Below are positions 1 to 64,000 of a DNA stretch of 64,000 nucleotides, piece by piece. The DNA comes from Adhaeribacter arboris (lineage in GTDB: Bacteria > Bacteroidota > Bacteroidia > Cytophagales > Hymenobacteraceae): contig NZ_PYFT01000001.1 of the NCBI RefSeq assembly GCF_003023845.1, positions 4,216,001-4,280,000 of the forward strand. Reading direction: 5' to 3'. How positions within the stretch are numbered: position 1 is the first letter of the stretch; the number at the start of each line of letters is the position of its first letter. A program made the position numbers and the translations under genes. The notes beneath the pieces were generated by a model. It did not search any database, was not told where the DNA came from, and was given only the letters and a program-made list of their open reading frames with translations.

Positions 1-1
1 G

Positions 2-892
2 CAAATTCAGGCTCCGGAAGAAAGAATCAATGCTGCCACTGCTTTATCTAAATCAGTTTCCTGGGGCTTGGGAGTAGGCTTGCAGGAGACACCCGAAGGA
101 AAAGCATTTTGGCATTGGGGCGATAATTATAGTTTCCGGTGTTACGTACTGGCTTACCCGAAAGAAAAAATGAGCGTGGTATATTTTACCAACAGCAATA
201 ATGGCTTAAGTGTCGCCAACCGAATTATGCACTTGGTAACCAAGCGGGAACAACCGGCCATTGCCTTTATCGATTACGAACAATATACCAGCCCCGGCTT
301 TTTGTTCCGGCAAGGTATTCCCAAACAAGGAGTAACCGCCGCTATTAAACCTTTCTTAAAGCCCGATAATAAGCCGGATATTGCCGAAGAAGAGCTGAAT
401 AGCATTGGTTACCAGTTACTGCGCAGCGGGAAAGTACAAGAAGGGAAAGAAGTGCTGCAATTAAATTTGGAAGCGTACCCGCAATCGGCGAATGTGTACG
501 ATAGCTACGCGTATGCCTGTCTGCTAAACGGCGAAAAAGACGCCGCCGCCCAGAATTATTTTAAAGCCTACGCCCTCGACCCCAAAAACAAAGAAGCCAA
601 ACAGATTGCTGACCAACTTACCGCGGCGCAAGCACCCAAAGGCAACGCAGAGTTTAAATTAAAAGGTTACGGGACTGCTAAACTAATTACCCTGGCCGGC
701 AGCTTTAACGATTGGAATGCGTACCGTAATTTTTTTGTAAAACAAGGCGACGAATGGGTATGCCGCCTGGATTTAACTCCCGGAAAATACCAATACAAAA
801 TAGTAATTGACGGCGACTGGATATTAGACCCTAATAATAAAGAAACTGCCGAAGAAAATGGCTATAAAAATTCGTTGTTAGTGGTAAAGTAA
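2..892 (+). CDS. Serine hydrolase (beta-lactamase family), 3' part, with TPR-like and glycogen-binding domains
   Basis: The reading frame is open from base 2, so the gene starts left of the window; 296 residues are visible. The first part resembles the C-terminal part of a class C beta-lactamase/esterase-like serine hydrolase. The HWG at about residues 37-39, inside WHWGDN, fits the family's third active-site motif (H/K-x-G). The Ser-x-x-Lys and Tyr motifs would lie off the edge. A helical TPR-like stretch follows (about residues 120-200, with YDSYAYACLLNG and FKAYALDPKNK). The C-terminal 80 or so residues resemble the CBM48/AMPK glycogen-binding fold (FNDWN, then GKYQYKIVIDGDWILDPNN). Such three-part secreted hydrolases are common in Bacteroidota. 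The substrate is unknown. The TTG at 68 is only an internal codon, not the start. Confidence 0.8.
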   Translation, partial: QIQAPEERINAATALSKSVSWGLGVGLQETPEGKAFWHWGDNYSFRCYVLAYPKEKMSVVYFTNSNNGLSVANRIMHLVTKREQPAIAFIDYEQYTSPGFLFRQGIPKQGVTAAIKPFLKPDNKPDIAEEELNSIGYQLLRSGKVQEGKEVLQLNLEAYPQSANVYDSYAYACLLNGEKDAAAQNYFKAYALDPKNKEAKQIADQLTAAQAPKGNAEFKLKGYGTAKLITLAGSFNDWNAYRNFFVKQGDEWVCRLDLTPGKYQYKIVIDGDWILDPNNKETAEENGYKNSLLVVK

Positions 893-1040
893 AATTTATT
901 AGGTCTTTTCTTTATCGCTACTACCTAATTAAACTGCTTTCCGGGAGAAGTAACAAATATAAGTTCGGCTTTTAGTTGGGCTTAATGCATAGGACTTCAA
1001 CCACATTGGCAGGAAGACTAAAATTGCTTAACTTTATTAA

Positions 1041-1564
1041 TTGAAAAAGCAAAACGAACCACTTAATTTCGAGATTGACAAGCTTACTAATTCTATTGAG
1101 AACATTGTTACTCGCGACAGTTTTCCGACGGACGTACTAGTACTTTCCAAGGCAGATTTAAAACATATAAGTAAAAGAATAGTTGGGAGTTTGATTGGAA
1201 GAATGAATTTAAACAAGCAGATAGAGATATTTATAAATTAACTATCGTTAACAACCTCACTGTTGTTCAAGGACTCAGAAGCCTGACCGAGAAACAAGAC
1301 CACATTTACTTACACCTTATTGAAAGTGCCCCGTTTAATAAAGGAAAGAATAAAATGTATGCTGGTGTACCAGGGAATTTAGTGGCCTTTGCCTGTAAAT
1401 TATCTTTCCATAGAGGTCACGATGGCTTTGTATCTTTTCTGGCCAAATTAAGACTGATAGACCATCATCAGCAAACATTGCAAGCGGTACATGTTGGCGG
1501 ACATTTAATGGTTATAAATACAACTGGTGCACTTAAGCTGATTGACAAGTACTTTACAACTTAA
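1041..1564 (+). pseudogene. Frameshifted conserved hypothetical gene (about 174 residues if repaired)
   Basis: Two reading frames together give one continuous protein. Bases 1041 to about 1183 encode a stretch with EPLNFEIDKLTNSIEN. From 1184 the protein continues in another frame as WEFDWKNEFKQADRDIYKL, and runs without a stop through GNLVAFACKLSFHRGHDGFV to 1564. The break is at the TTGGG around 1183-1187. No ATG opens the gene: a stop codon (1038) lies directly before the TTG at 1041, so the true start may also be lost. From memory, this resembles a widespread small Bacteroidota protein of unknown function. The small gene at 1569 usually follows it and is damaged here too. A sequencing error is possible, but damage to both neighbours favours real decay. 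Confidence 0.6.
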
Positions 1565-1568
1565 AATT

Positions 1569-1742
1569 ATGGGGCTAATAAAAGAACCTCAAAATATTGA
1601 CTTTACGGTTGACCCATGACCGTTAATAGAAGAAGAACAGAAAACAATCAGTAACTATATTCAAGCTGAGAAAGCAAAGAACAAGGCAAAAGCAGAAAAA
1701 AAAGCATTAAGCTCAATAAAACCTTTCCAGCAGGCAGGTTAA
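1569..1742 (+). pseudogene. Small conserved hypothetical protein with an in-frame stop
   Basis: An ATG at 1569 starts MGLIKEPQNIDFTVDP, then a TGA stop at 1617-1619, then the same frame continues as PLIEEEQKTISNYIQAEKAK to a TAA at 1740-1742. Reading through gives about 57 residues with a lysine-rich tail. From memory, relatives have Arg at the stop position (VDPRPL), so a CGA to TGA change would explain it. The gene begins four bases after the frameshifted gene upstream, so the two were probably one operon and have decayed together. Function unknown. Confidence 0.5.
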
Positions 1743-1981
1743 CATTTGACAGTTACTGCTATTACCTTTCGATAGGCTGATAAGGATAGTTGCAGAAGCG
1801 AACAATAGATTGTACTACAACCGGACAGTTTCACCCAAAATACGCACAAACAGTATATTAACTGATTAATAATCAGCAGATTATATTATTGGCATTGTTC
1901 TTATTGTTAATTCAGGGTCTATTCCCGGCAGTATTTGTTCCGGAAAAGAAGCATTATCCGGTACTCTTAATCTGATACATT

Positions 1982-4360
1982 ATGCTCCAGCACACCTTAC
2001 TCCTGGCCTACCGCAGCTTTTTGCGGTTTAAAAGTACGTTTCTCATTAATTTGATTGGTTTGTCTACGGGCATGGCTTGTACTTTATTCATTTACCTTTG
2101 GGTAAACAGCGAAGTACACGTTGATAAATTCCACGCGAAAGATGAACGGCTTTTCCAGGTAATGGAGCGCCGGCAAAACGCGGATGATATTATCATGAGT
2201 GAAATGACCTCCGGCCCGGTAGCAGAAACGTTGGTGGAAGAAATGCCGGAGGTAGAATACGCGGCGGCGGTAATGCATTATTCGTGGTTTCCCAAATTTA
2301 CCCTTTCTATCGGCGAAGAGGATCGCCAGGCCTTTAAGGGAACCGGACAATTTGCCAGCCAGGACTTTTTCCAGGTTTTTTCCTACGGCCTTATTCAGGG
2401 CCAGGCCAAAGACGTATTGCGCGATAAAAACGCGATTGTGCTATCGGAAGAACTGGCGCAAAAATTATTTCACACCACGCAAAATGCGGTGGGCAAAACC
2501 ATGGTTTGGAAAGTGGGCCCTTTAAAAAAGCCCGTAATCGTTACAGGTATTTTTAAGGATGTTCCGGCTAATTCTTCCGAACAGTTTGATTTTTTATTGT
2601 CTTTTGAAGCCTGGAAAGATATCAATCCCGGCGTTTTAGAATGGGGAAATAATGGCACGCATACCTATGCGGTTTTAAAAGCCGGCGCTAACCCGGAACA
2701 GTTTAATAGTAAAATTACGAACCTGTTAGCTAGCAAAGTAGGCAGTACAAACCGGCAACTGTTGCTGAAGCCCTATTCGCAGAAGTATTTATATGGTCAC
2801 TACGAAAATGGGGTACAAACGGGCGGCAGAATTGTGTACGTCAAGCTCTTTTCGGTTATTGCTCTGTTTATTCTCCTGATTGCCTGCATTAATTTCATGA
2901 ATCTTTCTACGGCCAAAGCCAGCAGCCGAACCAAAGAAATAGGGGTGAAAAAAGTAATGGGCGCTACCCGCAACACGCTTGTTTGGCAATATTTGAGCGA
3001 GTCGCTGCTCATGGCTTTTATATCTTTGGGGGTAGCCCTTTTACTGGTTGTTTTGTTACTACCGGCTTTCAATCAGATTACCGACAAACAGCTAACTCTT
3101 ACCCCAAGCCTCCCCTTCATCCTGGCGATTTTAATGGTTACCTTATGCACCGGCTTGATCGCCGGCAGTTATCCCGCCTTATATTTATCTGGGTTTAATC
3201 CGGTAGCGGTATTAAAAGGAAAGCTGCAAACTGTATTAGGGGAAGTGTTAATCCGTAAAGGATTAGTGGTGTTTCAGTTCTCGTTGTCGGTTATTTTAAT
3301 TGTGGCGGTGTTGGTGGTATACCGGCAAATTGGGTATATCCAAACCAAACAGTTAGGCTACGACAAAGACAATATTATTTATTTTGACCGGCAGGGCAAA
3401 CTCTACGAAAATTTGGAAGCATTTCTGGCCGCCGTAAAAAATACACCGGGCGTGGTAAATGCCTCCAGCATTAGCAGCAGTATTATTGGCAGCCACAATA
3501 CAACGGGCGGTCTGGACTGGGAAGGTAAAAATCCGAACGAAAGTATCGATTTCGAATTAGTAAGCGTGAATTACGACCTGCTTCAAATGTTGGGTATTCA
3601 AATGGCCGCCGGAAGAGCTTTTTCCAAAAATTTCGCTACCGATAATACCAAAATCATTTTTAATGAAGCGGCCATTACTGCCATGGGATTAAAAGACCCG
3701 GTGGGTAAAAATATTAACCTCTGGGGTACAAATATGGAGATTGTGGGAGTAGCGAAAGATTTTCATTTTGAATCGCTCCACGAAAATGTGAAACCCTTGT
3801 TTTTTAGATTAGAGCCTCCGCAAACCAATACCATAATGGTAAAAACCAGGGCGGGGCAAACCAAAGCAGTTATCGGTAAACTTCGCCACTTGTACGAAGA
3901 ATTTAATCCCGGCTTTACTTTCGATTATACCTTTCTGGACCAGGATTTTCAGGCGCAATACGTAGCCGAACAAAGGGTGGCCATCCTTTCCCGTTACTTT
4001 GCCGGTTTGGCTATTCTTATTTCGTGCCTGGGTTTATTTGGTTTAGCCGCTTTTACCGCCGAACGTCGCCGCAAAGAGATTGGGGTACGGAAAGTATTAG
4101 GAGCCAGCCGCTTCAGCATTGTGTACTTATTATCCGGCGACTTTACTAAACTGGTGGTAATTTCTATTGGTGTTGCGTTGCCAGTTAGCTACCTCATTGT
4201 AAAAAATTGGTTGCAGGATTTTGAATACCGGGTAGCTTTAGAATGGTGGTACTTTATAGGAGCTGGTTTGGCTGCATTAGTAATTGCCTGGCTAACGGTG
4301 AGCACGCAGGCCGTAAAAGCGGCCTCGGCAAACCCCACGCAGAGCCTAAAAGATGAGTAA
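1982..4360 (+). CDS. ABC transporter permease, MacB/FtsX type
   Basis: A 792-residue inner-membrane permease of the MacB/FtsX type. The N-terminal membrane segment is at about residues 17-40 (FLINLIGLSTGMACTLFIYLW). A large periplasmic MacB-like core follows to about residue 280. Then comes a first FtsX unit with three membrane segments (about 285-400, including the cytoplasmic TKEIGVKKVMGATR loop), a second periplasmic core, and a second FtsX unit at the C-terminus (about 670-790, RRRKEIGVRKVLGASR). Two FtsX units in one chain is the usual Bacteroidota form. Partner ATPases and membrane-fusion proteins are not adjacent. Relatives export peptides, lipoproteins or drugs; the substrate cannot be inferred here. 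The ATG start gives the expected MLQHTLLLAYRSFLRFK N-terminus. A strong hairpin terminator follows. Confidence 0.9.
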   Translation: MLQHTLLLAYRSFLRFKSTFLINLIGLSTGMACTLFIYLWVNSEVHVDKFHAKDERLFQVMERRQNADDIIMSEMTSGPVAETLVEEMPEVEYAAAVMHYSWFPKFTLSIGEEDRQAFKGTGQFASQDFFQVFSYGLIQGQAKDVLRDKNAIVLSEELAQKLFHTTQNAVGKTMVWKVGPLKKPVIVTGIFKDVPANSSEQFDFLLSFEAWKDINPGVLEWGNNGTHTYAVLKAGANPEQFNSKITNLLASKVGSTNRQLLLKPYSQKYLYGHYENGVQTGGRIVYVKLFSVIALFILLIACINFMNLSTAKASSRTKEIGVKKVMGATRNTLVWQYLSESLLMAFISLGVALLLVVLLLPAFNQITDKQLTLTPSLPFILAILMVTLCTGLIAGSYPALYLSGFNPVAVLKGKLQTVLGEVLIRKGLVVFQFSLSVILIVAVLVVYRQIGYIQTKQLGYDKDNIIYFDRQGKLYENLEAFLAAVKNTPGVVNASSISSSIIGSHNTTGGLDWEGKNPNESIDFELVSVNYDLLQMLGIQMAAGRAFSKNFATDNTKIIFNEAAITAMGLKDPVGKNINLWGTNMEIVGVAKDFHFESLHENVKPLFFRLEPPQTNTIMVKTRAGQTKAVIGKLRHLYEEFNPGFTFDYTFLDQDFQAQYVAEQRVAILSRYFAGLAILISCLGLFGLAAFTAERRRKEIGVRKVLGASRFSIVYLLSGDFTKLVVISIGVALPVSYLIVKNWLQDFEYRVALEWWYFIGAGLAALVIAWLTVSTQAVKAASANPTQSLKDE

Positions 4361-4440
4361 ACGCGGAGTTAACGTAAACGAGTTTGGCGAACAAGCTAAT
4401 TGCTTTTGGCGAGAATAGCCGAACCAATAGAATACAGACA

Positions 4441-4492
4441 AAAAGAGAATGCCCGGACGTTAAAAAAAGCGTCCGGGCATTCTCTTTTTTTT
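4441..4492. terminator. Bidirectional hairpin terminator
   Basis: Perfect 18-bp inverted repeat, AAAGAGAATGCCCGGACG at 4442-4459 and its complement at 4470-4487, with a ten-base A-rich loop and a T run on the plus strand (A run on the other side). It separates the convergent ABC permease and ABC-F genes and can serve both. Confidence 0.85.
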
Positions 4493-4498
4493 AAAATT

Positions 4499-6142
4499 TT
4501 ACTTTTTCGCGGTTCGTTCTATTTCACGAAGGTTTTCCATTTTTTTGTTGCGCAGGAAACCGTTAATATCTTCGAAGTGCTCTTTAATGCGTTTGTTACC
4601 AAATTCAAATACTTTGGTCGCCAGGCCATCCAGAAAATCGCGGTCGTGCGATACCAGGATCAAAGTGCCGTCGAAGGCTTTCAGCGCGTCTTTCAGGATG
4701 TCTTTGGTTTTAATGTCCAGGTGGTTGGTCGGCTCATCCAGAATCAATAAATTAACCGGCTGCAGTAGTAATTTAATCATGGCCAAACGGGTTTTCTCGC
4801 CACCCGAAAGCACCTTTACTTTTTTCTCGATGGTATCGCCGCTAAACATAAAAGCGCCCAGAATATTTTTAATGTTGGTGCGCACGTCGCCCACGGCAAT
4901 CTGGTCAATGGTTTGGAAAACAGTGAGTTCGCCATCGAGTAAAGCGGCCTGGTTCTGAGCAAAATAGCCGATCATGGCATTGTGGCCCAGATGCAATTTG
5001 CCCTCGTACTCTATTTCGCCCATAATGGCTTTCACCAACGTCGATTTACCTTCGCCGTTTTTGCCCACAAAAGCTACTTTCTGGCCCCGCTCAATGGTAA
5101 GCGAAGCATCCTGAAAAACCGTGTGGTCACCGTATTTCTTGGTGAGATGATCTACGATCACGGGGTAATTACCGGAACGCGGCGCGGGCGGAAATTTTAA
5201 ATTTAAATGCGAGGTATCTACTTCGTCTACCTCAATCAGTTCTATTTTCTCCAGCATTTTTACCCGCGATTGTACCTGTAAGGTTTTGGAATAAGTGCCT
5301 TTAAAACGGTCGATAAATCCCTGGATTTCGGCAATTTCTTTCTGCTGGTCTTCGAACTGGCGCTGCTGTTGCTCCCGTCGCTCTTGCCGCAACTGCAAAT
5401 ACTGGCTGTAATTTACTTTGTAATCGTAAATGCGGCCCATGGTCACCTCAATGGTGCGGTTGGTAATATTATCCACGAACGTTTTATCGTGCGAAATAAC
5501 CATTACGGCCTTGGCATTATTTACCAGAAATTCTTCGAGCCACTGAATGGATTCAATATCCAGGTGGTTGGTCGGCTCATCGAGCAAAATCAAATCGGGT
5601 TGTTGCAGGAGGATTTTGGCCAGTTCAATGCGCATGCGCCAGCCGCCGCTGAACTCCCGGGTAGACCGCAAAAAATCTTCCCGCGTAAAGCCCAACCCCT
5701 TGAGCGTTTTCTCTACTTCGGCATCAAAGTTAATTTCTTCGACGGAGTAATATTTTTCGCTGAGCTCCGATACTTGTTCAATAATCGCGTAGTATTCTTC
5801 TGATTCGTAATCGGTGCGGGTTTCAAGTTGGGCATTCAGCTCGTCCATCTCGGTTTTCATAGCCAGAATTTTACCGAAAGCTTTGGACGCCTCTTCAAAT
5901 ACGGTGCAATCGTCTTCGGTGAGTAAATGCTGCGGCAAATAAGCGATTACGGCATCTTTGGGCGCCGATACTTTGCCCCGGGTGGGTTTACTTTCGCCGG
6001 CAATAATTTTAAGTAAGGTTGATTTTCCCGCCCCATTTTTGCCCATTAAGGCAATGCGGTCCGTCTCGTTGATATTAAAACCCACATTGCTAAAAAGAGG
6101 TGCCCCGTTGAACTCTACACTAACCGAATCTACTGAAATCAT
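4499..6142 (-). CDS. ABC-F family ATP-binding protein
   Basis: A soluble 547-residue protein with two ABC ATPase domains in one chain and no membrane segments, which defines the ABC-F class (ribosome-acting factors such as EttA, Uup and YheS). Domain 1 has Walker A GKNGAGKST (residues 34-42), signature FSGGWRMRIELAK and Walker B LILLDEPTNHLD. Domain 2 has Walker A GKNGEGKST, signature LSGGEKTRLAM and Walker B LLILDEPTNHLD. The linker between them is charged and helical (RQERREQQQRQFEDQQ), as expected of the P-site tRNA interaction motif. Family members rescue or tune translating ribosomes, and some protect against antibiotics. The sequence does not say which role applies here. The start is ATG, MISVDSVSVEF. 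It is transcribed towards the ABC permease. Confidence 0.9.
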   Translation of the reverse strand: MISVDSVSVEFNGAPLFSNVGFNINETDRIALMGKNGAGKSTLLKIIAGESKPTRGKVSAPKDAVIAYLPQHLLTEDDCTVFEEASKAFGKILAMKTEMDELNAQLETRTDYESEEYYAIIEQVSELSEKYYSVEEINFDAEVEKTLKGLGFTREDFLRSTREFSGGWRMRIELAKILLQQPDLILLDEPTNHLDIESIQWLEEFLVNNAKAVMVISHDKTFVDNITNRTIEVTMGRIYDYKVNYSQYLQLRQERREQQQRQFEDQQKEIAEIQGFIDRFKGTYSKTLQVQSRVKMLEKIELIEVDEVDTSHLNLKFPPAPRSGNYPVIVDHLTKKYGDHTVFQDASLTIERGQKVAFVGKNGEGKSTLVKAIMGEIEYEGKLHLGHNAMIGYFAQNQAALLDGELTVFQTIDQIAVGDVRTNIKNILGAFMFSGDTIEKKVKVLSGGEKTRLAMIKLLLQPVNLLILDEPTNHLDIKTKDILKDALKAFDGTLILVSHDRDFLDGLATKVFEFGNKRIKEHFEDINGFLRNKKMENLREIERTAKK

Positions 6143-6566
6143 GATACTTATAAATGAGGCCGCAAAGATACTCGTATTTTTACTTTCTTGCGTTATCCTC
6201 CGGTAAGTAAAGTACGTTCGAAATTATCTAAAGCCCTTTCGGCCAGTTTAAAGCCAAAAAATGCTTAAACTTGGCGGTGATTTGGATTTATTTGCGGTGT
6301 AAAATACAAATATTGACAGGTATATTTCAAGTGACTACAAAAAGTACGATAAAACTTTCGCCTATTTAAGAGCTGACAACAAGGCAGATCGGCTGCACAA
6401 CCGGCAGTTTGTAAGATCAGTACCGGACGGTAAGCCGAACAGCTTCTAGCAGGTTTTCACATTCATTCAATTACTGCTCTGTCATCTACTTTACAGGTAA
6501 AACAGTCCTTCACTGACTTTAGGAATAACATCACGGGCAGTATCGTTTATAAACAATCCTCGATTT
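6143..6566. other. Intergenic region, no gene seen
   Basis: The divergent gap between the ABC-F gene and the first short-chain dehydrogenase. No open frame of note. It must hold the ABC-F promoter. The dehydrogenase promoter element begins at 6567. Confidence 0.5.
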
Positions 6567-6622
6567 GGTTATAAAAATCCGCAATTAGGTTACGTCTTAC
6601 TCCTTACCTCTGATGACATTTG
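6567..6622 (+). promoter_or_regulatory. Promoter with shared upstream element, copy A
   Basis: A 29-base element (6567-6595) ends in TTAGGTTACGT, followed by exactly 19 bases and a -7-like box GACATTTG (6615-6622). The same arrangement occurs before the dehydrogenase genes at 7683 and 9658, with TTAG(G/A)TTAC and the AAATCC/AAATTCC core kept. Bacteroidota -7 boxes read TAnnTTTG. An AraC-type regulator or sigma factor binding at the upstream part is inferred. Confidence 0.6.
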
Positions 6623-6653
6623 TTGCATAATCTCAAAATTAAAAATTAACAAA

Positions 6654-7415
6654 ATGAATAACGAACGTATTGCCCTGGTTACCGGGGCGAATCAAGGGGT
6701 GGGCTTTCAGGTGGCCAAAGAGCTGGTGGCAAACGGCCACCAAGTGTTTATCGGGTCACGTAACCTCCAGCGGGGGGAAGCCGCGGCCAAGGAGATTAGC
6801 GAGGGCGCTATCCCGCTCCAACTCGATGTAACAGACCGGGCTTCCATTGCGGCTGCGGCAGAGCGGATACGCACCGAGTTTGGCCGCCTCGACCTGTTGG
6901 TTAACAACGCAGCTATTTCAAATACGCGCATGCAGCAGTTGGGCCTGTCCCTTCGCGAGTACGCCCAGATTACCTTAGCGAGCAATGCCTCCCTCGATGA
7001 AGTAAAAGAAATTTGGGAAACCAACGTATTCGGGGTACTCGCTGTTTATCAGGCGATGTTGCCGCTCCTGCGCCAGTCGGAAGACGCTCGTATCGTCAAT
7101 GTATCGAGCGGTGTCGGCTCCCTTGCCACCAATGCAGACCCGGCTTTCCCTTACCGCGCCTTTTACAGTGTGGGGTATTCCGCCTCGAAAACGGCTCTGA
7201 ATGCCGTAACCCTGGCGATGATGGTGGAGTTAGAGTCTACCAACATAAAAATCAATTTAGTTTCACCGGGCTTCACCAAGACGAACCTCAACGGATTTGA
7301 GGGTATGGAATCTATCGAAGAGGGTTCCCGCGAAGTGGTGCGGGTGGCGCTACTCGGCGCAGACGGTCCGTCAGGCACATACACGATGTGGGAAAATACC
7401 ACCATCCCGTGGTAG
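6654..7415 (+). CDS. Short-chain dehydrogenase/reductase (SDR)
   Basis: A 253-residue classical SDR. The N-terminal nucleotide-binding motif is TGANQGVG, with the NNAA motif near residue 86, a catalytic Ser in NVSSGVGS, and YSASK as the catalytic Tyr-x-x-x-Lys. GSRN after the second strand suggests NADPH preference. The substrate is unknown; relatives reduce ketones, quinones or sugars. The start ATG is at 6654, just after an A-rich leader. The gene is visibly richer in G and C than the two SDR genes downstream (for example the stretch 6770-6900), so it may have come from another source even though its promoter matches theirs. It is not obviously an ancient duplicate of its neighbours. Confidence 0.85.
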   Translation: MNNERIALVTGANQGVGFQVAKELVANGHQVFIGSRNLQRGEAAAKEISEGAIPLQLDVTDRASIAAAAERIRTEFGRLDLLVNNAAISNTRMQQLGLSLREYAQITLASNASLDEVKEIWETNVFGVLAVYQAMLPLLRQSEDARIVNVSSGVGSLATNADPAFPYRAFYSVGYSASKTALNAVTLAMMVELESTNIKINLVSPGFTKTNLNGFEGMESIEEGSREVVRVALLGADGPSGTYTMWENTTIPW

Positions 7416-7601
7416 TATGGTGTTAGCGGGTTTCATGAAGAATAAAATTTCAAAAGGGAAAAAGAGAAAAATATTTCGTACAAACTGGAATCTTTATTTT
7501 GCTTTAAACCGGATGCCGTCCTTACCGAGCCTTGACAAAAATAAGCGACAGAGAAGACCCGGATGGGCAATCCGTTGACGTACAATCAACCTTCTCATTC
7601 T

Positions 7602-7657
7602 GGCTACGAAATTCCCTGGTTAGGTTACATTTAACAAATAATCCCTGCTGAATTTTG
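7602..7657 (+). promoter_or_regulatory. Promoter with shared upstream element, copy B
   Basis: The element at 7602-7630 contains CTACGAAATTCC and GGTTAGGTTACAT. After 19 bases comes GAATTTTG at 7650-7657, about 25 bases before the ATG of the second SDR. It aligns without gaps to copies A and C, and the similarity with C extends about ten bases further left (TTCTCATT). Confidence 0.65.
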
Positions 7658-7682
7658 TACCTCACAATTAAATAAATAGAAA

Positions 7683-8420
7683 ATGAAAAAAGCGTTAATT
7701 ACAGGAGCCAATAAGAGCATTGGTTTTGAAATTGCCAGACAGCTACTGCAAAAAGGTTATCACGTTTATTTAGGTAGCAGAAAATTAGAAAACGGGGCAG
7801 AGGCAGTAGAAAAGCTCAAAGCCGAAGGTCTTGCAGCAGTTAAAGCCGTACAAATTGATGTAAGCAATACTGCATCTGTAAAAGCGGCTCGTGCTGAAAT
7901 AGGCAAAAAAACAGAAGTGCTTGATGTGCTTATAAACAACGCCGGTATTAATGGTGGGATGCCGCAAACAGCATTAACTGCTGATGCTGACATTATGAAT
8001 GAAGTTTATAATACCAACGTTTTTGGTGTGGTAAGAGTTACCCAGGCTTTTATTGATTTGCTAAGAAAATCTGATCAACCCCGTATTGTAAATGTTTCAT
8101 CAAGCCAAGGTTCTCTTACTTTGCATAGCGATCCTACATCGAAATACTATAACCATAAGGGAGCTACTTACCATCCTTCGAAATCCGCATTAAATATGTA
8201 CACCATCAATTTGGCTTACGAATTACGTGATACGAATTTCAAAGTGAACGCTGTTGACCCAGGCTTTACTGCTACAGATTTTAATAATCACCGGGGAACT
8301 GGTACTGTTGAAGAGGCGGGAGCCCGGATAGTAAAATACGCTACGGTTGATGCCAGTGGGCCAACCGGTAAGTTTTTCAGTGAAGAGATTAATCCTGAAA
8401 CCGGAGTAATTCCGTGGTAG
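7683..8420 (+). CDS. Short-chain dehydrogenase/reductase (SDR)
   Basis: A 245-residue SDR with the cofactor motif TGANKSIG near residues 8-15, GSRK after the second strand (NADPH-type), NNAG near residue 90, a catalytic Ser in NVSSSQGS, and YHPSK as the Tyr-x-x-x-Lys pair. It is similar in length and layout to the SDR at 6654 and ends in the same IPW tripeptide, so the two are probably paralogues within one SDR subfamily of unknown substrate. It has its own promoter (copy B). An AraC-type regulator follows 174 bases downstream on the same strand, which suggests that the regulator controls this gene. Confidence 0.85.
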   Translation: MKKALITGANKSIGFEIARQLLQKGYHVYLGSRKLENGAEAVEKLKAEGLAAVKAVQIDVSNTASVKAARAEIGKKTEVLDVLINNAGINGGMPQTALTADADIMNEVYNTNVFGVVRVTQAFIDLLRKSDQPRIVNVSSSQGSLTLHSDPTSKYYNHKGATYHPSKSALNMYTINLAYELRDTNFKVNAVDPGFTATDFNNHRGTGTVEEAGARIVKYATVDASGPTGKFFSEEINPETGVIPW

Positions 8421-8594
8421 AATTTATCATAATTATTTTTTACTCTTTGGTAAAAACTCAACGCAGCTAGCATTTATACCTTACGAACGTTAGCCATGAC
8501 GATTATTACACTCTCCATAATGGTATTTAGTCTAATGCCTTTATACCTAAATTATTGGGAACCAGAACAAAACAATAATTAATAATCCCACAAA

Positions 8595-9500
8595 ATGGAC
8601 AAGAGCATCCCTCGTAGATTTAAATCAATATCTGAATTTAATCGGGCATTCGGGCAACCCAAACCTTTGCACCCGTTGATAAGCTTGATAGATATTAAAA
8701 ACACGAACATTTTGCCAGACGAGTTATTTAGCTCGTTTATTTTAGATTTCTACAAAATTGCCTATAAGACAAACGTTCATGGGAAAGCAAAATATGGCCA
8801 GAACTATTATGACTTTGGCGAAGGCGGCTTAATATTTTCCGCGCCAAACCAAGTTTTTGAAAGACCTGAAACTGGAAAATCGGGCAATGCATTGCTTATT
8901 CATCCTGATTTTTTGCTTACTTATCCCTTAGCCAAGAAAATAAAACAGTATGGCTTCTTTTCCTACGCAGCAAATGAAGCCTTGCATTTATCAGACAGTG
9001 AAAAGGAAACCATCCTGACTATTTTTAAAATAATTGATGATGAATTAAAAAGCAGGATAGATGATTTCAGCCAGGATGTAATTATATCGCAAATTGAATT
9101 GCTGTTGAATTATAGCAATCGTTTTTACAAGCGGCAATTCATCACCCGTAAAGCAGTAAATAGCGACGTGTTACAAAATTTAGAGAAATTGTTAGATGAT
9201 TATTTCAACAATGAGAAATCATTGCTGCAAGGTATTCCAACGGTGCAATTTCTTGCGGAAAACTTAAATATTTCAGCAAGCTATTTAAGCGATATGTTGC
9301 GCTCCCTTACCGGACAAAATGCACAACAACACATTCACAACAGACTTATGGAGAAAGCGAAAGAATTATTATCTGCCACTAATTTAACGGTTGCAGAAGT
9401 TGCCTATCAGCTTGGTTTCGAATATCCGCAATCGTTTAGTAAATTCTTTAAGACAAAGGCAAAGTTTTCACCTTTAGAATTCAGACAATCCTTTAACTAA
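8595..9500 (+). CDS. AraC-family transcriptional regulator
   Basis: A 301-residue regulator. The N-terminal 180 or so residues form a sensing/dimer domain (contains KYGQNYYDFGEGGL and LLIHPDFLLTYPLAKKIK). The C-terminal 100 residues form the AraC DNA-binding domain, with two helix-turn-helix units: FLAENLNISASYLSDMLRS, and VAEVAYQLGFEYPQSFSKFF followed by the usual SPLEFRQS. It is a clear paralogue of the AraC gene at 15421, and both lie next to oxidoreductase genes. It probably controls the SDR genes around it, whose promoters share an upstream element. The ligand is unknown. Confidence 0.88.
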   Translation: MDKSIPRRFKSISEFNRAFGQPKPLHPLISLIDIKNTNILPDELFSSFILDFYKIAYKTNVHGKAKYGQNYYDFGEGGLIFSAPNQVFERPETGKSGNALLIHPDFLLTYPLAKKIKQYGFFSYAANEALHLSDSEKETILTIFKIIDDELKSRIDDFSQDVIISQIELLLNYSNRFYKRQFITRKAVNSDVLQNLEKLLDDYFNNEKSLLQGIPTVQFLAENLNISASYLSDMLRSLTGQNAQQHIHNRLMEKAKELLSATNLTVAEVAYQLGFEYPQSFSKFFKTKAKFSPLEFRQSFN

Positions 9501-9574
9501 TCCTGCTAAAAACAGGCAACAACCAAAGACACAGCTGGGCCATTCTTTTGATCTATTATTGGCTTTCTCATTTT

Positions 9575-9630
9575 GACTACAAAATTCCTCAGTTAGATTA
9601 CATACGACGAATAACATTTCCTGAATTTTG
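9575..9630 (+). promoter_or_regulatory. Promoter with shared upstream element, copy C
   Basis: GACTACAAAATTCC begins the element (9575-9603), which ends GTTAGATTACAT. After exactly 19 bases comes GAATTTTG at 9623-9630, 27 bases before the ATG at 9658. This arrangement matches copies A and B. Confidence 0.65.
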
Positions 9631-9657
9631 CCTCTCACCATTAAAAACAAGCAGAAA

Positions 9658-10431
9658 ATGAATATCAGCAATAATACCATCCTTATTACCGGTGGCACCA
9701 GTGGCTTAGGGCTTGAATTTACCAGGCAATTAGTTGATTGGGGAAATACCGTCCTCGTAACCGGCAGAGACCTTTCCAAACTGGGGAAGACCAAAAAAAT
9801 CTTTCCCCAAGTGCATATTTTTCAAAGCGACGTAAGCGACCCAAAAGCAATCCGTGAACTTTATGAGAGGGTAATCACGCAATTTCCAAACCTTAATGTA
9901 TTAATAAATAATGCAGGCGAAATGCGAAAAATAAACCTGCACGACGTTTCGTATGATTTGGAGAATATTACCAGAGAAATTGAAATTAATTTATCGGGGC
10001 CCATTCGTATGGTACAGCAGTTTTTGCCCCATTTAAAAACGCAAAAAGCCGCGGCCATTTTAAACGTAACATCAGGGATTGCCCTCATCCCATTTCCCAT
10101 CTCGCCCATTTACGGTGCTTCAAAGTCCGGGCTTCGGTCTTATACAAAGTCTTTGCGTATTCAAATGAAAAACACTAGCGTCAAGGTTTTCGAGTTAGTG
10201 GCACCAGGGGCAAAAACCCCTTTGAATGATAAATTTGAAAAAGACGTTGACCCTAAAACATTGATGGACCCCGGCAAATTAGTTGCCATTGCTATAAAAG
10301 GTATAGAAAATGACACTTTAGACATTTATCCCGGTCTTGCCAAACTCCTAAAAATAGCCAGCAGGGTTGCACCCGGCTTTTTATTGCAACAACTTAGCAA
10401 GCCGGTCGACAAAATGCAATTAGACCAATAA
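9658..10431 (+). CDS. Short-chain dehydrogenase, DltE-like
   Basis: A 257-residue SDR. The cofactor motif is TGGTSGLG near the N-terminus, with GRD after the second strand, NNAG around residue 90, a catalytic Ser in NVTSG, and YGASK as the Tyr-x-x-x-Lys motif. The C-terminal part (ELVAPGAKTPL, then VDPKTLMDPGKL) is typical of DltE/YqjQ-like SDRs rather than of the two SDRs upstream. The ATG at 9658 is preferred over a TTG 30 bases upstream: that TTG overlaps the -7 box, and MNISNNTILITGG is the normal N-terminus. The promoter is copy C. The bestrophin-like gene begins 99 bases downstream and may be co-transcribed. Substrate unknown. Confidence 0.85.
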   Translation: MNISNNTILITGGTSGLGLEFTRQLVDWGNTVLVTGRDLSKLGKTKKIFPQVHIFQSDVSDPKAIRELYERVITQFPNLNVLINNAGEMRKINLHDVSYDLENITREIEINLSGPIRMVQQFLPHLKTQKAAAILNVTSGIALIPFPISPIYGASKSGLRSYTKSLRIQMKNTSVKVFELVAPGAKTPLNDKFEKDVDPKTLMDPGKLVAIAIKGIENDTLDIYPGLAKLLKIASRVAPGFLLQQLSKPVDKMQLDQ

Positions 10432-10530
10432 GGCAAATTAGCCAAACGCTAATAAATAGCGTACTGGAAAGTTGCCATAAACAAAATATAAAAGTAGCGA
10501 ACGTTAAAATTTTAGCTTTAAATTAAAAAC

Positions 10531-11568
10531 ATGGTAGTCAAAAAAAATGTGTCGCTTAAGGACATTTTAAGCTTTGCCGGCCATCATTTTATTTGGTTTA
10601 CTGCCTGGTCCGTAAGTGTTGCTTGTTTGTATTATTTTACAGACCTTAAGCAATTTTCAATTCCCTGGCTACCCTTGTCTTTGATAGGTACGGCGGTAGC
10701 CTTTTACGTGGGTTTTAAAAACAACCAGGCTTATGACAGAGTATGGGAAGGTCGTAAAATTTGGGGTAGCATTGTAAATAGTAGCAGAAGCTGGGGTAGT
10801 ATGGTGAAGCATTTTGCAAATAATCAGCATACTACTCAACCCAGATACCAGGACGAAATCAATGCACTTAAAGAAAAAATTATTTACCGTCATATTGCCT
10901 GGGTGTATACTTTACGCAGCCAATTGCTTATTAATACAGACTGGGAACACGTAAACTTAAAAGGTAGTTACGGTAAATTGGGACAGCAACGGCAAAAAAA
11001 ATTCGGTACTGGGCTCTTTGAAGATGGAATAATGGAAACCAACCTTTCTGACTACTTGCCCAAAGAGGAACTGGCACTACTTGATAATTTTGAAAACACT
11101 GCTACGCACATTATAGACAAACAAGCCGAAGAATTAACCAAACTTAGAAGCCTCAATTTAATTGACGATTTTAGGCACATGGAGTTGCAAAAAATACTGA
11201 ACGAATTTTACGCTTTCCAGGGCATGGCGGAGCGGATAAAAAAATTTCCCTTGCCACGCCAATATGCAAACGCCAGTTTCATTTTTGTATGCCTGTTTAT
11301 ATTTATGTTGCCATTTGGTATGGTGTCGGAATTTTCGAAACTGGGCAACTGGGGAATTTGGCTTTCCGTTCCGTTCATGGTAATAGTAGGATGGATATTT
11401 GTGGTTATGGAATTAGTAGGCGATTACTCCGAAAATCCGTTTGAAGGACTTGCTACTGATGTGCCCATGCTCTCCATCTGCAGAACAATAGAAATAGACT
11501 TGTTGCAAATGCTTGGCAAAAAAGACATTCCAAAACCAATACAAGCAAAAAACGGCATTCTGATGTAA
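10531..11568 (+). CDS. Bestrophin-family (UPF0187) membrane protein
   Basis: A 345-residue inner-membrane protein of the bestrophin/UPF0187 family, whose bacterial members form pentameric ion channels. Hydrophobic segments lie near residues 17-35, 45-62, 248-268 and 272-292. The segment GFKNNQAYDRVWEGRKIWG, which follows the second helix, is the most recognisable family stretch. NPFEG near the C-terminus (after GDYSE) is also typical. The ion carried cannot be told from sequence. It follows the DltE-like SDR on the same strand, so a shared transcript is possible. ATG start at 10531. Confidence 0.85.
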   Translation: MVVKKNVSLKDILSFAGHHFIWFTAWSVSVACLYYFTDLKQFSIPWLPLSLIGTAVAFYVGFKNNQAYDRVWEGRKIWGSIVNSSRSWGSMVKHFANNQHTTQPRYQDEINALKEKIIYRHIAWVYTLRSQLLINTDWEHVNLKGSYGKLGQQRQKKFGTGLFEDGIMETNLSDYLPKEELALLDNFENTATHIIDKQAEELTKLRSLNLIDDFRHMELQKILNEFYAFQGMAERIKKFPLPRQYANASFIFVCLFIFMLPFGMVSEFSKLGNWGIWLSVPFMVIVGWIFVVMELVGDYSENPFEGLATDVPMLSICRTIEIDLLQMLGKKDIPKPIQAKNGILM

Positions 11569-12006
11569 CTCCACTTAATTGGCCGAAACGAAGAAACCAG
11601 CGGCTAACAGCAGTTTGCTAATAAGATAGCAGGCCGTTTAAATGTTAACCGTTCCTTCAATTTAGCTTCATGTACGACAAAAGACTAGCTATTATATATA
11701 GATTAATAAATATTATATATTAATTCTATTTATAATCACTCTAAGCACCAGCTGCCAACACGGGTTTGGCGCAAGCGGGGCTGAAGAACAAGGGCTGAAC
11801 TTCTTATCGCTATTCATCAGCAGTACACGGGCCAAGCTGACGGAATGCTGTTTTCCCGCCTGTGTCAAGCCCTAATCCGTAACATGTATTCAGCTAACAG
11901 GTGTTAGATACGCGTAATAATATCAGATACATATCAGGAGCGCATAATTTGATAATAAACGAATTTAAAAACGAGTTCGTAGATGGGGGATAAGAAATAG
12001 CATTAA
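11569..12006. other. Intergenic region, no gene seen
   Basis: No supported gene. It contains a very AT-rich stretch at about 11690-11740 with partly palindromic ATTATATAT repeats and no clear terminator. The decayed toxin-antitoxin remnant begins at 12007. Confidence 0.4.
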
Positions 12007-12194
12007 ATGACGGCTCAAGAATTAAAAACAGATATCCAGAAAGTACTGGACAACGTTCCGGAGAATCTTTTAGCAGCGGTTCTTTCTTATTGGCAAGAAG
12101 TACAGAAAAGAACCGCTGCTGATTTTAATAATGCGCAGCATCTGAAAAAATATTAACGGAAGACAGCGAGCTTCTTCAGAAGCTTGCTCAATGA
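12007..12194 (+). pseudogene. Frameshifted antitoxin-like small gene
   Basis: The ATG at 12007 opens MTAQELKTDIQKVLDNVPEN and stops at 12154-12156 after 49 residues. If one base is skipped in the six-A run just before 12150, the protein continues as ILTEDSELLQKLAQ to a TGA at 12192-12194, giving the usual length of about 62 residues. From memory, such small proteins are common in Bacteroidota just upstream of a toxin gene. The next frame overlaps its stop (ATGA), as toxin-antitoxin pairs often do. Confidence 0.45.
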
Positions 12195-12280
12195 TTCGTA
12201 TGAAAGAAGTGGAGCAAATGCATAATTTGTTAATAGAAGAATTTGGGAGAGCCAAAAGGCCAGAGATTTTAGAGCATTAA
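12191..12280 (+). pseudogene. Truncated Doc-like (death-on-curing/Fic) toxin remnant
   Basis: The 29-residue frame contains MKEVEQMHNLLIEEFG, which resembles the N-terminus of Fic/Doc-type toxins (KEVExxHxLLIExFGG in relatives, from memory). The similarity ends around residue 20, and a stop follows at 12278. The HPFxxGNKR Fic active-site motif is absent and was not found downstream, so the toxin cannot be functional. It overlaps the antitoxin-like remnant by four bases. Confidence 0.4.
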
Positions 12281-12531
12281 ACGCCGCCAATAACTATTTC
12301 AAATCTTAGTTTCTAAATTTTTCATTCTCCCTGTAATATTCTACTAACCTAGTCGTCTTTGTGATTGACTCCCCTACAGGCCGGAGCATGTTTTTCGGCA
12401 GATCCCGTACCCAGAAGTATAGATTATTAATGTACAGCAAAAGATTACAGGCAACCTCGCACATGTTTTTAGAATCTGCTAGTAAAGAATAAGCAACAAC
12501 TCATTTCTTAAAAAATCTAAAAAATAAAACC

Positions 12532-13575
12532 ATGAAAATTTATTTAGCGCTCTTATTATTTGGCCTTGGTTTTACGGTAAATGCCCAGATTAAAACCGGT
12601 CAAGAACCTTACCTTACTAAATCCCTGGCTAAGGAATCCATAAAAGAAGTAGAAGTAAAAACCTCGGGCGGCAGCATTGCCGTTACGGGTGGCAACGCTG
12701 CCGATGCCCGCGTGGAAGTATTCGTCAACAGCAACCGGGAACGCTCCGGCCAAACTCTAAGCAAAGAAGAAATTCAGCAACGGCTAACCGCCGATTATGA
12801 CCTTACCCTAAGTGCCAGCAACGGTAAGCTTATTGCCCGGGCCCGGCCAAAAGAAAAAGATATGGACTGGAAACGGGGTCTGAATATTTCATTCCGGGTA
12901 TTTGTACCGCAAAACGTTTCTACGGAGTTAACTACCAGCGGGGGTGGTATACAGTTAGCCAATATTTCGGGGGAGCAGCATTTTACCACCAGCGGCGGCG
13001 ACTTACAAATTGACCGGGTAAGCGGCCGAACTAAAGGCAGTACTTCCGGCGGGAGTATTCACCTGAAAAATTCAAAAGATAATATAGATTTAAACACCAG
13101 CGGCGGCGACATTGAGGCCACGGATTGCACCGGCGATATGCGGCTCGCTACCTCGGGCGGCTCTTTGCAGTTAACTAATTTAAACGGAATAGTAGAAGCC
13201 AGTACCTCAGGCGGCGACGTGAATGGCCGTAATATTACCGGCGAATTAAGTGCCCGTACGTCGGGCGGCGATATTGATTTGCGCGACCTGGCCTGCACCC
13301 TCGAAACTTCTACGAGCGGCGGCAATTTAGAAGTGGCGATTAAAAAGCCCGGCAAATACATTAAACTCAGCAATTCAGGGGGTGATATTTCCCTGCAACT
13401 ACCCAAAAACATTGCGGCCGACCTGGATTTACAAGCGGATCAGGTGAACGTAGGCAAACTGGACGCCTTTAACGGCACCATCGAAAAAGACGAAGTAAGA
13501 GGCAAATTAAACGGCGGCGGCATCCGAATCACCGCCGATGCCGGTAGCGGGAATGTATCGTTGTCGGTCCGGTAA
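12532..13575 (+). CDS. Secreted DUF4097-type beta-helix protein
   Basis: A 347-residue protein with a signal peptide ending near residue 19 (LLLFGLGFTVNAQ). The centre, about residues 125-270, is a regular repeat built on TSGG(D/S/G)-hydrophobic-x-hydrophobic. Seven consecutive units are exactly 18 residues long, and the next is 20. This fits the DUF4097 adhesin-like family and predicts a right-handed beta-helix with one turn per unit. The C-terminus has no T9SS sorting domain (it ends in GNVSLSVR), so it probably stays in the periplasm or outer leaflet. Role unknown; family members are often called putative adhesins. The start is ATG with an A-rich leader, and a very strong terminator follows. 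No partner gene is adjacent. Confidence 0.82.
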   Translation: MKIYLALLLFGLGFTVNAQIKTGQEPYLTKSLAKESIKEVEVKTSGGSIAVTGGNAADARVEVFVNSNRERSGQTLSKEEIQQRLTADYDLTLSASNGKLIARARPKEKDMDWKRGLNISFRVFVPQNVSTELTTSGGGIQLANISGEQHFTTSGGDLQIDRVSGRTKGSTSGGSIHLKNSKDNIDLNTSGGDIEATDCTGDMRLATSGGSLQLTNLNGIVEASTSGGDVNGRNITGELSARTSGGDIDLRDLACTLETSTSGGNLEVAIKKPGKYIKLSNSGGDISLQLPKNIAADLDLQADQVNVGKLDAFNGTIEKDEVRGKLNGGGIRITADAGSGNVSLSVR

Positions 13576-13666
13576 CGAGTTATTGCTTCGTTCAATAAAA
13601 CTCAAAACTTAAGCAGTATATAGCAAGATTTTATATTACTTACGTTTAAACCGTTTTAGAAGAAGC

Positions 13667-13728
13667 CACAAAGGGATAAAAGTAGAGAACTCAACAAGCG
13701 TTCTCTACTTTTATCCCTTTGTGTTTTT
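13667..13728 (+). terminator. Strong hairpin terminator after the DUF4097 gene
   Basis: A perfect 24-bp stem: the left arm 13667-13690 begins CACAAAGGGATAAAAG, and the right arm is 13700-13723. The loop is nine bases, and a T run follows. Confidence 0.85.
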
Positions 13729-13983
13729 ACTTGATTTCCCATTACTGAAAGCTAATTCTAGCCTTAGAAAGCCAACTTCTTGTTTTCCCATATTTGTCTT
13801 CCAGGAAGACTAGTTTTCCATCTCCTAGTCAGCGCATCCGGTTATTATTCTAATTTTTAGTCTTGGTTACTCACCCAAACATAGTTTCTTTATCTTTACT
13901 AAATACTGTTTTAGATATAGCAAGCGGATACACCTTACATAATGCCGATAACCGGAACAGTTGGTACTTCTGGTTGTGCGTAA
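13729..13983. other. Intergenic region, no gene seen
   Basis: AT-rich sequence with no supported gene, between the terminator and the small open frame that starts near 13984. Confidence 0.35.
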
Positions 13984-14100
13984 GTAAAATGTATAAAAGG
14001 AAAAGAGGACATAGAAGAAGTTGCTGACCTACAGGAAGCTATTGAATGCGACACCGAAAGTCATAGGATTAAAGAAATAGCAGAGTTATTCATTAATGCA

Positions 14101-14388
14101 ATGAATGACTGGCCTACCTACAACCAGACCAAAATTGCTGACTTTGTTCAAGAGTTAAAGGTCTACTTTGGAAATCCATTGACAATAGACTCCATATATA
14201 GAAAAGAACTAGATCCGAAAGATGGTCTTGATCTTTGGCGACATGAGGCTGGGTCTTCCGTAGCTGAAATGATTCACATCTCTACAAGGTTTGAAGGGGA
14301 AAGTAACTTTGATAAAATACTACAACAGCTTCTGAATTATTATAAAGTGGTAAAATACCATCGAAAATCCACACCTAAAAAGTACTAA
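14101..14388 (+). CDS. Small hypothetical protein, probably missing its N-terminus
   Basis: From the only ATG this is a 95-residue acidic protein (MNDWPTYNQTKIADFVQELK) that I do not recognise. The frame is open upstream to 13984 and reads as convincing protein (EDIEEVADLQEAIE, then HRIKEIAELFINA), but that stretch has no ATG, GTG or TTG. Either the start was lost and this is a gene fragment, or translation begins at 14101. No membrane segment or signal peptide. It precedes the QorB-like gene by 152 bases and is probably unrelated to it. Confidence 0.35.
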   Translation: MNDWPTYNQTKIADFVQELKVYFGNPLTIDSIYRKELDPKDGLDLWRHEAGSSVAEMIHISTRFEGESNFDKILQQLLNYYKVVKYHRKSTPKKY

Positions 14389-14464
14389 AACGCTTTTTAG
14401 CCACGGTCCGTTAGCACCATAGTGAACGACCAGAAACGACACGATAACCGATAAGGTCAGATTT

Positions 14465-14520
14465 GACTACGACAAAGATAGATCTGACTAAAATTATTTA
14501 TGTGCTGTTGCAGAACTTTA
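14465..14520 (+). promoter_or_regulatory. Possible fourth, weaker copy of the shared promoter element
   Basis: GACTAC at 14465 and a -7-like GAACTTTA at 14513 are 48 bases apart, exactly the spacing of GACTAC and GAATTTTG in copy C. The middle part (TTAGGTTAC) is poorly kept, so this is tentative. It lies just before the QorB-like gene. Confidence 0.3.
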
Positions 14521-14540
14521 CAGCAACAAAAAATAAGAAA

Positions 14541-15407
14541 ATGAATAGAATATTAGTAACCGGTGCAACGGGCCAACTAGGCAGTGCCGTCATCGAAACC
14601 TTGGTAAAAAAAATTCCCGCCAGTCAAATTTCAATCCTTACCCGTAAAGAAGAAAAACGAGTTAAATTTCAAGCGGAAGGCTTCCCTGCGTATTTAGGTG
14701 ATTATGACGACGTAGATGCTCTTGAAAAAGCCATGGCCGGAGTGGACACCGTTTTACTTATTTCGGCCGGTGACGAAGGTAACCGCAGGCAACAACACCA
14801 AAATGTGGTGAACGCTGCCCAAAAAGCCGGGGTAAAAAATATAGCTTATACCAGCCGGTCTTTAAAAAACAGAGCTACTTTAGCCAATAAACTAATGGTG
14901 GACCATTTTGAAACAGAAGATTATATTATAGCAAGTGGACTGAAATACGCTTTTTTTAGAAATGTATTGTACCTGGACGCCATACCTTTGTTTATTGGCA
15001 AGCAAGCCACCGAAACAGGTATTTCTTTACCGGCCGGCGATGGAAAAGTGGCTTATGCTTTAAGAAGCGAAATGGGCGAAGCAATGGCCCATGTTTTACT
15101 GCAGGAAGAATGGGAAAATAAAATTTATAATTTCAACGGCGGCAAAGCGTATTCCTTTTACGATATTGCTGCTGCTCTTACCGAGCTTTCGGGCAAAGAA
15201 GTAAAATACACCGCCATGGAAACCACCGCCTTCGAAGGAATGATGAAACAAAGAGGTTTACCCGAACCCGTAATCAAGAAAATTGTTGCTTTTCTAACGG
15301 ACATTAAACAAAATCAGGAAGCAGAAATCGGCAATGAACTGGCGATTCATTTAGGCCGAAAACCAATAGCACTAAAAGACGGATTAAAAACCTTATTTGG
15401 CTTGTAA
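14541..15407 (+). CDS. NAD(P)H:quinone reductase-like, NmrA/QorB family
   Basis: A 288-residue atypical SDR. The Rossmann motif GATGQLG is at residues 8-14, with no Tyr-x-x-x-Lys active site, as in NmrA/QorB (YtfG) proteins that bind NADPH and reduce quinones or sense redox state. The family pattern LTRKEEKR after the second strand and VKNIAYTSRS in the middle are visible. ATG at 14541 is chosen over the TTG at 14463 because MNRILVTGATGQLG is the normal N-terminus and an A-rich leader precedes it. The AraC gene starts 13 bases after its stop, so the two form an operon, and the regulator presumably responds to the reductase substrate. Confidence 0.82.
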   Translation: MNRILVTGATGQLGSAVIETLVKKIPASQISILTRKEEKRVKFQAEGFPAYLGDYDDVDALEKAMAGVDTVLLISAGDEGNRRQQHQNVVNAAQKAGVKNIAYTSRSLKNRATLANKLMVDHFETEDYIIASGLKYAFFRNVLYLDAIPLFIGKQATETGISLPAGDGKVAYALRSEMGEAMAHVLLQEEWENKIYNFNGGKAYSFYDIAAALTELSGKEVKYTAMETTAFEGMMKQRGLPEPVIKKIVAFLTDIKQNQEAEIGNELAIHLGRKPIALKDGLKTLFGL

Positions 15408-15420
15408 TTGAGATTGTATT

Positions 15421-16338
15421 ATGGCTTCCTTAGCAGCAAATCACTTAAAAACCATTGCCGACTATCATCGGTTTATGGAACTGCCCAAGCCCGAACATCC
15501 TTTGGTAAGTGTGGTAAAATTTGAAGACATTAAACGAAAATCCTCGAATTGTCCGGGCAGTATTATTCACAATTTCTATTCTATTGCCCTGAAAAAAAAC
15601 TTTAATGGAAAATTAAAATATGGGCAACAAGATTTTGATTTTGACGAAGGCGTAATGCACTTTATGTCACCAAAACAAGTTTTGACAATAGAGCCAAACG
15701 CACCAGAATTTACGCATTCAGGCTGGCTATTGCTTATTCATCCCGATTTCCTTTGGCATACGGCATTGGCTAAAAATATAAAGCAGTACGAATATTTTAG
15801 CTACAACGTAAATGAAGCCCTGCATCTTTCTGAGAAGGAAGAAACGTTGGTAACCGGAATCATGCAAAATATTGCCCTAGAGTATCATACCAGCATCGAC
15901 AAATACAGTCAGAATGTTATTATTGCGCAAATAGAATTGCTACTAACTTATTCGGAACGTTTTTATCAGCGCCAATTTATTACCCGGAAGATTGTTAATC
16001 ACAAAATACTTAATCAATTGGAAGACCTGCTTACCAGTTATTTCAAAGACGATAGTTTAATAAAAAAAGGAATTCCATCGGTTCAGTTTATTTCGGACAG
16101 GTTACACATTTCTCCCAATTATTTAAGCCGTTTACTTAAAATGCTCACCGGACAAAGCACGAAGCAATTTGCACAAGACAAGTTAATGGACTTAGCTAAA
16201 GAAAAATTATCCACTACCAACCTGGCAATTAATGAAATTGCTTACGACTTGGGTTTTGAACATCCTCAATCGTTTAGTAAACTTTTCAAAAGCAAAACCA
16301 ACTTATCGCCTTTAGAATTTAGGCAGACATTTAACTAA
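15421..16338 (+). CDS. AraC-family transcriptional regulator
   Basis: A 305-residue regulator, paralogous to the one at 8595 across its length (for example LLIHPDFLWHTALAKNIKQY here and LLIHPDFLLTYPLAKKIKQY there). The N-terminal sensing domain is followed by the AraC DNA-binding domain, with FISDRLHISPNYLSRLLKM as the first helix-turn-helix and INEIAYDLGFEHPQSFSKLF as the second. It sits 13 bases downstream of the QorB-like reductase. Together with the 8595 gene it gives two oxidoreductase-AraC sets within 8 kb. Ligand unknown. Confidence 0.88.
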   Translation: MASLAANHLKTIADYHRFMELPKPEHPLVSVVKFEDIKRKSSNCPGSIIHNFYSIALKKNFNGKLKYGQQDFDFDEGVMHFMSPKQVLTIEPNAPEFTHSGWLLLIHPDFLWHTALAKNIKQYEYFSYNVNEALHLSEKEETLVTGIMQNIALEYHTSIDKYSQNVIIAQIELLLTYSERFYQRQFITRKIVNHKILNQLEDLLTSYFKDDSLIKKGIPSVQFISDRLHISPNYLSRLLKMLTGQSTKQFAQDKLMDLAKEKLSTTNLAINEIAYDLGFEHPQSFSKLFKSKTNLSPLEFRQTFN

Positions 16339-16579
16339 AGAATAGCCCTTACAGCTTACAAAAAAATAGTTTTTCCTTTATCTTTCTAAGCTTGGTTTCA
16401 TCAAAAGTTTTCGGACAAAATTATAAAGATATTCACCCTGATTCATGTTAAACTTGCTAAGGAAAGCACTTTATTTATATAGGTATATAACTCGTGGTTC
16501 GACGGAAAAGCAACCCATATGAAATATTAAACGCTAAAAATACCTTTTCCCATTTTTCTCTCCTGCACGCTAAGCCTTT

Positions 16580-17323
16580 ATGAAAAAATACCAACTGCTT
16601 TTCCTTTTTAGTTTTTTAATCTTTGGATTCATCTCCGCCCAAACAAGCCAAAACAACCCAAACAGCAAAACGGAATCGCTTACCATTCAAAAAATTAGCA
16701 ATCACGTTTACCAGCACACTTCGTTTCTGCAAACCGAAAGCTTTGGTAAAGTTCCGTGCAATGGCATGATTGTTTTTGATAAAACCGAAGCCATTATTTT
16801 TGACACTCCCCCCGATAATAAAACCTCTTTAGAATTAATTACTTGGGTAAAAAATAAACTGCATTGTAAAATTAAAGCCATTATTCCCACTCATTTCCAT
16901 TCCGATTGTTTAGGTGGCTTAGAGGAGTTTCACAAACATAGCATTCCTTCTTACGCGAATAATGAAACCATTGCTATTGCCAAATCTAAAAATATAATCG
17001 TGCCGCAAAATGGATTCAACGATTTGCTGGAATTAAAAGTGGGGGACAAAAAAGTGCTGGTCGAGTACTTTGGTCCAGGCCATACTCAAGATAATGTAGT
17101 GGGTTACTTTCCGGATGAAAAAATTATGTTCGGGGGTTGTTTAATTAAAGAACTAGGGGCCGGAAAAGGAAATTTAGAAGATGCTAATACTATGGCTTGG
17201 CCTATAACCGTAACAAAATTAAAAGAAAAGTACCCCAATACAGCCTTCATTATTCCCGGTCACGGAAAATCAGGCGGCACCGAACTATTAGATTATACGA
17301 TTAAACTATTTGCGCCAAAGTAA
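16580..17323 (+). CDS. Subclass B1 metallo-beta-lactamase
   Basis: A 247-residue exported zinc hydrolase that opens the beta-lactam ring, including that of carbapenems in most family members. The signal peptide ends near residue 20 (FGFISAQ). All six B1 zinc ligands are present: H105, H107 and H168 for zinc 1, and D109, C187 and H228 for zinc 2 (THFHSD, GPGHTQDN, GGCLIK, GHGKSGG). The Cys ligand separates B1 from B2/B3 enzymes and from non-lactamase relatives. The AWP and SGGTELLDYT stretches match CcrA-like Bacteroidota enzymes, from memory. It stands alone 240 bases after the AraC gene with no mobile element nearby, so it is probably a resident chromosomal gene. The function is strongly predicted; the spectrum is not. 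Confidence 0.88.
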   Translation: MKKYQLLFLFSFLIFGFISAQTSQNNPNSKTESLTIQKISNHVYQHTSFLQTESFGKVPCNGMIVFDKTEAIIFDTPPDNKTSLELITWVKNKLHCKIKAIIPTHFHSDCLGGLEEFHKHSIPSYANNETIAIAKSKNIIVPQNGFNDLLELKVGDKKVLVEYFGPGHTQDNVVGYFPDEKIMFGGCLIKELGAGKGNLEDANTMAWPITVTKLKEKYPNTAFIIPGHGKSGGTELLDYTIKLFAPK

Positions 17324-17658
17324 GTTATACAGTAGCCTGATCCAGTTCAGCAATTATTCAATCTCTGCAAAGTAAGTAAAGGTTAAAACGCTTACTCGCT
17401 CCGGGCAAAGAGAAAATTTTATCATCACTTCAGAAAAGCTTTTCTCTTAGGGGAGCAGGCATGAGGAAAGAGATTTATCGCCGTTTCAAAGTTTAATGGC
17501 GTTTATAGAGTAATACGCCTGCTTTCAATCTAACAAACTAATATTTAGATTCGGGCAATAAAAAATATTGCAATTCCTTAACCGCGTGCTTACCTTAGCT
17601 ATTCTATCGTTTAAGGAAGTTACCGCTTATTCGTTTTTAAGCGAAGTCATTTAATTAT
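17324..17658. other. Intergenic region, no gene seen
   Basis: No supported gene. A 14-base perfect palindrome AGAAAAGCTTTTCT lies at 17432-17445; with no T run it is not a convincing terminator. Confidence 0.35.
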
Positions 17659-17673
17659 AAAAGGATACCTATT

Positions 17674-19053
17674 TTGACAAAGATAAAACAGTTTTTGCAG
17701 GACTCAGAAACCAAGTCGTTTGACCTGAACCACCGGCGAATTATAAAATATAATATTGGCAAGTATAACCTGGCCGTAAAACAAGGCTTACAACAATATC
17801 GCAACCACGAATTGGCGCGCGATCGGGCTTCGTTTATTAAAACCAACGTTATAAATAACCTGGATAAATACCTGGTTGAGTTCGAAAATAATTTCACCCA
17901 GCGGGGGGGTAAAGTGATCTGGGCCCAAAACAAGGAAGAAGCTTTGCGCGAAATCGGCCAGATTATGAAGCGCAAACGGGCCAAATCGGTGGTAAAATCT
18001 AAATCCATGACGACCGAGGAAATTCATTTAAATGAATTCCTGGAGAAAAACGGCATTGAAACCGTAGAAACCGATTTAGGCGAATACATTGTGCAACTCG
18101 CCGAACAGCGGCCTTACCATATTGTAACGCCAGCCATGCACATGTCTAAAAAAGATATTTCGGACTTGTTCGTGAAAAAGCTTAAGATTGCCCCTACCGA
18201 CGATGCCCAGCAACTGGTTTTAACGGCCCGCCGGTTGATGCGCGATAAATATACGGCCGCCGAGGTAGGTATTACCGGCGGCAATTACCTAATTGCCGAT
18301 ATTGGCGGGGTAGCCGTAACCGAAAACGAAGGCAACGGCCGTTTATCCACCACTTTCCCGAAAACGCACATTGCTATAGTGGGTATTGAGAAAATGATTC
18401 CCAGCATTATGGATCTGGATCTGTTCTGGCCTTTGCTGGCTACCAGCGGCACCGGCCAAAACGTTACGGTTTACAATACTATTTTTACCGGCCCGCGGCA
18501 ACCGCAAGAAAAAGATGGTCCGGAAGAAATGTACGTTATTTTGCTCGATAACGGCCGCACCGATTTATTGGCTTTGCCCGAGAAACGCGAAGCCCTTAAT
18601 TGTATTCGCTGCGGGGCGTGTTTAAACGTTTGCCCGGTGTACCGCAACATTGGCGGCCATGCCTACGAAACTACTTACAGTGGCCCGATTGGTTCCGTCA
18701 TTTCGCCGCATTATAACGGCATGGCCGAGCATAAACATTTGAGTTATGCCAGTTCGTTGTGCGGTGCTTGCACCTCGGTATGTCCGGTTAAAATCAACAT
18801 TCACGAACTATTGCTGCTCAATCGCCAGCAAAGCGTGGCCGAAGGCTTGGCGGATAACCAGGAAAAATTAACTTTTCAGTTGTGGACCAAAGCCATGAAA
18901 AACCGGCGTTTGATGGATTTAGTACCGGTGGCCTTAAAAAACATGGCTTTGCGCCTGATTTTAAAAGATACCTGGAGCCGCAAACGCGAGCCCTTACAAG
19001 TTGCCCCCAAATCTTTTGGAAAACTTTACAAAGAATACCAGAAGAAAAAATAA
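17674..19053 (+). CDS. lutB: Lactate utilisation iron-sulfur protein LutB
   Basis: A 459-residue homologue of LutB (YkgF), the iron-sulfur subunit that works with LutA and LutC to oxidise L-lactate to pyruvate. The N-terminal two thirds are the LUD domain (HRRIIKYNIGKYNLAVK, EITGGNYLIADIGG-like region). The C-terminal part carries two cysteine clusters, CIRCGACLNVCP and CGACTSVCP, for two 4Fe-4S centres. The start is TTG at 17674: there is no ATG between it and the upstream in-frame stop at 17638, and AAAAGGA lies about eight bases before it. LutA and LutC are not adjacent, which is unusual. A hairpin terminator follows at 19083. Confidence 0.88.
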   Translation: MTKIKQFLQDSETKSFDLNHRRIIKYNIGKYNLAVKQGLQQYRNHELARDRASFIKTNVINNLDKYLVEFENNFTQRGGKVIWAQNKEEALREIGQIMKRKRAKSVVKSKSMTTEEIHLNEFLEKNGIETVETDLGEYIVQLAEQRPYHIVTPAMHMSKKDISDLFVKKLKIAPTDDAQQLVLTARRLMRDKYTAAEVGITGGNYLIADIGGVAVTENEGNGRLSTTFPKTHIAIVGIEKMIPSIMDLDLFWPLLATSGTGQNVTVYNTIFTGPRQPQEKDGPEEMYVILLDNGRTDLLALPEKREALNCIRCGACLNVCPVYRNIGGHAYETTYSGPIGSVISPHYNGMAEHKHLSYASSLCGACTSVCPVKINIHELLLLNRQQSVAEGLADNQEKLTFQLWTKAMKNRRLMDLVPVALKNMALRLILKDTWSRKREPLQVAPKSFGKLYKEYQKKK

Positions 19054-19082
19054 AGTCAGCCTATTTCGTCTATAAATTCGGT

Positions 19083-19112
19083 AAAAAAGCCTCTCGCACG
19101 AGAGGCTTTTTT
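19083..19112 (+). terminator. Hairpin terminator after lutB
   Basis: AAAAAAGCCTCTCG and its complement are separated by two bases, effectively a stem GCCTCT/AGAGGC with a short loop followed by TTTTTT. Confidence 0.75.
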
Positions 19113-19329
19113 ATGTTTCACCCGGAATAGAAAAAGCCTTTAGAGAAATAAAATCGAGTACTTGCGCAGACCCGGAAAGTAGTTAACTTAAGAGCCTAAA
19201 TCTATCGCCGAAATGAAATGCCCCAGTTTCCTGACCTCGTTTAAAACGGGTAATTTACCTGCCCAGGCAAGCCTAAAGTTTCTACTTTTAACTTTTTCGA
19301 GGATGGAAGTTCTACAGTTATTTTTCCGA

Positions 19330-20187
19330 ATGCGGCTTTATAAAGATTCTTACTCTGTTTTGTGGAGCGGCTTGTTTTTAGTGAGTTTGTTGTGGACGGG
19401 TTGTTCTAACACGCCGGAAAAAATCCGGTTAATAAATCAGAAACGAAAAGTAATGCTGGCGGCTCACCGGGGGGCTTCGGAAGTAGCACCGGAAAACACT
19501 TTAGCGGCCATTCAAAAAGCCTTAGATTCCCCCGCCGATTTTATCGAAATTGATATTCACCAGACCCTCGATTCGCAATTGGTAGTAATGCACGATGCCA
19601 CTCTTGACCGGACAACCAACGGCGAAGGCGCTATATCGGACTTACCGTTATCGGCAATAAAAAAACTAGATGCCGGTAGCTGGTTTAAACCAGAATTTAA
19701 AAAAGAAAAAGTACCAACCCTGGAAGAAGTTCTGCAACTGGTAAAAGGCCGCAAAAAGTTACTCATTGAATTAAAAAAAGGCGATGATTTTTATCCAGGA
19801 ATGCCCCATCGAACGATTGCTCTGTTGCAGAAGTACCATGCCCGTAGTTGGTGCGTGCTACAATCTTTCCACGACGAGATTCTTCAGGAAATCTGGCAAA
19901 ACGAATACAACGTGCCTACGCACAAGCTAATAGTAGGTAAATTACCTATGTTGCCGGTTTATTTTGATGTAAGCCTACGATTCGGTTATTTCGATAAATA
20001 TTACCGGGCTTCGGCCATAAATGCGCACCACTATTTTGCTACTCGCGGCTTTGTGAAACTGGTGCATAATGCCGGCTTCAAAACGTTTGTCTGGACGGCC
20101 GATGATCCCAGCGAAATTAATAAACTCGTAGACCGAGGCGTAGACGGAATAATAACCAATGCGGTTTCTTCTTTAATAGTACAGTAA
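19330..20187 (+). CDS. Glycerophosphodiester phosphodiesterase, lipoprotein
   Basis: Cleaves glycerophosphodiesters from phospholipid breakdown to glycerol-3-phosphate and an alcohol. From ATG 19330 the protein is 285 residues with a lipoprotein signal (SGLFLVSLLWTGC), so it is membrane-anchored. The GDPD active-site motifs are complete: AHRGASEVAPENT near residue 43, EIDIHQT, and MHDATLDRTTNG. The C-terminal VWTADDPSEINKLV and GVDGIITN are also typical. The frame is open further upstream to ATGs at 19213 and 19303, but those starts would put about 10-40 extra residues before the lipoprotein signal. No other phospholipid gene is adjacent. Confidence 0.83.
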   Translation: MRLYKDSYSVLWSGLFLVSLLWTGCSNTPEKIRLINQKRKVMLAAHRGASEVAPENTLAAIQKALDSPADFIEIDIHQTLDSQLVVMHDATLDRTTNGEGAISDLPLSAIKKLDAGSWFKPEFKKEKVPTLEEVLQLVKGRKKLLIELKKGDDFYPGMPHRTIALLQKYHARSWCVLQSFHDEILQEIWQNEYNVPTHKLIVGKLPMLPVYFDVSLRFGYFDKYYRASAINAHHYFATRGFVKLVHNAGFKTFVWTADDPSEINKLVDRGVDGIITNAVSSLIVQ

Positions 20188-20282
20188 ATTTTCTTTCTTC
20201 CTTATTTCATTTTAAACGTAAATACTTTTATAAGAACAGTATTCTGAAGTTTAATGTTACATACCTGAATTAACTATCTTTC

Positions 20283-21227
20283 ATGCTGCATATTCTGAAT
20301 GGCGACGGAATGGCTGAACCGTTTAAACAAGCCGCTATACCCGCCGATGATTGTATTGTTTGGCGCGAAATTTTGTCGGAAGGTCCTATTGTAGACCAAG
20401 ACTCAACCGTTGAATTTTGGCAAGCCCGGCAGCACTATATCACCCAAACGTACCAGGAAGCTCCTACCACTTACGTATTAAAAGTAACTACCGAAGTTAA
20501 ACACCTCGACACGTATAGCCAGCACAACGAAGTAGTTTTGTGGTTTGAACACGATTTGCTTTGCCAGATAAATTTACTGTATCTGCTGCACTGGTTTGCG
20601 CAGCATAATTTAAATAAAACTTCTCTAAGCCTGGTTTGCATCGGCTCGCACCCGGAAAAGCCGGATTTTAAAGGTTTAGGTGAATTATCTCCCGAACAAT
20701 TAGCCGCTTTGTTTCCGCAGCGGCAAGTACTTACTCCCGCCGACTTAGCTTTAGGCGATCGCGGTTGGAAAGCTTACGCAGCGCCCACGCCCGAACCTTT
20801 AATTTACTTTTTACAGAAAGAAGATTTCACCCGTTTACCCTTACTCCCTATTGCCTTACATGCCCATTTAACCCGGTTTCCGTCGGTACAAAATGGCTTA
20901 AATGCTATAGAACAGCTACTATTAGAAATTATCGCCACAAACCAACTTACCACAACTGAATTATTCGAGAAATTTTGGCAACGTACCAGCTTATTTGGTC
21001 TCGGCGATGCTCAGATTGTGAACTACCTGGTAGAGTTGGAACAAGCAGAGTTAATTCAAATTCAGGAAACAATTTCCATTACCGATTTAGGAAATAAAAC
21101 TTTACGGTCGGAATGCGATTACGTGCAACTTCACCCGGTAAACCGCTGGTTAGGTGGGGTTCATTTACAACCCGGTATTCCTTACTGGCGTTGGAATCGC
21201 GCAAACGAGGAGATACTAATGTTGTAA
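20283..21227 (+). CDS. DUF1835 domain-containing protein
   Basis: A 314-residue cytoplasmic protein with the DUF1835 N-terminus: MLHILNGDGMAEPFKQA, then WREILSEGP and VVLWFEHDLLCQINLL. The C-terminal half is helical (LLEIIATNQLTTTELFEKFW) and could include a winged-helix-like region. The function is unknown in the family. The start ATG is at 20283. No operon partners are evident: the gap to the previous gene is 95 bases, and the next gene is more than 200 bases away. Confidence 0.75.
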   Translation: MLHILNGDGMAEPFKQAAIPADDCIVWREILSEGPIVDQDSTVEFWQARQHYITQTYQEAPTTYVLKVTTEVKHLDTYSQHNEVVLWFEHDLLCQINLLYLLHWFAQHNLNKTSLSLVCIGSHPEKPDFKGLGELSPEQLAALFPQRQVLTPADLALGDRGWKAYAAPTPEPLIYFLQKEDFTRLPLLPIALHAHLTRFPSVQNGLNAIEQLLLEIIATNQLTTTELFEKFWQRTSLFGLGDAQIVNYLVELEQAELIQIQETISITDLGNKTLRSECDYVQLHPVNRWLGGVHLQPGIPYWRWNRANEEILML

Positions 21228-21474
21228 TTCCTAACTCATTATTTCATTACTTTCCTAAATTTCCGAACAGACTTTTTTCGATCCTCGATGAAAAGTTTGC
21301 TTCTAGTTTGCTATACTTAAAATTCTAAAAATTACTCCTTCCTGATTATTTTTAAACTGCTTTTCGTTCTTTTAAGAATAAGCAAATAGAAATTTACTCT
21401 TTAAAATTATAGCTATTCAAATAAATTTTATTATTTTGTATAGCTATAAACACATTAATCATCCTTTTGCCCTT

Positions 21475-22253
21475 ATGAAAATCCTTTACTTAACCTGTAT
21501 TGTTTCTGGTCTTTGCTTGGCACAGCACCAGGCAAATGCCCAATTGCTCAATAAAGTGCGCCAAAAGCTGGAAAATGCCGCGGAGCAATCCGTGAATAAA
21601 GCCCTGGGAACCGACAAAAATGCCTCCTCTTCCCCTACTTCTCCCACTGCTTCTTCGGGCAGCCGGGCTCGCAATAAAGGGGGAGCCGGTTTGGTTACTA
21701 CTCCCCCGATGTAAAAGAAAACCTCACTGATGCCGAGAGTAAATACAAAGCCGGTCAATACGGCCAGAGCCGGGCGGCTTTACAGCAAGCGATGCTGGGG
21801 GTAGAAATGGAAATCGGGCAGAAAATTTTAAAATCATTACCGGAATCTATTTCGGGACTGAAGAAAAACGCCGAATCGGACCAAGTTACCAGCACCGGTT
21901 GGGGTTGGGCCGGTCTAACTATCCAGCGCCAGTACGCGGATGGCAACGACAAAGAACTAACGGTTACCGTCGTAAATAATGCCGCCTTGCTCTCGGCGGT
22001 AAATTTGTACTTAAGCAACGGCGGCTACAGCCAAACGACAGGCGGTAAGCAAGACTGGAAACAAACCAAAGTAAAAGGCAACCGGGCGGTTATTGAGTAC
22101 GACGAAAATTCCGGATATAAGCTCACCGTGCCCGTAGGGCAATCGTCGGTTTTGGTTTACGAAGGCGTTAACTTTAAAGACGAATCCGAATTAATGACGG
22201 CTGCCAACGCCGTAGATATTGCCGGGATTAAAAAAATGTTAGGCGAAAAATAA
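21475..22253 (+). pseudogene. Secreted hypothetical protein, frameshifted in a C tract; paralogue of the next gene
   Basis: The ATG at 21475 starts a signal peptide (MKILYLTCIVSGLCLAQ, ending near ANAQ) and a low-complexity Ser/Thr/Pro stretch, and stops at 21712. One frame over, the protein continues from 21708 as DVKENLTDAESKYKAGQYGQ to 22253, with no stop between. The shift is in the CCCCC at 21703-21707: one more C would give TTPPDVKENL and about 259 residues. The downstream part matches the gene at 22299 (AxYKAGQYGQSRxAxQQ with AYAAGNLSNSRFAMEQ, then IGQKILKSLPESISGL with IGKDILKLLPAKMDAL). This could be a sequencing error, a real mutation or a slippage switch. Function unknown. Confidence 0.6.
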
Positions 22254-22298
22254 AATCCGGTATTCACTCTTTAACTATTTCTCCTTGATTTTACCCTC

Positions 22299-22901
22299 AT
22301 GAAAAAGATATTTAGCTTATTATTTTTAAGTGGATTTACCCTGGTGGCTTTTGGCCAGGACTTTAATAAAAATTTAGCGGATGCCCGCACCGCGTATGCG
22401 GCCGGTAACTTAAGTAATTCCCGGTTTGCCATGGAGCAAATGCTGCATACGCTGGATGCGGCCATTGGCAAAGATATTTTAAAACTGCTACCCGCTAAAA
22501 TGGATGCCTTAGCCGCCAATGTAAAAACCGATAATACTACCGGCACGGGTACGAACAGCGGCCTAGGCCTTTATGTGCAGCGCTCTTACGGTACCGGCGC
22601 TAAAACGGCCACCGTTGATATTATTAACAATTCGCCGCTGATTACCTCCTTAAATACGTTGCTGGCTTTGCCTTTTATCGGTCGGAGTGGCGATGGCAAC
22701 CAAAAAGTAGTGAAAGTACAAGGCTACAAAGCCGTTCTTTCCAAAACGGAGAATTCGGAAACGAAAAAACTAGACTACGACTTACAAATTCCCATGCAAA
22801 ACACCCTCGTTACTTTCAAGATGACCGAAGCCCAGGAAGCCGATGTACTCCGTTTAGCCAATACCATTCCGTTAGAGAAAATTGCCACAATGGCCCAATA
22901 A
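22299..22901 (+). CDS. Secreted hypothetical protein, paralogue of the preceding gene
   Basis: A 200-residue protein with a signal peptide ending near residue 19 (MKKIFSLLFLSGFTLVAFGQ). The first half is helical (NLADARTAYAAGNLSNSRFA), with a conserved IGKDILKLLP motif. The second half is beta-rich (LGLYVQRSYGTGAKTATVDI). I do not recognise a named family. It lies 45 bases after its frameshifted paralogue on the same strand, so the two were probably a duplicated operon. A clear terminator follows. Probably periplasmic or outer-membrane associated. Confidence 0.7.
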   Translation: MKKIFSLLFLSGFTLVAFGQDFNKNLADARTAYAAGNLSNSRFAMEQMLHTLDAAIGKDILKLLPAKMDALAANVKTDNTTGTGTNSGLGLYVQRSYGTGAKTATVDIINNSPLITSLNTLLALPFIGRSGDGNQKVVKVQGYKAVLSKTENSETKKLDYDLQIPMQNTLVTFKMTEAQEADVLRLANTIPLEKIATMAQ

Positions 22902-22938
22902 CTTATTAAATTTTATTACATATTAGCTTATTCCATTT

Positions 22939-22974
22939 AGGGGAGCCAGAGTAATCTCAGCTCCCCTGATTTTT
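22939..22974 (+). terminator. Hairpin terminator
   Basis: AGGGGAGC at 22939-22946 pairs with GCTCCCCT at 22960-22967, followed by a short T run. It ends the paralogue pair upstream. Confidence 0.75.
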
Positions 22975-23527
22975 AACCCGGCTGTTAACAAAATACTCGC
23001 TGAATGTCCTCGCTAAGTTCTAAAAATTATTTTTTTACCTTTCAGCATCTCATTTTTATCCAGTACTGCAAATCACTTTATCTCAAGGGAAAAATAATCA
23101 GAACGTAGGCAAAATAACCTGTAGCAAAAAGAAACTGAACCCGTTTGGCTAGGGAGGGCCTTCTCAGGTTCCGGTGCTTGAGCATTCCGACGTGTAGGGG
23201 CGTGCTGCGCACGTTCCCGCCCGCCCGGAAGAGCCAAATGAGGCCCGCCGGCCAGGAGGCAAACAGGTTACTGCTCCACCGCATTAGCACGGCCACATTG
23301 AGACTGGCACAGTCTCAACGGATAAATCCATTAACACATCTTTTAAGTTTCTATCTAGTATTATAGCCAGTCTCTGGTTTCCTAATCTTTTCATTCCCAA
23401 AACCGAACCTATAAAAGAAGTTACCTTCGAAAGCGCTTGGCCTAAGTTAATTCTTTTAAATTCCCCTTTTCGTTTTTATCTTTAAGAAACCAGAATAACC
23501 GGAAGACCGGTAGCTGCACGTATATTT
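22975..23527. other. Intergenic region with an atypical GC-rich segment
   Basis: No supported gene. Bases 23140-23290 are much richer in G and C than their surroundings, with GCGTGCTGCGCAC and CCCGCCCGCCCGG. Just after lies a perfect inverted repeat, TTGAGACTG-GCA-CAGTCTCAA, at 23298-23318. Open frames on either strand do not resemble any protein I know. It could be a fragment of a mobile or repeated element. Confidence 0.4.
23298..23318. repeat. Short perfect inverted repeat
   Basis: Nine-base arms TTGAGACTG and CAGTCTCAA around GCA, at the edge of the GC-rich segment. There is no T run, so a terminator is unlikely. It may be the end of a mobile element, or an operator. Confidence 0.5.
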
Positions 23528-26500
23528 ATGAAGATACTGGGCGTACGATTCCTGAACCTGAACTCCCTCAAAGGACTACACGAAATTAGATTTGACCAAA
23601 GTCCGCTCGCGGAAGCGGGTTTGTTTGCCATTACCGGACCTACCGGGGCCGGCAAAACTACCTTACTGGATGCGATTACCGTAGGACTTTTCGGGCGGGT
23701 TCACCGGCACGACCGCGATGCTTTCGAAATAATGACCCGGCACACCAGCGAATCTTTTTCGGAAGTAGAATTTGAGGTAAAAGATAAAAAGTATCGGTGT
23801 AAATGGGCAGTTTACCGGAGCCGTAAGAAAACGGATGGCAAATTGCAGCCTACGCACATGGAGTTAATTACCCTCCCGGACCAGAAATTAATGGATTTAA
23901 AACCCAGCGAGGTTCCGGGTAAAGTTGCCGAAATCAGTGGCTTAGATTACAATCAGTTTTTACGCTCGGTAATTCTTTCGCAAGGTGATTTTACTCGTTT
24001 TTTAAAAGCCAGTGAAAGCGAACGCAGCGATTTACTCGAAAAAATAACAGACACAGGAATCTACTCCCGTATTTCGATGTGGGCGTATCGTCAGGCCGAT
24101 AAAGAGAAAAAAACGCTGGAACTCTTGCGCGCCAAACTGGATAATTCGGAACTATTAACCGAAGAACAAGTTTCTGATTTCCAAACCCAGGTTGCCGATT
24201 TACAAGACCAAATTCAGCAACAACAAAAAGTTAAACAAGAACGGGAACAACAGGTAAACTGGCTATTGCGCCTGGAGCAATTGCAGCAGAAAAAAACCGG
24301 ATTGGCCGCTCAACTGCAAGTATTAGTAGCCAATTTTGAAGCCCAGCAATCTGAATTTAAAAAACTGCAGCAGCACCAACGGGCACTACAATTTAAACCA
24401 GCTTTAATTCAAATAAAAAGTTCGCAGAACCAGGCGCAGCAATTAGATCAGAATTTATTGCACATTGCCCGCTTGTTGCCCGATTACCAGCAACAAACCC
24501 AGGAAGCAGAACAGCAATTAATTATAGCCAAGCAACAAGTACGGCAAGCGCAGGAAGAACTGGAAGCAGCAGAACCCATCTTTCACGAAGTTACCCAGCA
24601 AGATTCCATTATTTCGCGGGACAAAGAACATTTCCTGAAAAACCGGCAGAACTACATTCAAGCGGGTGAAGAACTGGAAAAGCTTAGACAACTTTTAACA
24701 ACTAAACAAACCGCACTACAGCAAATTCAGCTCTATTTAGAGCAAACCCAAAATTGGCTGCAGCAAAATCAACCAGCCCAGCACCTGGATCGGGAAATTA
24801 TTACTTACCAGCAAGGAGTAAAAGATTTGCACGATAGTAACCGTAAATTACAAGAAGTTAACCGGGAGTATGCCGAGCAAGAAAATACGCATAAAACAGC
24901 TAACCGGTTCATTCAGCACCAAAAACAACAGCTGGAACAAGATCAGAATAACGCCTTAGCCACCTCGGCACAAATAACTTTTTTACAGCAGATTAATCAA
25001 AATTTACTGGCTGGCCAATCATTCGCTGAATTAGAAAAAATTTGTAACGAGTTACCAACCCGAATTCATTTACTAGAACAGCAAAACCAACTAGCCTACC
25101 AATATCAGCAAATTACCGGCAAACTTAAAACCTTAAGCCAAAGTATTCAGGTAAATGAGGCCGAACAGCAACAAGTTAGCCAGGCCAGTAGCGAGTTAAC
25201 TGTAAAAAAACAACAAGCCACCGAAACTTTACAATACCTGCAGCAGATTGTAGACTTACAGCGTCAGATTCAGAAGTACGAAGCCGACCGGGAATTACTG
25301 CAACCGCACCAACCTTGCCCGCTTTGCGGCTCGGAACAGCACCCGTTCGTACTAAACCAATACCATAGCAACGTATCCGAAGCCGAACAAAAATGCCATA
25401 CGCAACAACAGGTAGTGGCCGGGTTAACGGACCAGCAAACTATTCTGGCTTTGCACTTAAGTTCGTTAAAGGCCCTGCTGGAGAACGAACAAAAACAAAT
25501 AGCGGAGCTAAAAGCCGAGCAGGCGGCCTTAATAAGTAAGTTCAGGGTAAATCAGGGAAACCTGCCCGAAGAACTTTTTATTAATTCTGGTGCCGCCATC
25601 CTAGAAATACTACTTGGTTACCAACAAAAATACCAGGCAAAAAAAGAATTATGGAACAAGATCCGGCAAAACGAAGAAGAATGCCGCCGCTTCGAAAAAA
25701 TACAGCAGGAGCAAAAAGAAATTATCCTGAAGCGCGAACACGAGATTAGCCGGGCCCAGGAAAAAGAAGAACAGGCTCTGCGGCAAATGCAGTACCTGCA
25801 AGAAGAAGTAGCTGATTTAAAAGAACAGCAGTTGGTGGTATCCGCACAAATTCAATCGTTTTTATTACGCTTCGGAATGACGTTTACCCTGGACAAAAGC
25901 CGGGATATTGAAGCCCGATTACAACAACTTTCCGCTACTTTCGCGCAGCATTCCGAGCAATTACAAAAATTAAATTTAAATTTAAAACAAACCGAAACGG
26001 AGCAAATCCATCTTTCCGAAAATATTCGAGAGAGAGAACAGTTACTTCAACAGCAAAAAATAGTACTTCAAAAAGACCAGGCTAATTTACAACAGCTCAT
26101 CCATACCCGGCAGCAATTATTTGGCACGAAGATTCCGCAAACCGAACGGGAACGACTGAAACAAGCTTTACAACAGCAAAATCAATTACTCGAAAGTTTA
26201 CAAGGTTCCTTCCTGCAAAAGCAAGAGCAAATGCGCTTGGCGCAAAGCCGGCAACAACAATGGCAAACCGAATTAACGCGGGTACAGGCGCAAGTAACTA
26301 CCTTAACCACCGAGCTACACCAATCGGTAAGGGCACATAATATTGATTCGGTAGATACTTTGGTGCAATTATTTTTAACCGACGACGAAGCCCACCGCAT
26401 TGAGTTATTGCAAAAACAAGCCGAACGGGCTTTAGCCGAACACCAGAAATTATACACCGATACCGAACAGGAACTTTATCGGGAACAAGCCCGCCAACTC

Positions 26501-27196
26501 ACCGATTGCGCCTTGGCAGATTTGCAAACGGAAAAGGAAGATTTAAATGCCACAATGGCCCGTTTGCACCAGCACATAGGATCGCTGCAAAGGCAACTGG
26601 AACAAGATGCCGAGATAAAAGCAAAATATCGCGAAACGGCCGCGCAGGTAGATATTCAACAAAAAGAGTTTTTGCGCTGGGATAAAATGGCCGCCCTTAT
26701 TGGCTCCGCCGACGGCAAAAAGTTCAGTAAGTTTGCGCAAGGCCTTACCCTGGCTCGCTTAACGGAGCTTGCCAACCGGCATTTAGTTAAATTAAACGAA
26801 CGGTACCGGATTTTTAAAAATCCTAACCAGGATTTGGAATTACAGATTATTGATACGTACCAGGCGGATGCCGTGCGCTCCATGAATACTTTATCGGGCG
26901 GCGAAAGTTTTCTGGTAAGTTTAGCGCTCGCATTAGGTTTATCGGATTTAGCGGGCCGGAAAGCGCAAATAAATTCTCTATTCATCGACGAAGGATTCGG
27001 CACTCTGGATACTGATACTTTAGATATTGCCATAAGTGCGCTGGAGAATTTACAAGTCGGCGGGAAGCTAATCGGCGTTATTTCGCACGTAGAAGCCTTA
27101 AAAGAACGGATCAGCACCCAAATACAGGTAAATAAGCAAGCAGGCGGCCAAAGCTTTATAAAAATAGTGGGTTACGAAACCGAAGTTTACGTGTAA
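23528..27196 (+). CDS. sbcC: SbcC-type exonuclease subunit (SMC/Rad50 family ATPase)
   Basis: A 1222-residue member of the Rad50/SbcC family. With the SbcD nuclease it trims hairpins and protein-blocked DNA ends. The N-terminal ATPase half has Walker A GPTGAGKT near residues 38-45 and the Q-loop SQGDFTRFLKA. A very long glutamine-rich coiled coil follows (about 190-1000), interrupted by a zinc hook CPLCGSEQHPF near residue 597. The C-terminal half has the signature TLSGGESFLVSLALALGL and Walker B SLFIDEGFGTLD. The length is near the upper end for the family. No sbcD gene lies directly upstream, where it is usually found; it must be elsewhere. ATG start at 23528. Confidence 0.88.
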   Translation: MKILGVRFLNLNSLKGLHEIRFDQSPLAEAGLFAITGPTGAGKTTLLDAITVGLFGRVHRHDRDAFEIMTRHTSESFSEVEFEVKDKKYRCKWAVYRSRKKTDGKLQPTHMELITLPDQKLMDLKPSEVPGKVAEISGLDYNQFLRSVILSQGDFTRFLKASESERSDLLEKITDTGIYSRISMWAYRQADKEKKTLELLRAKLDNSELLTEEQVSDFQTQVADLQDQIQQQQKVKQEREQQVNWLLRLEQLQQKKTGLAAQLQVLVANFEAQQSEFKKLQQHQRALQFKPALIQIKSSQNQAQQLDQNLLHIARLLPDYQQQTQEAEQQLIIAKQQVRQAQEELEAAEPIFHEVTQQDSIISRDKEHFLKNRQNYIQAGEELEKLRQLLTTKQTALQQIQLYLEQTQNWLQQNQPAQHLDREIITYQQGVKDLHDSNRKLQEVNREYAEQENTHKTANRFIQHQKQQLEQDQNNALATSAQITFLQQINQNLLAGQSFAELEKICNELPTRIHLLEQQNQLAYQYQQITGKLKTLSQSIQVNEAEQQQVSQASSELTVKKQQATETLQYLQQIVDLQRQIQKYEADRELLQPHQPCPLCGSEQHPFVLNQYHSNVSEAEQKCHTQQQVVAGLTDQQTILALHLSSLKALLENEQKQIAELKAEQAALISKFRVNQGNLPEELFINSGAAILEILLGYQQKYQAKKELWNKIRQNEEECRRFEKIQQEQKEIILKREHEISRAQEKEEQALRQMQYLQEEVADLKEQQLVVSAQIQSFLLRFGMTFTLDKSRDIEARLQQLSATFAQHSEQLQKLNLNLKQTETEQIHLSENIREREQLLQQQKIVLQKDQANLQQLIHTRQQLFGTKIPQTERERLKQALQQQNQLLESLQGSFLQKQEQMRLAQSRQQQWQTELTRVQAQVTTLTTELHQSVRAHNIDSVDTLVQLFLTDDEAHRIELLQKQAERALAEHQKLYTDTEQELYREQARQLTDCALADLQTEKEDLNATMARLHQHIGSLQRQLEQDAEIKAKYRETAAQVDIQQKEFLRWDKMAALIGSADGKKFSKFAQGLTLARLTELANRHLVKLNERYRIFKNPNQDLELQIIDTYQADAVRSMNTLSGGESFLVSLALALGLSDLAGRKAQINSLFIDEGFGTLDTDTLDIAISALENLQVGGKLIGVISHVEALKERISTQIQVNKQAGGQSFIKIVGYETEVYV

Positions 27197-27310
27197 AATA
27201 AATCTCCAGCTACTAAATCTTTTCTTACTCTTGCCACTTGGCCCAGTGCGTACTTAAATAGTTTATAAACCACCGAGCTAGTAGTAGATTTTCTAACTAT
27301 TCTTAAAGTA

Positions 27311-28342
27311 TTACTTAGGATTTTTGGCTCGTAATTCTTCCCGCACGAATAAACCCGAAGGACTAATTTCGGCATCGGCCCAACCGCCCGTTGATTTGGC
27401 GCCGGGTTTTAAAGCGGCCGAGGTTTCTTCTTTATCGGCTAATGACCAATTGCACCACGAAATCTTATTATCATCCATAAATTTCCACCAGGCTTTGGTT
27501 TCGGTTTGGTCGAGTACGCCGTTGCCGGAAGCTTCGCAAGTACCATATTCGGTTACCATTAAGGCAATACCTTTATTTAGGGCTCGAGCCGCGGCATCGC
27601 GCAGCCATTGTTTGTGCGTGGCAGCGTAAAAGTGCAAAGTATAGGCTACATTAGGCTGCTTTATGGGATCATTGGCGGCTTCTTCTACTTGCTGCGACCA
27701 ATTACGCGTACCACAAATTACCAAGTTATCCGGGTCGTGCTGCCGGATAGCATTAATAATAATTTCGCTGTAAGGTTTTATTACCCCCGACCACGACACA
27801 TCCAGCGGCTCGTTAAAGATTTCGTAAATAACATTGGGTTTATCGCCGTATCGTTGCGCCATTTCTGTAAAAAAAGCTTTGGCCTGCTCGGTGTGCTTCT
27901 CGGCTTCGTGGTCGTGCCAATCAATGATTACGTATAATCCTTGCTCAATAGCCGCATCTACTACGGTAGTAACTTTTTGCTTTTCTGCCTCCGGATTTTG
28001 TAAATACCCTTCGTAATCTACGGCCATAGCCGCCCGAACTACGGTGCAACGCCAATCGTCTTTCAACCATTTTACCGCTTCGGGAGTGTAGTATTTCCCG
28101 ATCCACTGGCTCCAGAAAAAAGACATTCCGCGTAACTGAACCGGACTGCCATTTTTATCGACAATGCGGTTGCCTTGTACCCGCAACTGTCCGAACTGAG
28201 CTACGGCGTTGGTAACAGTAACCACATCTGTCGGTGGATTTGCAGGAAGATTAGGTTTAGCCGTTGCGGTTGGTTCTTTTGACTGGCAACTCCACAACAA
28301 AAAGAAAAATGCAACTAGCAGATAATTATATTTTTTTCTCAT
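27311..28342 (-). CDS. Glycoside hydrolase family 5 (endoglucanase-like), lipoprotein
   Basis: A 343-residue cell-envelope glycosidase. The lipoprotein signal ends at Cys19 (AFFFLLWSC). A GH5 TIM barrel covers about residues 50-335: RGMSFFWSQW, VVRAAMAVD, VIIDWHDHEA, then acid/base E178 in IFNEPLDVSW and nucleophile E265 in VTEYGTCEASG. The DWHDH motif and overall layout fit the cellulase-like subfamily (GH5_2), which cuts beta-1,4-glucans. The extra sequence before the barrel (residues 20-50) is a linker rich in Pro, Thr and Ala. It is third in a minus-strand run after the DUF1080 and MFS genes, but a hairpin in the gap separates it from them. Anchored in the membrane, it could feed oligosaccharides to the transporter. 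Confidence 0.87.
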   Translation of the reverse strand: MRKKYNYLLVAFFFLLWSCQSKEPTATAKPNLPANPPTDVVTVTNAVAQFGQLRVQGNRIVDKNGSPVQLRGMSFFWSQWIGKYYTPEAVKWLKDDWRCTVVRAAMAVDYEGYLQNPEAEKQKVTTVVDAAIEQGLYVIIDWHDHEAEKHTEQAKAFFTEMAQRYGDKPNVIYEIFNEPLDVSWSGVIKPYSEIIINAIRQHDPDNLVICGTRNWSQQVEEAANDPIKQPNVAYTLHFYAATHKQWLRDAAARALNKGIALMVTEYGTCEASGNGVLDQTETKAWWKFMDDNKISWCNWSLADKEETSAALKPGAKSTGGWADAEISPSGLFVREELRAKNPK

Positions 28343-28419
28343 TTTTTAATTTAATCTGACAACCACTCCGACAAATCCAATACGCATAAGTTCAATAACT
28401 CTTATACTTATAAATACTG

Positions 28420-28472
28420 CATTCATCATAAAAAAGCCGCTATTTACCTAGCAGCTTTTTTTATGATGAATG
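28420..28472. terminator. Hairpin between GH5 and MFS genes
   Basis: CATTCATCATAAAAAAGC at 28420-28437 pairs with GCTTTTTT and ATGATGAATG at about 28454-28472. A/T runs on both sides allow termination of the MFS transcript from the minus strand. Confidence 0.75.
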
Positions 28473-28494
28473 TAAATTATTATAGTAACCTAAA

Positions 28495-29757
28495 TTACAC
28501 GATTGGTTGCTGAAGCACCTTTCCTTCTGTGGCAACACTTACTCTACGGTTACGATTACGCATCACAAACCACAATATTGTAAAGGCTACAATCAGAATA
28601 AGAGGGAAAGTAGTCATTTTGAGCAAAGTTGCTTGTCCGGCGGCTAAATCCAATGCATCCCCGGAAAGACCAGCGGCTGATTTTGTTGCCCGCTCACCAT
28701 CAATCCAACGGCCAATAATAGGCTGGAAGATAGAGGTGGAAAACATACCTACCCCACCCACGATAGACATGCCAAGCGCTCCACTTAATGGAATGTTCTG
28801 GGCTACAAACCCGATCATTGTTGGCCAGAAATAGCAAACCCCCACCGCAAAGAAAATAGCTGCTACGTAGGCCATTGATCCGGTTTGGGAGCTAAATAAA
28901 TAAATACCAATAGCAGCAAATATAGCCGAACCTAATAATACTCCTGTCTGGTCGATTTTATGAACAAGCGGACCGGCAAAATAGCGGCCAATTGCCATTA
29001 AGGCGGTGGTAAGCGCCAATATCAGCATTGGGCTGGCTCCGCTTTTAGCCATGATAAGACCTACCCATTGCTGCGGACCAAATTCACTGATAGCCGTTAA
29101 AGCCATGCAAGCAAAAATAAACAGGTACAGGGGAGTGAGCATAGCCTGGAAATTTTTGGCTAAAGAAGTTACACCTTCTACATGTGGCCGAGGAAAATTT
29201 TGACCAAAATATAGGAACGCATAGATGATAGTAGGGATCATAATTACCCAAATCTGAGCTTGCCAGGGCAATCCGGCATCGGTCATAAATTTAGATACCA
29301 AGCTACCGATAAAGATACCACCGGGGAACCACATATGGAACCGGGCCAGCATCTTGTTCATTTGATTACCGGAGTACATATCAGCTATCATTGGGTTACA
29401 CGCCGCCTCGGTACAGCCATTACCTAAACCGATAAAAAAGGTAGAGATCAGCAGCCCGGTGTACCCACCTGCATAAATGGTCAGGAGGATACCCAATGTA
29501 TGCGCAAAAAAGGCAAACATCATGATTCTTTTAGGGCCAACGGTGTGGTAAACCAAGCCGCCAATAATCATAGCTATGGGGAAGCCAAAAAACCACATCG
29601 AGTTAATGAAGCCTAACTGCTCCGCCGATAAGCCAAAGTCCTTGCCCAACTGAGGCAAAATACCGGCCCGGATACTAAAGGAAAAGGCCGTGGTAATTAA
29701 GGCAAAGCAACTGGCGTAAAAAAGCCTGGTTTGGTTAATTTCTTGTGTCTGTGCCAT
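28495..29757 (-). CDS. MFS transporter, probable sugar permease
   Basis: A 420-residue inner-membrane transporter with about twelve predicted helices in two halves. It contains MFS signposts: GLVYHTVGPKRIMMF (loop 2-3 motif) and LARFHMWFPGGIFIGSLVS. It most resembles sugar-type MFS proteins of Bacteroidota (PNPMIADMYSGNQ-like stretch, ATEAACNPMIADMY in family form). It starts 96 bases after the DUF1080 gene, so both are likely one operon. The sugar carried is not shown by the sequence; the neighbours point to a glucoside or keto-sugar. Confidence 0.82.
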   Translation of the reverse strand: MAQTQEINQTRLFYASCFALITTAFSFSIRAGILPQLGKDFGLSAEQLGFINSMWFFGFPIAMIIGGLVYHTVGPKRIMMFAFFAHTLGILLTIYAGGYTGLLISTFFIGLGNGCTEAACNPMIADMYSGNQMNKMLARFHMWFPGGIFIGSLVSKFMTDAGLPWQAQIWVIMIPTIIYAFLYFGQNFPRPHVEGVTSLAKNFQAMLTPLYLFIFACMALTAISEFGPQQWVGLIMAKSGASPMLILALTTALMAIGRYFAGPLVHKIDQTGVLLGSAIFAAIGIYLFSSQTGSMAYVAAIFFAVGVCYFWPTMIGFVAQNIPLSGALGMSIVGGVGMFSTSIFQPIIGRWIDGERATKSAAGLSGDALDLAAGQATLLKMTTFPLILIVAFTILWFVMRNRNRRVSVATEGKVLQQPIV

Positions 29758-29853
29758 AAGAAGTAAGCAAATAAATAAGGTTAGTTATAAGTTTGATTAA
29801 AATAAGAGTCCTGTTGTATAAGTAGTAATTGCTATTTGCTTAGCCTGAGCAAA

Positions 29854-30600
29854 TTATAAGGTGCGAATTTTGATATTTTTAAACCAAACTTTATCGCCGT
29901 GATCCTGCAAAGCGATGTGGCCTTTTTTGATTTTACCGTAACCCGGCATAGAAGCAAACTTACTTTCTTTTACCAAGGCTTGCCACTCGGGGCTGCCTAA
30001 TTGGTATTCTACTACTTTTTTGCCGTTTAACCAATGCTCCACGTGGCCTTTATTTACTACTAACTTAACGTGGTTCCATTGGCCAACCGGCTTCACGGCT
30101 GGTGTCGATAAAGGAATCATGTCGTAATTGGCCCCGGCTTGGCGGTTACCGTTTTTACCTTGTTTGGCATCCGGGTGCTTTTCATTGTCGAGTACCTGCA
30201 TTTCCGGGCCGGTGTGGTAAGTAGCCTGGTACTGCGGATCTTCGGACACATTATAGATGATACCACTGTTTCCGCCTTCCGAGATTTTCCAGTCCAGGAG
30301 TAGTTCGTAATTTTCGTATTGATTTTTGGTAATAAGATCACCGGCTCCCTTTCCTACCAAAGTAATGGCGCCATCTTCTACGCCCCAACTGGCCGGCACA
30401 TTTTCTTTGCGAAAGCCGCGAAACTGATTAATGGTTTTTCCATCGAAAAGCAAGGTATAGCCCGCTTTTTTTTCGGCGGCGGTTAACGTATTATCGCTTT
30501 TCCCGGTAGTTTGCCGGAGTTTTAGGGTACCCGCGTACGAGGCAGAAACGGCTAAAGCAAATAAGGCCAACAGTTTTACTTTTTTTAGACTAATCTTCAT
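29854..30600 (-). CDS. DUF1080 family protein (3-keto-disaccharide hydrolase)
   Basis: A 248-residue exported protein with a signal peptide (LLALFALAVSASYAG). The remainder is one DUF1080 lectin-like jelly-roll domain: AGYTLLFDGKTINQF, ASWGVEDGAITLVG, ENYELLLDWKISEGGNSGI, then TGPEMQVLDNEKHPD and WNHVKLVVNKGHVEHWLNG. Members of this family have been shown to cleave glycosidic bonds in 3-keto-glycosides. That fits the dehydrogenases encoded around it, which could make the keto-sugar. First gene of the minus-strand run, with the MFS transporter directly after it. Its promoter must lie in the 471-base divergent gap it shares with the ThuA-dehydrogenase fusion. Confidence 0.85.
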   Translation of the reverse strand: MKISLKKVKLLALFALAVSASYAGTLKLRQTTGKSDNTLTAAEKKAGYTLLFDGKTINQFRGFRKENVPASWGVEDGAITLVGKGAGDLITKNQYENYELLLDWKISEGGNSGIIYNVSEDPQYQATYHTGPEMQVLDNEKHPDAKQGKNGNRQAGANYDMIPLSTPAVKPVGQWNHVKLVVNKGHVEHWLNGKKVVEYQLGSPEWQALVKESKFASMPGYGKIKKGHIALQDHGDKVWFKNIKIRTL

Positions 30601-31071
30601 TAAAGCTTGGTTTAAAATATGATGTGGTAAACTGAAATTTGTCTAAAAATAAATAATTTAAAACTAATCGTCGCAATAATTTTCAGCATTAAAGATTGAA
30701 TTTTATTTATTTTGTAAATTATACAATATTATTCCTGATTAGGTAAATCATTTAAATTAAAACCCGGTAAATGTTGAGTTTTATTTAAATAAATAGACCT
30801 TTAAAAATTCCACCTATCTGCTTTAAACCAACATTTCGGGTAAAACACCTCGTTGGAACAGGTCTGCGCATTATAGAAAGTACATTCCGGAAAAGAAAGA
30901 GATAACCTTAGCGAATTAAAATCAGTTTTTATAATTATTCTGAAATGATTTACCTTAGACGAAAATTTATTTTCGTAAATAGTAGTATGATGTAACACCC
31001 TGCTGCCTCCTGTAGCAAATCGTAAGAACACCTAAAAACAAACAAGTACTAAATAGATTAATTAAAAAGTA
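30601..31071. other. Divergent intergenic region, regulatory
   Basis: AT-rich, no gene. It separates the DUF1080 operon (minus) from the ThuA fusion gene (plus) and must contain both promoters. A perfect palindrome lies at 30959-30976. Confidence 0.5.
30959..30976. promoter_or_regulatory. Palindrome, candidate operator
   Basis: ACGAAAAT-TT-ATTTTCGT, a perfect 8+2+8 inverted repeat 96 bases before the ThuA fusion start. The size and symmetry suit a dimeric repressor, but no regulator gene is nearby. Confidence 0.45.
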
Positions 31072-34000
31072 ATGAAAATTAAAAATACCTGGCGGCTTGT
31101 GGCCGGAAGTACTTTTGCCGTTTTAATTCTGGCATTATTTACTTTCAGCAAATTAGTAGTAAAGCCGAAAATCTTGATTTTTAGTAAAACCGCTGGCTAT
31201 CACCATGCCTCCATTGCCAAAGGCCAGCTCGCCCTCCTTCAATTAGCCCGCGAAAACGATATGGACGCGGATACCACTACCGATTCTACCGCTTTTAACG
31301 ACTCTAATTTAAAGCAATACGCCGCTGTGGTTTTCTTAAGCACTACCGGCAATGTGCTGAACAATTACCAGGAAGCCGCTTTTGAGCGTTATATTCAGGC
31401 CGGTGGTGGTTTTATGGGAATTCACGCCGCCGCCGATACCGAATACGACTGGGGCTGGTACGGCCGCCTGGTAGGCGCTTACTTTCTGAACCATCCGAAG
31501 CAACAGAATGCGGTTATTCAGGTAATTGACCGCAAGAATGGAGCTACCAAACACTTGCCTAAAAAATGGAAGCGCTGGGACGAATGGTATAGCTACAAAA
31601 AAATCAGCCCGGACATTAAGGTGTTAATGAACCTGGACGAAAGTTCGTACGAAGGCGGCAAAAATGGCAAAAACCACCCGATTGCCTGGTACCACGAGTA
31701 CGATGGCGGACGCGCTTTTTATACCGGTTTAGGCCACACCGACGAATCGTACGCGGACCCGCAATACCTGAAGCACGTTTTAGGAGGACTTCGTTACGCC
31801 AGTGGCAAAAACCAACCTTTAGATTACGCCAAAGCTAAAACCCAAAACGTACCCGAAGACGATCGTTTCGTAAAAACGTTACTCGATCAAGGCAACTTTA
31901 ATGAGCCTACCGAAATGGCCGTGTTGCCTAACTTAGATATTTTAGTAGCGCAACGCCGCGGCGAACTTATGCTGTACAGCCAAAAAGAGCAAAAAGTAAA
32001 ACAAGTAGGCGCGTTAAACGTGTACTTCCGGACGCATACCAAAGGCGTTAACGCCGAAGAAGGAATTTTAGGTTTAGCCGCCGATCCGGATTATAAAAAC
32101 AATAATTACGTTTACCTCTATTATAGCCCGGCCGATACTTCGGTAAACCGTTTATCCCGGTTTACTTTCCGCGGCGATTCGCTGGATCGGAAATCAGAAA
32201 AAATGATTCTGCAGCTTTATTCACAGCGCGAAATTTGCTGCCATACCGGTGGTTCTATTGCGTTTGGCCCGGATAAGTTGTTGTATCTTTCTACCGGTGA
32301 TAACTCTACGCCTTTTAACGAACCCAATGCCCGTTACGTAAGCTCTGGGTATGCTCCTTTAAACGATATTCCCGGTCATATTCAATACGATGTTCGCCGG
32401 TCTTCGGGCAATACCAACGATTTACGCGGTAAAATTCTGCGCATCCGCGTAAAGCCGGATGGTACTTACGACATTCCGGAAGGTAATTTATTTCCGAAAG
32501 GCACGGCTAAAACCCGTCCGGAGATTTATACCATGGGGCATCGTAACCCGTATCGTATTTCCGTAGATCAGAAAAATAGCATTTTGTACTGGGGCGAAGT
32601 AGGCCCCGATGCCCGCGAAGACAGCATGGCAACCCGCGGCCCGCGCGGTTACGATGAAGTAAACCAGGCCAAAAAAGCCGGATTCTTTGGCTGGCCGTTG
32701 TTTATTGGTAACAATTATCCTTACCGGGCCTTCGATTATGCTACTGGTAAAAGTGGGGAACCTTTCGACCCCGCTAAGCCGATTAATAACTCCCGCAACA
32801 ATACAGGTTTAACCGAACTACCGCCGGCTACGCCGGCCTTTATCTGGTATCCGTACGCTGAATCGCCGGACTTTCCGCAGGTAGGCATTGGTGGCCGGAA
32901 TGCAATGGCGGGCCCGGTTTATTACACCGATATGTACCCGAAAGAAACCCGTTACCCCGACTATTATAACGGCAAATTGTTTATTTACGAGTGGATCCGC
33001 GATTGGATTAAAGTAGTAACCTTAAATAAGGAAAATAACTACGATAAAATGGAGCCTTTCATGCAAAACGCCAAATTAGCTGCTCTTATTGACATGGAAG
33101 TAGGCCCGGATGGCCGGCTTTACTTACTCGAATATGGTAAAGGCTGGTTCGCGAAAAACCCCGATGCTGGTATTTCCCGCGTGGATTACCTGCCGGGTAA
33201 CCGTCCGCCGAAAGTATCTACTTTAGATATTGATAACCTGAACGGTAACTTACCTTTCACGTTTACCGCCAGCGTAAAAGCCACCGATCCGGAAAAAGAT
33301 AACTTAACGTACGTGTGGACTATTGGCGATCTTAAAAAAGAAACCAAAGAGCCTAGCCTGAAATATACCCTGAATAAAGCCGGCGATTATAAAGTGCAGG
33401 TACAAGTACAGGATGATAAAAAAGCTTTCAGCAGCAGCAACGTGGTAACGGTATATGCGGGTAATGAGCAGCCAATGGTAAATATTGTTATTCAGGGCAA
33501 TAAGTCTTTCTATTTCCCGAATAAACCGGTTAATTATTCGGTAAAAGTAATCGACGAAGGCGCGAAAGTAGACCCGAAAAACTTGTTTGTTTCTACGGAT
33601 TACATCCAAGGCCGCGACATGGCGGCGGCTTCTACTGGTCATCAGGTAATTTCGGAAGCTATCTTGGGTAAAAACTTAATGATGAATTCTGATTGTAAAG
33701 CTTGCCACAGTATCACCGAAAAATCTATTGGGCCCGCCTTTGCCGATGTAGCCAAGCGGTACCAGAAAGATACGCGCGCCCAGGATTACCTGATTGGTAA
33801 AATTATTAAAGGTGGCGGCGGTGTTTGGGGCGAAAACGTAATGCCGGCGCACTTAACCATGAAAGAAGGCGACGTACGGCAAATTGTTACTTTTATTTTA
33901 TCGCTGGCTAATGCGGATAGTAACAAACCTAGTTTACCAGCAGTTGGTAAAATTGTACCTAGCATAAACGAAGAGAAAAAGCAGAATAATGTGTTCCGGT

Positions 34001-34470
34001 TAATGGCTACCTACACCGATGCCGGTGGCGCTGGTATTCAACCGCTTTCCGGTTCTCAGGCTATTTACTTGCGCAATACCACCATGGATGTATCGGATTT
34101 CCGCGAAGTAAAAGGCTTTGCGCCAAAAGATTCGGCGGGCGCCCGTTACTTAACTTTACCCGTTACGGAAGGCTACCTTAAAGGCGAGCAGTTAGATTTA
34201 ACGGGTATCAGCCGCATTGAATTAGCCGGCTTTGGTAGCGGTCGCCCCGGCAAATACCAGGTGGAATTACGCAGTGGCAAAGCAAACGGTACAGTTATTG
34301 GGCAAACAACGGTTGATTTTGCCGATAACCGGCAAAAAGTAACCGCTAGTGTACCAGTGCCTAAAACTGCCACTAACGGCCAGTTACAAGATTTGTATTT
34401 GGTAGTGAAACCGGTTCAACCAGGTGGCCGGGCCTACCTTAAAACCATAAGCTTTATACCGGAGTCATAG
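31072..34470 (+). CDS. ThuA - glucose/sorbosone dehydrogenase - PKD - cytochrome c fusion
   Basis: A 1132-residue exported multidomain protein. It has an N-terminal signal/anchor (residues 10-30) and a ThuA domain (about 33-245: KILIFSKTAGYHHASI, GGGFMGIHAAADTEYDW, GLGHTDESYADP). Next is a glucose/sorbosone dehydrogenase-type six-bladed domain (about 260-720: NAEEGILGLAADP, REICCHTGGSIAFGPD, MGHRNPYRISV). A PKD domain follows (about 725-815), then a cytochrome c domain with haem motif CKACH near residue 873 and a distal Met in VMPAHL. The C-terminus is CBM6-like (about 960-1130, GRPGKYQVELRSG). The dehydrogenase probably oxidises a sugar in the periplasm and passes electrons to its own haem. 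ThuA/ThuB proteins of rhizobia act on trehalose via 3-keto intermediates, which supports a keto-sugar role here. A terminator follows. Confidence 0.85.
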   Translation: MKIKNTWRLVAGSTFAVLILALFTFSKLVVKPKILIFSKTAGYHHASIAKGQLALLQLARENDMDADTTTDSTAFNDSNLKQYAAVVFLSTTGNVLNNYQEAAFERYIQAGGGFMGIHAAADTEYDWGWYGRLVGAYFLNHPKQQNAVIQVIDRKNGATKHLPKKWKRWDEWYSYKKISPDIKVLMNLDESSYEGGKNGKNHPIAWYHEYDGGRAFYTGLGHTDESYADPQYLKHVLGGLRYASGKNQPLDYAKAKTQNVPEDDRFVKTLLDQGNFNEPTEMAVLPNLDILVAQRRGELMLYSQKEQKVKQVGALNVYFRTHTKGVNAEEGILGLAADPDYKNNNYVYLYYSPADTSVNRLSRFTFRGDSLDRKSEKMILQLYSQREICCHTGGSIAFGPDKLLYLSTGDNSTPFNEPNARYVSSGYAPLNDIPGHIQYDVRRSSGNTNDLRGKILRIRVKPDGTYDIPEGNLFPKGTAKTRPEIYTMGHRNPYRISVDQKNSILYWGEVGPDAREDSMATRGPRGYDEVNQAKKAGFFGWPLFIGNNYPYRAFDYATGKSGEPFDPAKPINNSRNNTGLTELPPATPAFIWYPYAESPDFPQVGIGGRNAMAGPVYYTDMYPKETRYPDYYNGKLFIYEWIRDWIKVVTLNKENNYDKMEPFMQNAKLAALIDMEVGPDGRLYLLEYGKGWFAKNPDAGISRVDYLPGNRPPKVSTLDIDNLNGNLPFTFTASVKATDPEKDNLTYVWTIGDLKKETKEPSLKYTLNKAGDYKVQVQVQDDKKAFSSSNVVTVYAGNEQPMVNIVIQGNKSFYFPNKPVNYSVKVIDEGAKVDPKNLFVSTDYIQGRDMAAASTGHQVISEAILGKNLMMNSDCKACHSITEKSIGPAFADVAKRYQKDTRAQDYLIGKIIKGGGGVWGENVMPAHLTMKEGDVRQIVTFILSLANADSNKPSLPAVGKIVPSINEEKKQNNVFRLMATYTDAGGAGIQPLSGSQAIYLRNTTMDVSDFREVKGFAPKDSAGARYLTLPVTEGYLKGEQLDLTGISRIELAGFGSGRPGKYQVELRSGKANGTVIGQTTVDFADNRQKVTASVPVPKTATNGQLQDLYLVVKPVQPGGRAYLKTISFIPES

Positions 34471-34494
34471 TACTTTAACTTTAAATCAGGTATA

Positions 34495-34554
34495 AATAGA
34501 AATACCGCTTTCCCGCAAGGTGATTTAAGCCCGATGGAAAGCGGTATTTCTATT
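34495..34554 (+). terminator. Hairpin terminator after the ThuA fusion gene
   Basis: A perfect 19-bp stem: AATAGAAATACCGCTTTCC at 34495-34513 and its complement at 34536-34554, with a 22-base loop. Confidence 0.75.
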
Positions 34555-34959
34555 CATATATCCTCTACTACTAAGCTAATTTTGAAATTAATAGCGTAAT
34601 CTTAGAAGGGAACTTAAGTTTAACGCGCAATGCGAGGAGCGATGGGTCTGGAGATGAATACACCAATTTATCTTTAGGCTTAGCCTTTCCGATATATTTA
34701 CCGGGTAAAAACAACAAATAAGTAATGTAAAAATTAGAATTTTAGAGCCTGTTCTGATGAGCGGGCTTTTTTATTGGTTTAACTCGTTCTAGTAACTCTG
34801 TTTTAACCTAAAACATCCTATCTCTTTCCATTTTCATTACCTTCAGTTTCTGAATTATTATTTTGGATGTTTATCCTTTAAATTTTTTCAAAAAGTACAT
34901 TTAAGTAGGATGTGCTACTATCCGTTCTTTCTTATATTACTTCTAAATATCCGAAAGTA
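34555..34959. other. Intergenic region, no gene seen
   Basis: No gene. A second, wobble-paired hairpin with a T run at 34746-34773 (AGCCTGTTC against GAGCGGGCT) looks like a terminator with no gene before it, perhaps a remnant of a lost one. Confidence 0.4.
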
Positions 34960-37665
34960 ATGCCTCAGCTAAAACTTATCGTCAGGAAAGTATATCTCTG
35001 TATCACATTGGTAATTTTATCTGCACCTAGTTATGGGCAGAACGAAGCTTCCGTTTGGTATTTGGGGAATGGTTATGGCTTAGATTTCAATCAAGGTACG
35101 CCGGAAGTTATTAAGGCAGGATCTGATGAGGGATTCCCTACTTATACGTATTCCAATACAGCCGGTCAGGTACTTTTATCGGCCAACCAGCAAGGTATCT
35201 TTAATAAAGACGGGAATCTTATTCAGCACGGAGCCTGGGAAGAAACTATTATCAATGAAATTTACATCATCCGGAAGCCGGGTTCCCGATCGCTGTTTTA
35301 CATTTTTTACGTGGGTGCTACCAGTACCAATAACACATTTATTAACTCAGTGAAGTATAAAACCGTAGACATCACGGCAAATGGAGGATGGGGAGCCGCC
35401 TTAGAGGAAGCTAAAACGATTTACTCCACTTTACACGGCTCCTTTACCGTTTCCGCGCTTTGCGCCAATAATACGTACTGGCTGGTAGGCGAAGCCGACC
35501 GGAATGTTAGTACTGGCTCCGACCAGTTACTAGCTTTTCGCATAACCGTAGACGGCGTATCGCTTAATCCGGTGCGCTCCGTACCCGTATCCATTGGCAA
35601 TTCCAGTGGTTTAAAGTTTTCTCCTAAAGGCGATAAAATAGTATTTGGCTATGATGGTAATGGTTTTGAAGGAACGGATGTGGCTAATTTTAATACCGAA
35701 ACGGGAGAAATAACCAAATCCATCCGGTTGGAGCAAAGAGGCTGGAACGCAGAATTCTCGGCCTCAGGTAACAGAATCTATCTTAGTGGCTTATATAATA
35801 ACCCCGGGAAAGTATGGCAGTTTGACCTTAGCACGAATGATGCCCAACAAATAATAGCTTCTAAGACACTGGTTTACGCGGGACCAGGGCATTTTGAATC
35901 GTTACAGTTGGCTCCCGATGGAAAAATTTACTTAACGCAACCAGATAATAAAAAAGCGCTGGCGGTGATAACTTACCCGGAACGGTTAGGAGCCGCCTGT
36001 GCAGTTACTCCTGATGCCATTACGCTGCCCAAAGAGATAGAAGGCCGATTGCCCACTTTTGCCGCTAATTTTTTATCAGACTATACCTTTCAACCCGATG
36101 CTGGTCCGGACAAAGAGGTATGTCAAAACCAACAAGTGACGCTGGGAGGCACGAGTAACAATCAATTTACTTACCGCTGGGAACCAGCTAATTACCTCAG
36201 CGATCCGACTTCTTATCACCCAACTTTCCAGTATGCCGATACTATTACTAAAAAGATAGAAGTAAATTACACCCTGTACGTAAACGATGGCAGTTGCGTA
36301 CGGGTGGACGAAGTAGTGGTTTCGGTATTCCCGATCCCGGAAAAAACATCTATAAATGGCAGCCGATCCGTTTGTCCGGGAGTGGAACAAGTAGAGTACA
36401 CCGTTGTGGCACACGCAGGATACCGTTACCAATGGTCGGTAATGGGGGGGCAGTTGGTAAGCGGGCAAGGTAGTAATGCCGTTAAAGTAAATTGGGGAGC
36501 CACAAACGCCCATGCGCAGGTGAAAGTAATAGTACTAAACCAATTTAACTGCGCGAGTGAAGCAACTATATTACCTGTGCGCATTAACGTAGAATTAAAA
36601 CCAGAAACACCGCAAGGCGCTGATGTAATCTGCCTGAATCAATCAGCCCAAAACGTGTATTCGGTTATCTATACCAATGGCTCGGTATATACCTGGGGTA
36701 TACAAGGCGGGAAGATAACATCCGGGCAAGGTACCAGCTTAGTAAGCGTTGATTGGATGGGTTTAGGAGAACATAAAATTTGGATTCAAGAAAAAAGTAC
36801 CACCGTAGACACGATTTGCTTCGGAGTTTCTGATACACTTCGGGTGAAAATTTTTAAAGATTCTACTGCTTTAATGATGCAGAATGTAAGCGTAAGTCTT
36901 ACCGATGAAAAGCAAGTGGAAGTAACCTGGGCCAGTTCAGATAATGATCGTTTGCAAGGTCCGCTTACTTTGTGGCGCCGGCCATTTGGTACCACCACCT
37001 GGACTGTGGTTAGTAACCCTGGCAACTCCCCTTTCACTGATGCTGATATTACAACTGATGCGAGTATCTATGAATATCAAATTGGCGCTTTTAATGGTTG
37101 TAATGAATCTATTAAGAGCGACTCTCACCATACCATTCAGCTAAAGGCCGAAGCTCTAGAGAATAACTCCAAAATTACTCTAGCTTGGAATGCCTATGAT
37201 GGTTGGCCAGACGGGGTGGAACGTTACGAAATTTGGCGCCAATTAGATGATGAATCAGATTTAAAACTGGTTGCCCAGGTTACTCCGGAGAACCTTACCT
37301 TTGTTGAACTTTCTGCTACCGCTGGTTTTACGCACCTGTACCGCATTAAAGCGATTGCCCGCAACAGTTCTTTTAGTTCTTGGTCGAACGCGGTAAACCT
37401 TTCTTTTTCACATGCACCCTTAATTCCTAATATCATCACTCCCAATGGCGATGGACGGAATGATTTTTTTACCATTCGATATATAGAGCTTTATCCGGAC
37501 AATCAATTAACCATCTATAACCGGTGGGGACAGCCCGTATGGGAAAAAGAAAAGTATGATAATAGTTGGTCAGCGGCAAACCTAACTGTAGGTACTTACT
37601 ATTATAACCTATTGCTTCGGAAAACAGGAAAGCAAATAAAAGGATGGGTTGAAGTGGTCCGTTAA
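34960..37665 (+). CDS. Secreted protein with gliding-motility-type (T9SS type B) C-terminal domain
   Basis: A 901-residue surface protein from ATG 34960, chosen over GTG 34912 because it directly precedes the signal peptide (VYLCITLVILSAPSYGQ). The first 370 residues look like a beta-propeller (repeated blades such as GLKFSPKGDKIVFGYDG and SLQLAPDGKIYLTQPD). Then come PKD-like and Ig-like units (PDKEVCQNQQVTLGG, YRYQWSVMGGQLVSGQG), and two fibronectin-type III-like units (about 640-820). The end is the CHU_C/type B sorting domain: PNIITPNGDGRNDFF, LTIYNRWGQPVWEKE, GTYYYNLLL. This domain directs export by the type IX system, often with SprF partners. The target is unknown; it sits inside the sugar locus, so polysaccharide binding is possible. 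Confidence 0.83.
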   Translation: MPQLKLIVRKVYLCITLVILSAPSYGQNEASVWYLGNGYGLDFNQGTPEVIKAGSDEGFPTYTYSNTAGQVLLSANQQGIFNKDGNLIQHGAWEETIINEIYIIRKPGSRSLFYIFYVGATSTNNTFINSVKYKTVDITANGGWGAALEEAKTIYSTLHGSFTVSALCANNTYWLVGEADRNVSTGSDQLLAFRITVDGVSLNPVRSVPVSIGNSSGLKFSPKGDKIVFGYDGNGFEGTDVANFNTETGEITKSIRLEQRGWNAEFSASGNRIYLSGLYNNPGKVWQFDLSTNDAQQIIASKTLVYAGPGHFESLQLAPDGKIYLTQPDNKKALAVITYPERLGAACAVTPDAITLPKEIEGRLPTFAANFLSDYTFQPDAGPDKEVCQNQQVTLGGTSNNQFTYRWEPANYLSDPTSYHPTFQYADTITKKIEVNYTLYVNDGSCVRVDEVVVSVFPIPEKTSINGSRSVCPGVEQVEYTVVAHAGYRYQWSVMGGQLVSGQGSNAVKVNWGATNAHAQVKVIVLNQFNCASEATILPVRINVELKPETPQGADVICLNQSAQNVYSVIYTNGSVYTWGIQGGKITSGQGTSLVSVDWMGLGEHKIWIQEKSTTVDTICFGVSDTLRVKIFKDSTALMMQNVSVSLTDEKQVEVTWASSDNDRLQGPLTLWRRPFGTTTWTVVSNPGNSPFTDADITTDASIYEYQIGAFNGCNESIKSDSHHTIQLKAEALENNSKITLAWNAYDGWPDGVERYEIWRQLDDESDLKLVAQVTPENLTFVELSATAGFTHLYRIKAIARNSSFSSWSNAVNLSFSHAPLIPNIITPNGDGRNDFFTIRYIELYPDNQLTIYNRWGQPVWEKEKYDNSWSAANLTVGTYYYNLLLRKTGKQIKGWVEVVR

Positions 37666-37820
37666 AAAAGTAGATACAGCAACTATAGTAAGTAGCTATT
37701 TATACAGACATGCCTTTTTATTGCCTACCAGCTAATTGAAAATCTACCTTTAATAGAGTGCTTAAAATATGCTTCGTTTTAAAACTAACAAATGATTAAA
37801 GAGCAATTACAGCTTTGATT

Positions 37821-37863
37821 AAAAACAAAAAACCTGTTCTGTAATAACAGGTTTTTTGTTTTT
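37821..37863. terminator. Bidirectional hairpin terminator
   Basis: AAAAACAAAAAACCTGTT and its complement around CTGTAAT, with A and T runs on the two sides. It sits between the convergent type B surface protein and sugar isomerase genes. Confidence 0.8.
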
Positions 37864-37880
37864 AATGTTAACACTCTCAA

Positions 37881-38927
37881 TTATTCTAATCCCAGAACCT
37901 TACGGTTATAAGCTTCGTCGGAGCCAGTGCCGGCAAAATCATCAAATGCCCGTTCCGTACGGCGAATAATATGCTGCTGAATAAACGGTGCGCCTTCGGC
38001 GGCACCATCTTCGGGGTGTTTAATGGCACACTCCCATTCCAACACAGCCCAGCCTTCGTAATTATACTGCGCCAGCTTGCTGAAGATGCCCATAAAATCT
38101 ACCTGGCCATCGCCTAAAGAACGGAAACGGCCCGGACGATCAATCCAATCCTGGTAGCCGCCGTACACCCCGGAACGGCCAGTTGGGTTAAACTCCGCGT
38201 CTTTTACGTGGAACATTTTAATGTGCTCGTGGTAAATATCAATGTATTGCAGATAGTCTAATTGCTGCAGCACAAAGTGGCTCGGATCGTACAATAAATT
38301 TACCCGTTTGTGATTACCCGTAGCCGCTAAAAACCGTTCGAACGTAACGCCATCGTGCAAGTCTTCACCGGGGTGAATTTCGTAGCATAAATCTACTCCT
38401 ACTTCGTCAAAAGCATTTAAGATAGGCCGCCAACGATCTGCTAACTCTTTAAAACCCGTTTCTACTAAACCCGCCGGGCGTTGCGGCCAGGGATAAACAG
38501 TATGCCACAACAACGCTCCGGAGAAAGTAGCGTGCGCATTTAAACCTAAGTTCTGGCTAGCCTTAGCCGCGTATTTTAATTGTTGTACCGCCCATTCGGT
38601 ACGGGCTTTCGGGTTATTACGGTATTCGGCCGGGGCAAAGCCATCAAACATGGCGTCGTAAGCCGGGTGCACCGCTACTAATTGCCCTTGTAAGTGAGTA
38701 GATAATTCCGTTATTTCTACCCCAGCGGCTTGGGCTACGCCTTTAAATTCATCGGCGTACGTTTTGCTTTCGGCCAGTTGTTTTAAATCTACAATGCTGC
38801 CCGCCCAGGTAGGAATTTGTACACCTTTATAGCCTAAACCAGCGGCCCATTTACAGATGCTTGCAAAAGAATTAAAGGGGGCTTCATCGCCCAAAAACTG
38901 CGCTAAAAATATTCCAGGTCCTTTCAT
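37881..38927 (-). CDS. Sugar phosphate isomerase/epimerase (TIM barrel)
   Basis: A 348-residue cytoplasmic TIM-barrel protein of the AP-endonuclease-2/xylose-isomerase-like superfamily. These proteins interconvert keto- and aldo-sugars or dehydrate inosose-like compounds, usually with a bound metal. Visible: GYKGVQIPTWAG, GVEITELSTHLQGQ, DEVGVDLCYEIHPGEDLHDG, VNLLYDPSHFVLQ, IKMFHVKDAEF and EGWAVLEWECAIK, which supply the metal-binding Glu, Asp, His and Glu positions. The ATG at 38925-38927 (MKGPGIFLAQF) is preferred; a longer frame to 38999 would translate the heptamer repeat region. It follows the Gfo/Idh/MocA gene on the same strand, likely as one transcript despite the 157-base spacer, so the pair should process one sugar. 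Confidence 0.83.
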   Translation of the reverse strand: MKGPGIFLAQFLGDEAPFNSFASICKWAAGLGYKGVQIPTWAGSIVDLKQLAESKTYADEFKGVAQAAGVEITELSTHLQGQLVAVHPAYDAMFDGFAPAEYRNNPKARTEWAVQQLKYAAKASQNLGLNAHATFSGALLWHTVYPWPQRPAGLVETGFKELADRWRPILNAFDEVGVDLCYEIHPGEDLHDGVTFERFLAATGNHKRVNLLYDPSHFVLQQLDYLQYIDIYHEHIKMFHVKDAEFNPTGRSGVYGGYQDWIDRPGRFRSLGDGQVDFMGIFSKLAQYNYEGWAVLEWECAIKHPEDGAAEGAPFIQQHIIRRTERAFDDFAGTGSDEAYNRKVLGLE

Positions 38928-38937
38928 GTATGTTTGG

Positions 38938-39090
38938 TTGATAGTCCATGGACGACAGTCCACAGAGGGGTTAAACAATATACTTAGTCGATAGTCCATA
39001 GACCATAGTTTACAAATGTTATTAAGTTATTTAGCCGATAATCGAGGATTCATGGACTATGGTCTATGGACCATCGACTATCGACTAAAT
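38938..39090. repeat. Degenerate heptamer repeat and inverted repeat inside an operon
   Basis: The spacer between the isomerase and dehydrogenase genes is built from seven-base units such as AGTCCAT, AGACCAT, GATAGTC and, on the other arm, GGTCTAT, GGACCAT and CGACTAT. The outer arms are inverted: TTAGTCGATAGTC near 38984 against GACTATCGACTAA near 39076. The right arm carries one extra seven-base unit. Confidence 0.6.
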
Positions 39091-40242
39091 AACAAACTTC
39101 GTCCATTTCTGGTCAGAGTGGGCCGAAGCCAAACAAGTATCAATAAAAGCTAGGCCACGAATTCCTTCTTCAATACCCGGAAAGTCCATGTAAATAGGAT
39201 TCGGTTCTTCGCCGTTCATGCGGGCACGTAACGTAATGGCAAAGTTGCGGTATAAATTGGCAAAGGCTTCCAGAAACGCCTCGGGGTGACCGGCCGGTAC
39301 CCGGATGTGGGCTTTAGTCGCTTCGGATTGTTGCCCAACGCCCGGCCGCAATCTGCGCGCGCCTTCTTCGTTGGTTTTGTAGATAAGCGTATTAGGATCC
39401 ATTTGCCACCATTGCAAACCGCCAAACTCTCCGTAAACCCGGATGTTTAAATCGTTTTCTTCACCGTTGGCAATCTGGCTGGCGTGCAATACGCCTTTGG
39501 CCCCGTTGTCGAACCGCAACAACACGTTACCGTCGTCTTCCAATTTGCGGCCTTCCACAAAAGTGGTCAGGTCGGCGCAAAGCTCGGTAATTTTTAACCC
39601 GGTGATGTATTCGGCTAAGTTTTCGGCGTGCGTACCTATGTCGCCCATGCAACCGGCCGCACCGGAACGGGCGGGGTCGGTGCGCCAATCGGCTTGTTTG
39701 TTGCCGGTAGCTTCTAATAGTTGCGCCAACCAGCCCTGCGGATATTCCACAATTACCTTCCGGATTTTGCCCAGTTTGCCGCTTTGGACCATGGCCCGGG
39801 CTTCTTTCACCATCGGGTAACCGGTGTAATTATGAGTCAGGCAAAACAGCAAACCCGTTTGGTCAATAATTTCTCTTAAATCTAAAGCTTCCTGCAAATT
39901 TAAGGTAACCGGCTTATCGCACACCACGTGAAAACCATTTTCTAAAGCCATTTTCGCGGGCGGAAAGTGCATGTGGTTTGGCGTTACAATTGACACAAAG
40001 TCCATGCGTTCGCCTTCGGGCAGTTCTTTTTCTTTTTGGATCATTTCCTCAAAATTAGCATATACCCGATCCGGTGGTAAACGTAGCGCTTCGCCCGAAG
40101 CTTTCGATTTTTCTGCGTTGCTACTAAAAGCGCCGCAAACTAAATCAATTTCCCCATCCAGAGCGGCTGCCATGCGGTGGACAGCACCAATAAAGGCGTC
40201 CTTTCCGCCGCCAATCATGCCCATTCTTAGTTTTCTGTTCAT
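39085..40242 (-). CDS. Gfo/Idh/MocA family oxidoreductase
   Basis: A 385-residue NAD(P)-dependent sugar dehydrogenase. The N-terminal Rossmann motif is MGMIGGGKDAFIGAVHR. FVSIVTPNHMHFP precedes the family's EKP-like motif, here CDKPVTLNLQEA. The C-terminal half is the alpha/beta substrate domain (TDPARSGAAGCMGDIGTHAENLAEYI, with a likely catalytic Asp and His in GDIGTHAEN). Relatives oxidise or reduce sugars at C3, the chemistry that makes 3-keto-sugars. First in a minus-strand pair with the isomerase. It starts 420 bases from the divergent TIM-barrel gene. No signal peptide, so it acts in the cytoplasm on imported sugar. Confidence 0.87.
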   Translation of the reverse strand: MNRKLRMGMIGGGKDAFIGAVHRMAAALDGEIDLVCGAFSSNAEKSKASGEALRLPPDRVYANFEEMIQKEKELPEGERMDFVSIVTPNHMHFPPAKMALENGFHVVCDKPVTLNLQEALDLREIIDQTGLLFCLTHNYTGYPMVKEARAMVQSGKLGKIRKVIVEYPQGWLAQLLEATGNKQADWRTDPARSGAAGCMGDIGTHAENLAEYITGLKITELCADLTTFVEGRKLEDDGNVLLRFDNGAKGVLHASQIANGEENDLNIRVYGEFGGLQWWQMDPNTLIYKTNEEGARRLRPGVGQQSEATKAHIRVPAGHPEAFLEAFANLYRNFAITLRARMNGEEPNPIYMDFPGIEEGIRGLAFIDTCLASAHSDQKWTKFVI

Positions 40243-40661
40243 TGTTTACAGTAAGCGTTTATCTAATTTAAACTGGGTTAAGAGCAAATATTTTCTGTTA
40301 CCCGGAAGGTCATACTTTGTTTCTAAAACTACTAGAAAGATTTAATATTTATTCCTACCCTGCCTTTCAAAAATAATAGTTACTACGGATATTTTCTATT
40401 AATAGAAGACTTTGTACCGGAAAAGAAATCAGGAATAATAAAAGTTACAGATGTAAGATTTTACTTGTTATTGTACAATTAACAATAAATAAGAAGATTA
40501 ACTACACTTGTTACAACAAAGCACTACTTCTATTAAATAAATTGTAAATAAAACGCGCAAGTGGTTATTTCATTTGAAATATTTTAAATTAACCCCCTAC
40601 TTTACGTCTGTAAAATCGAATCTGGCATCCTTCATCAGCGAATATATTATACCTTAAACTC
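40243..40661. other. Divergent intergenic region, regulatory
   Basis: AT-rich, no gene. It holds promoters for the dehydrogenase-isomerase pair (minus) and the Tat-exported TIM-barrel gene (plus), and the near-palindrome at 40465-40485. Confidence 0.45.
40465..40485. promoter_or_regulatory. Near-palindrome, candidate operator
   Basis: TTGTTA-TTGTACAA-T-TAACAA: outer arms complementary and core self-complementary, with one extra T. It is central in the divergent gap. Confidence 0.4.
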
Positions 40662-41591
40662 ATGAACCGTAGAAATTTCTTTCAAAAAGGCTTGGCTGCC
40701 AGTGCTGCGGTAGCACTAGGATCAGCTGCTCTTACTCCGGAAACCTTGGCTTCTCCTCTGGTTGCTCCCAAACGTAAATTTAAATTGAATTATGCGCCGC
40801 ATTTCGGGATGTTTAAAAACAGCGCGGGCGACGACGTAGTGGATCAGCTTAAATTTATGGCTGATAATGGCTTTATGGCTCTGGAAGACAACGGCATGAT
40901 GGGCCGGCCGCCGGCCGAACAAACCAAAATTGGCGAAACGCTAGCTAAATTAGGCATGACCATGGGTGTTTTTGTGGTAGATAAAGGGGGGAACGGTCAA
41001 AACACCTTAGCGGCCGGCAAGAAAGAGCACATGGATATTTTCCTGAACGGCTGCAAAAAAGCCGTGGAAACGGCCAAACGGGTGAATGCTAAGTGGATGA
41101 CGGTAGTACCCGGCGATTTCCACCGGGATATTCCCATCGGCATTCAAACCGGTAATGTAATTGAAGCTTTGCGCCGAGGGGCCGAAATTCTGGAACCCAA
41201 CAATTTAATAATGGTACTGGAGCCGCTCAGCGATTCGCCCAACCTTTTCCTGCGTAACTCCGACCAAACCTACATGATTTGTAAAGGAGTAAACAGTCCA
41301 GCCTGTAAAATCTTGTTCGATATGTACCACATGCAGAAAAACGAAGGCCGTATCATCTACAATCTCGACCAAACCTGGGAAGAAGTAGCCTATATCCAAA
41401 TTGGGGACGAACCCGGTCGCAAAGAACCTACTACCGGCGAAATGAATTACCGCCGCATTTTCGAGCACATCTATAAAAAAGGGTATAAAGGCGTATTAGG
41501 CATGGAGCACGGCAATTCACAGCCGGGGAAAGAAGGCGAAAAAGCGTTAATTAACGCTTACGTAACCTCCGACGATTTTAGCGTTGCCTGA
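40662..41591 (+). CDS. Tat-exported TIM-barrel protein (hydroxypyruvate isomerase-like)
   Basis: A 309-residue protein with a twin-arginine signal: MNRRNFFQKGLAASAAVALG, cleavage near ASP around residue 33. The rest is a sugar isomerase TIM barrel of the hydroxypyruvate isomerase type (FMALEDNGMMGRP, AKWMTVVPGDFHRD, LIMVLEPLSDSPNLFL, CKILFDMYHMQKNEG, YIQIGDEPGRKEP, GVLGMEHGNS), with metal-binding Glu/Asp/His positions visible. Export by Tat means it folds with its metal before crossing the membrane, which fits work on oxidised sugars in the periplasm. The dehydrogenase-cytochrome gene follows after 124 bases, so a shared operon is likely. Confidence 0.85.
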   Translation: MNRRNFFQKGLAASAAVALGSAALTPETLASPLVAPKRKFKLNYAPHFGMFKNSAGDDVVDQLKFMADNGFMALEDNGMMGRPPAEQTKIGETLAKLGMTMGVFVVDKGGNGQNTLAAGKKEHMDIFLNGCKKAVETAKRVNAKWMTVVPGDFHRDIPIGIQTGNVIEALRRGAEILEPNNLIMVLEPLSDSPNLFLRNSDQTYMICKGVNSPACKILFDMYHMQKNEGRIIYNLDQTWEEVAYIQIGDEPGRKEPTTGEMNYRRIFEHIYKKGYKGVLGMEHGNSQPGKEGEKALINAYVTSDDFSVA

Positions 41592-41715
41592 TCTGTTTTC
41601 TAACTAAAATTTTACTAAATCAACAGCCAACTAATTTATTAAAACTGCCCGAAGAGCTGAAAGGTAATTTTAGTAAATCTGTAAGCTGTTAACCTCTGTT
41701 ACCTACGCATTGCCC

Positions 41716-44700
41716 ATGAAGAATAAAACAGGTTTTTCCACCTTTCAGGAAAAGCAATCCATTACGAAAAGTAATCCTTTTTTAAGTAAAACCAACGGAC
41801 GCTTACTTTTAGGAGGTCTCCTGTGCCTGAGTGCCGCCTTTAGTACCAATATTCATAAAATCCGACCGGCCGACGATGATCTTTCAACGGGCTTTGAAGT
41901 AGCCAACGGCCTGGAGGTAAAAGCATTCGCCACGGAACCTTCCGTCCGCAATCCTACTAATATGGACATTGATGCCAAAGGCCGGGTTTGGGTGTGCGAA
42001 GGCGTAAATTACCGGCCCAAGCTTAACCCCACTAACAAAGGCCAGGAAGAGGGCGACCGCATTTTAATTTTAGAAGATACCGATGGTGATGGAAAAGCGG
42101 ATAAAGAAAAAGTTTTTTATCAGGGCAACGATGTAAACGCGGCCTTAGGCATTGCGGTGCTGGGTAATAAAGCCATTGTTTCGGTATCGCCGAACGTATT
42201 TATATTTACCGACACCGATGGGGATGATAAGGCCGATAAAAAGGAACTATTGTTTACTGGCTTAAGCGGCGAGCAGCACGACCACGCTGTTCACGCTTTT
42301 ACTTTTGGCCCGGATGGAAAATTATATTTTAACTTTGGGAACGAAGGCAAGCAAATAAAGGACAAAGAAGGTAAACCGTTGGTGGACCGGGAAGGCAACG
42401 AAATTGCCGACAATGGCAAACCTTACCGCCAAGGCATGGTTTTCCGCTGCGATATGGACGGTTCTAATATAGAAGTACTGGCCAATAACTTCCGGAACAA
42501 CTACGAAGTAGCCGTCGATTCGTACGGCACTTTGTGGCAGTCGGATAACGACGACGATGGCAACCGCGGTGTCCGGATTAACTACGTGATGCCTTACGGG
42601 AATTATGGTTTCCGGGACCAGATGACGGGAGCCAGCTGGCAATCGCCGCGCACGAACCTGGAAGAAGAAATACCGCTCCGCCACTGGCATTTAAACGACC
42701 CCGGCGTAGTACCTAATTTACTGCAAACGGGTGCCGGTTCTCCCACGGGTATGGTAGTATACGAAGGAAATTTACTGCCTGCTACCTTCCAGGGCCAGAT
42801 GATTCATTCCGATGCGGGTCCTAATGTAGTACGGGCTTACCCGGTACAAAACGACGGGGCGGGTTACAAAGCCGAAATCGTAAATATTTTAAAAACCAAA
42901 GAAGACAAATGGTTCCGGCCTTCCGATGTAACCATTGCTCCGGACGGTTCACTCTTCGTCGCCGACTGGTACGATCCGGGCGTTGGAGGTCACCAGGTGG
43001 GTGATTTAGTTAAAGGCCGCATTTTCCGGATAGCGCCTCCCGGCACTGCCTACACCGTTCCCAAACTGGACTTATCTACTCCGGCCGGCGCCGCCGAAGC
43101 CTTAAAAAGCCCAAATTTGGCTACCCGTTACTTAGCTTACGAAAAGCTGCAGGGCTGGGGCAAGAAATCAGAGAAAGTACTGGCTAAAATGTTTCAATCC
43201 GATAGCAATCCGCGTTTCCGGGCCCGGGCTTTATGGCTGTTGAGTAAACTGAATAAAAAAGGCAAAAAATACATGGATGCGGCCGTTAACGATGCCGATG
43301 CCAACATCCGGATGGCCGGTTTACGCGCGGCATTAGAACAGAAAATAGATGTAAACCCGATCCTGGCAAAACTAGCCAAGGACTCATCGCCGCAGGTACG
43401 CCGGGAAGTAGCCGTCAATTTACGTTTTAATAAATCGCCGGAAGCCGCTCAAATCTGGACCACTTTAGCCAACCAATACGATGGCCAGGATCGCTGGTAC
43501 CTGGAAGCATTAGGTATTGGGGCAGATTTACAGTGGGATACTTTCTTTGCGGCCTGGCAAAAACAAAGTAACCGCGATGTAGCCAACAAAGCCAATCGCG
43601 ATATTATCTGGCGGGCCCGCACTCCGGAAGCTTTAAAAATGCTGCCTACTCTTATTACGCAAGCCAATGTAACCGAAAAAGAACGTCCTCGTTATTTCCG
43701 GGCTTTTGATTTTTACCCGGAAGATGCTGCCAAACAACAAATATTGCTTGGCTTATTAAACGGCAACAGTCCGCAACAAGCTCAGATAATATCTTTAGCA
43801 TTGAATCACATCGACGCCAAAAAATACGGTTCCGATCCTAAGGTGCAAAGTGCTTTACGTCGGGGGCTGGAATACGCAAAAGGCCAAAACCAGTTTGTGC
43901 AACTGGTAAAACGCTTCGAGTCAAAAGATCAGAATGCCGAATTAGTGCGATTGGCTACCACGCAACCAGAATCGGAAATAGGGGTGGAAGCTTCTAAAAT
44001 CCTATTACGGACTGGTCCGGACCAGATTATGAAAGTTTTAAACGGCAAAGAAGAAACGGCGCTCGCCATGATTACCGCTATGGGCCGTTACGAAGACAAA
44101 AAAGCGCAGGAATTGCTGGAAGACGTAGCCTTAAATGGCAATCGTAGCATAGAAGTTCGTAAACTAGCTTTAAAGAAAATTGGCCGGGGCGGTTCGGGAG
44201 AAGCTCGTTTGCTGAACATTGTTAAAAACAACAAATTAAACCCGGAAATGCAGCAGGTGGCCGGTAGTGTTTTATTAAATTCTTACCGCCAGAACATTCG
44301 CGAAGAAGCGGCTCAATACCTGAAAACTCCTTCCCGGGAAGGCAAACCTTTACCTCCCATTGATCAGTTAGCCACCTTAACCGGTGATCCGGTAAATGGC
44401 AAAGCGGTGTTCTCGCAATCGTGTGTAGCCTGTCACAAGGTTAATGGCGAAGGCACTCCATTTGGTCCGGAGCTTTCCGAGATTGGCAATAAACTCCCCA
44501 AAGTAGCCTTGTACAAATCCATCCTGCACCCGGATGCCGGTATTAGTTTTGGCTACGAAGGATATCAGGTCAAATTGAAGGACGGGAACCAGGTAGTAGG
44601 TATTATAGCCAGCCAAACCGAAGACAAATTAGATCTGCGCCAACCCGGTGGTTCGGTAACGAGCTATGCCTTAGCTGACATTGCTTCCAAAAAACAAATG

Positions 44701-44808
44701 GAAAATTCACTAATGCCCTCTAACCTGCAGCAAACCATGAGCGAGCAGGAACTGGTAAACTTAGTAGAATACCTGACTACCTTAAAGAAAGCATCCGCCT
44801 CTAATTAG
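41716..44808 (+). CDS. PVC-type membrane dehydrogenase with HEAT repeats and C-terminal cytochrome c
   Basis: A 1030-residue exported protein from ATG 41716 (a TTG six bases upstream is less likely). The N-terminal segment is hydrophobic (GRLLLGGLLCLSAAFS). A six-bladed dehydrogenase domain covers about residues 55-440 (AFATEPSVRNPTNMDIDAKG, HDHAVHAFTFGPDGKLYFNFG, SLFVADWYDPGVGGH). Helical HEAT-like repeats cover about 455-850 (ANIRMAGLRAALEQK, VRREVAVNLRFN). A cytochrome c domain has haem motif CVACH near residue 902 and a distal Met in SLMPSNL. Such proteins oxidise sugars or similar compounds in the periplasm and pass electrons to the respiratory chain. The domain order resembles the fusion at 31072 but without ThuA, and the HEAT array is extra. 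Confidence 0.85.
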   Translation: MKNKTGFSTFQEKQSITKSNPFLSKTNGRLLLGGLLCLSAAFSTNIHKIRPADDDLSTGFEVANGLEVKAFATEPSVRNPTNMDIDAKGRVWVCEGVNYRPKLNPTNKGQEEGDRILILEDTDGDGKADKEKVFYQGNDVNAALGIAVLGNKAIVSVSPNVFIFTDTDGDDKADKKELLFTGLSGEQHDHAVHAFTFGPDGKLYFNFGNEGKQIKDKEGKPLVDREGNEIADNGKPYRQGMVFRCDMDGSNIEVLANNFRNNYEVAVDSYGTLWQSDNDDDGNRGVRINYVMPYGNYGFRDQMTGASWQSPRTNLEEEIPLRHWHLNDPGVVPNLLQTGAGSPTGMVVYEGNLLPATFQGQMIHSDAGPNVVRAYPVQNDGAGYKAEIVNILKTKEDKWFRPSDVTIAPDGSLFVADWYDPGVGGHQVGDLVKGRIFRIAPPGTAYTVPKLDLSTPAGAAEALKSPNLATRYLAYEKLQGWGKKSEKVLAKMFQSDSNPRFRARALWLLSKLNKKGKKYMDAAVNDADANIRMAGLRAALEQKIDVNPILAKLAKDSSPQVRREVAVNLRFNKSPEAAQIWTTLANQYDGQDRWYLEALGIGADLQWDTFFAAWQKQSNRDVANKANRDIIWRARTPEALKMLPTLITQANVTEKERPRYFRAFDFYPEDAAKQQILLGLLNGNSPQQAQIISLALNHIDAKKYGSDPKVQSALRRGLEYAKGQNQFVQLVKRFESKDQNAELVRLATTQPESEIGVEASKILLRTGPDQIMKVLNGKEETALAMITAMGRYEDKKAQELLEDVALNGNRSIEVRKLALKKIGRGGSGEARLLNIVKNNKLNPEMQQVAGSVLLNSYRQNIREEAAQYLKTPSREGKPLPPIDQLATLTGDPVNGKAVFSQSCVACHKVNGEGTPFGPELSEIGNKLPKVALYKSILHPDAGISFGYEGYQVKLKDGNQVVGIIASQTEDKLDLRQPGGSVTSYALADIASKKQMENSLMPSNLQQTMSEQELVNLVEYLTTLKKASASN

Positions 44809-45026
44809 GGGATTCTTATTCAATCTTAAAACTTCCTGGCCTAATACCAAATCGCTTCAAGTAGCTGCCATACCGAAGGAAATAAAACTTGGCGGGTTAG
44901 CGCAATTTTTTAAATCAACCTGATGGAAGGTAACTAATATTATTGGGTATAAGTTGATACAAAAAGGATTTACAGCATGAAAGCCAAAGGCGCTTCATTT
45001 TTTATTTAGCTGCTTCCGTATTAGTA

Positions 45027-48000
45027 TTATTTGGTTAAGAGCATTTTCTGCTGATGGCGTTGCGTAGGGGTTTGTAATTGCAGGAAATACAGGCCGGCCG
45101 GGTTAGGGCCGGCTTGCCAGTGTACCTGGTAAGTTTGGTTTACTTGGGTTTGACCTTGAAACAATGTAGTAATTTCTTTGCCTTGGTTGTCGTATATTTT
45201 CAACTGTACCGATTGCGACTGAGGCAAAGTAAAACTTACAGTAATTTTCTCCCGGAACGGATTAGGATAGGCGCTTAAATTTATTATTTCTGCTGGTTCA
45301 TCTACTAAGGTAGCTTCTCGGGCGGGAGTTACGGCACTGGTCTGGGGGGCTACTTTCACGAGCCAATAATCGGTGCTGCCTTGGCTGGGTTGGGTTCTGT
45401 CGCCGCTTACTCCTGAATCCGAACGCCCACCGAGCAGTAAACCACCATCGTAAGTTTGCAACACAGCGTGCAGTTCTTCGGAGCCATTGCCCCCGAAGCG
45501 TTGGTCGGCTATTTTCTCCCCTCCGGGAGCCACTTCTACTACCCAGTAATCGCTGGCTCCCTGGTTGGCTTGCGTCTTGTCCCCGCTATTACTCGAAGAA
45601 GAAGTGCCCGCTAAAATGTAATTCCCTTCTTCGGTGTAAGTACTGGCCCGCAGTTCATCGTCCTGATTGCCGCCAAAGGTCTTATCCCACAACTTGGTAC
45701 CTTTTTCATCTAACCTAATTAACCAGTAATCTTTTTCTCCTTTACTTTTCTGGCTCTTGTCGCCTTCTTTGCCCGAACTACTGGTGCCGGCAATAAACAA
45801 GTTATCGCCCTGGCTACGCCCTACTGAATAGGCCTCATCCTGGTCGCTACCGCCGTAACTTTTCTCCCAAAGTAAATTACCGTCTTTATCGGTCTTCACG
45901 GCCCAGAAATCACTCTTACCTTGACTCGCCTGGCTCTTATCGCCACTGCTGCCGGACGCGGAACTGCCGCCCAGGAAAAAACCGCCGTCTCTCGTTTCCG
46001 TAAAGCTGCCTAATGTTTCGTCTAGACGGCCACCATAGCGTTTATCCCAGACCTTATTACCATCGGCACTTATCTTCACCAGCCAGTAATCATGGTTGCC
46101 TTGAGAAGCTTGGCTTTTATCACCGCTAACGGGGGAATTGCTCGTGCCACCTACCACGTATTCCCCGGAAGTTAACTGAACTACTTTCTTCAACTCGTCA
46201 TTCCCCGAACCGCCAAAGGTTTTATCCCACTGCTTCGTGCCTTGTTTATCTATTTTCACGACCCAGTAATCGCGCTCACCTTGGCCGGCTTCTGTTTTGT
46301 CTCCGCTCTTACCCGAGCGAGAGGAACCGCCTAAGAGATAGCCCCCATCAGCGGTTTGAATAACGCGGTTCAGATAATCCTCCTGCGTGCCGCCGTAGCT
46401 TTTCTCCCAAACCTTTTTGCCGTTCTTATCTGATTTTACAATCCAGTAGTCGTTATTACCTTGGCTGTTCTGGCTCTTGTCGCCACTAACCCCGGAGTTG
46501 GTATAGCCTCCCGACAAGTAGCCGCCATCACTGGTCTTAATTACCGAAGTGAAGTTGTCTTTGCCCGTGCCACCGTACCGCGTATCCCATTGGGCGATGT
46601 AGGGTTGTTCTTCAGTTAGCTTAATTATCCAGTAATCGAAGCTACCCTTACCAGCAGAAATTCCACTAAATAAATACCCGCCGTCGCTTACTTGCTGTAA
46701 AGAAATTAATGCTCCACTTATAATAGTTTCGTCCCAAACTTTCGTGCCATCTGCGTGTAACTTTACTATCCAAGGTCTACCAGATGCTTTTGTTCTATCC
46801 CCACTGATGCTGGAAGTAGAAGTACCACCCAAAATATAGCCGCCGTCATTTGTCTGTTGCACCGAGGCTAACACATCATCCCCATCTCCCCCAATAATTT
46901 TATCCCATTCTTTAATACCATTCGCTTTTAGCTTTATTATCCAATAATCATTGTTGCTGCTAGTCCTGTCACCTCCAGCTCCTAAAACATAGCCCCCATC
47001 ACTTGTCGGCTGTACCGAAGATACCTCCCCCACATTAAATGCTTTATCCCAAACTATGGTACCATCCGCTTGTAACTTCACCAGCCAGGCCCCGCCTCTG
47101 TTATCTTCGGATTTATCACCGGTTTTGCCGGAAAAAGAAGTGCCACCCAGGATATACCCTCCATCGCTGGTTTGCTGAACGGAGACAAAAATTTCTTCAT
47201 CATCGCCGCCAAGGGTTTTATCCCAGACTTTAGTACCGGCCGAATTCAGCTTCACTACCCAATAATCGCCGTGATAGAAAGCTTCCTCACTATCCCGGCT
47301 AGCTTCGGATTTATCGCCACTAATTCCGGAAACAGAAGTGCCACCCAGAATATATCCCCCATCACGGGTTGGTTGAAGGTAGGTTAATTCATCCTTCTTA
47401 TTACCGCCAATGGTTTTGTCCCAGGCCTTACTACCATTGGCATTCAGCTTCACTACCCAGTAATCAGCTTCCCCTTTATTGGCTTCGGATTTATCGCCGC
47501 TTTTACCCGATTCGGAATACCCCCCTAGAATATAGCCCCCATCACTCGTCTGCCGGACAACATGTAACACATCGTTCGCATTACCCCCAATCGTTTTATC
47601 CCAAGCTATGGTTCTATCGGCATTCAGCTTCACTATCCAGTAATCTGTAGTAGGCTCACCGTTACTAACTTCCCCTTTGTTAGCTTCGGATTTATCCCCG
47701 CTGATGCCCGAAGCAGAAGTACCACCCAGAATATAGCCGCCATCCGGGGTTGGTTGGACAAAAGAAATAACGTCCTCCTTATCGCCACCAATAATTTTCT
47801 CCCATTCTGTTTTAAGCAGCGCCGGTGTTTCCACGAAGAAGGAAAGGGTTGCTTCGGCCGGTTGGTAAGCATCAGTGCCTGCCACAAAGGCTTTTACTAA
47901 TACGGTACCTAAGCCGATAATCGTTACTATATTATCTTTAATAGTAGCCGGCCCCGAAACAACCCGGAAGGTAACTGGTAAACCCGATGTGGCTGTGGCA

Positions 48001-49475
48001 GAAATAGCAAAAGGCCCCTCACCTAAAGTTTTAACGGGAATAGAAGCAATAGTTACAAATTGATTTTTACTACCTTTGTTATCCAATTTTATAATCCAGT
48101 AATCGCTTCCTCCTTTAGCTGCTTGCGATTTATCGCCGCTTTTACCCGAATTAGACCAGCCGCCTAGAATATAGTTTCCATCACTGGTCTGCTGTAAAGA
48201 GGTTAATACATCCGTATCACTGCCACCGCTGGTTTTATCCCATTCTTGGCTCCCATCTGCTTTTAGCTTCACCACCCAGTAATCTTCATAACCTTTAGAA
48301 ATTTGGGATTTATTACCGCTAATGTCCGAACCAGAATATCCACCTGCAACATAGCCGCCATCACTCGTCTGTTGCACCGAAGCCAACTTATCACTATTAC
48401 TTCCCCCGATGGTTTTGTCCCATTCTTTGCTGCCATCGGCCTTTAGTTTCACTATCCAATAATCACCGTTGCCTCCTTTAGGTGCTTGCGATTTATCGCC
48501 TGATATTTCGGATTGCGAAGTGCCGCCGAGAATATATCCCCCATCATTCGTCTGCTGCCCAGAAGTTAAATTATCATCACTATTTCCCCCAATCGTTTTA
48601 TCCCATTCTTTGCTACCATCTGCTTTTAGCTTCACTACCCAATAATCAACATCGGTGTAATCACTTTTTTTGTTTTCCGATTTATCACCGCTTATACCGG
48701 AAGTAGAAGAGCCGCCCAGAATATAGCCGCCATCACTCGTCTGTTGCAACGAGCTTAACTCATCAGATTCGCTACCTCCAATAGTCTTATCCCATTCTTT
48801 GCTGCCGTCCGCTTTTAGCTTTACTATCCAATAATCATAGTTTTCTTCTTCTCCTCTGTAAGCATCCGATTTATCTCCGCGTTTGCCGGAATTAGAAGTC
48901 CCGCCTAGGATGTAACCGCCATCACTTGTCTGCATCAATGCGGCCAACATGTCTTGATTATTTCCCCCAATAGTTTTATCCCAAACCTTTTTACCCTTAT
49001 TATCAATCTTCACTATCCAGTAATTTTGAAAACCTTTATTTGCTTCGGATTTATCACCACTCTTGCCAGATTCAGAATACCCGCCTAGAATATAACCGCC
49101 ATCACGGGTTGGCAGCACGGTGGCTAAGTGTTCATAACCATTTCCCCCGAAGGTTCTGTCCCAAATTTTTTCACCATTCGCATCTAACTTAACAATCCAA
49201 TAATCAAACTCACCTTTATTAGTTGTGGTTTTATCGCTGCCAATGCCTGATAACGAAGATCCACCCAGAATATAGCCGCCCTCCTGGGTGGGTTGGATAG
49301 AAGCTAATTCATCCAAATTACCGCCCCCAATGGTTTTATCCCAGAGTTTATTTTGGGCCAAAGTAGTGAGGGTGAAAGAGAAATAAAGTAAAAAACAAAG
49401 GCTTGGCGCGCACCACGCAGGTACTATTTTCCGGCTTGGATAGCTATGATTAAAAGCAGATAAAAGTGTTTTCAT
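45027..49475 (-). CDS. Giant propeller-repeat surface protein, T9SS type A (paralogue 1)
   Basis: A 1482-residue secreted protein from ATG 49475 (the frame runs further upstream, but MKTLLSAFNHSYPSRK gives the signal peptide ending near TTLAQ). It consists of about 60-residue repeats, each like WDKTIGG-x-x-x-D-x-L, then QTSDGGYILGG, SxSG, DKS and DYWIVKL: the SBBP/beta-propeller blade pattern. By eye I count 7 repeats, an Ig-like domain (plus-strand about 47812-48066; SGLPVTFRVVSGPATI), then 14 more. Blades 11-14 are irregular or shortened. A linker (EEQPYIAQ) follows blade 14. The C-terminus is a type A sorting domain (AYPNPFREKITVSF, AGLYFLQLQTP, LLTK). Predicted: three seven-bladed propellers on the cell surface. 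Ligand unknown. Confidence 0.8.
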   Translation of the reverse strand: MKTLLSAFNHSYPSRKIVPAWCAPSLCFLLYFSFTLTTLAQNKLWDKTIGGGNLDELASIQPTQEGGYILGGSSLSGIGSDKTTTNKGEFDYWIVKLDANGEKIWDRTFGGNGYEHLATVLPTRDGGYILGGYSESGKSGDKSEANKGFQNYWIVKIDNKGKKVWDKTIGGNNQDMLAALMQTSDGGYILGGTSNSGKRGDKSDAYRGEEENYDYWIVKLKADGSKEWDKTIGGSESDELSSLQQTSDGGYILGGSSTSGISGDKSENKKSDYTDVDYWVVKLKADGSKEWDKTIGGNSDDNLTSGQQTNDGGYILGGTSQSEISGDKSQAPKGGNGDYWIVKLKADGSKEWDKTIGGSNSDKLASVQQTSDGGYVAGGYSGSDISGNKSQISKGYEDYWVVKLKADGSQEWDKTSGGSDTDVLTSLQQTSDGNYILGGWSNSGKSGDKSQAAKGGSDYWIIKLDNKGSKNQFVTIASIPVKTLGEGPFAISATATSGLPVTFRVVSGPATIKDNIVTIIGLGTVLVKAFVAGTDAYQPAEATLSFFVETPALLKTEWEKIIGGDKEDVISFVQPTPDGGYILGGTSASGISGDKSEANKGEVSNGEPTTDYWIVKLNADRTIAWDKTIGGNANDVLHVVRQTSDGGYILGGYSESGKSGDKSEANKGEADYWVVKLNANGSKAWDKTIGGNKKDELTYLQPTRDGGYILGGTSVSGISGDKSEASRDSEEAFYHGDYWVVKLNSAGTKVWDKTLGGDDEEIFVSVQQTSDGGYILGGTSFSGKTGDKSEDNRGGAWLVKLQADGTIVWDKAFNVGEVSSVQPTSDGGYVLGAGGDRTSSNNDYWIIKLKANGIKEWDKIIGGDGDDVLASVQQTNDGGYILGGTSTSSISGDRTKASGRPWIVKLHADGTKVWDETIISGALISLQQVSDGGYLFSGISAGKGSFDYWIIKLTEEQPYIAQWDTRYGGTGKDNFTSVIKTSDGGYLSGGYTNSGVSGDKSQNSQGNNDYWIVKSDKNGKKVWEKSYGGTQEDYLNRVIQTADGGYLLGGSSRSGKSGDKTEAGQGERDYWVVKIDKQGTKQWDKTFGGSGNDELKKVVQLTSGEYVVGGTSNSPVSGDKSQASQGNHDYWLVKISADGNKVWDKRYGGRLDETLGSFTETRDGGFFLGGSSASGSSGDKSQASQGKSDFWAVKTDKDGNLLWEKSYGGSDQDEAYSVGRSQGDNLFIAGTSSSGKEGDKSQKSKGEKDYWLIRLDEKGTKLWDKTFGGNQDDELRASTYTEEGNYILAGTSSSSNSGDKTQANQGASDYWVVEVAPGGEKIADQRFGGNGSEELHAVLQTYDGGLLLGGRSDSGVSGDRTQPSQGSTDYWLVKVAPQTSAVTPAREATLVDEPAEIINLSAYPNPFREKITVSFTLPQSQSVQLKIYDNQGKEITTLFQGQTQVNQTYQVHWQAGPNPAGLYFLQLQTPTQRHQQKMLLTK

Positions 49476-49942
49476 GAGGAAAGATTTAGTGTAAGGGCGG
49501 AGAAGTAAATACAAAGGGTTAAGCAGATAAATGAAGGGAGATAATACTGGTAATTAGTAAGAAGGTAAAGCACCCAAATACAAGTAGTTCCTTCTGGTTT
49601 TAGTACCTAAGTTAAAGTTATTCTTGATAATATACTAAAGAATCTAAAATGGATTAGCATAAAAAAGCCTGTATAGTTTGCGGGTAGATTTTAGGAATAA
49701 AGCAGCTAGCGCTTCGCTTAATTAAAAATCAGAAATTATGAATTAGAAATTCTAGCTTAAAAGAGTTGCAAGCTAGAATAGATGCTAATTTTATTTCTAC
49801 CAATTAAATTGGACAAATACTAGCGAAAAATAATAAAGAAAACGTAAGTACTCGTTTTACTTTTTACAGGTATGTTTATAAAAAACAAAGCCGGCTAGCA
49901 TTTTTGCTCTGCTACCCGGCTTGCTTATGAAAGTAGTTTGGC
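49476..49942. other. Intergenic region, with terminator, between paralogues 1 and 2
   Basis: No gene. It holds the promoter of paralogue 1 and, on the minus strand, the terminator of paralogue 2 at 49880-49922. Confidence 0.45.
49880..49922 (-). terminator. Hairpin terminator after paralogue 2
   Basis: AAGCCGGCTAGC at 49888-49899 pairs, with one mismatch, with GCTACCCGGCTT at 49911-49922. The A-rich left side gives a T run on the minus-strand transcript. Confidence 0.65.
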
Positions 49943-52900
49943 TTACTTCGTTACAAGCAGCTTCTGTTGCTGGCGCAAAGTAGGAGTTTGCAGTTGTAGT
50001 AAATACATGCCCGCTGCCTGCTGATTAGCTTGCCACTCAATTTGGTACGGTTGCTTGGCTTGCACCTGCCCCTGGAACAAAGTGGCGACCTGCTTACCTT
50101 GCATGTCGTATACTTTTATGGTAGCGGTTTGGCTTTGCAGCAAAGTAAAACTAACAGTAAGCCGTTCTTTGGCCGGATTCGGAGAAGCCGTGAGCAGGTT
50201 ATACGCTGCTTTAATTATTGGTTCCGTTGCGGGTACGGCCTGCCGGAAAGCGGCGAGTGAATTACTAAGTGGCGCTACTTTTACCAACCAGTAATCCGTA
50301 CCGCCCTGACTAGACTGGGATCGGTCGCCACTTACGCCGGAAGCGGAGCGGCCGCCCAAGAGCCAGCCGCCATCGCTAGCCGGGAATACGGTGCGTAGTT
50401 CTTCGGCTCCGCTGCCGCCAAACCGCTGATCAATCAGGTTCTGGCCTTTCTCATCTACCTGCACCATCCAGTAGTCACTTTCTCCCCGGCTGGCCTGGCT
50501 TTTATCGCCCCCGGCATCGGAATAAGAAGTACCCGCCAGAATATAGTTCCCTTCGTCGGTGTACGTACTGGCCTGTAGCTCATCATCCTTTGCGCCCCCG
50601 AAAGTTCGGTCCCATACTTTTGCGCCTTGCTGATTTACTTTTACCAACCAGTAATCTTTGCCGCCTTTACTTTCCTGGCTCTTGTCACCGTTTTTACCGG
50701 AGTCACTGGTACCGGCCAGGTAGAGGTTATCGCCGTGGCTGCGCCGCACCGAGTAAACTTCATCGTTACCGCTACCGCCAAAGGTTTTTTCCCAAAGTAA
50801 GTTGCCGTCTTTATCCGTTTTTACCGCCCAATAATCACTGCCGCCCTGGTTTTCCTGAGTTTTGTCGCCCGTTTTGCCTGACCAGGAACTACCGCCCAGG
50901 AAAAAGCCCCCATCTCTGGTGTCGGTGAAGCTGCCTAGCTTGTCTTCTTTGCTGCCCCCATAGTTTTTATCCCAAAGTTTCTCGCCCGTGCTGCTGATCT
51001 TGACTAACCAGTAATCCTTATTTCCTTGCCCATCCTGGCTTTTATCGCCGCTCTTGGGCGAATTACTCGTACCGCCCAGCACGTATTCTCCCGAGGCCAG
51101 TTGCACTACTTTTACTAGTTCATCCTGACCACTGCCCCCCAGAGTTTTGTCCCATTCGGTATTACCTTGGCCATCTACTTTTACTATCCAATAATCCCGC
51201 TCGCCCTGGCCAGCCTCTGACTTGTCGCCACTTTTGCCCGAAAGCGAGGAACCGGCTAATAAGTACCCCCCATCGGCTGTTTGAATAAGACGGTTCAGAA
51301 AATCATCGCCACTGCCACCGTAACGTTTATCCCATTCTTTTTGCCCGTTCTTGTCACTCTTTACAATCCAGTAGTCGTTCTCCCCCTGGCTACTTTGGCT
51401 CTTATCGCCATTGTTACCGGAAGTGGTGTAACCACCCGCTAAATAACCGCCATCCCGGGTCTTGATTACCGAAGTTAAGTTATCCTGACCACTGCCCCCA
51501 AAGCGCATATCCCAAACTGTTTCCAGGGTAACTTCTTCTTTTAACTTTACGATCCAGTAATCATTGCTACCTCTACTCGACTCGCTTTTATCGCCAAAAA
51601 CTCCCGAAGAAGAAGTTCCCCCTAAAATGTATTCTCCGTTGCCGGTTGGTTGCACCGACACCAATACATCATTATCGTTACCGCCCAAGGTTTTGTCCCA
51701 GACTTTGCTGCCATCGGCTTTTAGCTTGATTACCCAATAGTCAAAGTCGGGGGCGCCGCGCGGAATTTGAGTTTTGTCGCCGGAAATAGCAGAAAAAGAA
51801 TTTCCTCCCAAAATATAGCCCCCATCGCTGGTTTGCCGCACCGAGCTTAACACTTCGCTTTCATTTCCACCCAGGGTTTTATCCCAATCTTTGGTGCCAT
51901 CGGCTTTTAGCTTTACTACCCAGTAATCGTGTTGGCCTTTAGAAGCCTGACTTTTGTCGCCGCTAATACCCGACCAGGAATAACCGCCCAGGATATAGCC
52001 TTCGTCGCTGGTTTGCTGCAAAGAGGTTAAATAATCTTCGTCCGTGCCGCCAATAGTTTTATCCCAGGCTTTGTCGCCGTTAGCCCCCAGTTTTACAATC
52101 CAGTAATCGGTGCTGCCAATCCGGGCCTGCGATTTATCACCGCTGATACCGGATAAAGAATAACCGCCCAAAATATACCCGCTATCTTTGGTTTGCTGCA
52201 AAGAAGTTAAGACATCTTCGTACCGCCCGCCAATGGTTTGATCCCATTCTTTACTGCCATTTGCCTTTAATTTTACGACCCAGTAATCCGTCAGGCCCTG
52301 GGAAGCTTCGGTTTTATTAGCTCCAATGCCGGAAGTAGAATGACCGCCCAGGATATACCCGCCGTCATTGGTTGGCTGCACGGAGGTTAAATAATCTTGG
52401 TTTCTGCCGCCAATGGTCTGGTCCCATTCTTTCGTACCATTTGCCTTTAGTTTTACGACCCAGTAATCCCAACTACCTTTAGTGGCCTGCGTTTTATCGC
52501 CGCTCACGCCGGATAAAGAATATCCGCCCAGAATATAGCCCCCATCTTGCGTTTGCTGGACAGATTGTAATACATCCTGACTATTTCCCCCAATGGTTTT
52601 ATCCCATTCTTTACTGCCATCGGCTCTTAATTTCACGATCCAGTAATCCTGGCCGCCTTTACTAGTTGCTGATTTTTCGCCATTTTTGCCGGAGGACGAG
52701 CTACCTCCTAAAATATACCCTTTATCGCTGGTTTGCTGGACAGAAGTTAACTGATCGGATGAGTTACCCCCAATGGTTTTATTCCACTGTTTTCTCACCA
52801 GGGAAGCCGGTTCTACCAAAAAGGAACGGGTAATGGAAACCGGCAGGAAAATAGTAGTGCCCAGTTGCGCTGCTTTTACGGTAACGGTTCCCAAGCCCGT

Positions 52901-54442
52901 TAAGATTAACTTATTGCCTTCGCTAATGGTTGCCGGGCCAGATTCCACGGTATACGTTATGGGTAAGCCCGAGCTAGTAGAAGCCTCCAGAATAAGGGGT
53001 GGATCGTCCACGTTTTTATAGAGAAGAGGAGCAAAGGTAATTAGCTGGTTCAGGTTAGTACCGCTGTTATCTAGTTTTACCACCCAATAATCGTAACCTC
53101 CTTTACTTTTTTCGGATTTATCGCCGTTTTTATTTGTATACGAAAATCCACCCAGCAGGAAATTACCATCCGAGAGCTGCAAAACAGAAGAGAAGTTATC
53201 GTCGCCATTGCCGCCAATGGTTTTATCCCAGGCAATGGAACCATCGGTATTTAATTTCACGACCCAGTAATCGTTGCCGCCTTTATTTGCCTGCGTTTTG
53301 TTCCCGCTAATACCCGAAGTAGAGTTGCCCCCCAGGATATAACTATCGTCGCTGTTTTGCTGCAAGGAGGTTAAAATATCGTCACTATTGCTGCCAATGG
53401 TTTTATCCCACTCTTTGCTGCCATCGGCCTTAAGCTTGACAATCCAATAATCATTGCCACCTTTACTTGCCTGGGTTTTATCCTCGCTTATGCCAGAATT
53501 AGAATAGCCGCCTATAATATAGCCGCCGTCGCTGGTTTGCCGCACCGAGGTGGGGATATCCCCATTATCCCCCCCAATGGTTCGATCCCAAGCTTTACTG
53601 CCATCGGCATTTAAACCCACCACCCAGTAGTCATAGTTGCCTTTACTATCCTGCGATTTATCGCCGCTAATATTGGCAGCAGAATAGCCAGCCACCACAT
53701 AACCGCCGTTTTTAGTTTGCCGAATGGAAGTTGCCCAATCATCCTCCCTACTGCCCAAAGTTTTATCCCAGTCTCTACTGCCATCCGCTTTTAATTTTAC
53801 AATCCAGTAGTCATATCCCCCTTTAGAAGCCTGCGATTTATCTGCGCTAAGACCAGAGGAAGAATGGCCCAGCAAGATGTAACCCCCATCCTGCGTTTGC
53901 TGCACGTACTGAAATTCTTCCCAGTTGCTCCCGCCAATGGTTTTATCCCAGACTTTATCTCCTTTCGCATTCAATTTTACAACCCAATAATCCTGACCGC
54001 CTTTAGAAGGACTGGATTTATCGCTACTTTTATTTGAGTAAGAAGAGCCACCCAGAATATAGCCCCCATCGCGCGTTTGCTGCACCGAGCGGAAATAATC
54101 GTCGCTATTGCCCCCAATGGTTTTATCCCATTCTTTACTGCCATCGGCCTTAAGCTTGACAATCCAATAATCCCAGCCGCCTTTGTTATTTTCTGATTTA
54201 TCAAAAGTTTTGCTCGAGTAAGACATACCACCCACAATAATCCCCCCATCGCGGGTACTTTGGGAAGAATATAAGTAATCTTCGCTATTGCCCCCAATGG
54301 TTTTATCCCAGAGTTTATTCTGGGCGGAAGTGCCCGTTACAAAGCACCAGTTAAGTAACAGGATAGCTCCTAAAACGCGCCACCCAAACGTTTCAGCCCT
54401 ATACTTTTGAACCAGGCTGAAACCAGATACTACTCTTTTCAT
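49943..54442 (-). CDS. Giant propeller-repeat surface protein, T9SS type A (paralogue 2)
   Basis: A 1499-residue secreted protein with a signal peptide (LGAILLLNWCFVTGTSAQ, near residue 41). The order is the same as paralogue 1, and by eye it has 7 blades, an Ig-like domain (plus-strand about 52785-53055; SGLPITYTVESGPATI), 7 blades, a linker (EEVTLETV), 7 blades and the sorting domain (SPNPAKERLTVSF, AGMYLLQLQTP). Blades in this gene are the most regular of the four complete ones. Typical blade: WDKTIGGNSQDVL, QQTQDGGYILGG, SGDKTQATKG, DYWVVKL. Predicted extracellular, type IX secreted and probably surface-anchored. No enzyme motif was seen, so binding or adhesion is the likely job. Confidence 0.82.
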   Translation of the reverse strand: MKRVVSGFSLVQKYRAETFGWRVLGAILLLNWCFVTGTSAQNKLWDKTIGGNSEDYLYSSQSTRDGGIIVGGMSYSSKTFDKSENNKGGWDYWIVKLKADGSKEWDKTIGGNSDDYFRSVQQTRDGGYILGGSSYSNKSSDKSSPSKGGQDYWVVKLNAKGDKVWDKTIGGSNWEEFQYVQQTQDGGYILLGHSSSGLSADKSQASKGGYDYWIVKLKADGSRDWDKTLGSREDDWATSIRQTKNGGYVVAGYSAANISGDKSQDSKGNYDYWVVGLNADGSKAWDRTIGGDNGDIPTSVRQTSDGGYIIGGYSNSGISEDKTQASKGGNDYWIVKLKADGSKEWDKTIGSNSDDILTSLQQNSDDSYILGGNSTSGISGNKTQANKGGNDYWVVKLNTDGSIAWDKTIGGNGDDNFSSVLQLSDGNFLLGGFSYTNKNGDKSEKSKGGYDYWVVKLDNSGTNLNQLITFAPLLYKNVDDPPLILEASTSSGLPITYTVESGPATISEGNKLILTGLGTVTVKAAQLGTTIFLPVSITRSFLVEPASLVRKQWNKTIGGNSSDQLTSVQQTSDKGYILGGSSSSGKNGEKSATSKGGQDYWIVKLRADGSKEWDKTIGGNSQDVLQSVQQTQDGGYILGGYSLSGVSGDKTQATKGSWDYWVVKLKANGTKEWDQTIGGRNQDYLTSVQPTNDGGYILGGHSTSGIGANKTEASQGLTDYWVVKLKANGSKEWDQTIGGRYEDVLTSLQQTKDSGYILGGYSLSGISGDKSQARIGSTDYWIVKLGANGDKAWDKTIGGTDEDYLTSLQQTSDEGYILGGYSWSGISGDKSQASKGQHDYWVVKLKADGTKDWDKTLGGNESEVLSSVRQTSDGGYILGGNSFSAISGDKTQIPRGAPDFDYWVIKLKADGSKVWDKTLGGNDNDVLVSVQPTGNGEYILGGTSSSGVFGDKSESSRGSNDYWIVKLKEEVTLETVWDMRFGGSGQDNLTSVIKTRDGGYLAGGYTTSGNNGDKSQSSQGENDYWIVKSDKNGQKEWDKRYGGSGDDFLNRLIQTADGGYLLAGSSLSGKSGDKSEAGQGERDYWIVKVDGQGNTEWDKTLGGSGQDELVKVVQLASGEYVLGGTSNSPKSGDKSQDGQGNKDYWLVKISSTGEKLWDKNYGGSKEDKLGSFTDTRDGGFFLGGSSWSGKTGDKTQENQGGSDYWAVKTDKDGNLLWEKTFGGSGNDEVYSVRRSHGDNLYLAGTSDSGKNGDKSQESKGGKDYWLVKVNQQGAKVWDRTFGGAKDDELQASTYTDEGNYILAGTSYSDAGGDKSQASRGESDYWMVQVDEKGQNLIDQRFGGSGAEELRTVFPASDGGWLLGGRSASGVSGDRSQSSQGGTDYWLVKVAPLSNSLAAFRQAVPATEPIIKAAYNLLTASPNPAKERLTVSFTLLQSQTATIKVYDMQGKQVATLFQGQVQAKQPYQIEWQANQQAAGMYLLQLQTPTLRQQQKLLVTK

Positions 54443-54575
54443 AAATGTATACGTTAACGAATAGGTGATTTTTAATTTTATCTTTGCTCATTCAATAAGA
54501 CCAGCTACCCTTAGGCCGGCCCCCAGTAATTCGCCTAGAAAAGCAGGAGAAACAAAATACTTTCTTCTTTAATTC

Positions 54576-57500
54576 TTAGCGGGCGAGCAGCAATTTATAT
54601 TGGCGGCGTTTGGCCGGAGTTTGCAGTTGCATCAAATACATGCCCGTGGCTTGTTTATCGGCCTGCCATTCTACCTGGTACATTTGGTTAGCCTTAGCTT
54701 CGCCCTGAAACAGAGTGCTTATTTCCTTACCTTGAAGATTATAGACTTTTAACTGAGCCGCCTGGGTTTGAGGCAAGGTAAACTGCACCGTTACTTTTCC
54801 CGGAGCCGGATTGGGGTAAGCACTTAAAAGGAAGGACGAGCTGGCCTCTCCGGCTTTTCTTTCGCCCCGGTTGGTTTCGCTCACTAAAGCCGGAGGCGCC
54901 GCTAGTTCTGCTGGAGCTTCAATCACTTCGGGCGCTACTTTTACTACCCAGTAATCGGTTTTGCCTTGGCTGGCTTGGGTTCTATCGCCACTCACCCCGG
55001 AATCAGAGCGTCCGCCCAATAAATACCCCCCGTCGTCGGTTTGCAGAATGGCCCGGATTTCGTCGTAGGCATTGCCTCCAAAACGTTTATCCCATTGTTT
55101 CACTCCCACGCTGTTTGTTTTCACGATCCAATAATCGCTGCTGCCCTGGCTTTTTTGGGTTTTATCGCCGCTAATATCCGATTCGGAACGACCAGCTAAT
55201 AAATAACCCCCATCGGCGGTGATAATAATCGAGCGCAGTCCTTCGTCTTTATCTCCCCCAAACCGACTATCAAACAGTTTTTCCCCGTCGCCGCTAATTT
55301 TTATCATCCAGAAATCTTTACCGCCCCGGTTGCTTTGCGTTTTATCGCCACTAATGCCGGAAGTACTATGGCCGGCCATAAAGAAGTTACCGGTGGCCGT
55401 GCCCGTGCTACCCAACGACATTAAATTATCTACTCCGGAACCGCCGTAACGCTTATCCCAAACAACATCTCCATCGCCGTTTATCCTTACTACCCAATAA
55501 TCCGCGCTGCCCCGGGTGCTTTGCGTTTTGTCGCCGCTTACCCCCGAAAAAGAGGAACCACCCAGCAGAAAGCCGTCGTCCAGGGTAGGAGCAATGCTTT
55601 CCAGCGCATCGTTAAGGGAGCCGCCATAACGCCGGTTCCAAACCAGGGAGCCGTTATTGTTTAATTTTACTACCCAATAGTCTTGCCCTCCCCGGGTGTT
55701 CTGGGTTTTATCGCCGCTCGCCGTAGAACTGCTGGTACCCGCCAGCACATATCGGCCGGAAGGTAATTGAAAAATTTGTTTGAGGTCGTCGGAGCCACTT
55801 CCCCCGAAGCGTCTGTCCCATACTTTTACTCCTTTCGCATTTATTTTTATTACCCAATAGTCGCGCTCACCCCGGCTGGCCTGCGTTTTATCGCCGCCTA
55901 CTCCGGAGAGGGAAGTACCGCCGAGCAAGTAACCGCCGTCAATGGTTTGAATAACGGAATTTAAATAATCATCCGAAGGCCCGCCGTACCGGATGTCCCA
56001 TTGTTTTTTTCCCGCTTCATCGGTTTTAACAATCCAATAATCGCTCTTGCCCCGGGAAGGCTGCGTTCTATCGCCACTGTTGTCGGAAGTAGAAGAGCCG
56101 CCGAATAAGAAACCACTATCGGCAGTTCTAATTACCGTAGCAAAACCATCATTGCCTGAACCTCCGTAACGAAAATTCCACTGGGCATCCAGGAAGTTAT
56201 CTTCTTCCACTTTTACTACCCAATAATCACTTTCGCCTTTACCTGCTTCACTTTTTTCGCCACTAGTGCCGGAAAAAGAACTACCGCCCAGTAAATACCC
56301 CCCATCGGGAGTAGATAATAAAGCCTGCAGTTCATCGGAATTTTTGCCCCCGAAAGTTCTGTCCCAAGCTTTATTACCGGTTTCGTTTATCTTTATTACC
56401 CAATAATCCGGACCGCCGCGGCTAATCTGCGTTTTATCGCCGCCTACTCCTCCCTGGCTTGTACCACCCAGCAAATACCCGCCGCCCGGCAGGGCAACCA
56501 AGTCAGCAAAATAATCATAGTCGCGGCTACCAAAGGTTTTATCCCAGATTTTATTCCCGGTACTGTCTACTTTTATAATCCAGAGATCTGCCCCACCTTT
56601 TCCGGAACTGGTTTTATCGCCTTGTAAGCCGGATTCGGAATACCCCCCTAACAAATAGCCGCCATCTTGGGTGAGCGCCAAATTATAAAGATTATCGGTA
56701 GCCCCGCCGCCAAAAGTATTATCCCAAACCTGCGTACCCGTGCTGTCCAGTTTTACCACCCAGTAATCATCCACCCCTCTGGATTCGCCGGTTTTATTGT
56801 AGCCAATGTCGGAGTAAGAATTTCCTCCCAGCAAAAAACCGCCATCCGGGGTAGCCATTACTTCGGCCAGCCGGTCATCGCTGTCGCCGGTTATGGTTTT
56901 ATCCCAAACTTTTTTACCGTTTTCGTCGATTTTTATTACCCAGTAATCCCGGTCGAGACCGCCCCGGCCCGCCTGGCTCTTATCGCCGCTTTTGCCGGAA
57001 AAAGAACTACCACCCAGTAAAAAGCCGCCATCCTGGGTGGCAACCATCGCTTGAAAATAATCCGAACTATTGCCCCCAATGGTTTTGTCCCAGACTTTAT
57101 TGCCGGCGGCATCTAATTTCACGATCCAATAATCAAAACCACCCTTACTTTTGCCGGTTTTATCGCCATTCATGTCGGATAAAGTAGAACCACCTACCAA
57201 ATAGCCGCCATCGGGGGTGGTAATTAAATCTTCGAAATAATCATAACCGCTCGTACCAATTGTTTTATTCCAGACGATATTGCCGCTGGAATTCACTTTT
57301 ACAATCCAATAATCGGCTTCGCCCCGGCTAGGCTGCGTTTTATCTTTGCCCGCTCCCGAAGTAGAGGTGCCGCCCAGTAAATAGCCGCCATCGGGCGTTA
57401 CAATCATGGTAGTAAGAGCTTCGGCAGCACTACCGCCCAGGGTTTTATCCCATTGCTTGCTTTGGGCCCACGCGACAGAAGCGGAACAGTACGAACTAAG

Positions 57501-57584
57501 TAAAACCAAGAATAAAAAGCGCCAAAAACGAGCGAACGATTGATTTTCCCAAATCCTGTTGCAACAAAGTACTAGTGTTTTCAT
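54576..57584 (-). CDS. Giant propeller-repeat surface protein, T9SS type A (short paralogue 3)
   Basis: A 1002-residue secreted protein with a signal peptide ending near residue 41 (LLSSYCSASVAWAQ). By eye it contains exactly 14 blades and no Ig-like domain: seven blades, a linker (EEDNFLDAQ), seven blades, then a sorting domain (SAYPNPAPGKVTVQF, TGMYLMQLQTP). It therefore corresponds to the second and third propellers of paralogues 1, 2 and 4, without the first propeller and the Ig domain. The linker falls at the same position as after blade 14 in the longer proteins. Its blades also use other residues (TPDGGYLLGG rather than QTSDGGYILGG), so it has diverged more than a recent truncation would. 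Confidence 0.82.
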   Translation of the reverse strand: MKTLVLCCNRIWENQSFARFWRFLFLVLLSSYCSASVAWAQSKQWDKTLGGSAAEALTTMIVTPDGGYLLGGTSTSGAGKDKTQPSRGEADYWIVKVNSSGNIVWNKTIGTSGYDYFEDLITTPDGGYLVGGSTLSDMNGDKTGKSKGGFDYWIVKLDAAGNKVWDKTIGGNSSDYFQAMVATQDGGFLLGGSSFSGKSGDKSQAGRGGLDRDYWVIKIDENGKKVWDKTITGDSDDRLAEVMATPDGGFLLGGNSYSDIGYNKTGESRGVDDYWVVKLDSTGTQVWDNTFGGGATDNLYNLALTQDGGYLLGGYSESGLQGDKTSSGKGGADLWIIKVDSTGNKIWDKTFGSRDYDYFADLVALPGGGYLLGGTSQGGVGGDKTQISRGGPDYWVIKINETGNKAWDRTFGGKNSDELQALLSTPDGGYLLGGSSFSGTSGEKSEAGKGESDYWVVKVEEDNFLDAQWNFRYGGSGNDGFATVIRTADSGFLFGGSSTSDNSGDRTQPSRGKSDYWIVKTDEAGKKQWDIRYGGPSDDYLNSVIQTIDGGYLLGGTSLSGVGGDKTQASRGERDYWVIKINAKGVKVWDRRFGGSGSDDLKQIFQLPSGRYVLAGTSSSTASGDKTQNTRGGQDYWVVKLNNNGSLVWNRRYGGSLNDALESIAPTLDDGFLLGGSSFSGVSGDKTQSTRGSADYWVVRINGDGDVVWDKRYGGSGVDNLMSLGSTGTATGNFFMAGHSTSGISGDKTQSNRGGKDFWMIKISGDGEKLFDSRFGGDKDEGLRSIIITADGGYLLAGRSESDISGDKTQKSQGSSDYWIVKTNSVGVKQWDKRFGGNAYDEIRAILQTDDGGYLLGGRSDSGVSGDRTQASQGKTDYWVVKVAPEVIEAPAELAAPPALVSETNRGERKAGEASSSFLLSAYPNPAPGKVTVQFTLPQTQAAQLKVYNLQGKEISTLFQGEAKANQMYQVEWQADKQATGMYLMQLQTPAKRRQYKLLLAR

Positions 57585-58322
57585 GCTGTTTTGGTTTAAA
57601 TAGGGTTATTAAAAAGGTACTGGACTATAAAGGCACACGCAACACTGTTTTAAACAGAGACAATAGAAAGAAGTAATGTGGCAGTTGAATACGCAGAAGG
57701 TGATTTACCCCTACTTATTTTTACTATAATAAGAATAAAAGCGAAAAGAGGCCTTACTATTACTAACATATTTGGGCAAATAACAAGCATTTTTGCCGCT
57801 CCGTCGGATTCTAATTGCGATTTATAAATCGAGTTCTTTACCAGAGAAAATCTCGTACGAGCCTGACACCAAACCCGGAGAAGAATAGAATTTATTAATT
57901 ACAAAGTAAATTCAGTTGTAGAAAATAATAGCAATAAAACCAGAACCAATAGAAAAGTATTCACTCTGGTAAAGAATAGAAATAGGCACGGAATGCTAGC
58001 CAGCTACTTATAAGCAAAGCTTTTTTGGACTTAACTGCTAATAAATTTAATAAAAACTTTGTAAAGAAGAAATTATTTGGGTTTAATTTAAAATTTTGCT
58101 AAAAGAAAATCCTAAAACAACGCCTTTATAATTAGTTTTATCTTTTAAGCTGTTGCGGAGCTATTGGTTTTAGCCTGTATAGTTAGCTTTTTTGAATTTT
58201 AAAGCAGCTTATTTTTTATACTTTTAGCAATGGCTGTCCCTTTTGTTTAACTATAAAACAATAAAATTCCAAAGCCAGATCGCGTTGCGGCAATCTGGCT
58301 TTGGTTTTAAAATTAGGATTAT
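57585..58322. other. Long intergenic region between paralogues 3 and 4
   Basis: 738 bases, AT-rich, no supported gene on either strand. It must contain the promoter of paralogue 3. A hairpin near the right end (58271-58302) probably terminates paralogue 4. Confidence 0.45.
58271..58302 (-). terminator. Hairpin after paralogue 4
   Basis: AAAGCCAGAT at 58271-58280 and its perfect complement at 58293-58302, with a twelve-base loop. The sequence on the left is A-rich, giving a weak T run on the minus strand. Confidence 0.55.
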
Positions 58323-61300
58323 TTATCTAAATAGAAATACTTTCTGCTGCTGACGCTGAGTGGGGGTTTGCAGTTGCAGCAGGTACATGCCGGCGGACTT
58401 ATTACTGGCTTGCCATTCTACCTGGTAGGTTTGCTGGGCTTGGGCTTGACCTTTAAATAAAATGCTTATTTCTTTGCCCTGGTTATCGTACACCTTTACT
58501 TCGGCTGGTTGGGTTTGGGGTAAAGTAAAGCTTATTTTTACTTGCTCTTTAAAAGGATTAGGATAAGCTTTTAACAAGCTAGATGCTGTTTCCTTTACCG
58601 GTTCTTCAGTTGCAGTTTCTTCTCGGGTAGCTACATTTGAACCAGTCACGGGAGCTACCTTTACCAGCCAGTAATCGGTGCTGCCTTGACTCGGTTGCGT
58701 TCTGTCGCCACTTACCCCCGAGTCGGACCTGCCACCTAAGACGTATCCACCATCCTTGGTCTGGAGTACCGTTCTCAGCTCTTCCGTGCCACTGCCGCCT
58801 AAACGTTGATCCCATTCTTTCTCGCCCTTGTCAGTGGTCTTCACTAACCAGTAATCCTTACTACCTTGGCTACTTTGGTTCTTATCTCCACTTACCCCGG
58901 AGTGGGAGGAACCGCCCAGCAAGTAGCCGCCCTCTTCTGTCAGTTGAATCGTGCGTAGTTCTTCGTCCTGGCTGCCCCCAAAGCTTTTATCAAACAATTT
59001 CTTGCCGGTATCATTAATCTTGAGCATCCAGTAATCTTTGCTTCCTTGGCTCGCCTGACTTTTATCCCCGCTCTTACCCGAACTGCTCGTACCGGCTACA
59101 AAGAAATTACCCGAACTCGTATTGGTGCTGCCCAACGCTCGCAGTTCCTCATCAGAGCTGCCGCCATACGTTTTGTCCCACACTTTCTCTCCCGTGCCAC
59201 TAATGCGCACTAACCAGAAATCCTTACCGCCTCTACTCGCTTCACTCTTATCCCCGCTGATGCCGGAAGTAGACGTGCCGCCTAACAGAAAACCTCCGTC
59301 TAAAGTTAAGGCTAAGTCTTCCAGTACTTCCTCCTGGCTGCCCCCATACCGTTTGTCAAACATCTTCTTACCGGTACTATTAATTTTAAGTATCCAGTAA
59401 TCACTACCGCCTTTACTTTCCTGGCTTACCTGACCACTTACCGGAGAGTTGCTGGTGCCCGCCAAAATAAAAGAACCCGAGGGCAACAGGATAACTTTCT
59501 TTAACTCTTCCGTACCACTACCGCCGTAAGTTTTATCCCAAAGTTTTGTGCCTTGCTTGTCTATTTTGAGGATCCAGTAATCGCGCTCTCCTTGGCCGGC
59601 TTGGGTTTTATCGCCGCCTATGCCCGACAAAGAACTACCCGCCAGTAAATAGCCGCCATCCGAAGTCTGAACCATACTGTTCAAGTAATCATCTGAAGAG
59701 CCGCCGTAGCTTTTCTCCCACAACTTCTTCCCGTTCTTATCACTTTTCACTATCCAGTAGTCGTTTTTACCTTGGCTGCTCTGGCTCTTATCCCCACTTA
59801 CATTAGAAGTAGTGTAACCTCCCGATAAATACCCACCATCCTTGGTTTGGATAACCGTAGTAAAGTTATCCTTCCCCATACCGCCGTAGCGCATGTTCCA
59901 TTGCGCTGTTAAGGATTGTTCTGCTGAAAGCTTGACGACCCAGTAATCATTTTTGCCTCTGCCAGCCTCGGATTTATCACCACCAATGCCAGAATAATCA
60001 ATACCAGAGTAAGGGGAATAGGAATTACCACCTAAAATGTAACCGCCGTCACTAGTCTGCTGTAAGCAGGTTAATACATCGTCACTAGTTCCACCTATAG
60101 TTTTATCCCATGCTTTGCTACCATCCGCCTTCAACTTTACTACCCAGTAATCGGAGCTACCTCTACTCACCTGAGTCTTATCGTCATTTTTGCCTCTCCA
60201 AGTAGTTCCACCTAAAATATACTCCCCATCACTCGTTTGCTGCACGGGCAATAATCCATCTCCATTAGCCATGCCCTTAAAAGTTTTGCCCCATTCTTTA
60301 CTGCCATCGGCCTTTAACTTTACTATCAAGAAATTACCGTTATTGTAACCACTTCCCAGAATGTAACCGTCATCCTGCGTCTGCTGGATGGAGGAAAATA
60401 CATCACCAATAACAACTTTATCCCATTCTATGGCACCATCTGCTTTTAGTTTCACTATCCAGACACCTGACGAAGCTTCGCTACCAGAATAAGAATTACC
60501 ACCTAGAATATAACTCCCATCACTAGTCTGTTGCAACGAAACTAATTTGTCATCATTATCTCCGCCAATAGTTTTGTCCCACGCTTTACTGCCATCCGCT
60601 TTTAACTTTACTACCCAGTAATCATAGGAGCCATTATTCTTCTGAGATTTGTCTCCGCTTATAATGGACATAGAAGAGCCTCCCAGAATGTAGCCGCCAT
60701 CTTGGGTCTGCTGAAGTGATGTTAAATAATCATAATTATCTCCGCCAATAGTTTTATCCCATTCTTTCGTGCCATTTGCATTTAACTTTACTATCCAGTA
60801 GTCCCCACCACCTCTGCTAACTTGGGATTTATCGCCGCTGATGTCAGAATGAGAAGAACCACCCAGAATGTAGCCGCCATCTTGGGTCTGCTGAAGTGAT
60901 GTTAAATAATCAAAACTATTACCTCCAATGGTTTTATCCCATTCTTTGCTACCATCCGCCTTTAGCTTCACTATCCAATAATCCCCATAGCCTCCTTTAG
61001 ATGCTTCGGTTTTATCCCCGTTTTTTTCAGAATCTGAACTACCTCCCAGAATATAGCCGCCATCACTGGTTTGCTGCACTACGGATAATGTTTCAATTTC
61101 ACTTTCACTCCCCCCGAAAGTTTTATCCCATTGTTTTTTCACCATGGAAGCTGGTTCTACCAGGAAAGTCCGGGTTGTTTCTGCTGGCAAGTAGGAGGTA
61201 TTGCCTGCTACCGAAGCTTTTATAGTAACCGTACCTAATCCGGTTAAAGTAAGAATACTACCTTTGATGATAGCCGGGCCAGATACCACACTAAAATGAA

Positions 61301-62789
61301 CTGGTAAACCTGATGTAGCAGTAGCCAAAAGAGGGAAAGGCACATCCCCCAAATTTTTATATAAAATTGGCACAAAAGAGATATCCTGGTTCAGGTTGGT
61401 GCCACTATTATCCAACTTCAATATCCAGTAATCAGAGTCTCCTTTGGAGGTTTGTGATTTATTGCTGCTTTTTCCAGATGCAGAGGAACCACCCATAATA
61501 AAACCATCATCACTTGTTTGCTGGATTGCGCATAAATAATCTTCTTCCTTTCCTCCAAAAGTTTTATCCCAAACTTTAGTACCATCCGCTTTTAGTTTCA
61601 CTATCCAATAATCACTTCCCCCTTTAGAAGCAGTAGTTTTATCTCCGTTAATACCGGATTTGGAAGTACCCCCTAAAATATAGCCGCCATCTTTGGTTTG
61701 CCGGACAACAGTTAACTGCTCCTCGGATTTACCACCAAATGTTTTATCCCAGAGTTTAGTACCATTTGCCTTAAGCATTACTATCCAGTAATCGGAGTCT
61801 CCTTTAGATCCTTGGGTTTTATCGCCGCTAATGCCCGACCCAGAATAGCCCCCTAAAATATAGTTTCCATTAAGGGCTTGTTGTACCATGGATAGATGGT
61901 CCACCCAACTGCCGCCAAAGGTTTTATCCCATTCCTTTGTGCCATCCGCCTTTAGCTTTATAACCCAATAATCACTAGGCGACCCACCTTCTTCGAACGT
62001 GCCCCCTTTATTAGATTCTGTTTTATCGCCACCGATATCGGAAGAAGAAGAGCCCCCCAAAATATACCCACCATCACGGGTTTGTTGCAAGGAGGATAGC
62101 CAGTCGGAATTATTCCCTCCAAAGGTTTTATCCCATTGTATGACGCCAGTAGAGGTTAATTTTATGATCCAATAATCAGATGCTCCTTTAGAACCTTGAG
62201 TTTTATCGCCACTAATGCCCGAAGAAGAAGAGCCCCCCAAAATATAGGCTCCATCGCTGGTCAGTTGTAGGGAGGTTAAGTTGTCCTCATTATCTCCCCC
62301 GATGGTTTTGTCCCAAACTTTGGTACCATCGACCTTTAGCTTTACTATCCAGTAATCACTAAAAGGAATACCATATTCATTTACGCCGCCTTTATTAGGG
62401 TCAGTTTTATCACCGCCTTTGCCCGACCGTGAACTACCACCTAGGATATACCCACCATCTTGGGTCTGCTGAAGTGATGTTAAATAATCATAATTATCTC
62501 CGCCAATAGTTTTATCCCATTCTTTCGTGCCATCCGCTTTTAACTTTACTACCCAGTAATCAGTGGCGTAATCCTCTTTCCCTTTATTGGCTGCGGTTTT
62601 ATCACCGCTTTTAGAAGAACTAGAACTTCCTCCCAGAATATAACCGCCGTCATTAGTCTGCTGTACTATGGACAATTCATCACTTTGATTTCCGCCAAAG
62701 GTTTTATCCCAGATTTTATTTTGAGCGAAGGTCCATGTAGACATACTTAAGGATAGAAGTAAAAACAGGCTGATAAAGCGCCGATTCAT
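58323..62789 (-). CDS. Giant propeller-repeat surface protein, T9SS type A (paralogue 4)
   Basis: About 1488 residues from ATG 62789 (MNRRFISLFLLLSLSMSTW, cleaved near TFAQ). Other ATGs at 62798 and 62843 would lengthen the N-terminus and the start is not certain. By eye: 7 blades, Ig-like domain (plus-strand about 61130-61405; SGLPVHFSVVSGPAII), 7 blades, a linker (SAEQSLTAQ), 7 blades, then a sorting domain (KAYPNPFKEQVKISF, AGMYLLQLQTP). Blades 12 and 13 are irregular (WDKVVIGDVFSSI). The last three or so blades are almost identical in DNA to those of paralogue 5. Blades 2 and 10 share 79 identical bases. Predicted three-propeller surface protein. Confidence 0.8.
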   Translation of the reverse strand: MNRRFISLFLLLSLSMSTWTFAQNKIWDKTFGGNQSDELSIVQQTNDGGYILGGSSSSSKSGDKTAANKGKEDYATDYWVVKLKADGTKEWDKTIGGDNYDYLTSLQQTQDGGYILGGSSRSGKGGDKTDPNKGGVNEYGIPFSDYWIVKLKVDGTKVWDKTIGGDNEDNLTSLQLTSDGAYILGGSSSSGISGDKTQGSKGASDYWIIKLTSTGVIQWDKTFGGNNSDWLSSLQQTRDGGYILGGSSSSDIGGDKTESNKGGTFEEGGSPSDYWVIKLKADGTKEWDKTFGGSWVDHLSMVQQALNGNYILGGYSGSGISGDKTQGSKGDSDYWIVMLKANGTKLWDKTFGGKSEEQLTVVRQTKDGGYILGGTSKSGINGDKTTASKGGSDYWIVKLKADGTKVWDKTFGGKEEDYLCAIQQTSDDGFIMGGSSASGKSSNKSQTSKGDSDYWILKLDNSGTNLNQDISFVPILYKNLGDVPFPLLATATSGLPVHFSVVSGPAIIKGSILTLTGLGTVTIKASVAGNTSYLPAETTRTFLVEPASMVKKQWDKTFGGSESEIETLSVVQQTSDGGYILGGSSDSEKNGDKTEASKGGYGDYWIVKLKADGSKEWDKTIGGNSFDYLTSLQQTQDGGYILGGSSHSDISGDKSQVSRGGGDYWIVKLNANGTKEWDKTIGGDNYDYLTSLQQTQDGGYILGGSSMSIISGDKSQKNNGSYDYWVVKLKADGSKAWDKTIGGDNDDKLVSLQQTSDGSYILGGNSYSGSEASSGVWIVKLKADGAIEWDKVVIGDVFSSIQQTQDDGYILGSGYNNGNFLIVKLKADGSKEWGKTFKGMANGDGLLPVQQTSDGEYILGGTTWRGKNDDKTQVSRGSSDYWVVKLKADGSKAWDKTIGGTSDDVLTCLQQTSDGGYILGGNSYSPYSGIDYSGIGGDKSEAGRGKNDYWVVKLSAEQSLTAQWNMRYGGMGKDNFTTVIQTKDGGYLSGGYTTSNVSGDKSQSSQGKNDYWIVKSDKNGKKLWEKSYGGSSDDYLNSMVQTSDGGYLLAGSSLSGIGGDKTQAGQGERDYWILKIDKQGTKLWDKTYGGSGTEELKKVILLPSGSFILAGTSNSPVSGQVSQESKGGSDYWILKINSTGKKMFDKRYGGSQEEVLEDLALTLDGGFLLGGTSTSGISGDKSEASRGGKDFWLVRISGTGEKVWDKTYGGSSDEELRALGSTNTSSGNFFVAGTSSSGKSGDKSQASQGSKDYWMLKINDTGKKLFDKSFGGSQDEELRTIQLTEEGGYLLGGSSHSGVSGDKNQSSQGSKDYWLVKTTDKGEKEWDQRLGGSGTEELRTVLQTKDGGYVLGGRSDSGVSGDRTQPSQGSTDYWLVKVAPVTGSNVATREETATEEPVKETASSLLKAYPNPFKEQVKISFTLPQTQPAEVKVYDNQGKEISILFKGQAQAQQTYQVEWQASNKSAGMYLLQLQTPTQRQQQKVFLFR

Positions 62790-63180
62790 CCTCAACATGG
62801 GGTATAAAAAAACCCAGAAGGAAAAAGATAAATGTATTTTCATATTGGTAAGAGTAAGCCCATGTTCTGGAAGCAGTAAAAGGAGCATCAAGAGAATGCG
62901 CAGTAAACATTAAGGCGTTTACAAATGAAAATCAGTATTACTTTTTATTTTAAAGATAAAGTATTATTTTGAGAATAGATTAGCTATTTAGAATAAATAA
63001 TTAGATAGTAGTAGAATTATCAAGCTTATTATCACCTATTTACCATAAAACAGCAGCAATAACTATCTATAAGCGATTATGAAGGTGCAAGAAGTCCATC
63101 CTGCAGATACATAGAAAATTTAAAATTAAAAGCCAGCTAGCCTTGCAGCTACCCGGCTTTTGTTGACTTATTAAGATTAT
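62790..63180. other. Intergenic region with promoter and terminator between paralogues 4 and 5
   Basis: No supported gene. It carries the promoter of paralogue 4 (minus strand) and, at 63122-63161, the terminator of paralogue 5. Confidence 0.45.
63122..63161 (-). terminator. Hairpin terminator after paralogue 5
   Basis: AAAAGCCAGCTAGC at 63128-63141 pairs, with two mismatches, with GCTACCCGGCTTTT at 63148-63161. The right arm repeats the one in the paralogue 2 terminator (GCTACCCGGCTT), so terminators were probably copied along with the genes. Confidence 0.55.
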
Positions 63181-64000
63181 TTACTTAGTAAGCAGTAGTT
63201 TCTGCTGATGTTGTTGAGTAGGGGTTTGCAGCTGTAACAGATATAAACCGGCTGGTTTATTACCCGCCTGCCATTCTACCTGGTAGATTTGGTTCGCTTG
63301 AGCTTGCTCCTGAAATAAAGTAGTAATTACTCTACCTTGTATGTCATAAATTTGAATTGTAGCAACTTGAGTAGTGGGTAAATTGAAGCTAATACTTACT
63401 ATTTCCCGGAATGGATTAGGATAGGCTTTAAGTAGATTTATATCCGTCTCAGCTTTCAGTTCTGCTCCTGTTTCTTCCCGGGCAGCTACCATCGAGGTAG
63501 TGAGTGGCGCGAGTTTTACCAGCCAGTAATCGGTGCTGCCTTGACTCGGTTGCGTTCTGTCGCCACTTACCCCGGAGTCGGACCTGCCACCTAAGACGTA
63601 TCCGCCATCCTTGGTCTGGAATACCGTTCTCAGCTCTTCCGTGCCACTGCCGCCTAAACGTTGATCCCATTCTTTCTCGCCCTTGTCAGTGGTCTTCACT
63701 AACCAGTAATCCTTACTACCTTGGCTACTTTGGTTCTTATCTCCACTTACCCCGGAGTGGGAGGAACCTCCCAGCAAGTAGCCGCCATCTTGCGTCAGCT
63801 GAATAGTGCGCAACTCTTCCTCCTGGCTGCCCCCAAAGCGTTTATCCCACAACTTCTTACCACTGCCATTAATCTTGAGCATCCAGTAGTCCTTTCCTCC
63901 CTGGCTCACTTGACTTTTATCCCCGCTCTTACCCGAACTGCTCGTACCGGCTACAAAGAAATTACCCGAACTCGTATTAGTACTCCCTAGTGCTCGTAGT
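63181..64000 (-). CDS. Giant propeller-repeat surface protein, T9SS type A (paralogue 5, 3' part)
   Basis: The frame is open through the right edge, so only the C-terminal 270 or so residues are visible and the gene starts outside the window. The last three blades are present (one interrupted at the edge: ALGSTNTSSGNFFVAG, then WDKRFGGSQEEELRT and WDQRLGGSGTEELRTV), followed by a type A sorting domain (KAYPNPFREIVSISF, AGLYLLQLQTP, LLLTK). These blades are almost identical in DNA to those of paralogue 4, while the sorting domain is more different. A GTG at 63909 that could be read as a start is internal. Confidence 0.8.
   Translation of the reverse strand, partial: LRALGSTNTSSGNFFVAGTSSSGKSGDKSQVSQGGKDYWMLKINGSGKKLWDKRFGGSQEEELRTIQLTQDGGYLLGGSSHSGVSGDKNQSSQGSKDYWLVKTTDKGEKEWDQRLGGSGTEELRTVFQTKDGGYVLGGRSDSGVSGDRTQPSQGSTDYWLVKLAPLTTSMVAAREETGAELKAETDINLLKAYPNPFREIVSISFNLPTTQVATIQIYDIQGRVITTLFQEQAQANQIYQVEWQAGNKPAGLYLLQLQTPTQQHQQKLLLTK

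Follow-up and report, generated by a model that had tools for sequence, protein, structure and literature searches.

We find that a single bacterium, Adhaeribacter arboris, encodes dozens of big, apparently secreted proteins that resemble chains of whole seven-bladed propellers, several of them side by side in the stretch of 64,000 nucleotides analysed here (the window). Two features are new: a near-constant last propeller, which in one clear case has recently been exchanged between genes and which also stands behind proteases, and upstream propellers with scrambled blades and variable loops. The fold itself is ordinary; its organisation, and its strictness at such a scale, is the interesting part.

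A large array of blade-repeat proteins with type IX sorting domains

From the repeats we built a profile HMM, with blades of about 60 residues, which found 21, 21, 14 and 21 blades in the four complete proteins of the window, the same numbers as in a preliminary description of this DNA; two of the 77 blade matches are partial (gene A aa 934-970, gene D aa 823-847). Ahead of blade 1, these proteins have 44-60 residues, signal peptide included. The array had been described as five genes long, which proved too short: there are nine genes, one of them broken, and they reach genome position 4301845. The fifth gene, cut by the end of the window, is indeed a member, and its complete form is a 21-blade gene at G000:C1:4279181-4283803. 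The same genome carries a second array of 13 genes and scattered copies, for a total of 40 ORFs and 608 blade matches in the profile search. The features in the window are:

45027..49514, minus strand: gene A, 1495 aa, 21 blades (7-insert-7-7) and T9SS tail
48066..49343, minus strand: A propeller 1, blades 1-7 (blade HMM)
47805..48065, minus strand: A insert behind blade 7, 87 residues, Ig-like by pattern only
46605..47804, minus strand: A propeller 2, blades 8-14 (blade HMM)
45342..46589, minus strand: A propeller 3, blades 15-21, near-constant last propeller
45030..45341, minus strand: A tail with T9SS sorting domain
49943..54442, minus strand: gene B, 1499 aa, 21 blades (7-insert-7-7) and T9SS tail
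53054..54310, minus strand: B propeller 1 (blade HMM)
52787..53053, minus strand: B insert behind blade 7, 89 residues
51527..52786, minus strand: B propeller 2 (blade HMM)
50273..51514, minus strand: B propeller 3, sufficient alone to find CylK
49946..50272, minus strand: B T9SS tail
54576..57584, minus strand: gene C, 1002 aa, 14 blades (7-7) and T9SS tail
56196..57452, minus strand: C propeller 1 (blade HMM)
54933..56180, minus strand: C propeller 2, of the near-constant last type
54579..54932, minus strand: C T9SS tail
58323..62891, minus strand: gene D, 1522 aa, 21 blades (7-insert-7-7) and T9SS tail
61398..62711, minus strand: D propeller 1 (blade HMM)
61131..61397, minus strand: D insert behind blade 7
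59913..61130, minus strand: D propeller 2, including a degenerate blade near aa 823-866
58656..59900, minus strand: D propeller 3, involved in a recent exchange with gene E
58326..58655, minus strand: D T9SS tail
63181..64000, minus strand: gene E, cut to its 3' part: tail and last blades of the 1540-aa, 21-blade protein at G000:C1:4279181-4283803

Gene A is listed from a TTG; translation may in fact begin at an ATG 13 codons further in. Gene C has counterparts with 85% identity in genome G003 and 74% in G004. A scan of 20 other ORFs in the window revealed mostly metabolic or transport genes, with no partner indicated.

All four complete proteins match Por_Secre_tail / TIGR04183 above the cut-off at their C terminus, and the genome encodes SprA, the T9SS component that we searched for (2411 bits, C1:5872103-5879158). 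These matches support export through the type IX system, as had been proposed, and the proteins are presumably retained at the surface. Each of the 19 ORFs in this genome for which 21 blades were called has an insert of 84-94 residues right behind blade 7, where it had been placed. Its label as Ig-like is plausible, in that we take its pattern to be of this kind, but it has no family match: Pfam returned no Ig-like family for four inserts at E up to 5, and for two inserts the best NCBIfam match was to intimin (E 0.02), again with no Ig-like family. The linker described behind blade 14, or in the short protein behind blade 7, does exist but is short; it replaces the inter-blade hairpin, usually with two or more extra residues.

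Blades occur in whole sevens

Across six genomes, 127 of the 138 closed, tailed ORFs contain 7, 14, 21 or 28 blades, such that counts other than multiples of seven are confined to a small minority of members. Of the remaining 11, ten are interpreted as 3' pieces of broken genes, and the other belongs to an intact gene that is two blades short; with the 3' pieces left out, 127/128 tailed ORFs have whole sevens. The automatic rule was written on the first ORF set and afterwards applied to later ORFs; where intact ORFs seemed to have 13, 15, 20 or 22 blades, a look by eye showed degenerate blades that had been split or missed. Stretches from another 20 genomes, including two from the same genus, tell the same story, with 43 of 43 complete arrays in sevens.

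The blocks also have a defined phase. Within blocks, 1126 of 1284 junctions have a fixed-length inter-blade hairpin with a Gly, compared to none of the 126 block borders, which fall behind each seventh blade (88 ORFs). Loss of the hairpin at the borders fits ring closure, and each block is likely to be a closed seven-bladed ring. Together, the blade counts, the hairpin loss and homology to the propeller of CylK (see below) support the earlier proposal of whole seven-bladed units. In the single exception, an intact gene, the first block is five-bladed; with a dN/dS of 0.12, this gene is under ordinary purifying selection.

It had been suggested that the regular sevens reflect selection to keep whole propellers. 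This is supported, not proved, and the five-bladed intact gene counts against it. If, instead, one 21-blade ancestor had been copied, the multiples of seven would be merely inherited and uninformative about selection, and the single architecture common to most 21-blade genes and the many tandem copies are what such copying would leave. We consider this improbable. A tree of last propellers, drawn from 94 whole-seven ORFs, implies about 22 changes in the number of propellers, a count possibly inflated by exchange of the last propeller itself; at least 10 changes are forced by well supported branches, for the 21-blade or the 14-blade label. Blade copying inside genes is ongoing, and blade-sized exchanges are frequent upstream, with 25 exact tracts at least 30 bp long. 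Blade losses do occur, as in the intact gene that lost two. Odd blocks are also found in 3 of 10 broken genes, a figure summed by hand and partly from hit counts alone, compared to 1 of 128 ORFs other than 3' pieces (Fisher, 126:1 vs 7:3, p 0.001). The family is thus a natural experiment in repeat-domain evolution, with hundreds of diverged blades, ongoing exchange and counts that are nearly always sevens; given these counts, one clean two-blade loss and the odd blocks in broken genes, the idea that ring closure acts as a filter is directly testable.

The last propeller is near-constant and the upstream propellers vary

The blocks differ in how well their blades keep their position. In four genomes, a blade of the last block has its best match at the same position in another paralogue in 127/133, 87/91, 42/49 and 46/63 cases; the corresponding numbers are 31/133, 7/91, 9/49 and 7/63 for block 1 and 30/133, 32/91, 13/49 and 9/63 for block 2. 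Insertions behind blade column 46 follow the same division, occurring in 38% of block 1 blades and 34% of block 2 blades, compared to 5% of those in block 3.

Genes D and E show how the last propeller moves: their last propellers are 92% identical and their other parts at most 62%. Third-position identity is 46-63% over blades 1-14 (31% in blade 12) and 65% in blade 15, rises to 78-92% over blades 16-21 and returns to 51% in the tail. The whole last propeller has been cleanly exchanged in this one pair; three other same-genome pairs show partial exchange, in one case extending into the tail. Blade copying is seen outside the upstream propellers as well, in a single-propeller gene on the second contig. 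The last propeller and tail are also found behind subtilase and M6 peptidase domains.

In five orthologous pairs, dN/dS is 0.04-0.17 per propeller, and we saw no positive selection in any of the propellers. In three collinear 21-blade orthologous pairs, the upstream propellers have 0.5 to 2.5 times the dN of the last one. This signal is weaker than expected of a strongly diversifying repertoire.

Possible functions of the array proteins

What might such proteins do? Each chain would fold up as one to four propellers and pass through the T9SS by means of its C-terminal sorting domain. The last propeller would adjoin the cell because the sorting domain is C-terminal, with the others projecting outward. 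By the strand order that we assume, in part from the text on CylK, the variable loops would fall on the top face. The last propeller could then serve as a common carrier module and the outer ones as binding heads, whose variable loops might recognise differing ligands (glycans, proteins, other cells), making the family a diversified set of adhesins or receptors; judged from sequence, binding is a candidate function. We give about half of our belief to this reading of strings of whole propellers displayed by the T9SS, constant near the cell and diversified outside.

The more specific proposal of a constant/variable repertoire is possible but doubtful. It holds that a near-constant, membrane-proximal propeller is exchanged between genes, that blade shuffling within genes, together with loop insertions on one face, diversifies the outer propellers, and that ring closure acts as a filter, with almost only whole-seven variants persisting; because of this filter, diversity would arise blade by blade and be inherited propeller by propeller. 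If true, these probably environmental bacteria would have a repertoire for surface recognition built on a common carrier propeller. The constant/variable look could also come from gene conversion of the conserved end alone.

Two other functions come into question. The proteins could be mainly structural rods, perhaps stiffened by Ca, that make up a surface layer or keep other domains at a distance from the cell, with mostly neutral differences between paralogues. The purifying selection in all five pairs tested is in keeping with such a coat or spacer, as is the placement of the module between peptidase domains and the tail; so too are the Ca sites described for CylK at every blade junction (PMC8916777, in part), given that two blade Asp positions are mostly common to both, and the electron-dense surface layer that type A cargo makes in P. 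gingivalis (PMC9143113, in part). We nevertheless hold it to be rather unlikely: the outer propellers are where loop insertions and scrambled blades cluster, and a pure spacer would have no need for near-constancy of the last propeller alone. That the proteins are secreted enzymes with catalytic sites on the propeller top face, as in CylK, is very improbable, even though this nearest solved relative is an enzyme. CylK catalysis requires Arg105, supplied by an N-terminal Ca-binding domain according to the part of the CylK paper used here (PMC8916777), and the 44-60 residues before blade 1 are all that the window genes have in its place.

A phage origin was rejected, with no PHROGs match for gene C or the last part of gene B, and so was a defence origin, with no PADLOC match for genes C and B. 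In a search for invertible promoters, the inverted repeats around the window array were short and differed between stretches, with none in one of five stretches.

Comparison with known systems

Among open-licence PMC papers, none pairs Adhaeribacter with a beta-propeller. The resemblance to SBBP repeats noted previously holds at a distance: the Pfam SBBP repeat is absent from the matches of the four proteins at E up to 1, but they do match NF047494, the NCBIfam model of the Leptospira SBBP lipoprotein LipL53 (E 5e-27 to 1e-34; 95-120 bits against a cut-off of 400). From this type of propeller lipoprotein they differ by the T9SS tail as well as by these sub-cut-off scores.

We take the domains of the P. 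gingivalis gingipain/haemagglutinin adhesins to be unrelated to the array propellers. Those adhesins are likewise T9SS surface proteins (PMC9143113, in part), and are diversified through domain rearrangement and exchange; in the portion of PMC5266723 cited here, however, the variation is described between strains.

CylK (PDB 7fh6, 7ron) is the only solved relative of the blades that we found (E 2e-25 to 1e-34). Its blades are homologous to ours, with seven per propeller (PMC8916777, in part). In the printed alignment, both mostly have the Asp that lies two before the strand-c Trp and the acid that follows the Gly pair, which at most suggests Ca2+ at the blade junctions here. In contrast to the array proteins, with their one to four propellers and T9SS tail, CylK combines a single propeller with an N-terminal Ca-binding domain that holds part of the active site, a domain lacking from the window genes.

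Tandem seven-bladed propellers in a single chain are known from WRAP (Npun_R6612), in which, according to parts of two papers, 14 near-identical blades make two such propellers (PMC6805158, PMC9218822). WRAP is a STAND ATPase protein of the WD40 family with nearly identical blades, whereas the array family has diverged blades and dozens of T9SS-tailed paralogues. The highly repetitive propellers of Pereira and Lupas 2022 (PMC9218822, in part) also have amplified blades and several propellers per chain, but include blade numbers such as 15 (7+8) and 47, in contrast to the whole sevens in 127/128 ORFs here.

Array of propeller-string genes in Adhaeribacter arboris

Using a blade profile made from 13 regular repeats of about 60 residues, we found 21, 21, 14 and 21 blades in the four complete proteins of the window, the same counts as in the preliminary description. 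The five-gene array claimed there is too small: within the 7.25 Mb genome (G000), the genes go on past the window (G000:C1:4216001-4280000) up to genome position 4301845.

Propeller-string genes of the array
45027-49514, minus strand: gene A, 1495 residues, 21 blades
49943-54442, minus strand: gene B, 1499 residues, 21 blades
54576-57584, minus strand: gene C, 1002 residues, 14 blades
58323-62891, minus strand: gene D, 1522 residues, 21 blades
63181-64000: 3' end of gene E, cut by the window end; whole gene G000:C1:4279181-4283803, 1540 residues, 21 blades
G000:C1:4284144-4288553: broken gene, next after gene E, just outside the window; one in-frame TAG, second block six-bladed (7-6-7)
G000:C1, 4290487: 14-blade gene, beyond the broken gene
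G000:C1, 4294064: one-propeller gene with about 660 residues of other sequence
G000:C1, 4298411: gene with two propellers flanking a 165-residue insert

A second array of 13 propeller ORFs lies at 2587644-2648121, and the genome holds 40 ORFs with at least four blades in total (608 blade matches; 152,670 bases, roughly 2% of its length). On the second contig, decayed blade remnants with many stops occur at about G000:C2, 202610-203890 (L052). Adjoining the array, window positions 27311-44808 carry sugar-related genes: GH5, 3-keto-disaccharide hydrolase, GFO/IDH/MocA, xylose-isomerase-like TIM barrels, ThuA with glucose/sorbosone dehydrogenase and cytochrome c, DUF7133 (also with cytochrome c), and a further PKD protein with a T9SS tail (CHU_C).

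Among eight genomes of the genus, G000, G003, G004 and G006 each have more than 100 matches and the other four have 0 to 10. Adhaeribacter soli and A. terrigena belong to the family of G000, and an IS3 transposase is shared at 86% with a plasmid of A. swui, recorded from mud. In a phylum sample of 198 genomes, with at most seven candidates scored per genome, 11 match at E 1e-40, G000 included; 38 of 59 relatives match at 1e-20. Matches from other phyla and from archaea often have seven blades; others have four to six matches, some cut by contig ends.

Blades occur almost only in whole sevens

We counted blades in 101 closed ORFs from G000, G003, G004, G006, G009 and G040 that have at least four blades and whose tail is 90-130 residues long. 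Whole sevens were found in 94 (52 with 21 blades, 29 with 14, 12 with 7 and 1 with 28), including six whose raw counts differed and were settled by eye. The remaining seven have 16, 16, 18, 15, 5, 5 and 4 blades and start 0-14 residues ahead of a blade; we read them as 3' pieces of broken genes. An automatic rule, written with the six by-eye cases in view and agreeing with the by-eye counts, was applied to 37 ORFs of the same kind obtained later from G003, G004 and G006. It gave whole sevens in 33 (14 with 21 blades, 10 with 14, 9 with 7), leaving three 3' pieces (9, 9 and 4 blades) and one intact 19-blade ORF. Together, 127 of 138 ORFs are in whole sevens, or 127 of 128 once the ten 3' pieces are set aside; 3 of the 127 likewise begin at most 10 residues from a blade.

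A third sample, 40 stretches taken from another 20 genomes (two of the same genus, G001 and G002; G009 was already in the first set), yielded 46 ORFs, three of which were set aside as cut by a stretch end or as short frames. All 43 usable ORFs are in sevens (37 with 7 blades, 4 with 14, 2 with 21), one ORF reaching 14 once a missed blade had been added by eye. The longest string observed, at L126 (G006:C1:4230603-4236602), has 28 blades arranged 7-insert-7-insert-7-7, its inserts being 57% identical to each other. At L162, in G052 from another family of the order, 21 blades (7-7-7) come with a 195-residue and a 192-residue insert.

Borders between blocks of seven are also marked in the sequence. 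Within blocks, a 12-residue Trp-to-Trp step from strand c to the next blade, with Gly at +8, occurs at 1126 of 1284 junctions, and after each seventh blade at 0 of 126, in a test that reuses the same blade calls on 88 ORFs picked for raw counts in multiples of seven. This loss fits ring closure: the c-d hairpin would have to break at the border because the first strand of a block would close the ring on its last blade.

Exceptions and broken genes

The intact 19-blade ORF, L196 (G003:C2:3536752-3540885), has blocks of 5, 7 and 7. Its protein is 82% identical across 991 residues to that of G000:C1:2615707, and its blades align in order with blades 1, 4, 5, 6, 7 and 8-21 of the latter, so that two whole blades are absent. 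Given its dN/dS of 0.12, the five-bladed first block may still be functional; the loss could also be a repeat collapsed in assembly. Values per propeller are 0.04-0.17 in five orthologous pairs.

Odd blocks occur in 3 of 10 broken genes, with pieces summed by hand and some by match counts alone, compared to 1 of 128 ORFs other than 3' pieces (Fisher test, 126:1 versus 7:3, p 0.001). Besides the 7-6-7 gene next to gene E, these are:

G003:C2:1749932-1753534: broken gene, 1-7-7
G003:C2:1754072-1758582: broken gene, eight-bladed first block

This excess is suggestive only, because counting was manual, the ten genes were a selection and genes are related to one another. At L114 (G003:C2:3041283-3050956), two adjacent genes are each broken within the sixth blade.

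The last propeller is near-constant

Averaged over pairs of 19 G000 proteins with 21 blades, identity reaches 0.61 in block 3, the block adjoining the T9SS tail, compared with 0.49 in block 1 and 0.45 in block 2. Block 3 blades mostly find their best match at the same position in another paralogue.

Blades with best match at the same position in another paralogue
Genome	Block 1	Block 2	Block 3
G000	31/133	30/133	127/133
G003	7/91	32/91	87/91
G004	9/49	13/49	42/49
G006	7/63	9/63	46/63

After blade column 46, insertions are present in 38% of block 1 blades, 34% of block 2 and 5% of block 3 (48 proteins, four genomes).

Nearly all exact DNA tracts of at least 36 bp common to different genes fall within the last block or the tail. 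Of 32 such tracts in G000, 28 occupy the same position; three others link last blocks to a broken-gene piece, where numbering is shifted, and one links an upstream block with a last one. Where multi-propeller genes have tracts of this length in their upstream blocks, these are intragenic and link different blades; a further 12 in G000 lie inside last or only blocks, those listed being in a single-propeller gene of contig 2. At 30 bp or more, in ORFs of at least 14 blades (130 upstream and 79 last propellers), 25 tracts link upstream blades, 2 link last-block blades and 1 links both.

Genes D and E are 92% identical in the last propeller and at most 62% in every other part. At identical residues, third positions agree at 78-92% throughout blades 16-21, at 65% in blade 15, at 31-63% across blades 1-14 and at 51% for the tail; these values mark a recent exchange confined to the last propeller. 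Partial versions occur in three other G000 pairs, one extending into the tail.

A tree built from the last propeller plus tail of the 94 whole-seven ORFs requires 22 changes in propeller number; when only well supported branches are considered, the 21-blade or the 14-blade label must still change at least 10 times. Some of these could be last-propeller exchange with length unaltered.

Modules and export

The last propeller and tail are also fused to a subtilase that carries TIG and GEVED domains (C1:1356374) and to an M6 peptidase with GEVED (C1:1361079), whose tail scores slightly below the Pfam cut-off. Two adjacent genes at L046:4374-13182 have one propeller and a T9SS tail together with GEVED and a domain of the subtilase or M6 peptidase type, and G040 too has genes with one propeller after 600-930 leading residues. 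Single propellers near the N-terminus occur with PKD, CBM35 or TIG domains. A further fusion, at C1:6242352, places an FG-GAP region with TIG domains (seven FG-GAP-like repeats by pattern) ahead of 14 blades. L043:3352-8442 has seven FG-GAP-like repeats (by pattern), apparently an N-terminal propeller from another family, then TIG domains and 14 blades; its G004 counterpart has four by the same strict pattern.

The predicted type IX export is supported: all four complete proteins have a sorting domain above cut-off, and SprA is present in the genome. Of the 85 ORFs that have 29-109 leading residues, 74 carry AQ at most 5 residues ahead of the first blade's Trp, which fits the Q-rule described for Bacteroidetes (PMC5837995).

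Relation to known propellers

Single-sequence and profile searches of PDB sequences matched only CylK, plus a GH167 enzyme via the tail. The propeller of CylK is described as seven-bladed, with Ca2+ at every junction between blades (PMC8916777). Residues 184-345 and 46-302 of the gene B last block (415 residues) match CylK 254-407 and 414-659, an overlap that would be expected of repeats. No blade model in Pfam matches the blades of the four complete proteins, and the earlier SBBP label is corrected. The Ig-like label of the 84-94-residue insert after blade 7 is corrected as well. In its main points, the reading as strings of complete seven-bladed propellers is supported by the counts in sevens, the hairpin lost at borders and the kinship to CylK, and we regard the finding as real.

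The fold itself leads one to expect sevens in secreted propellers. Three features are unusual: how many paralogues there are, how few exceptions occur even though blades are exchanged, and a last propeller that stays near-constant while those upstream are scrambled. WRAP has two seven-bladed rings built from 14 blades (PMC9218822, PMC6805158). Multiples of seven are not automatic, because published repetitive propellers also include ones with 15 blades (7+8) and 47 blades (PMC9218822).
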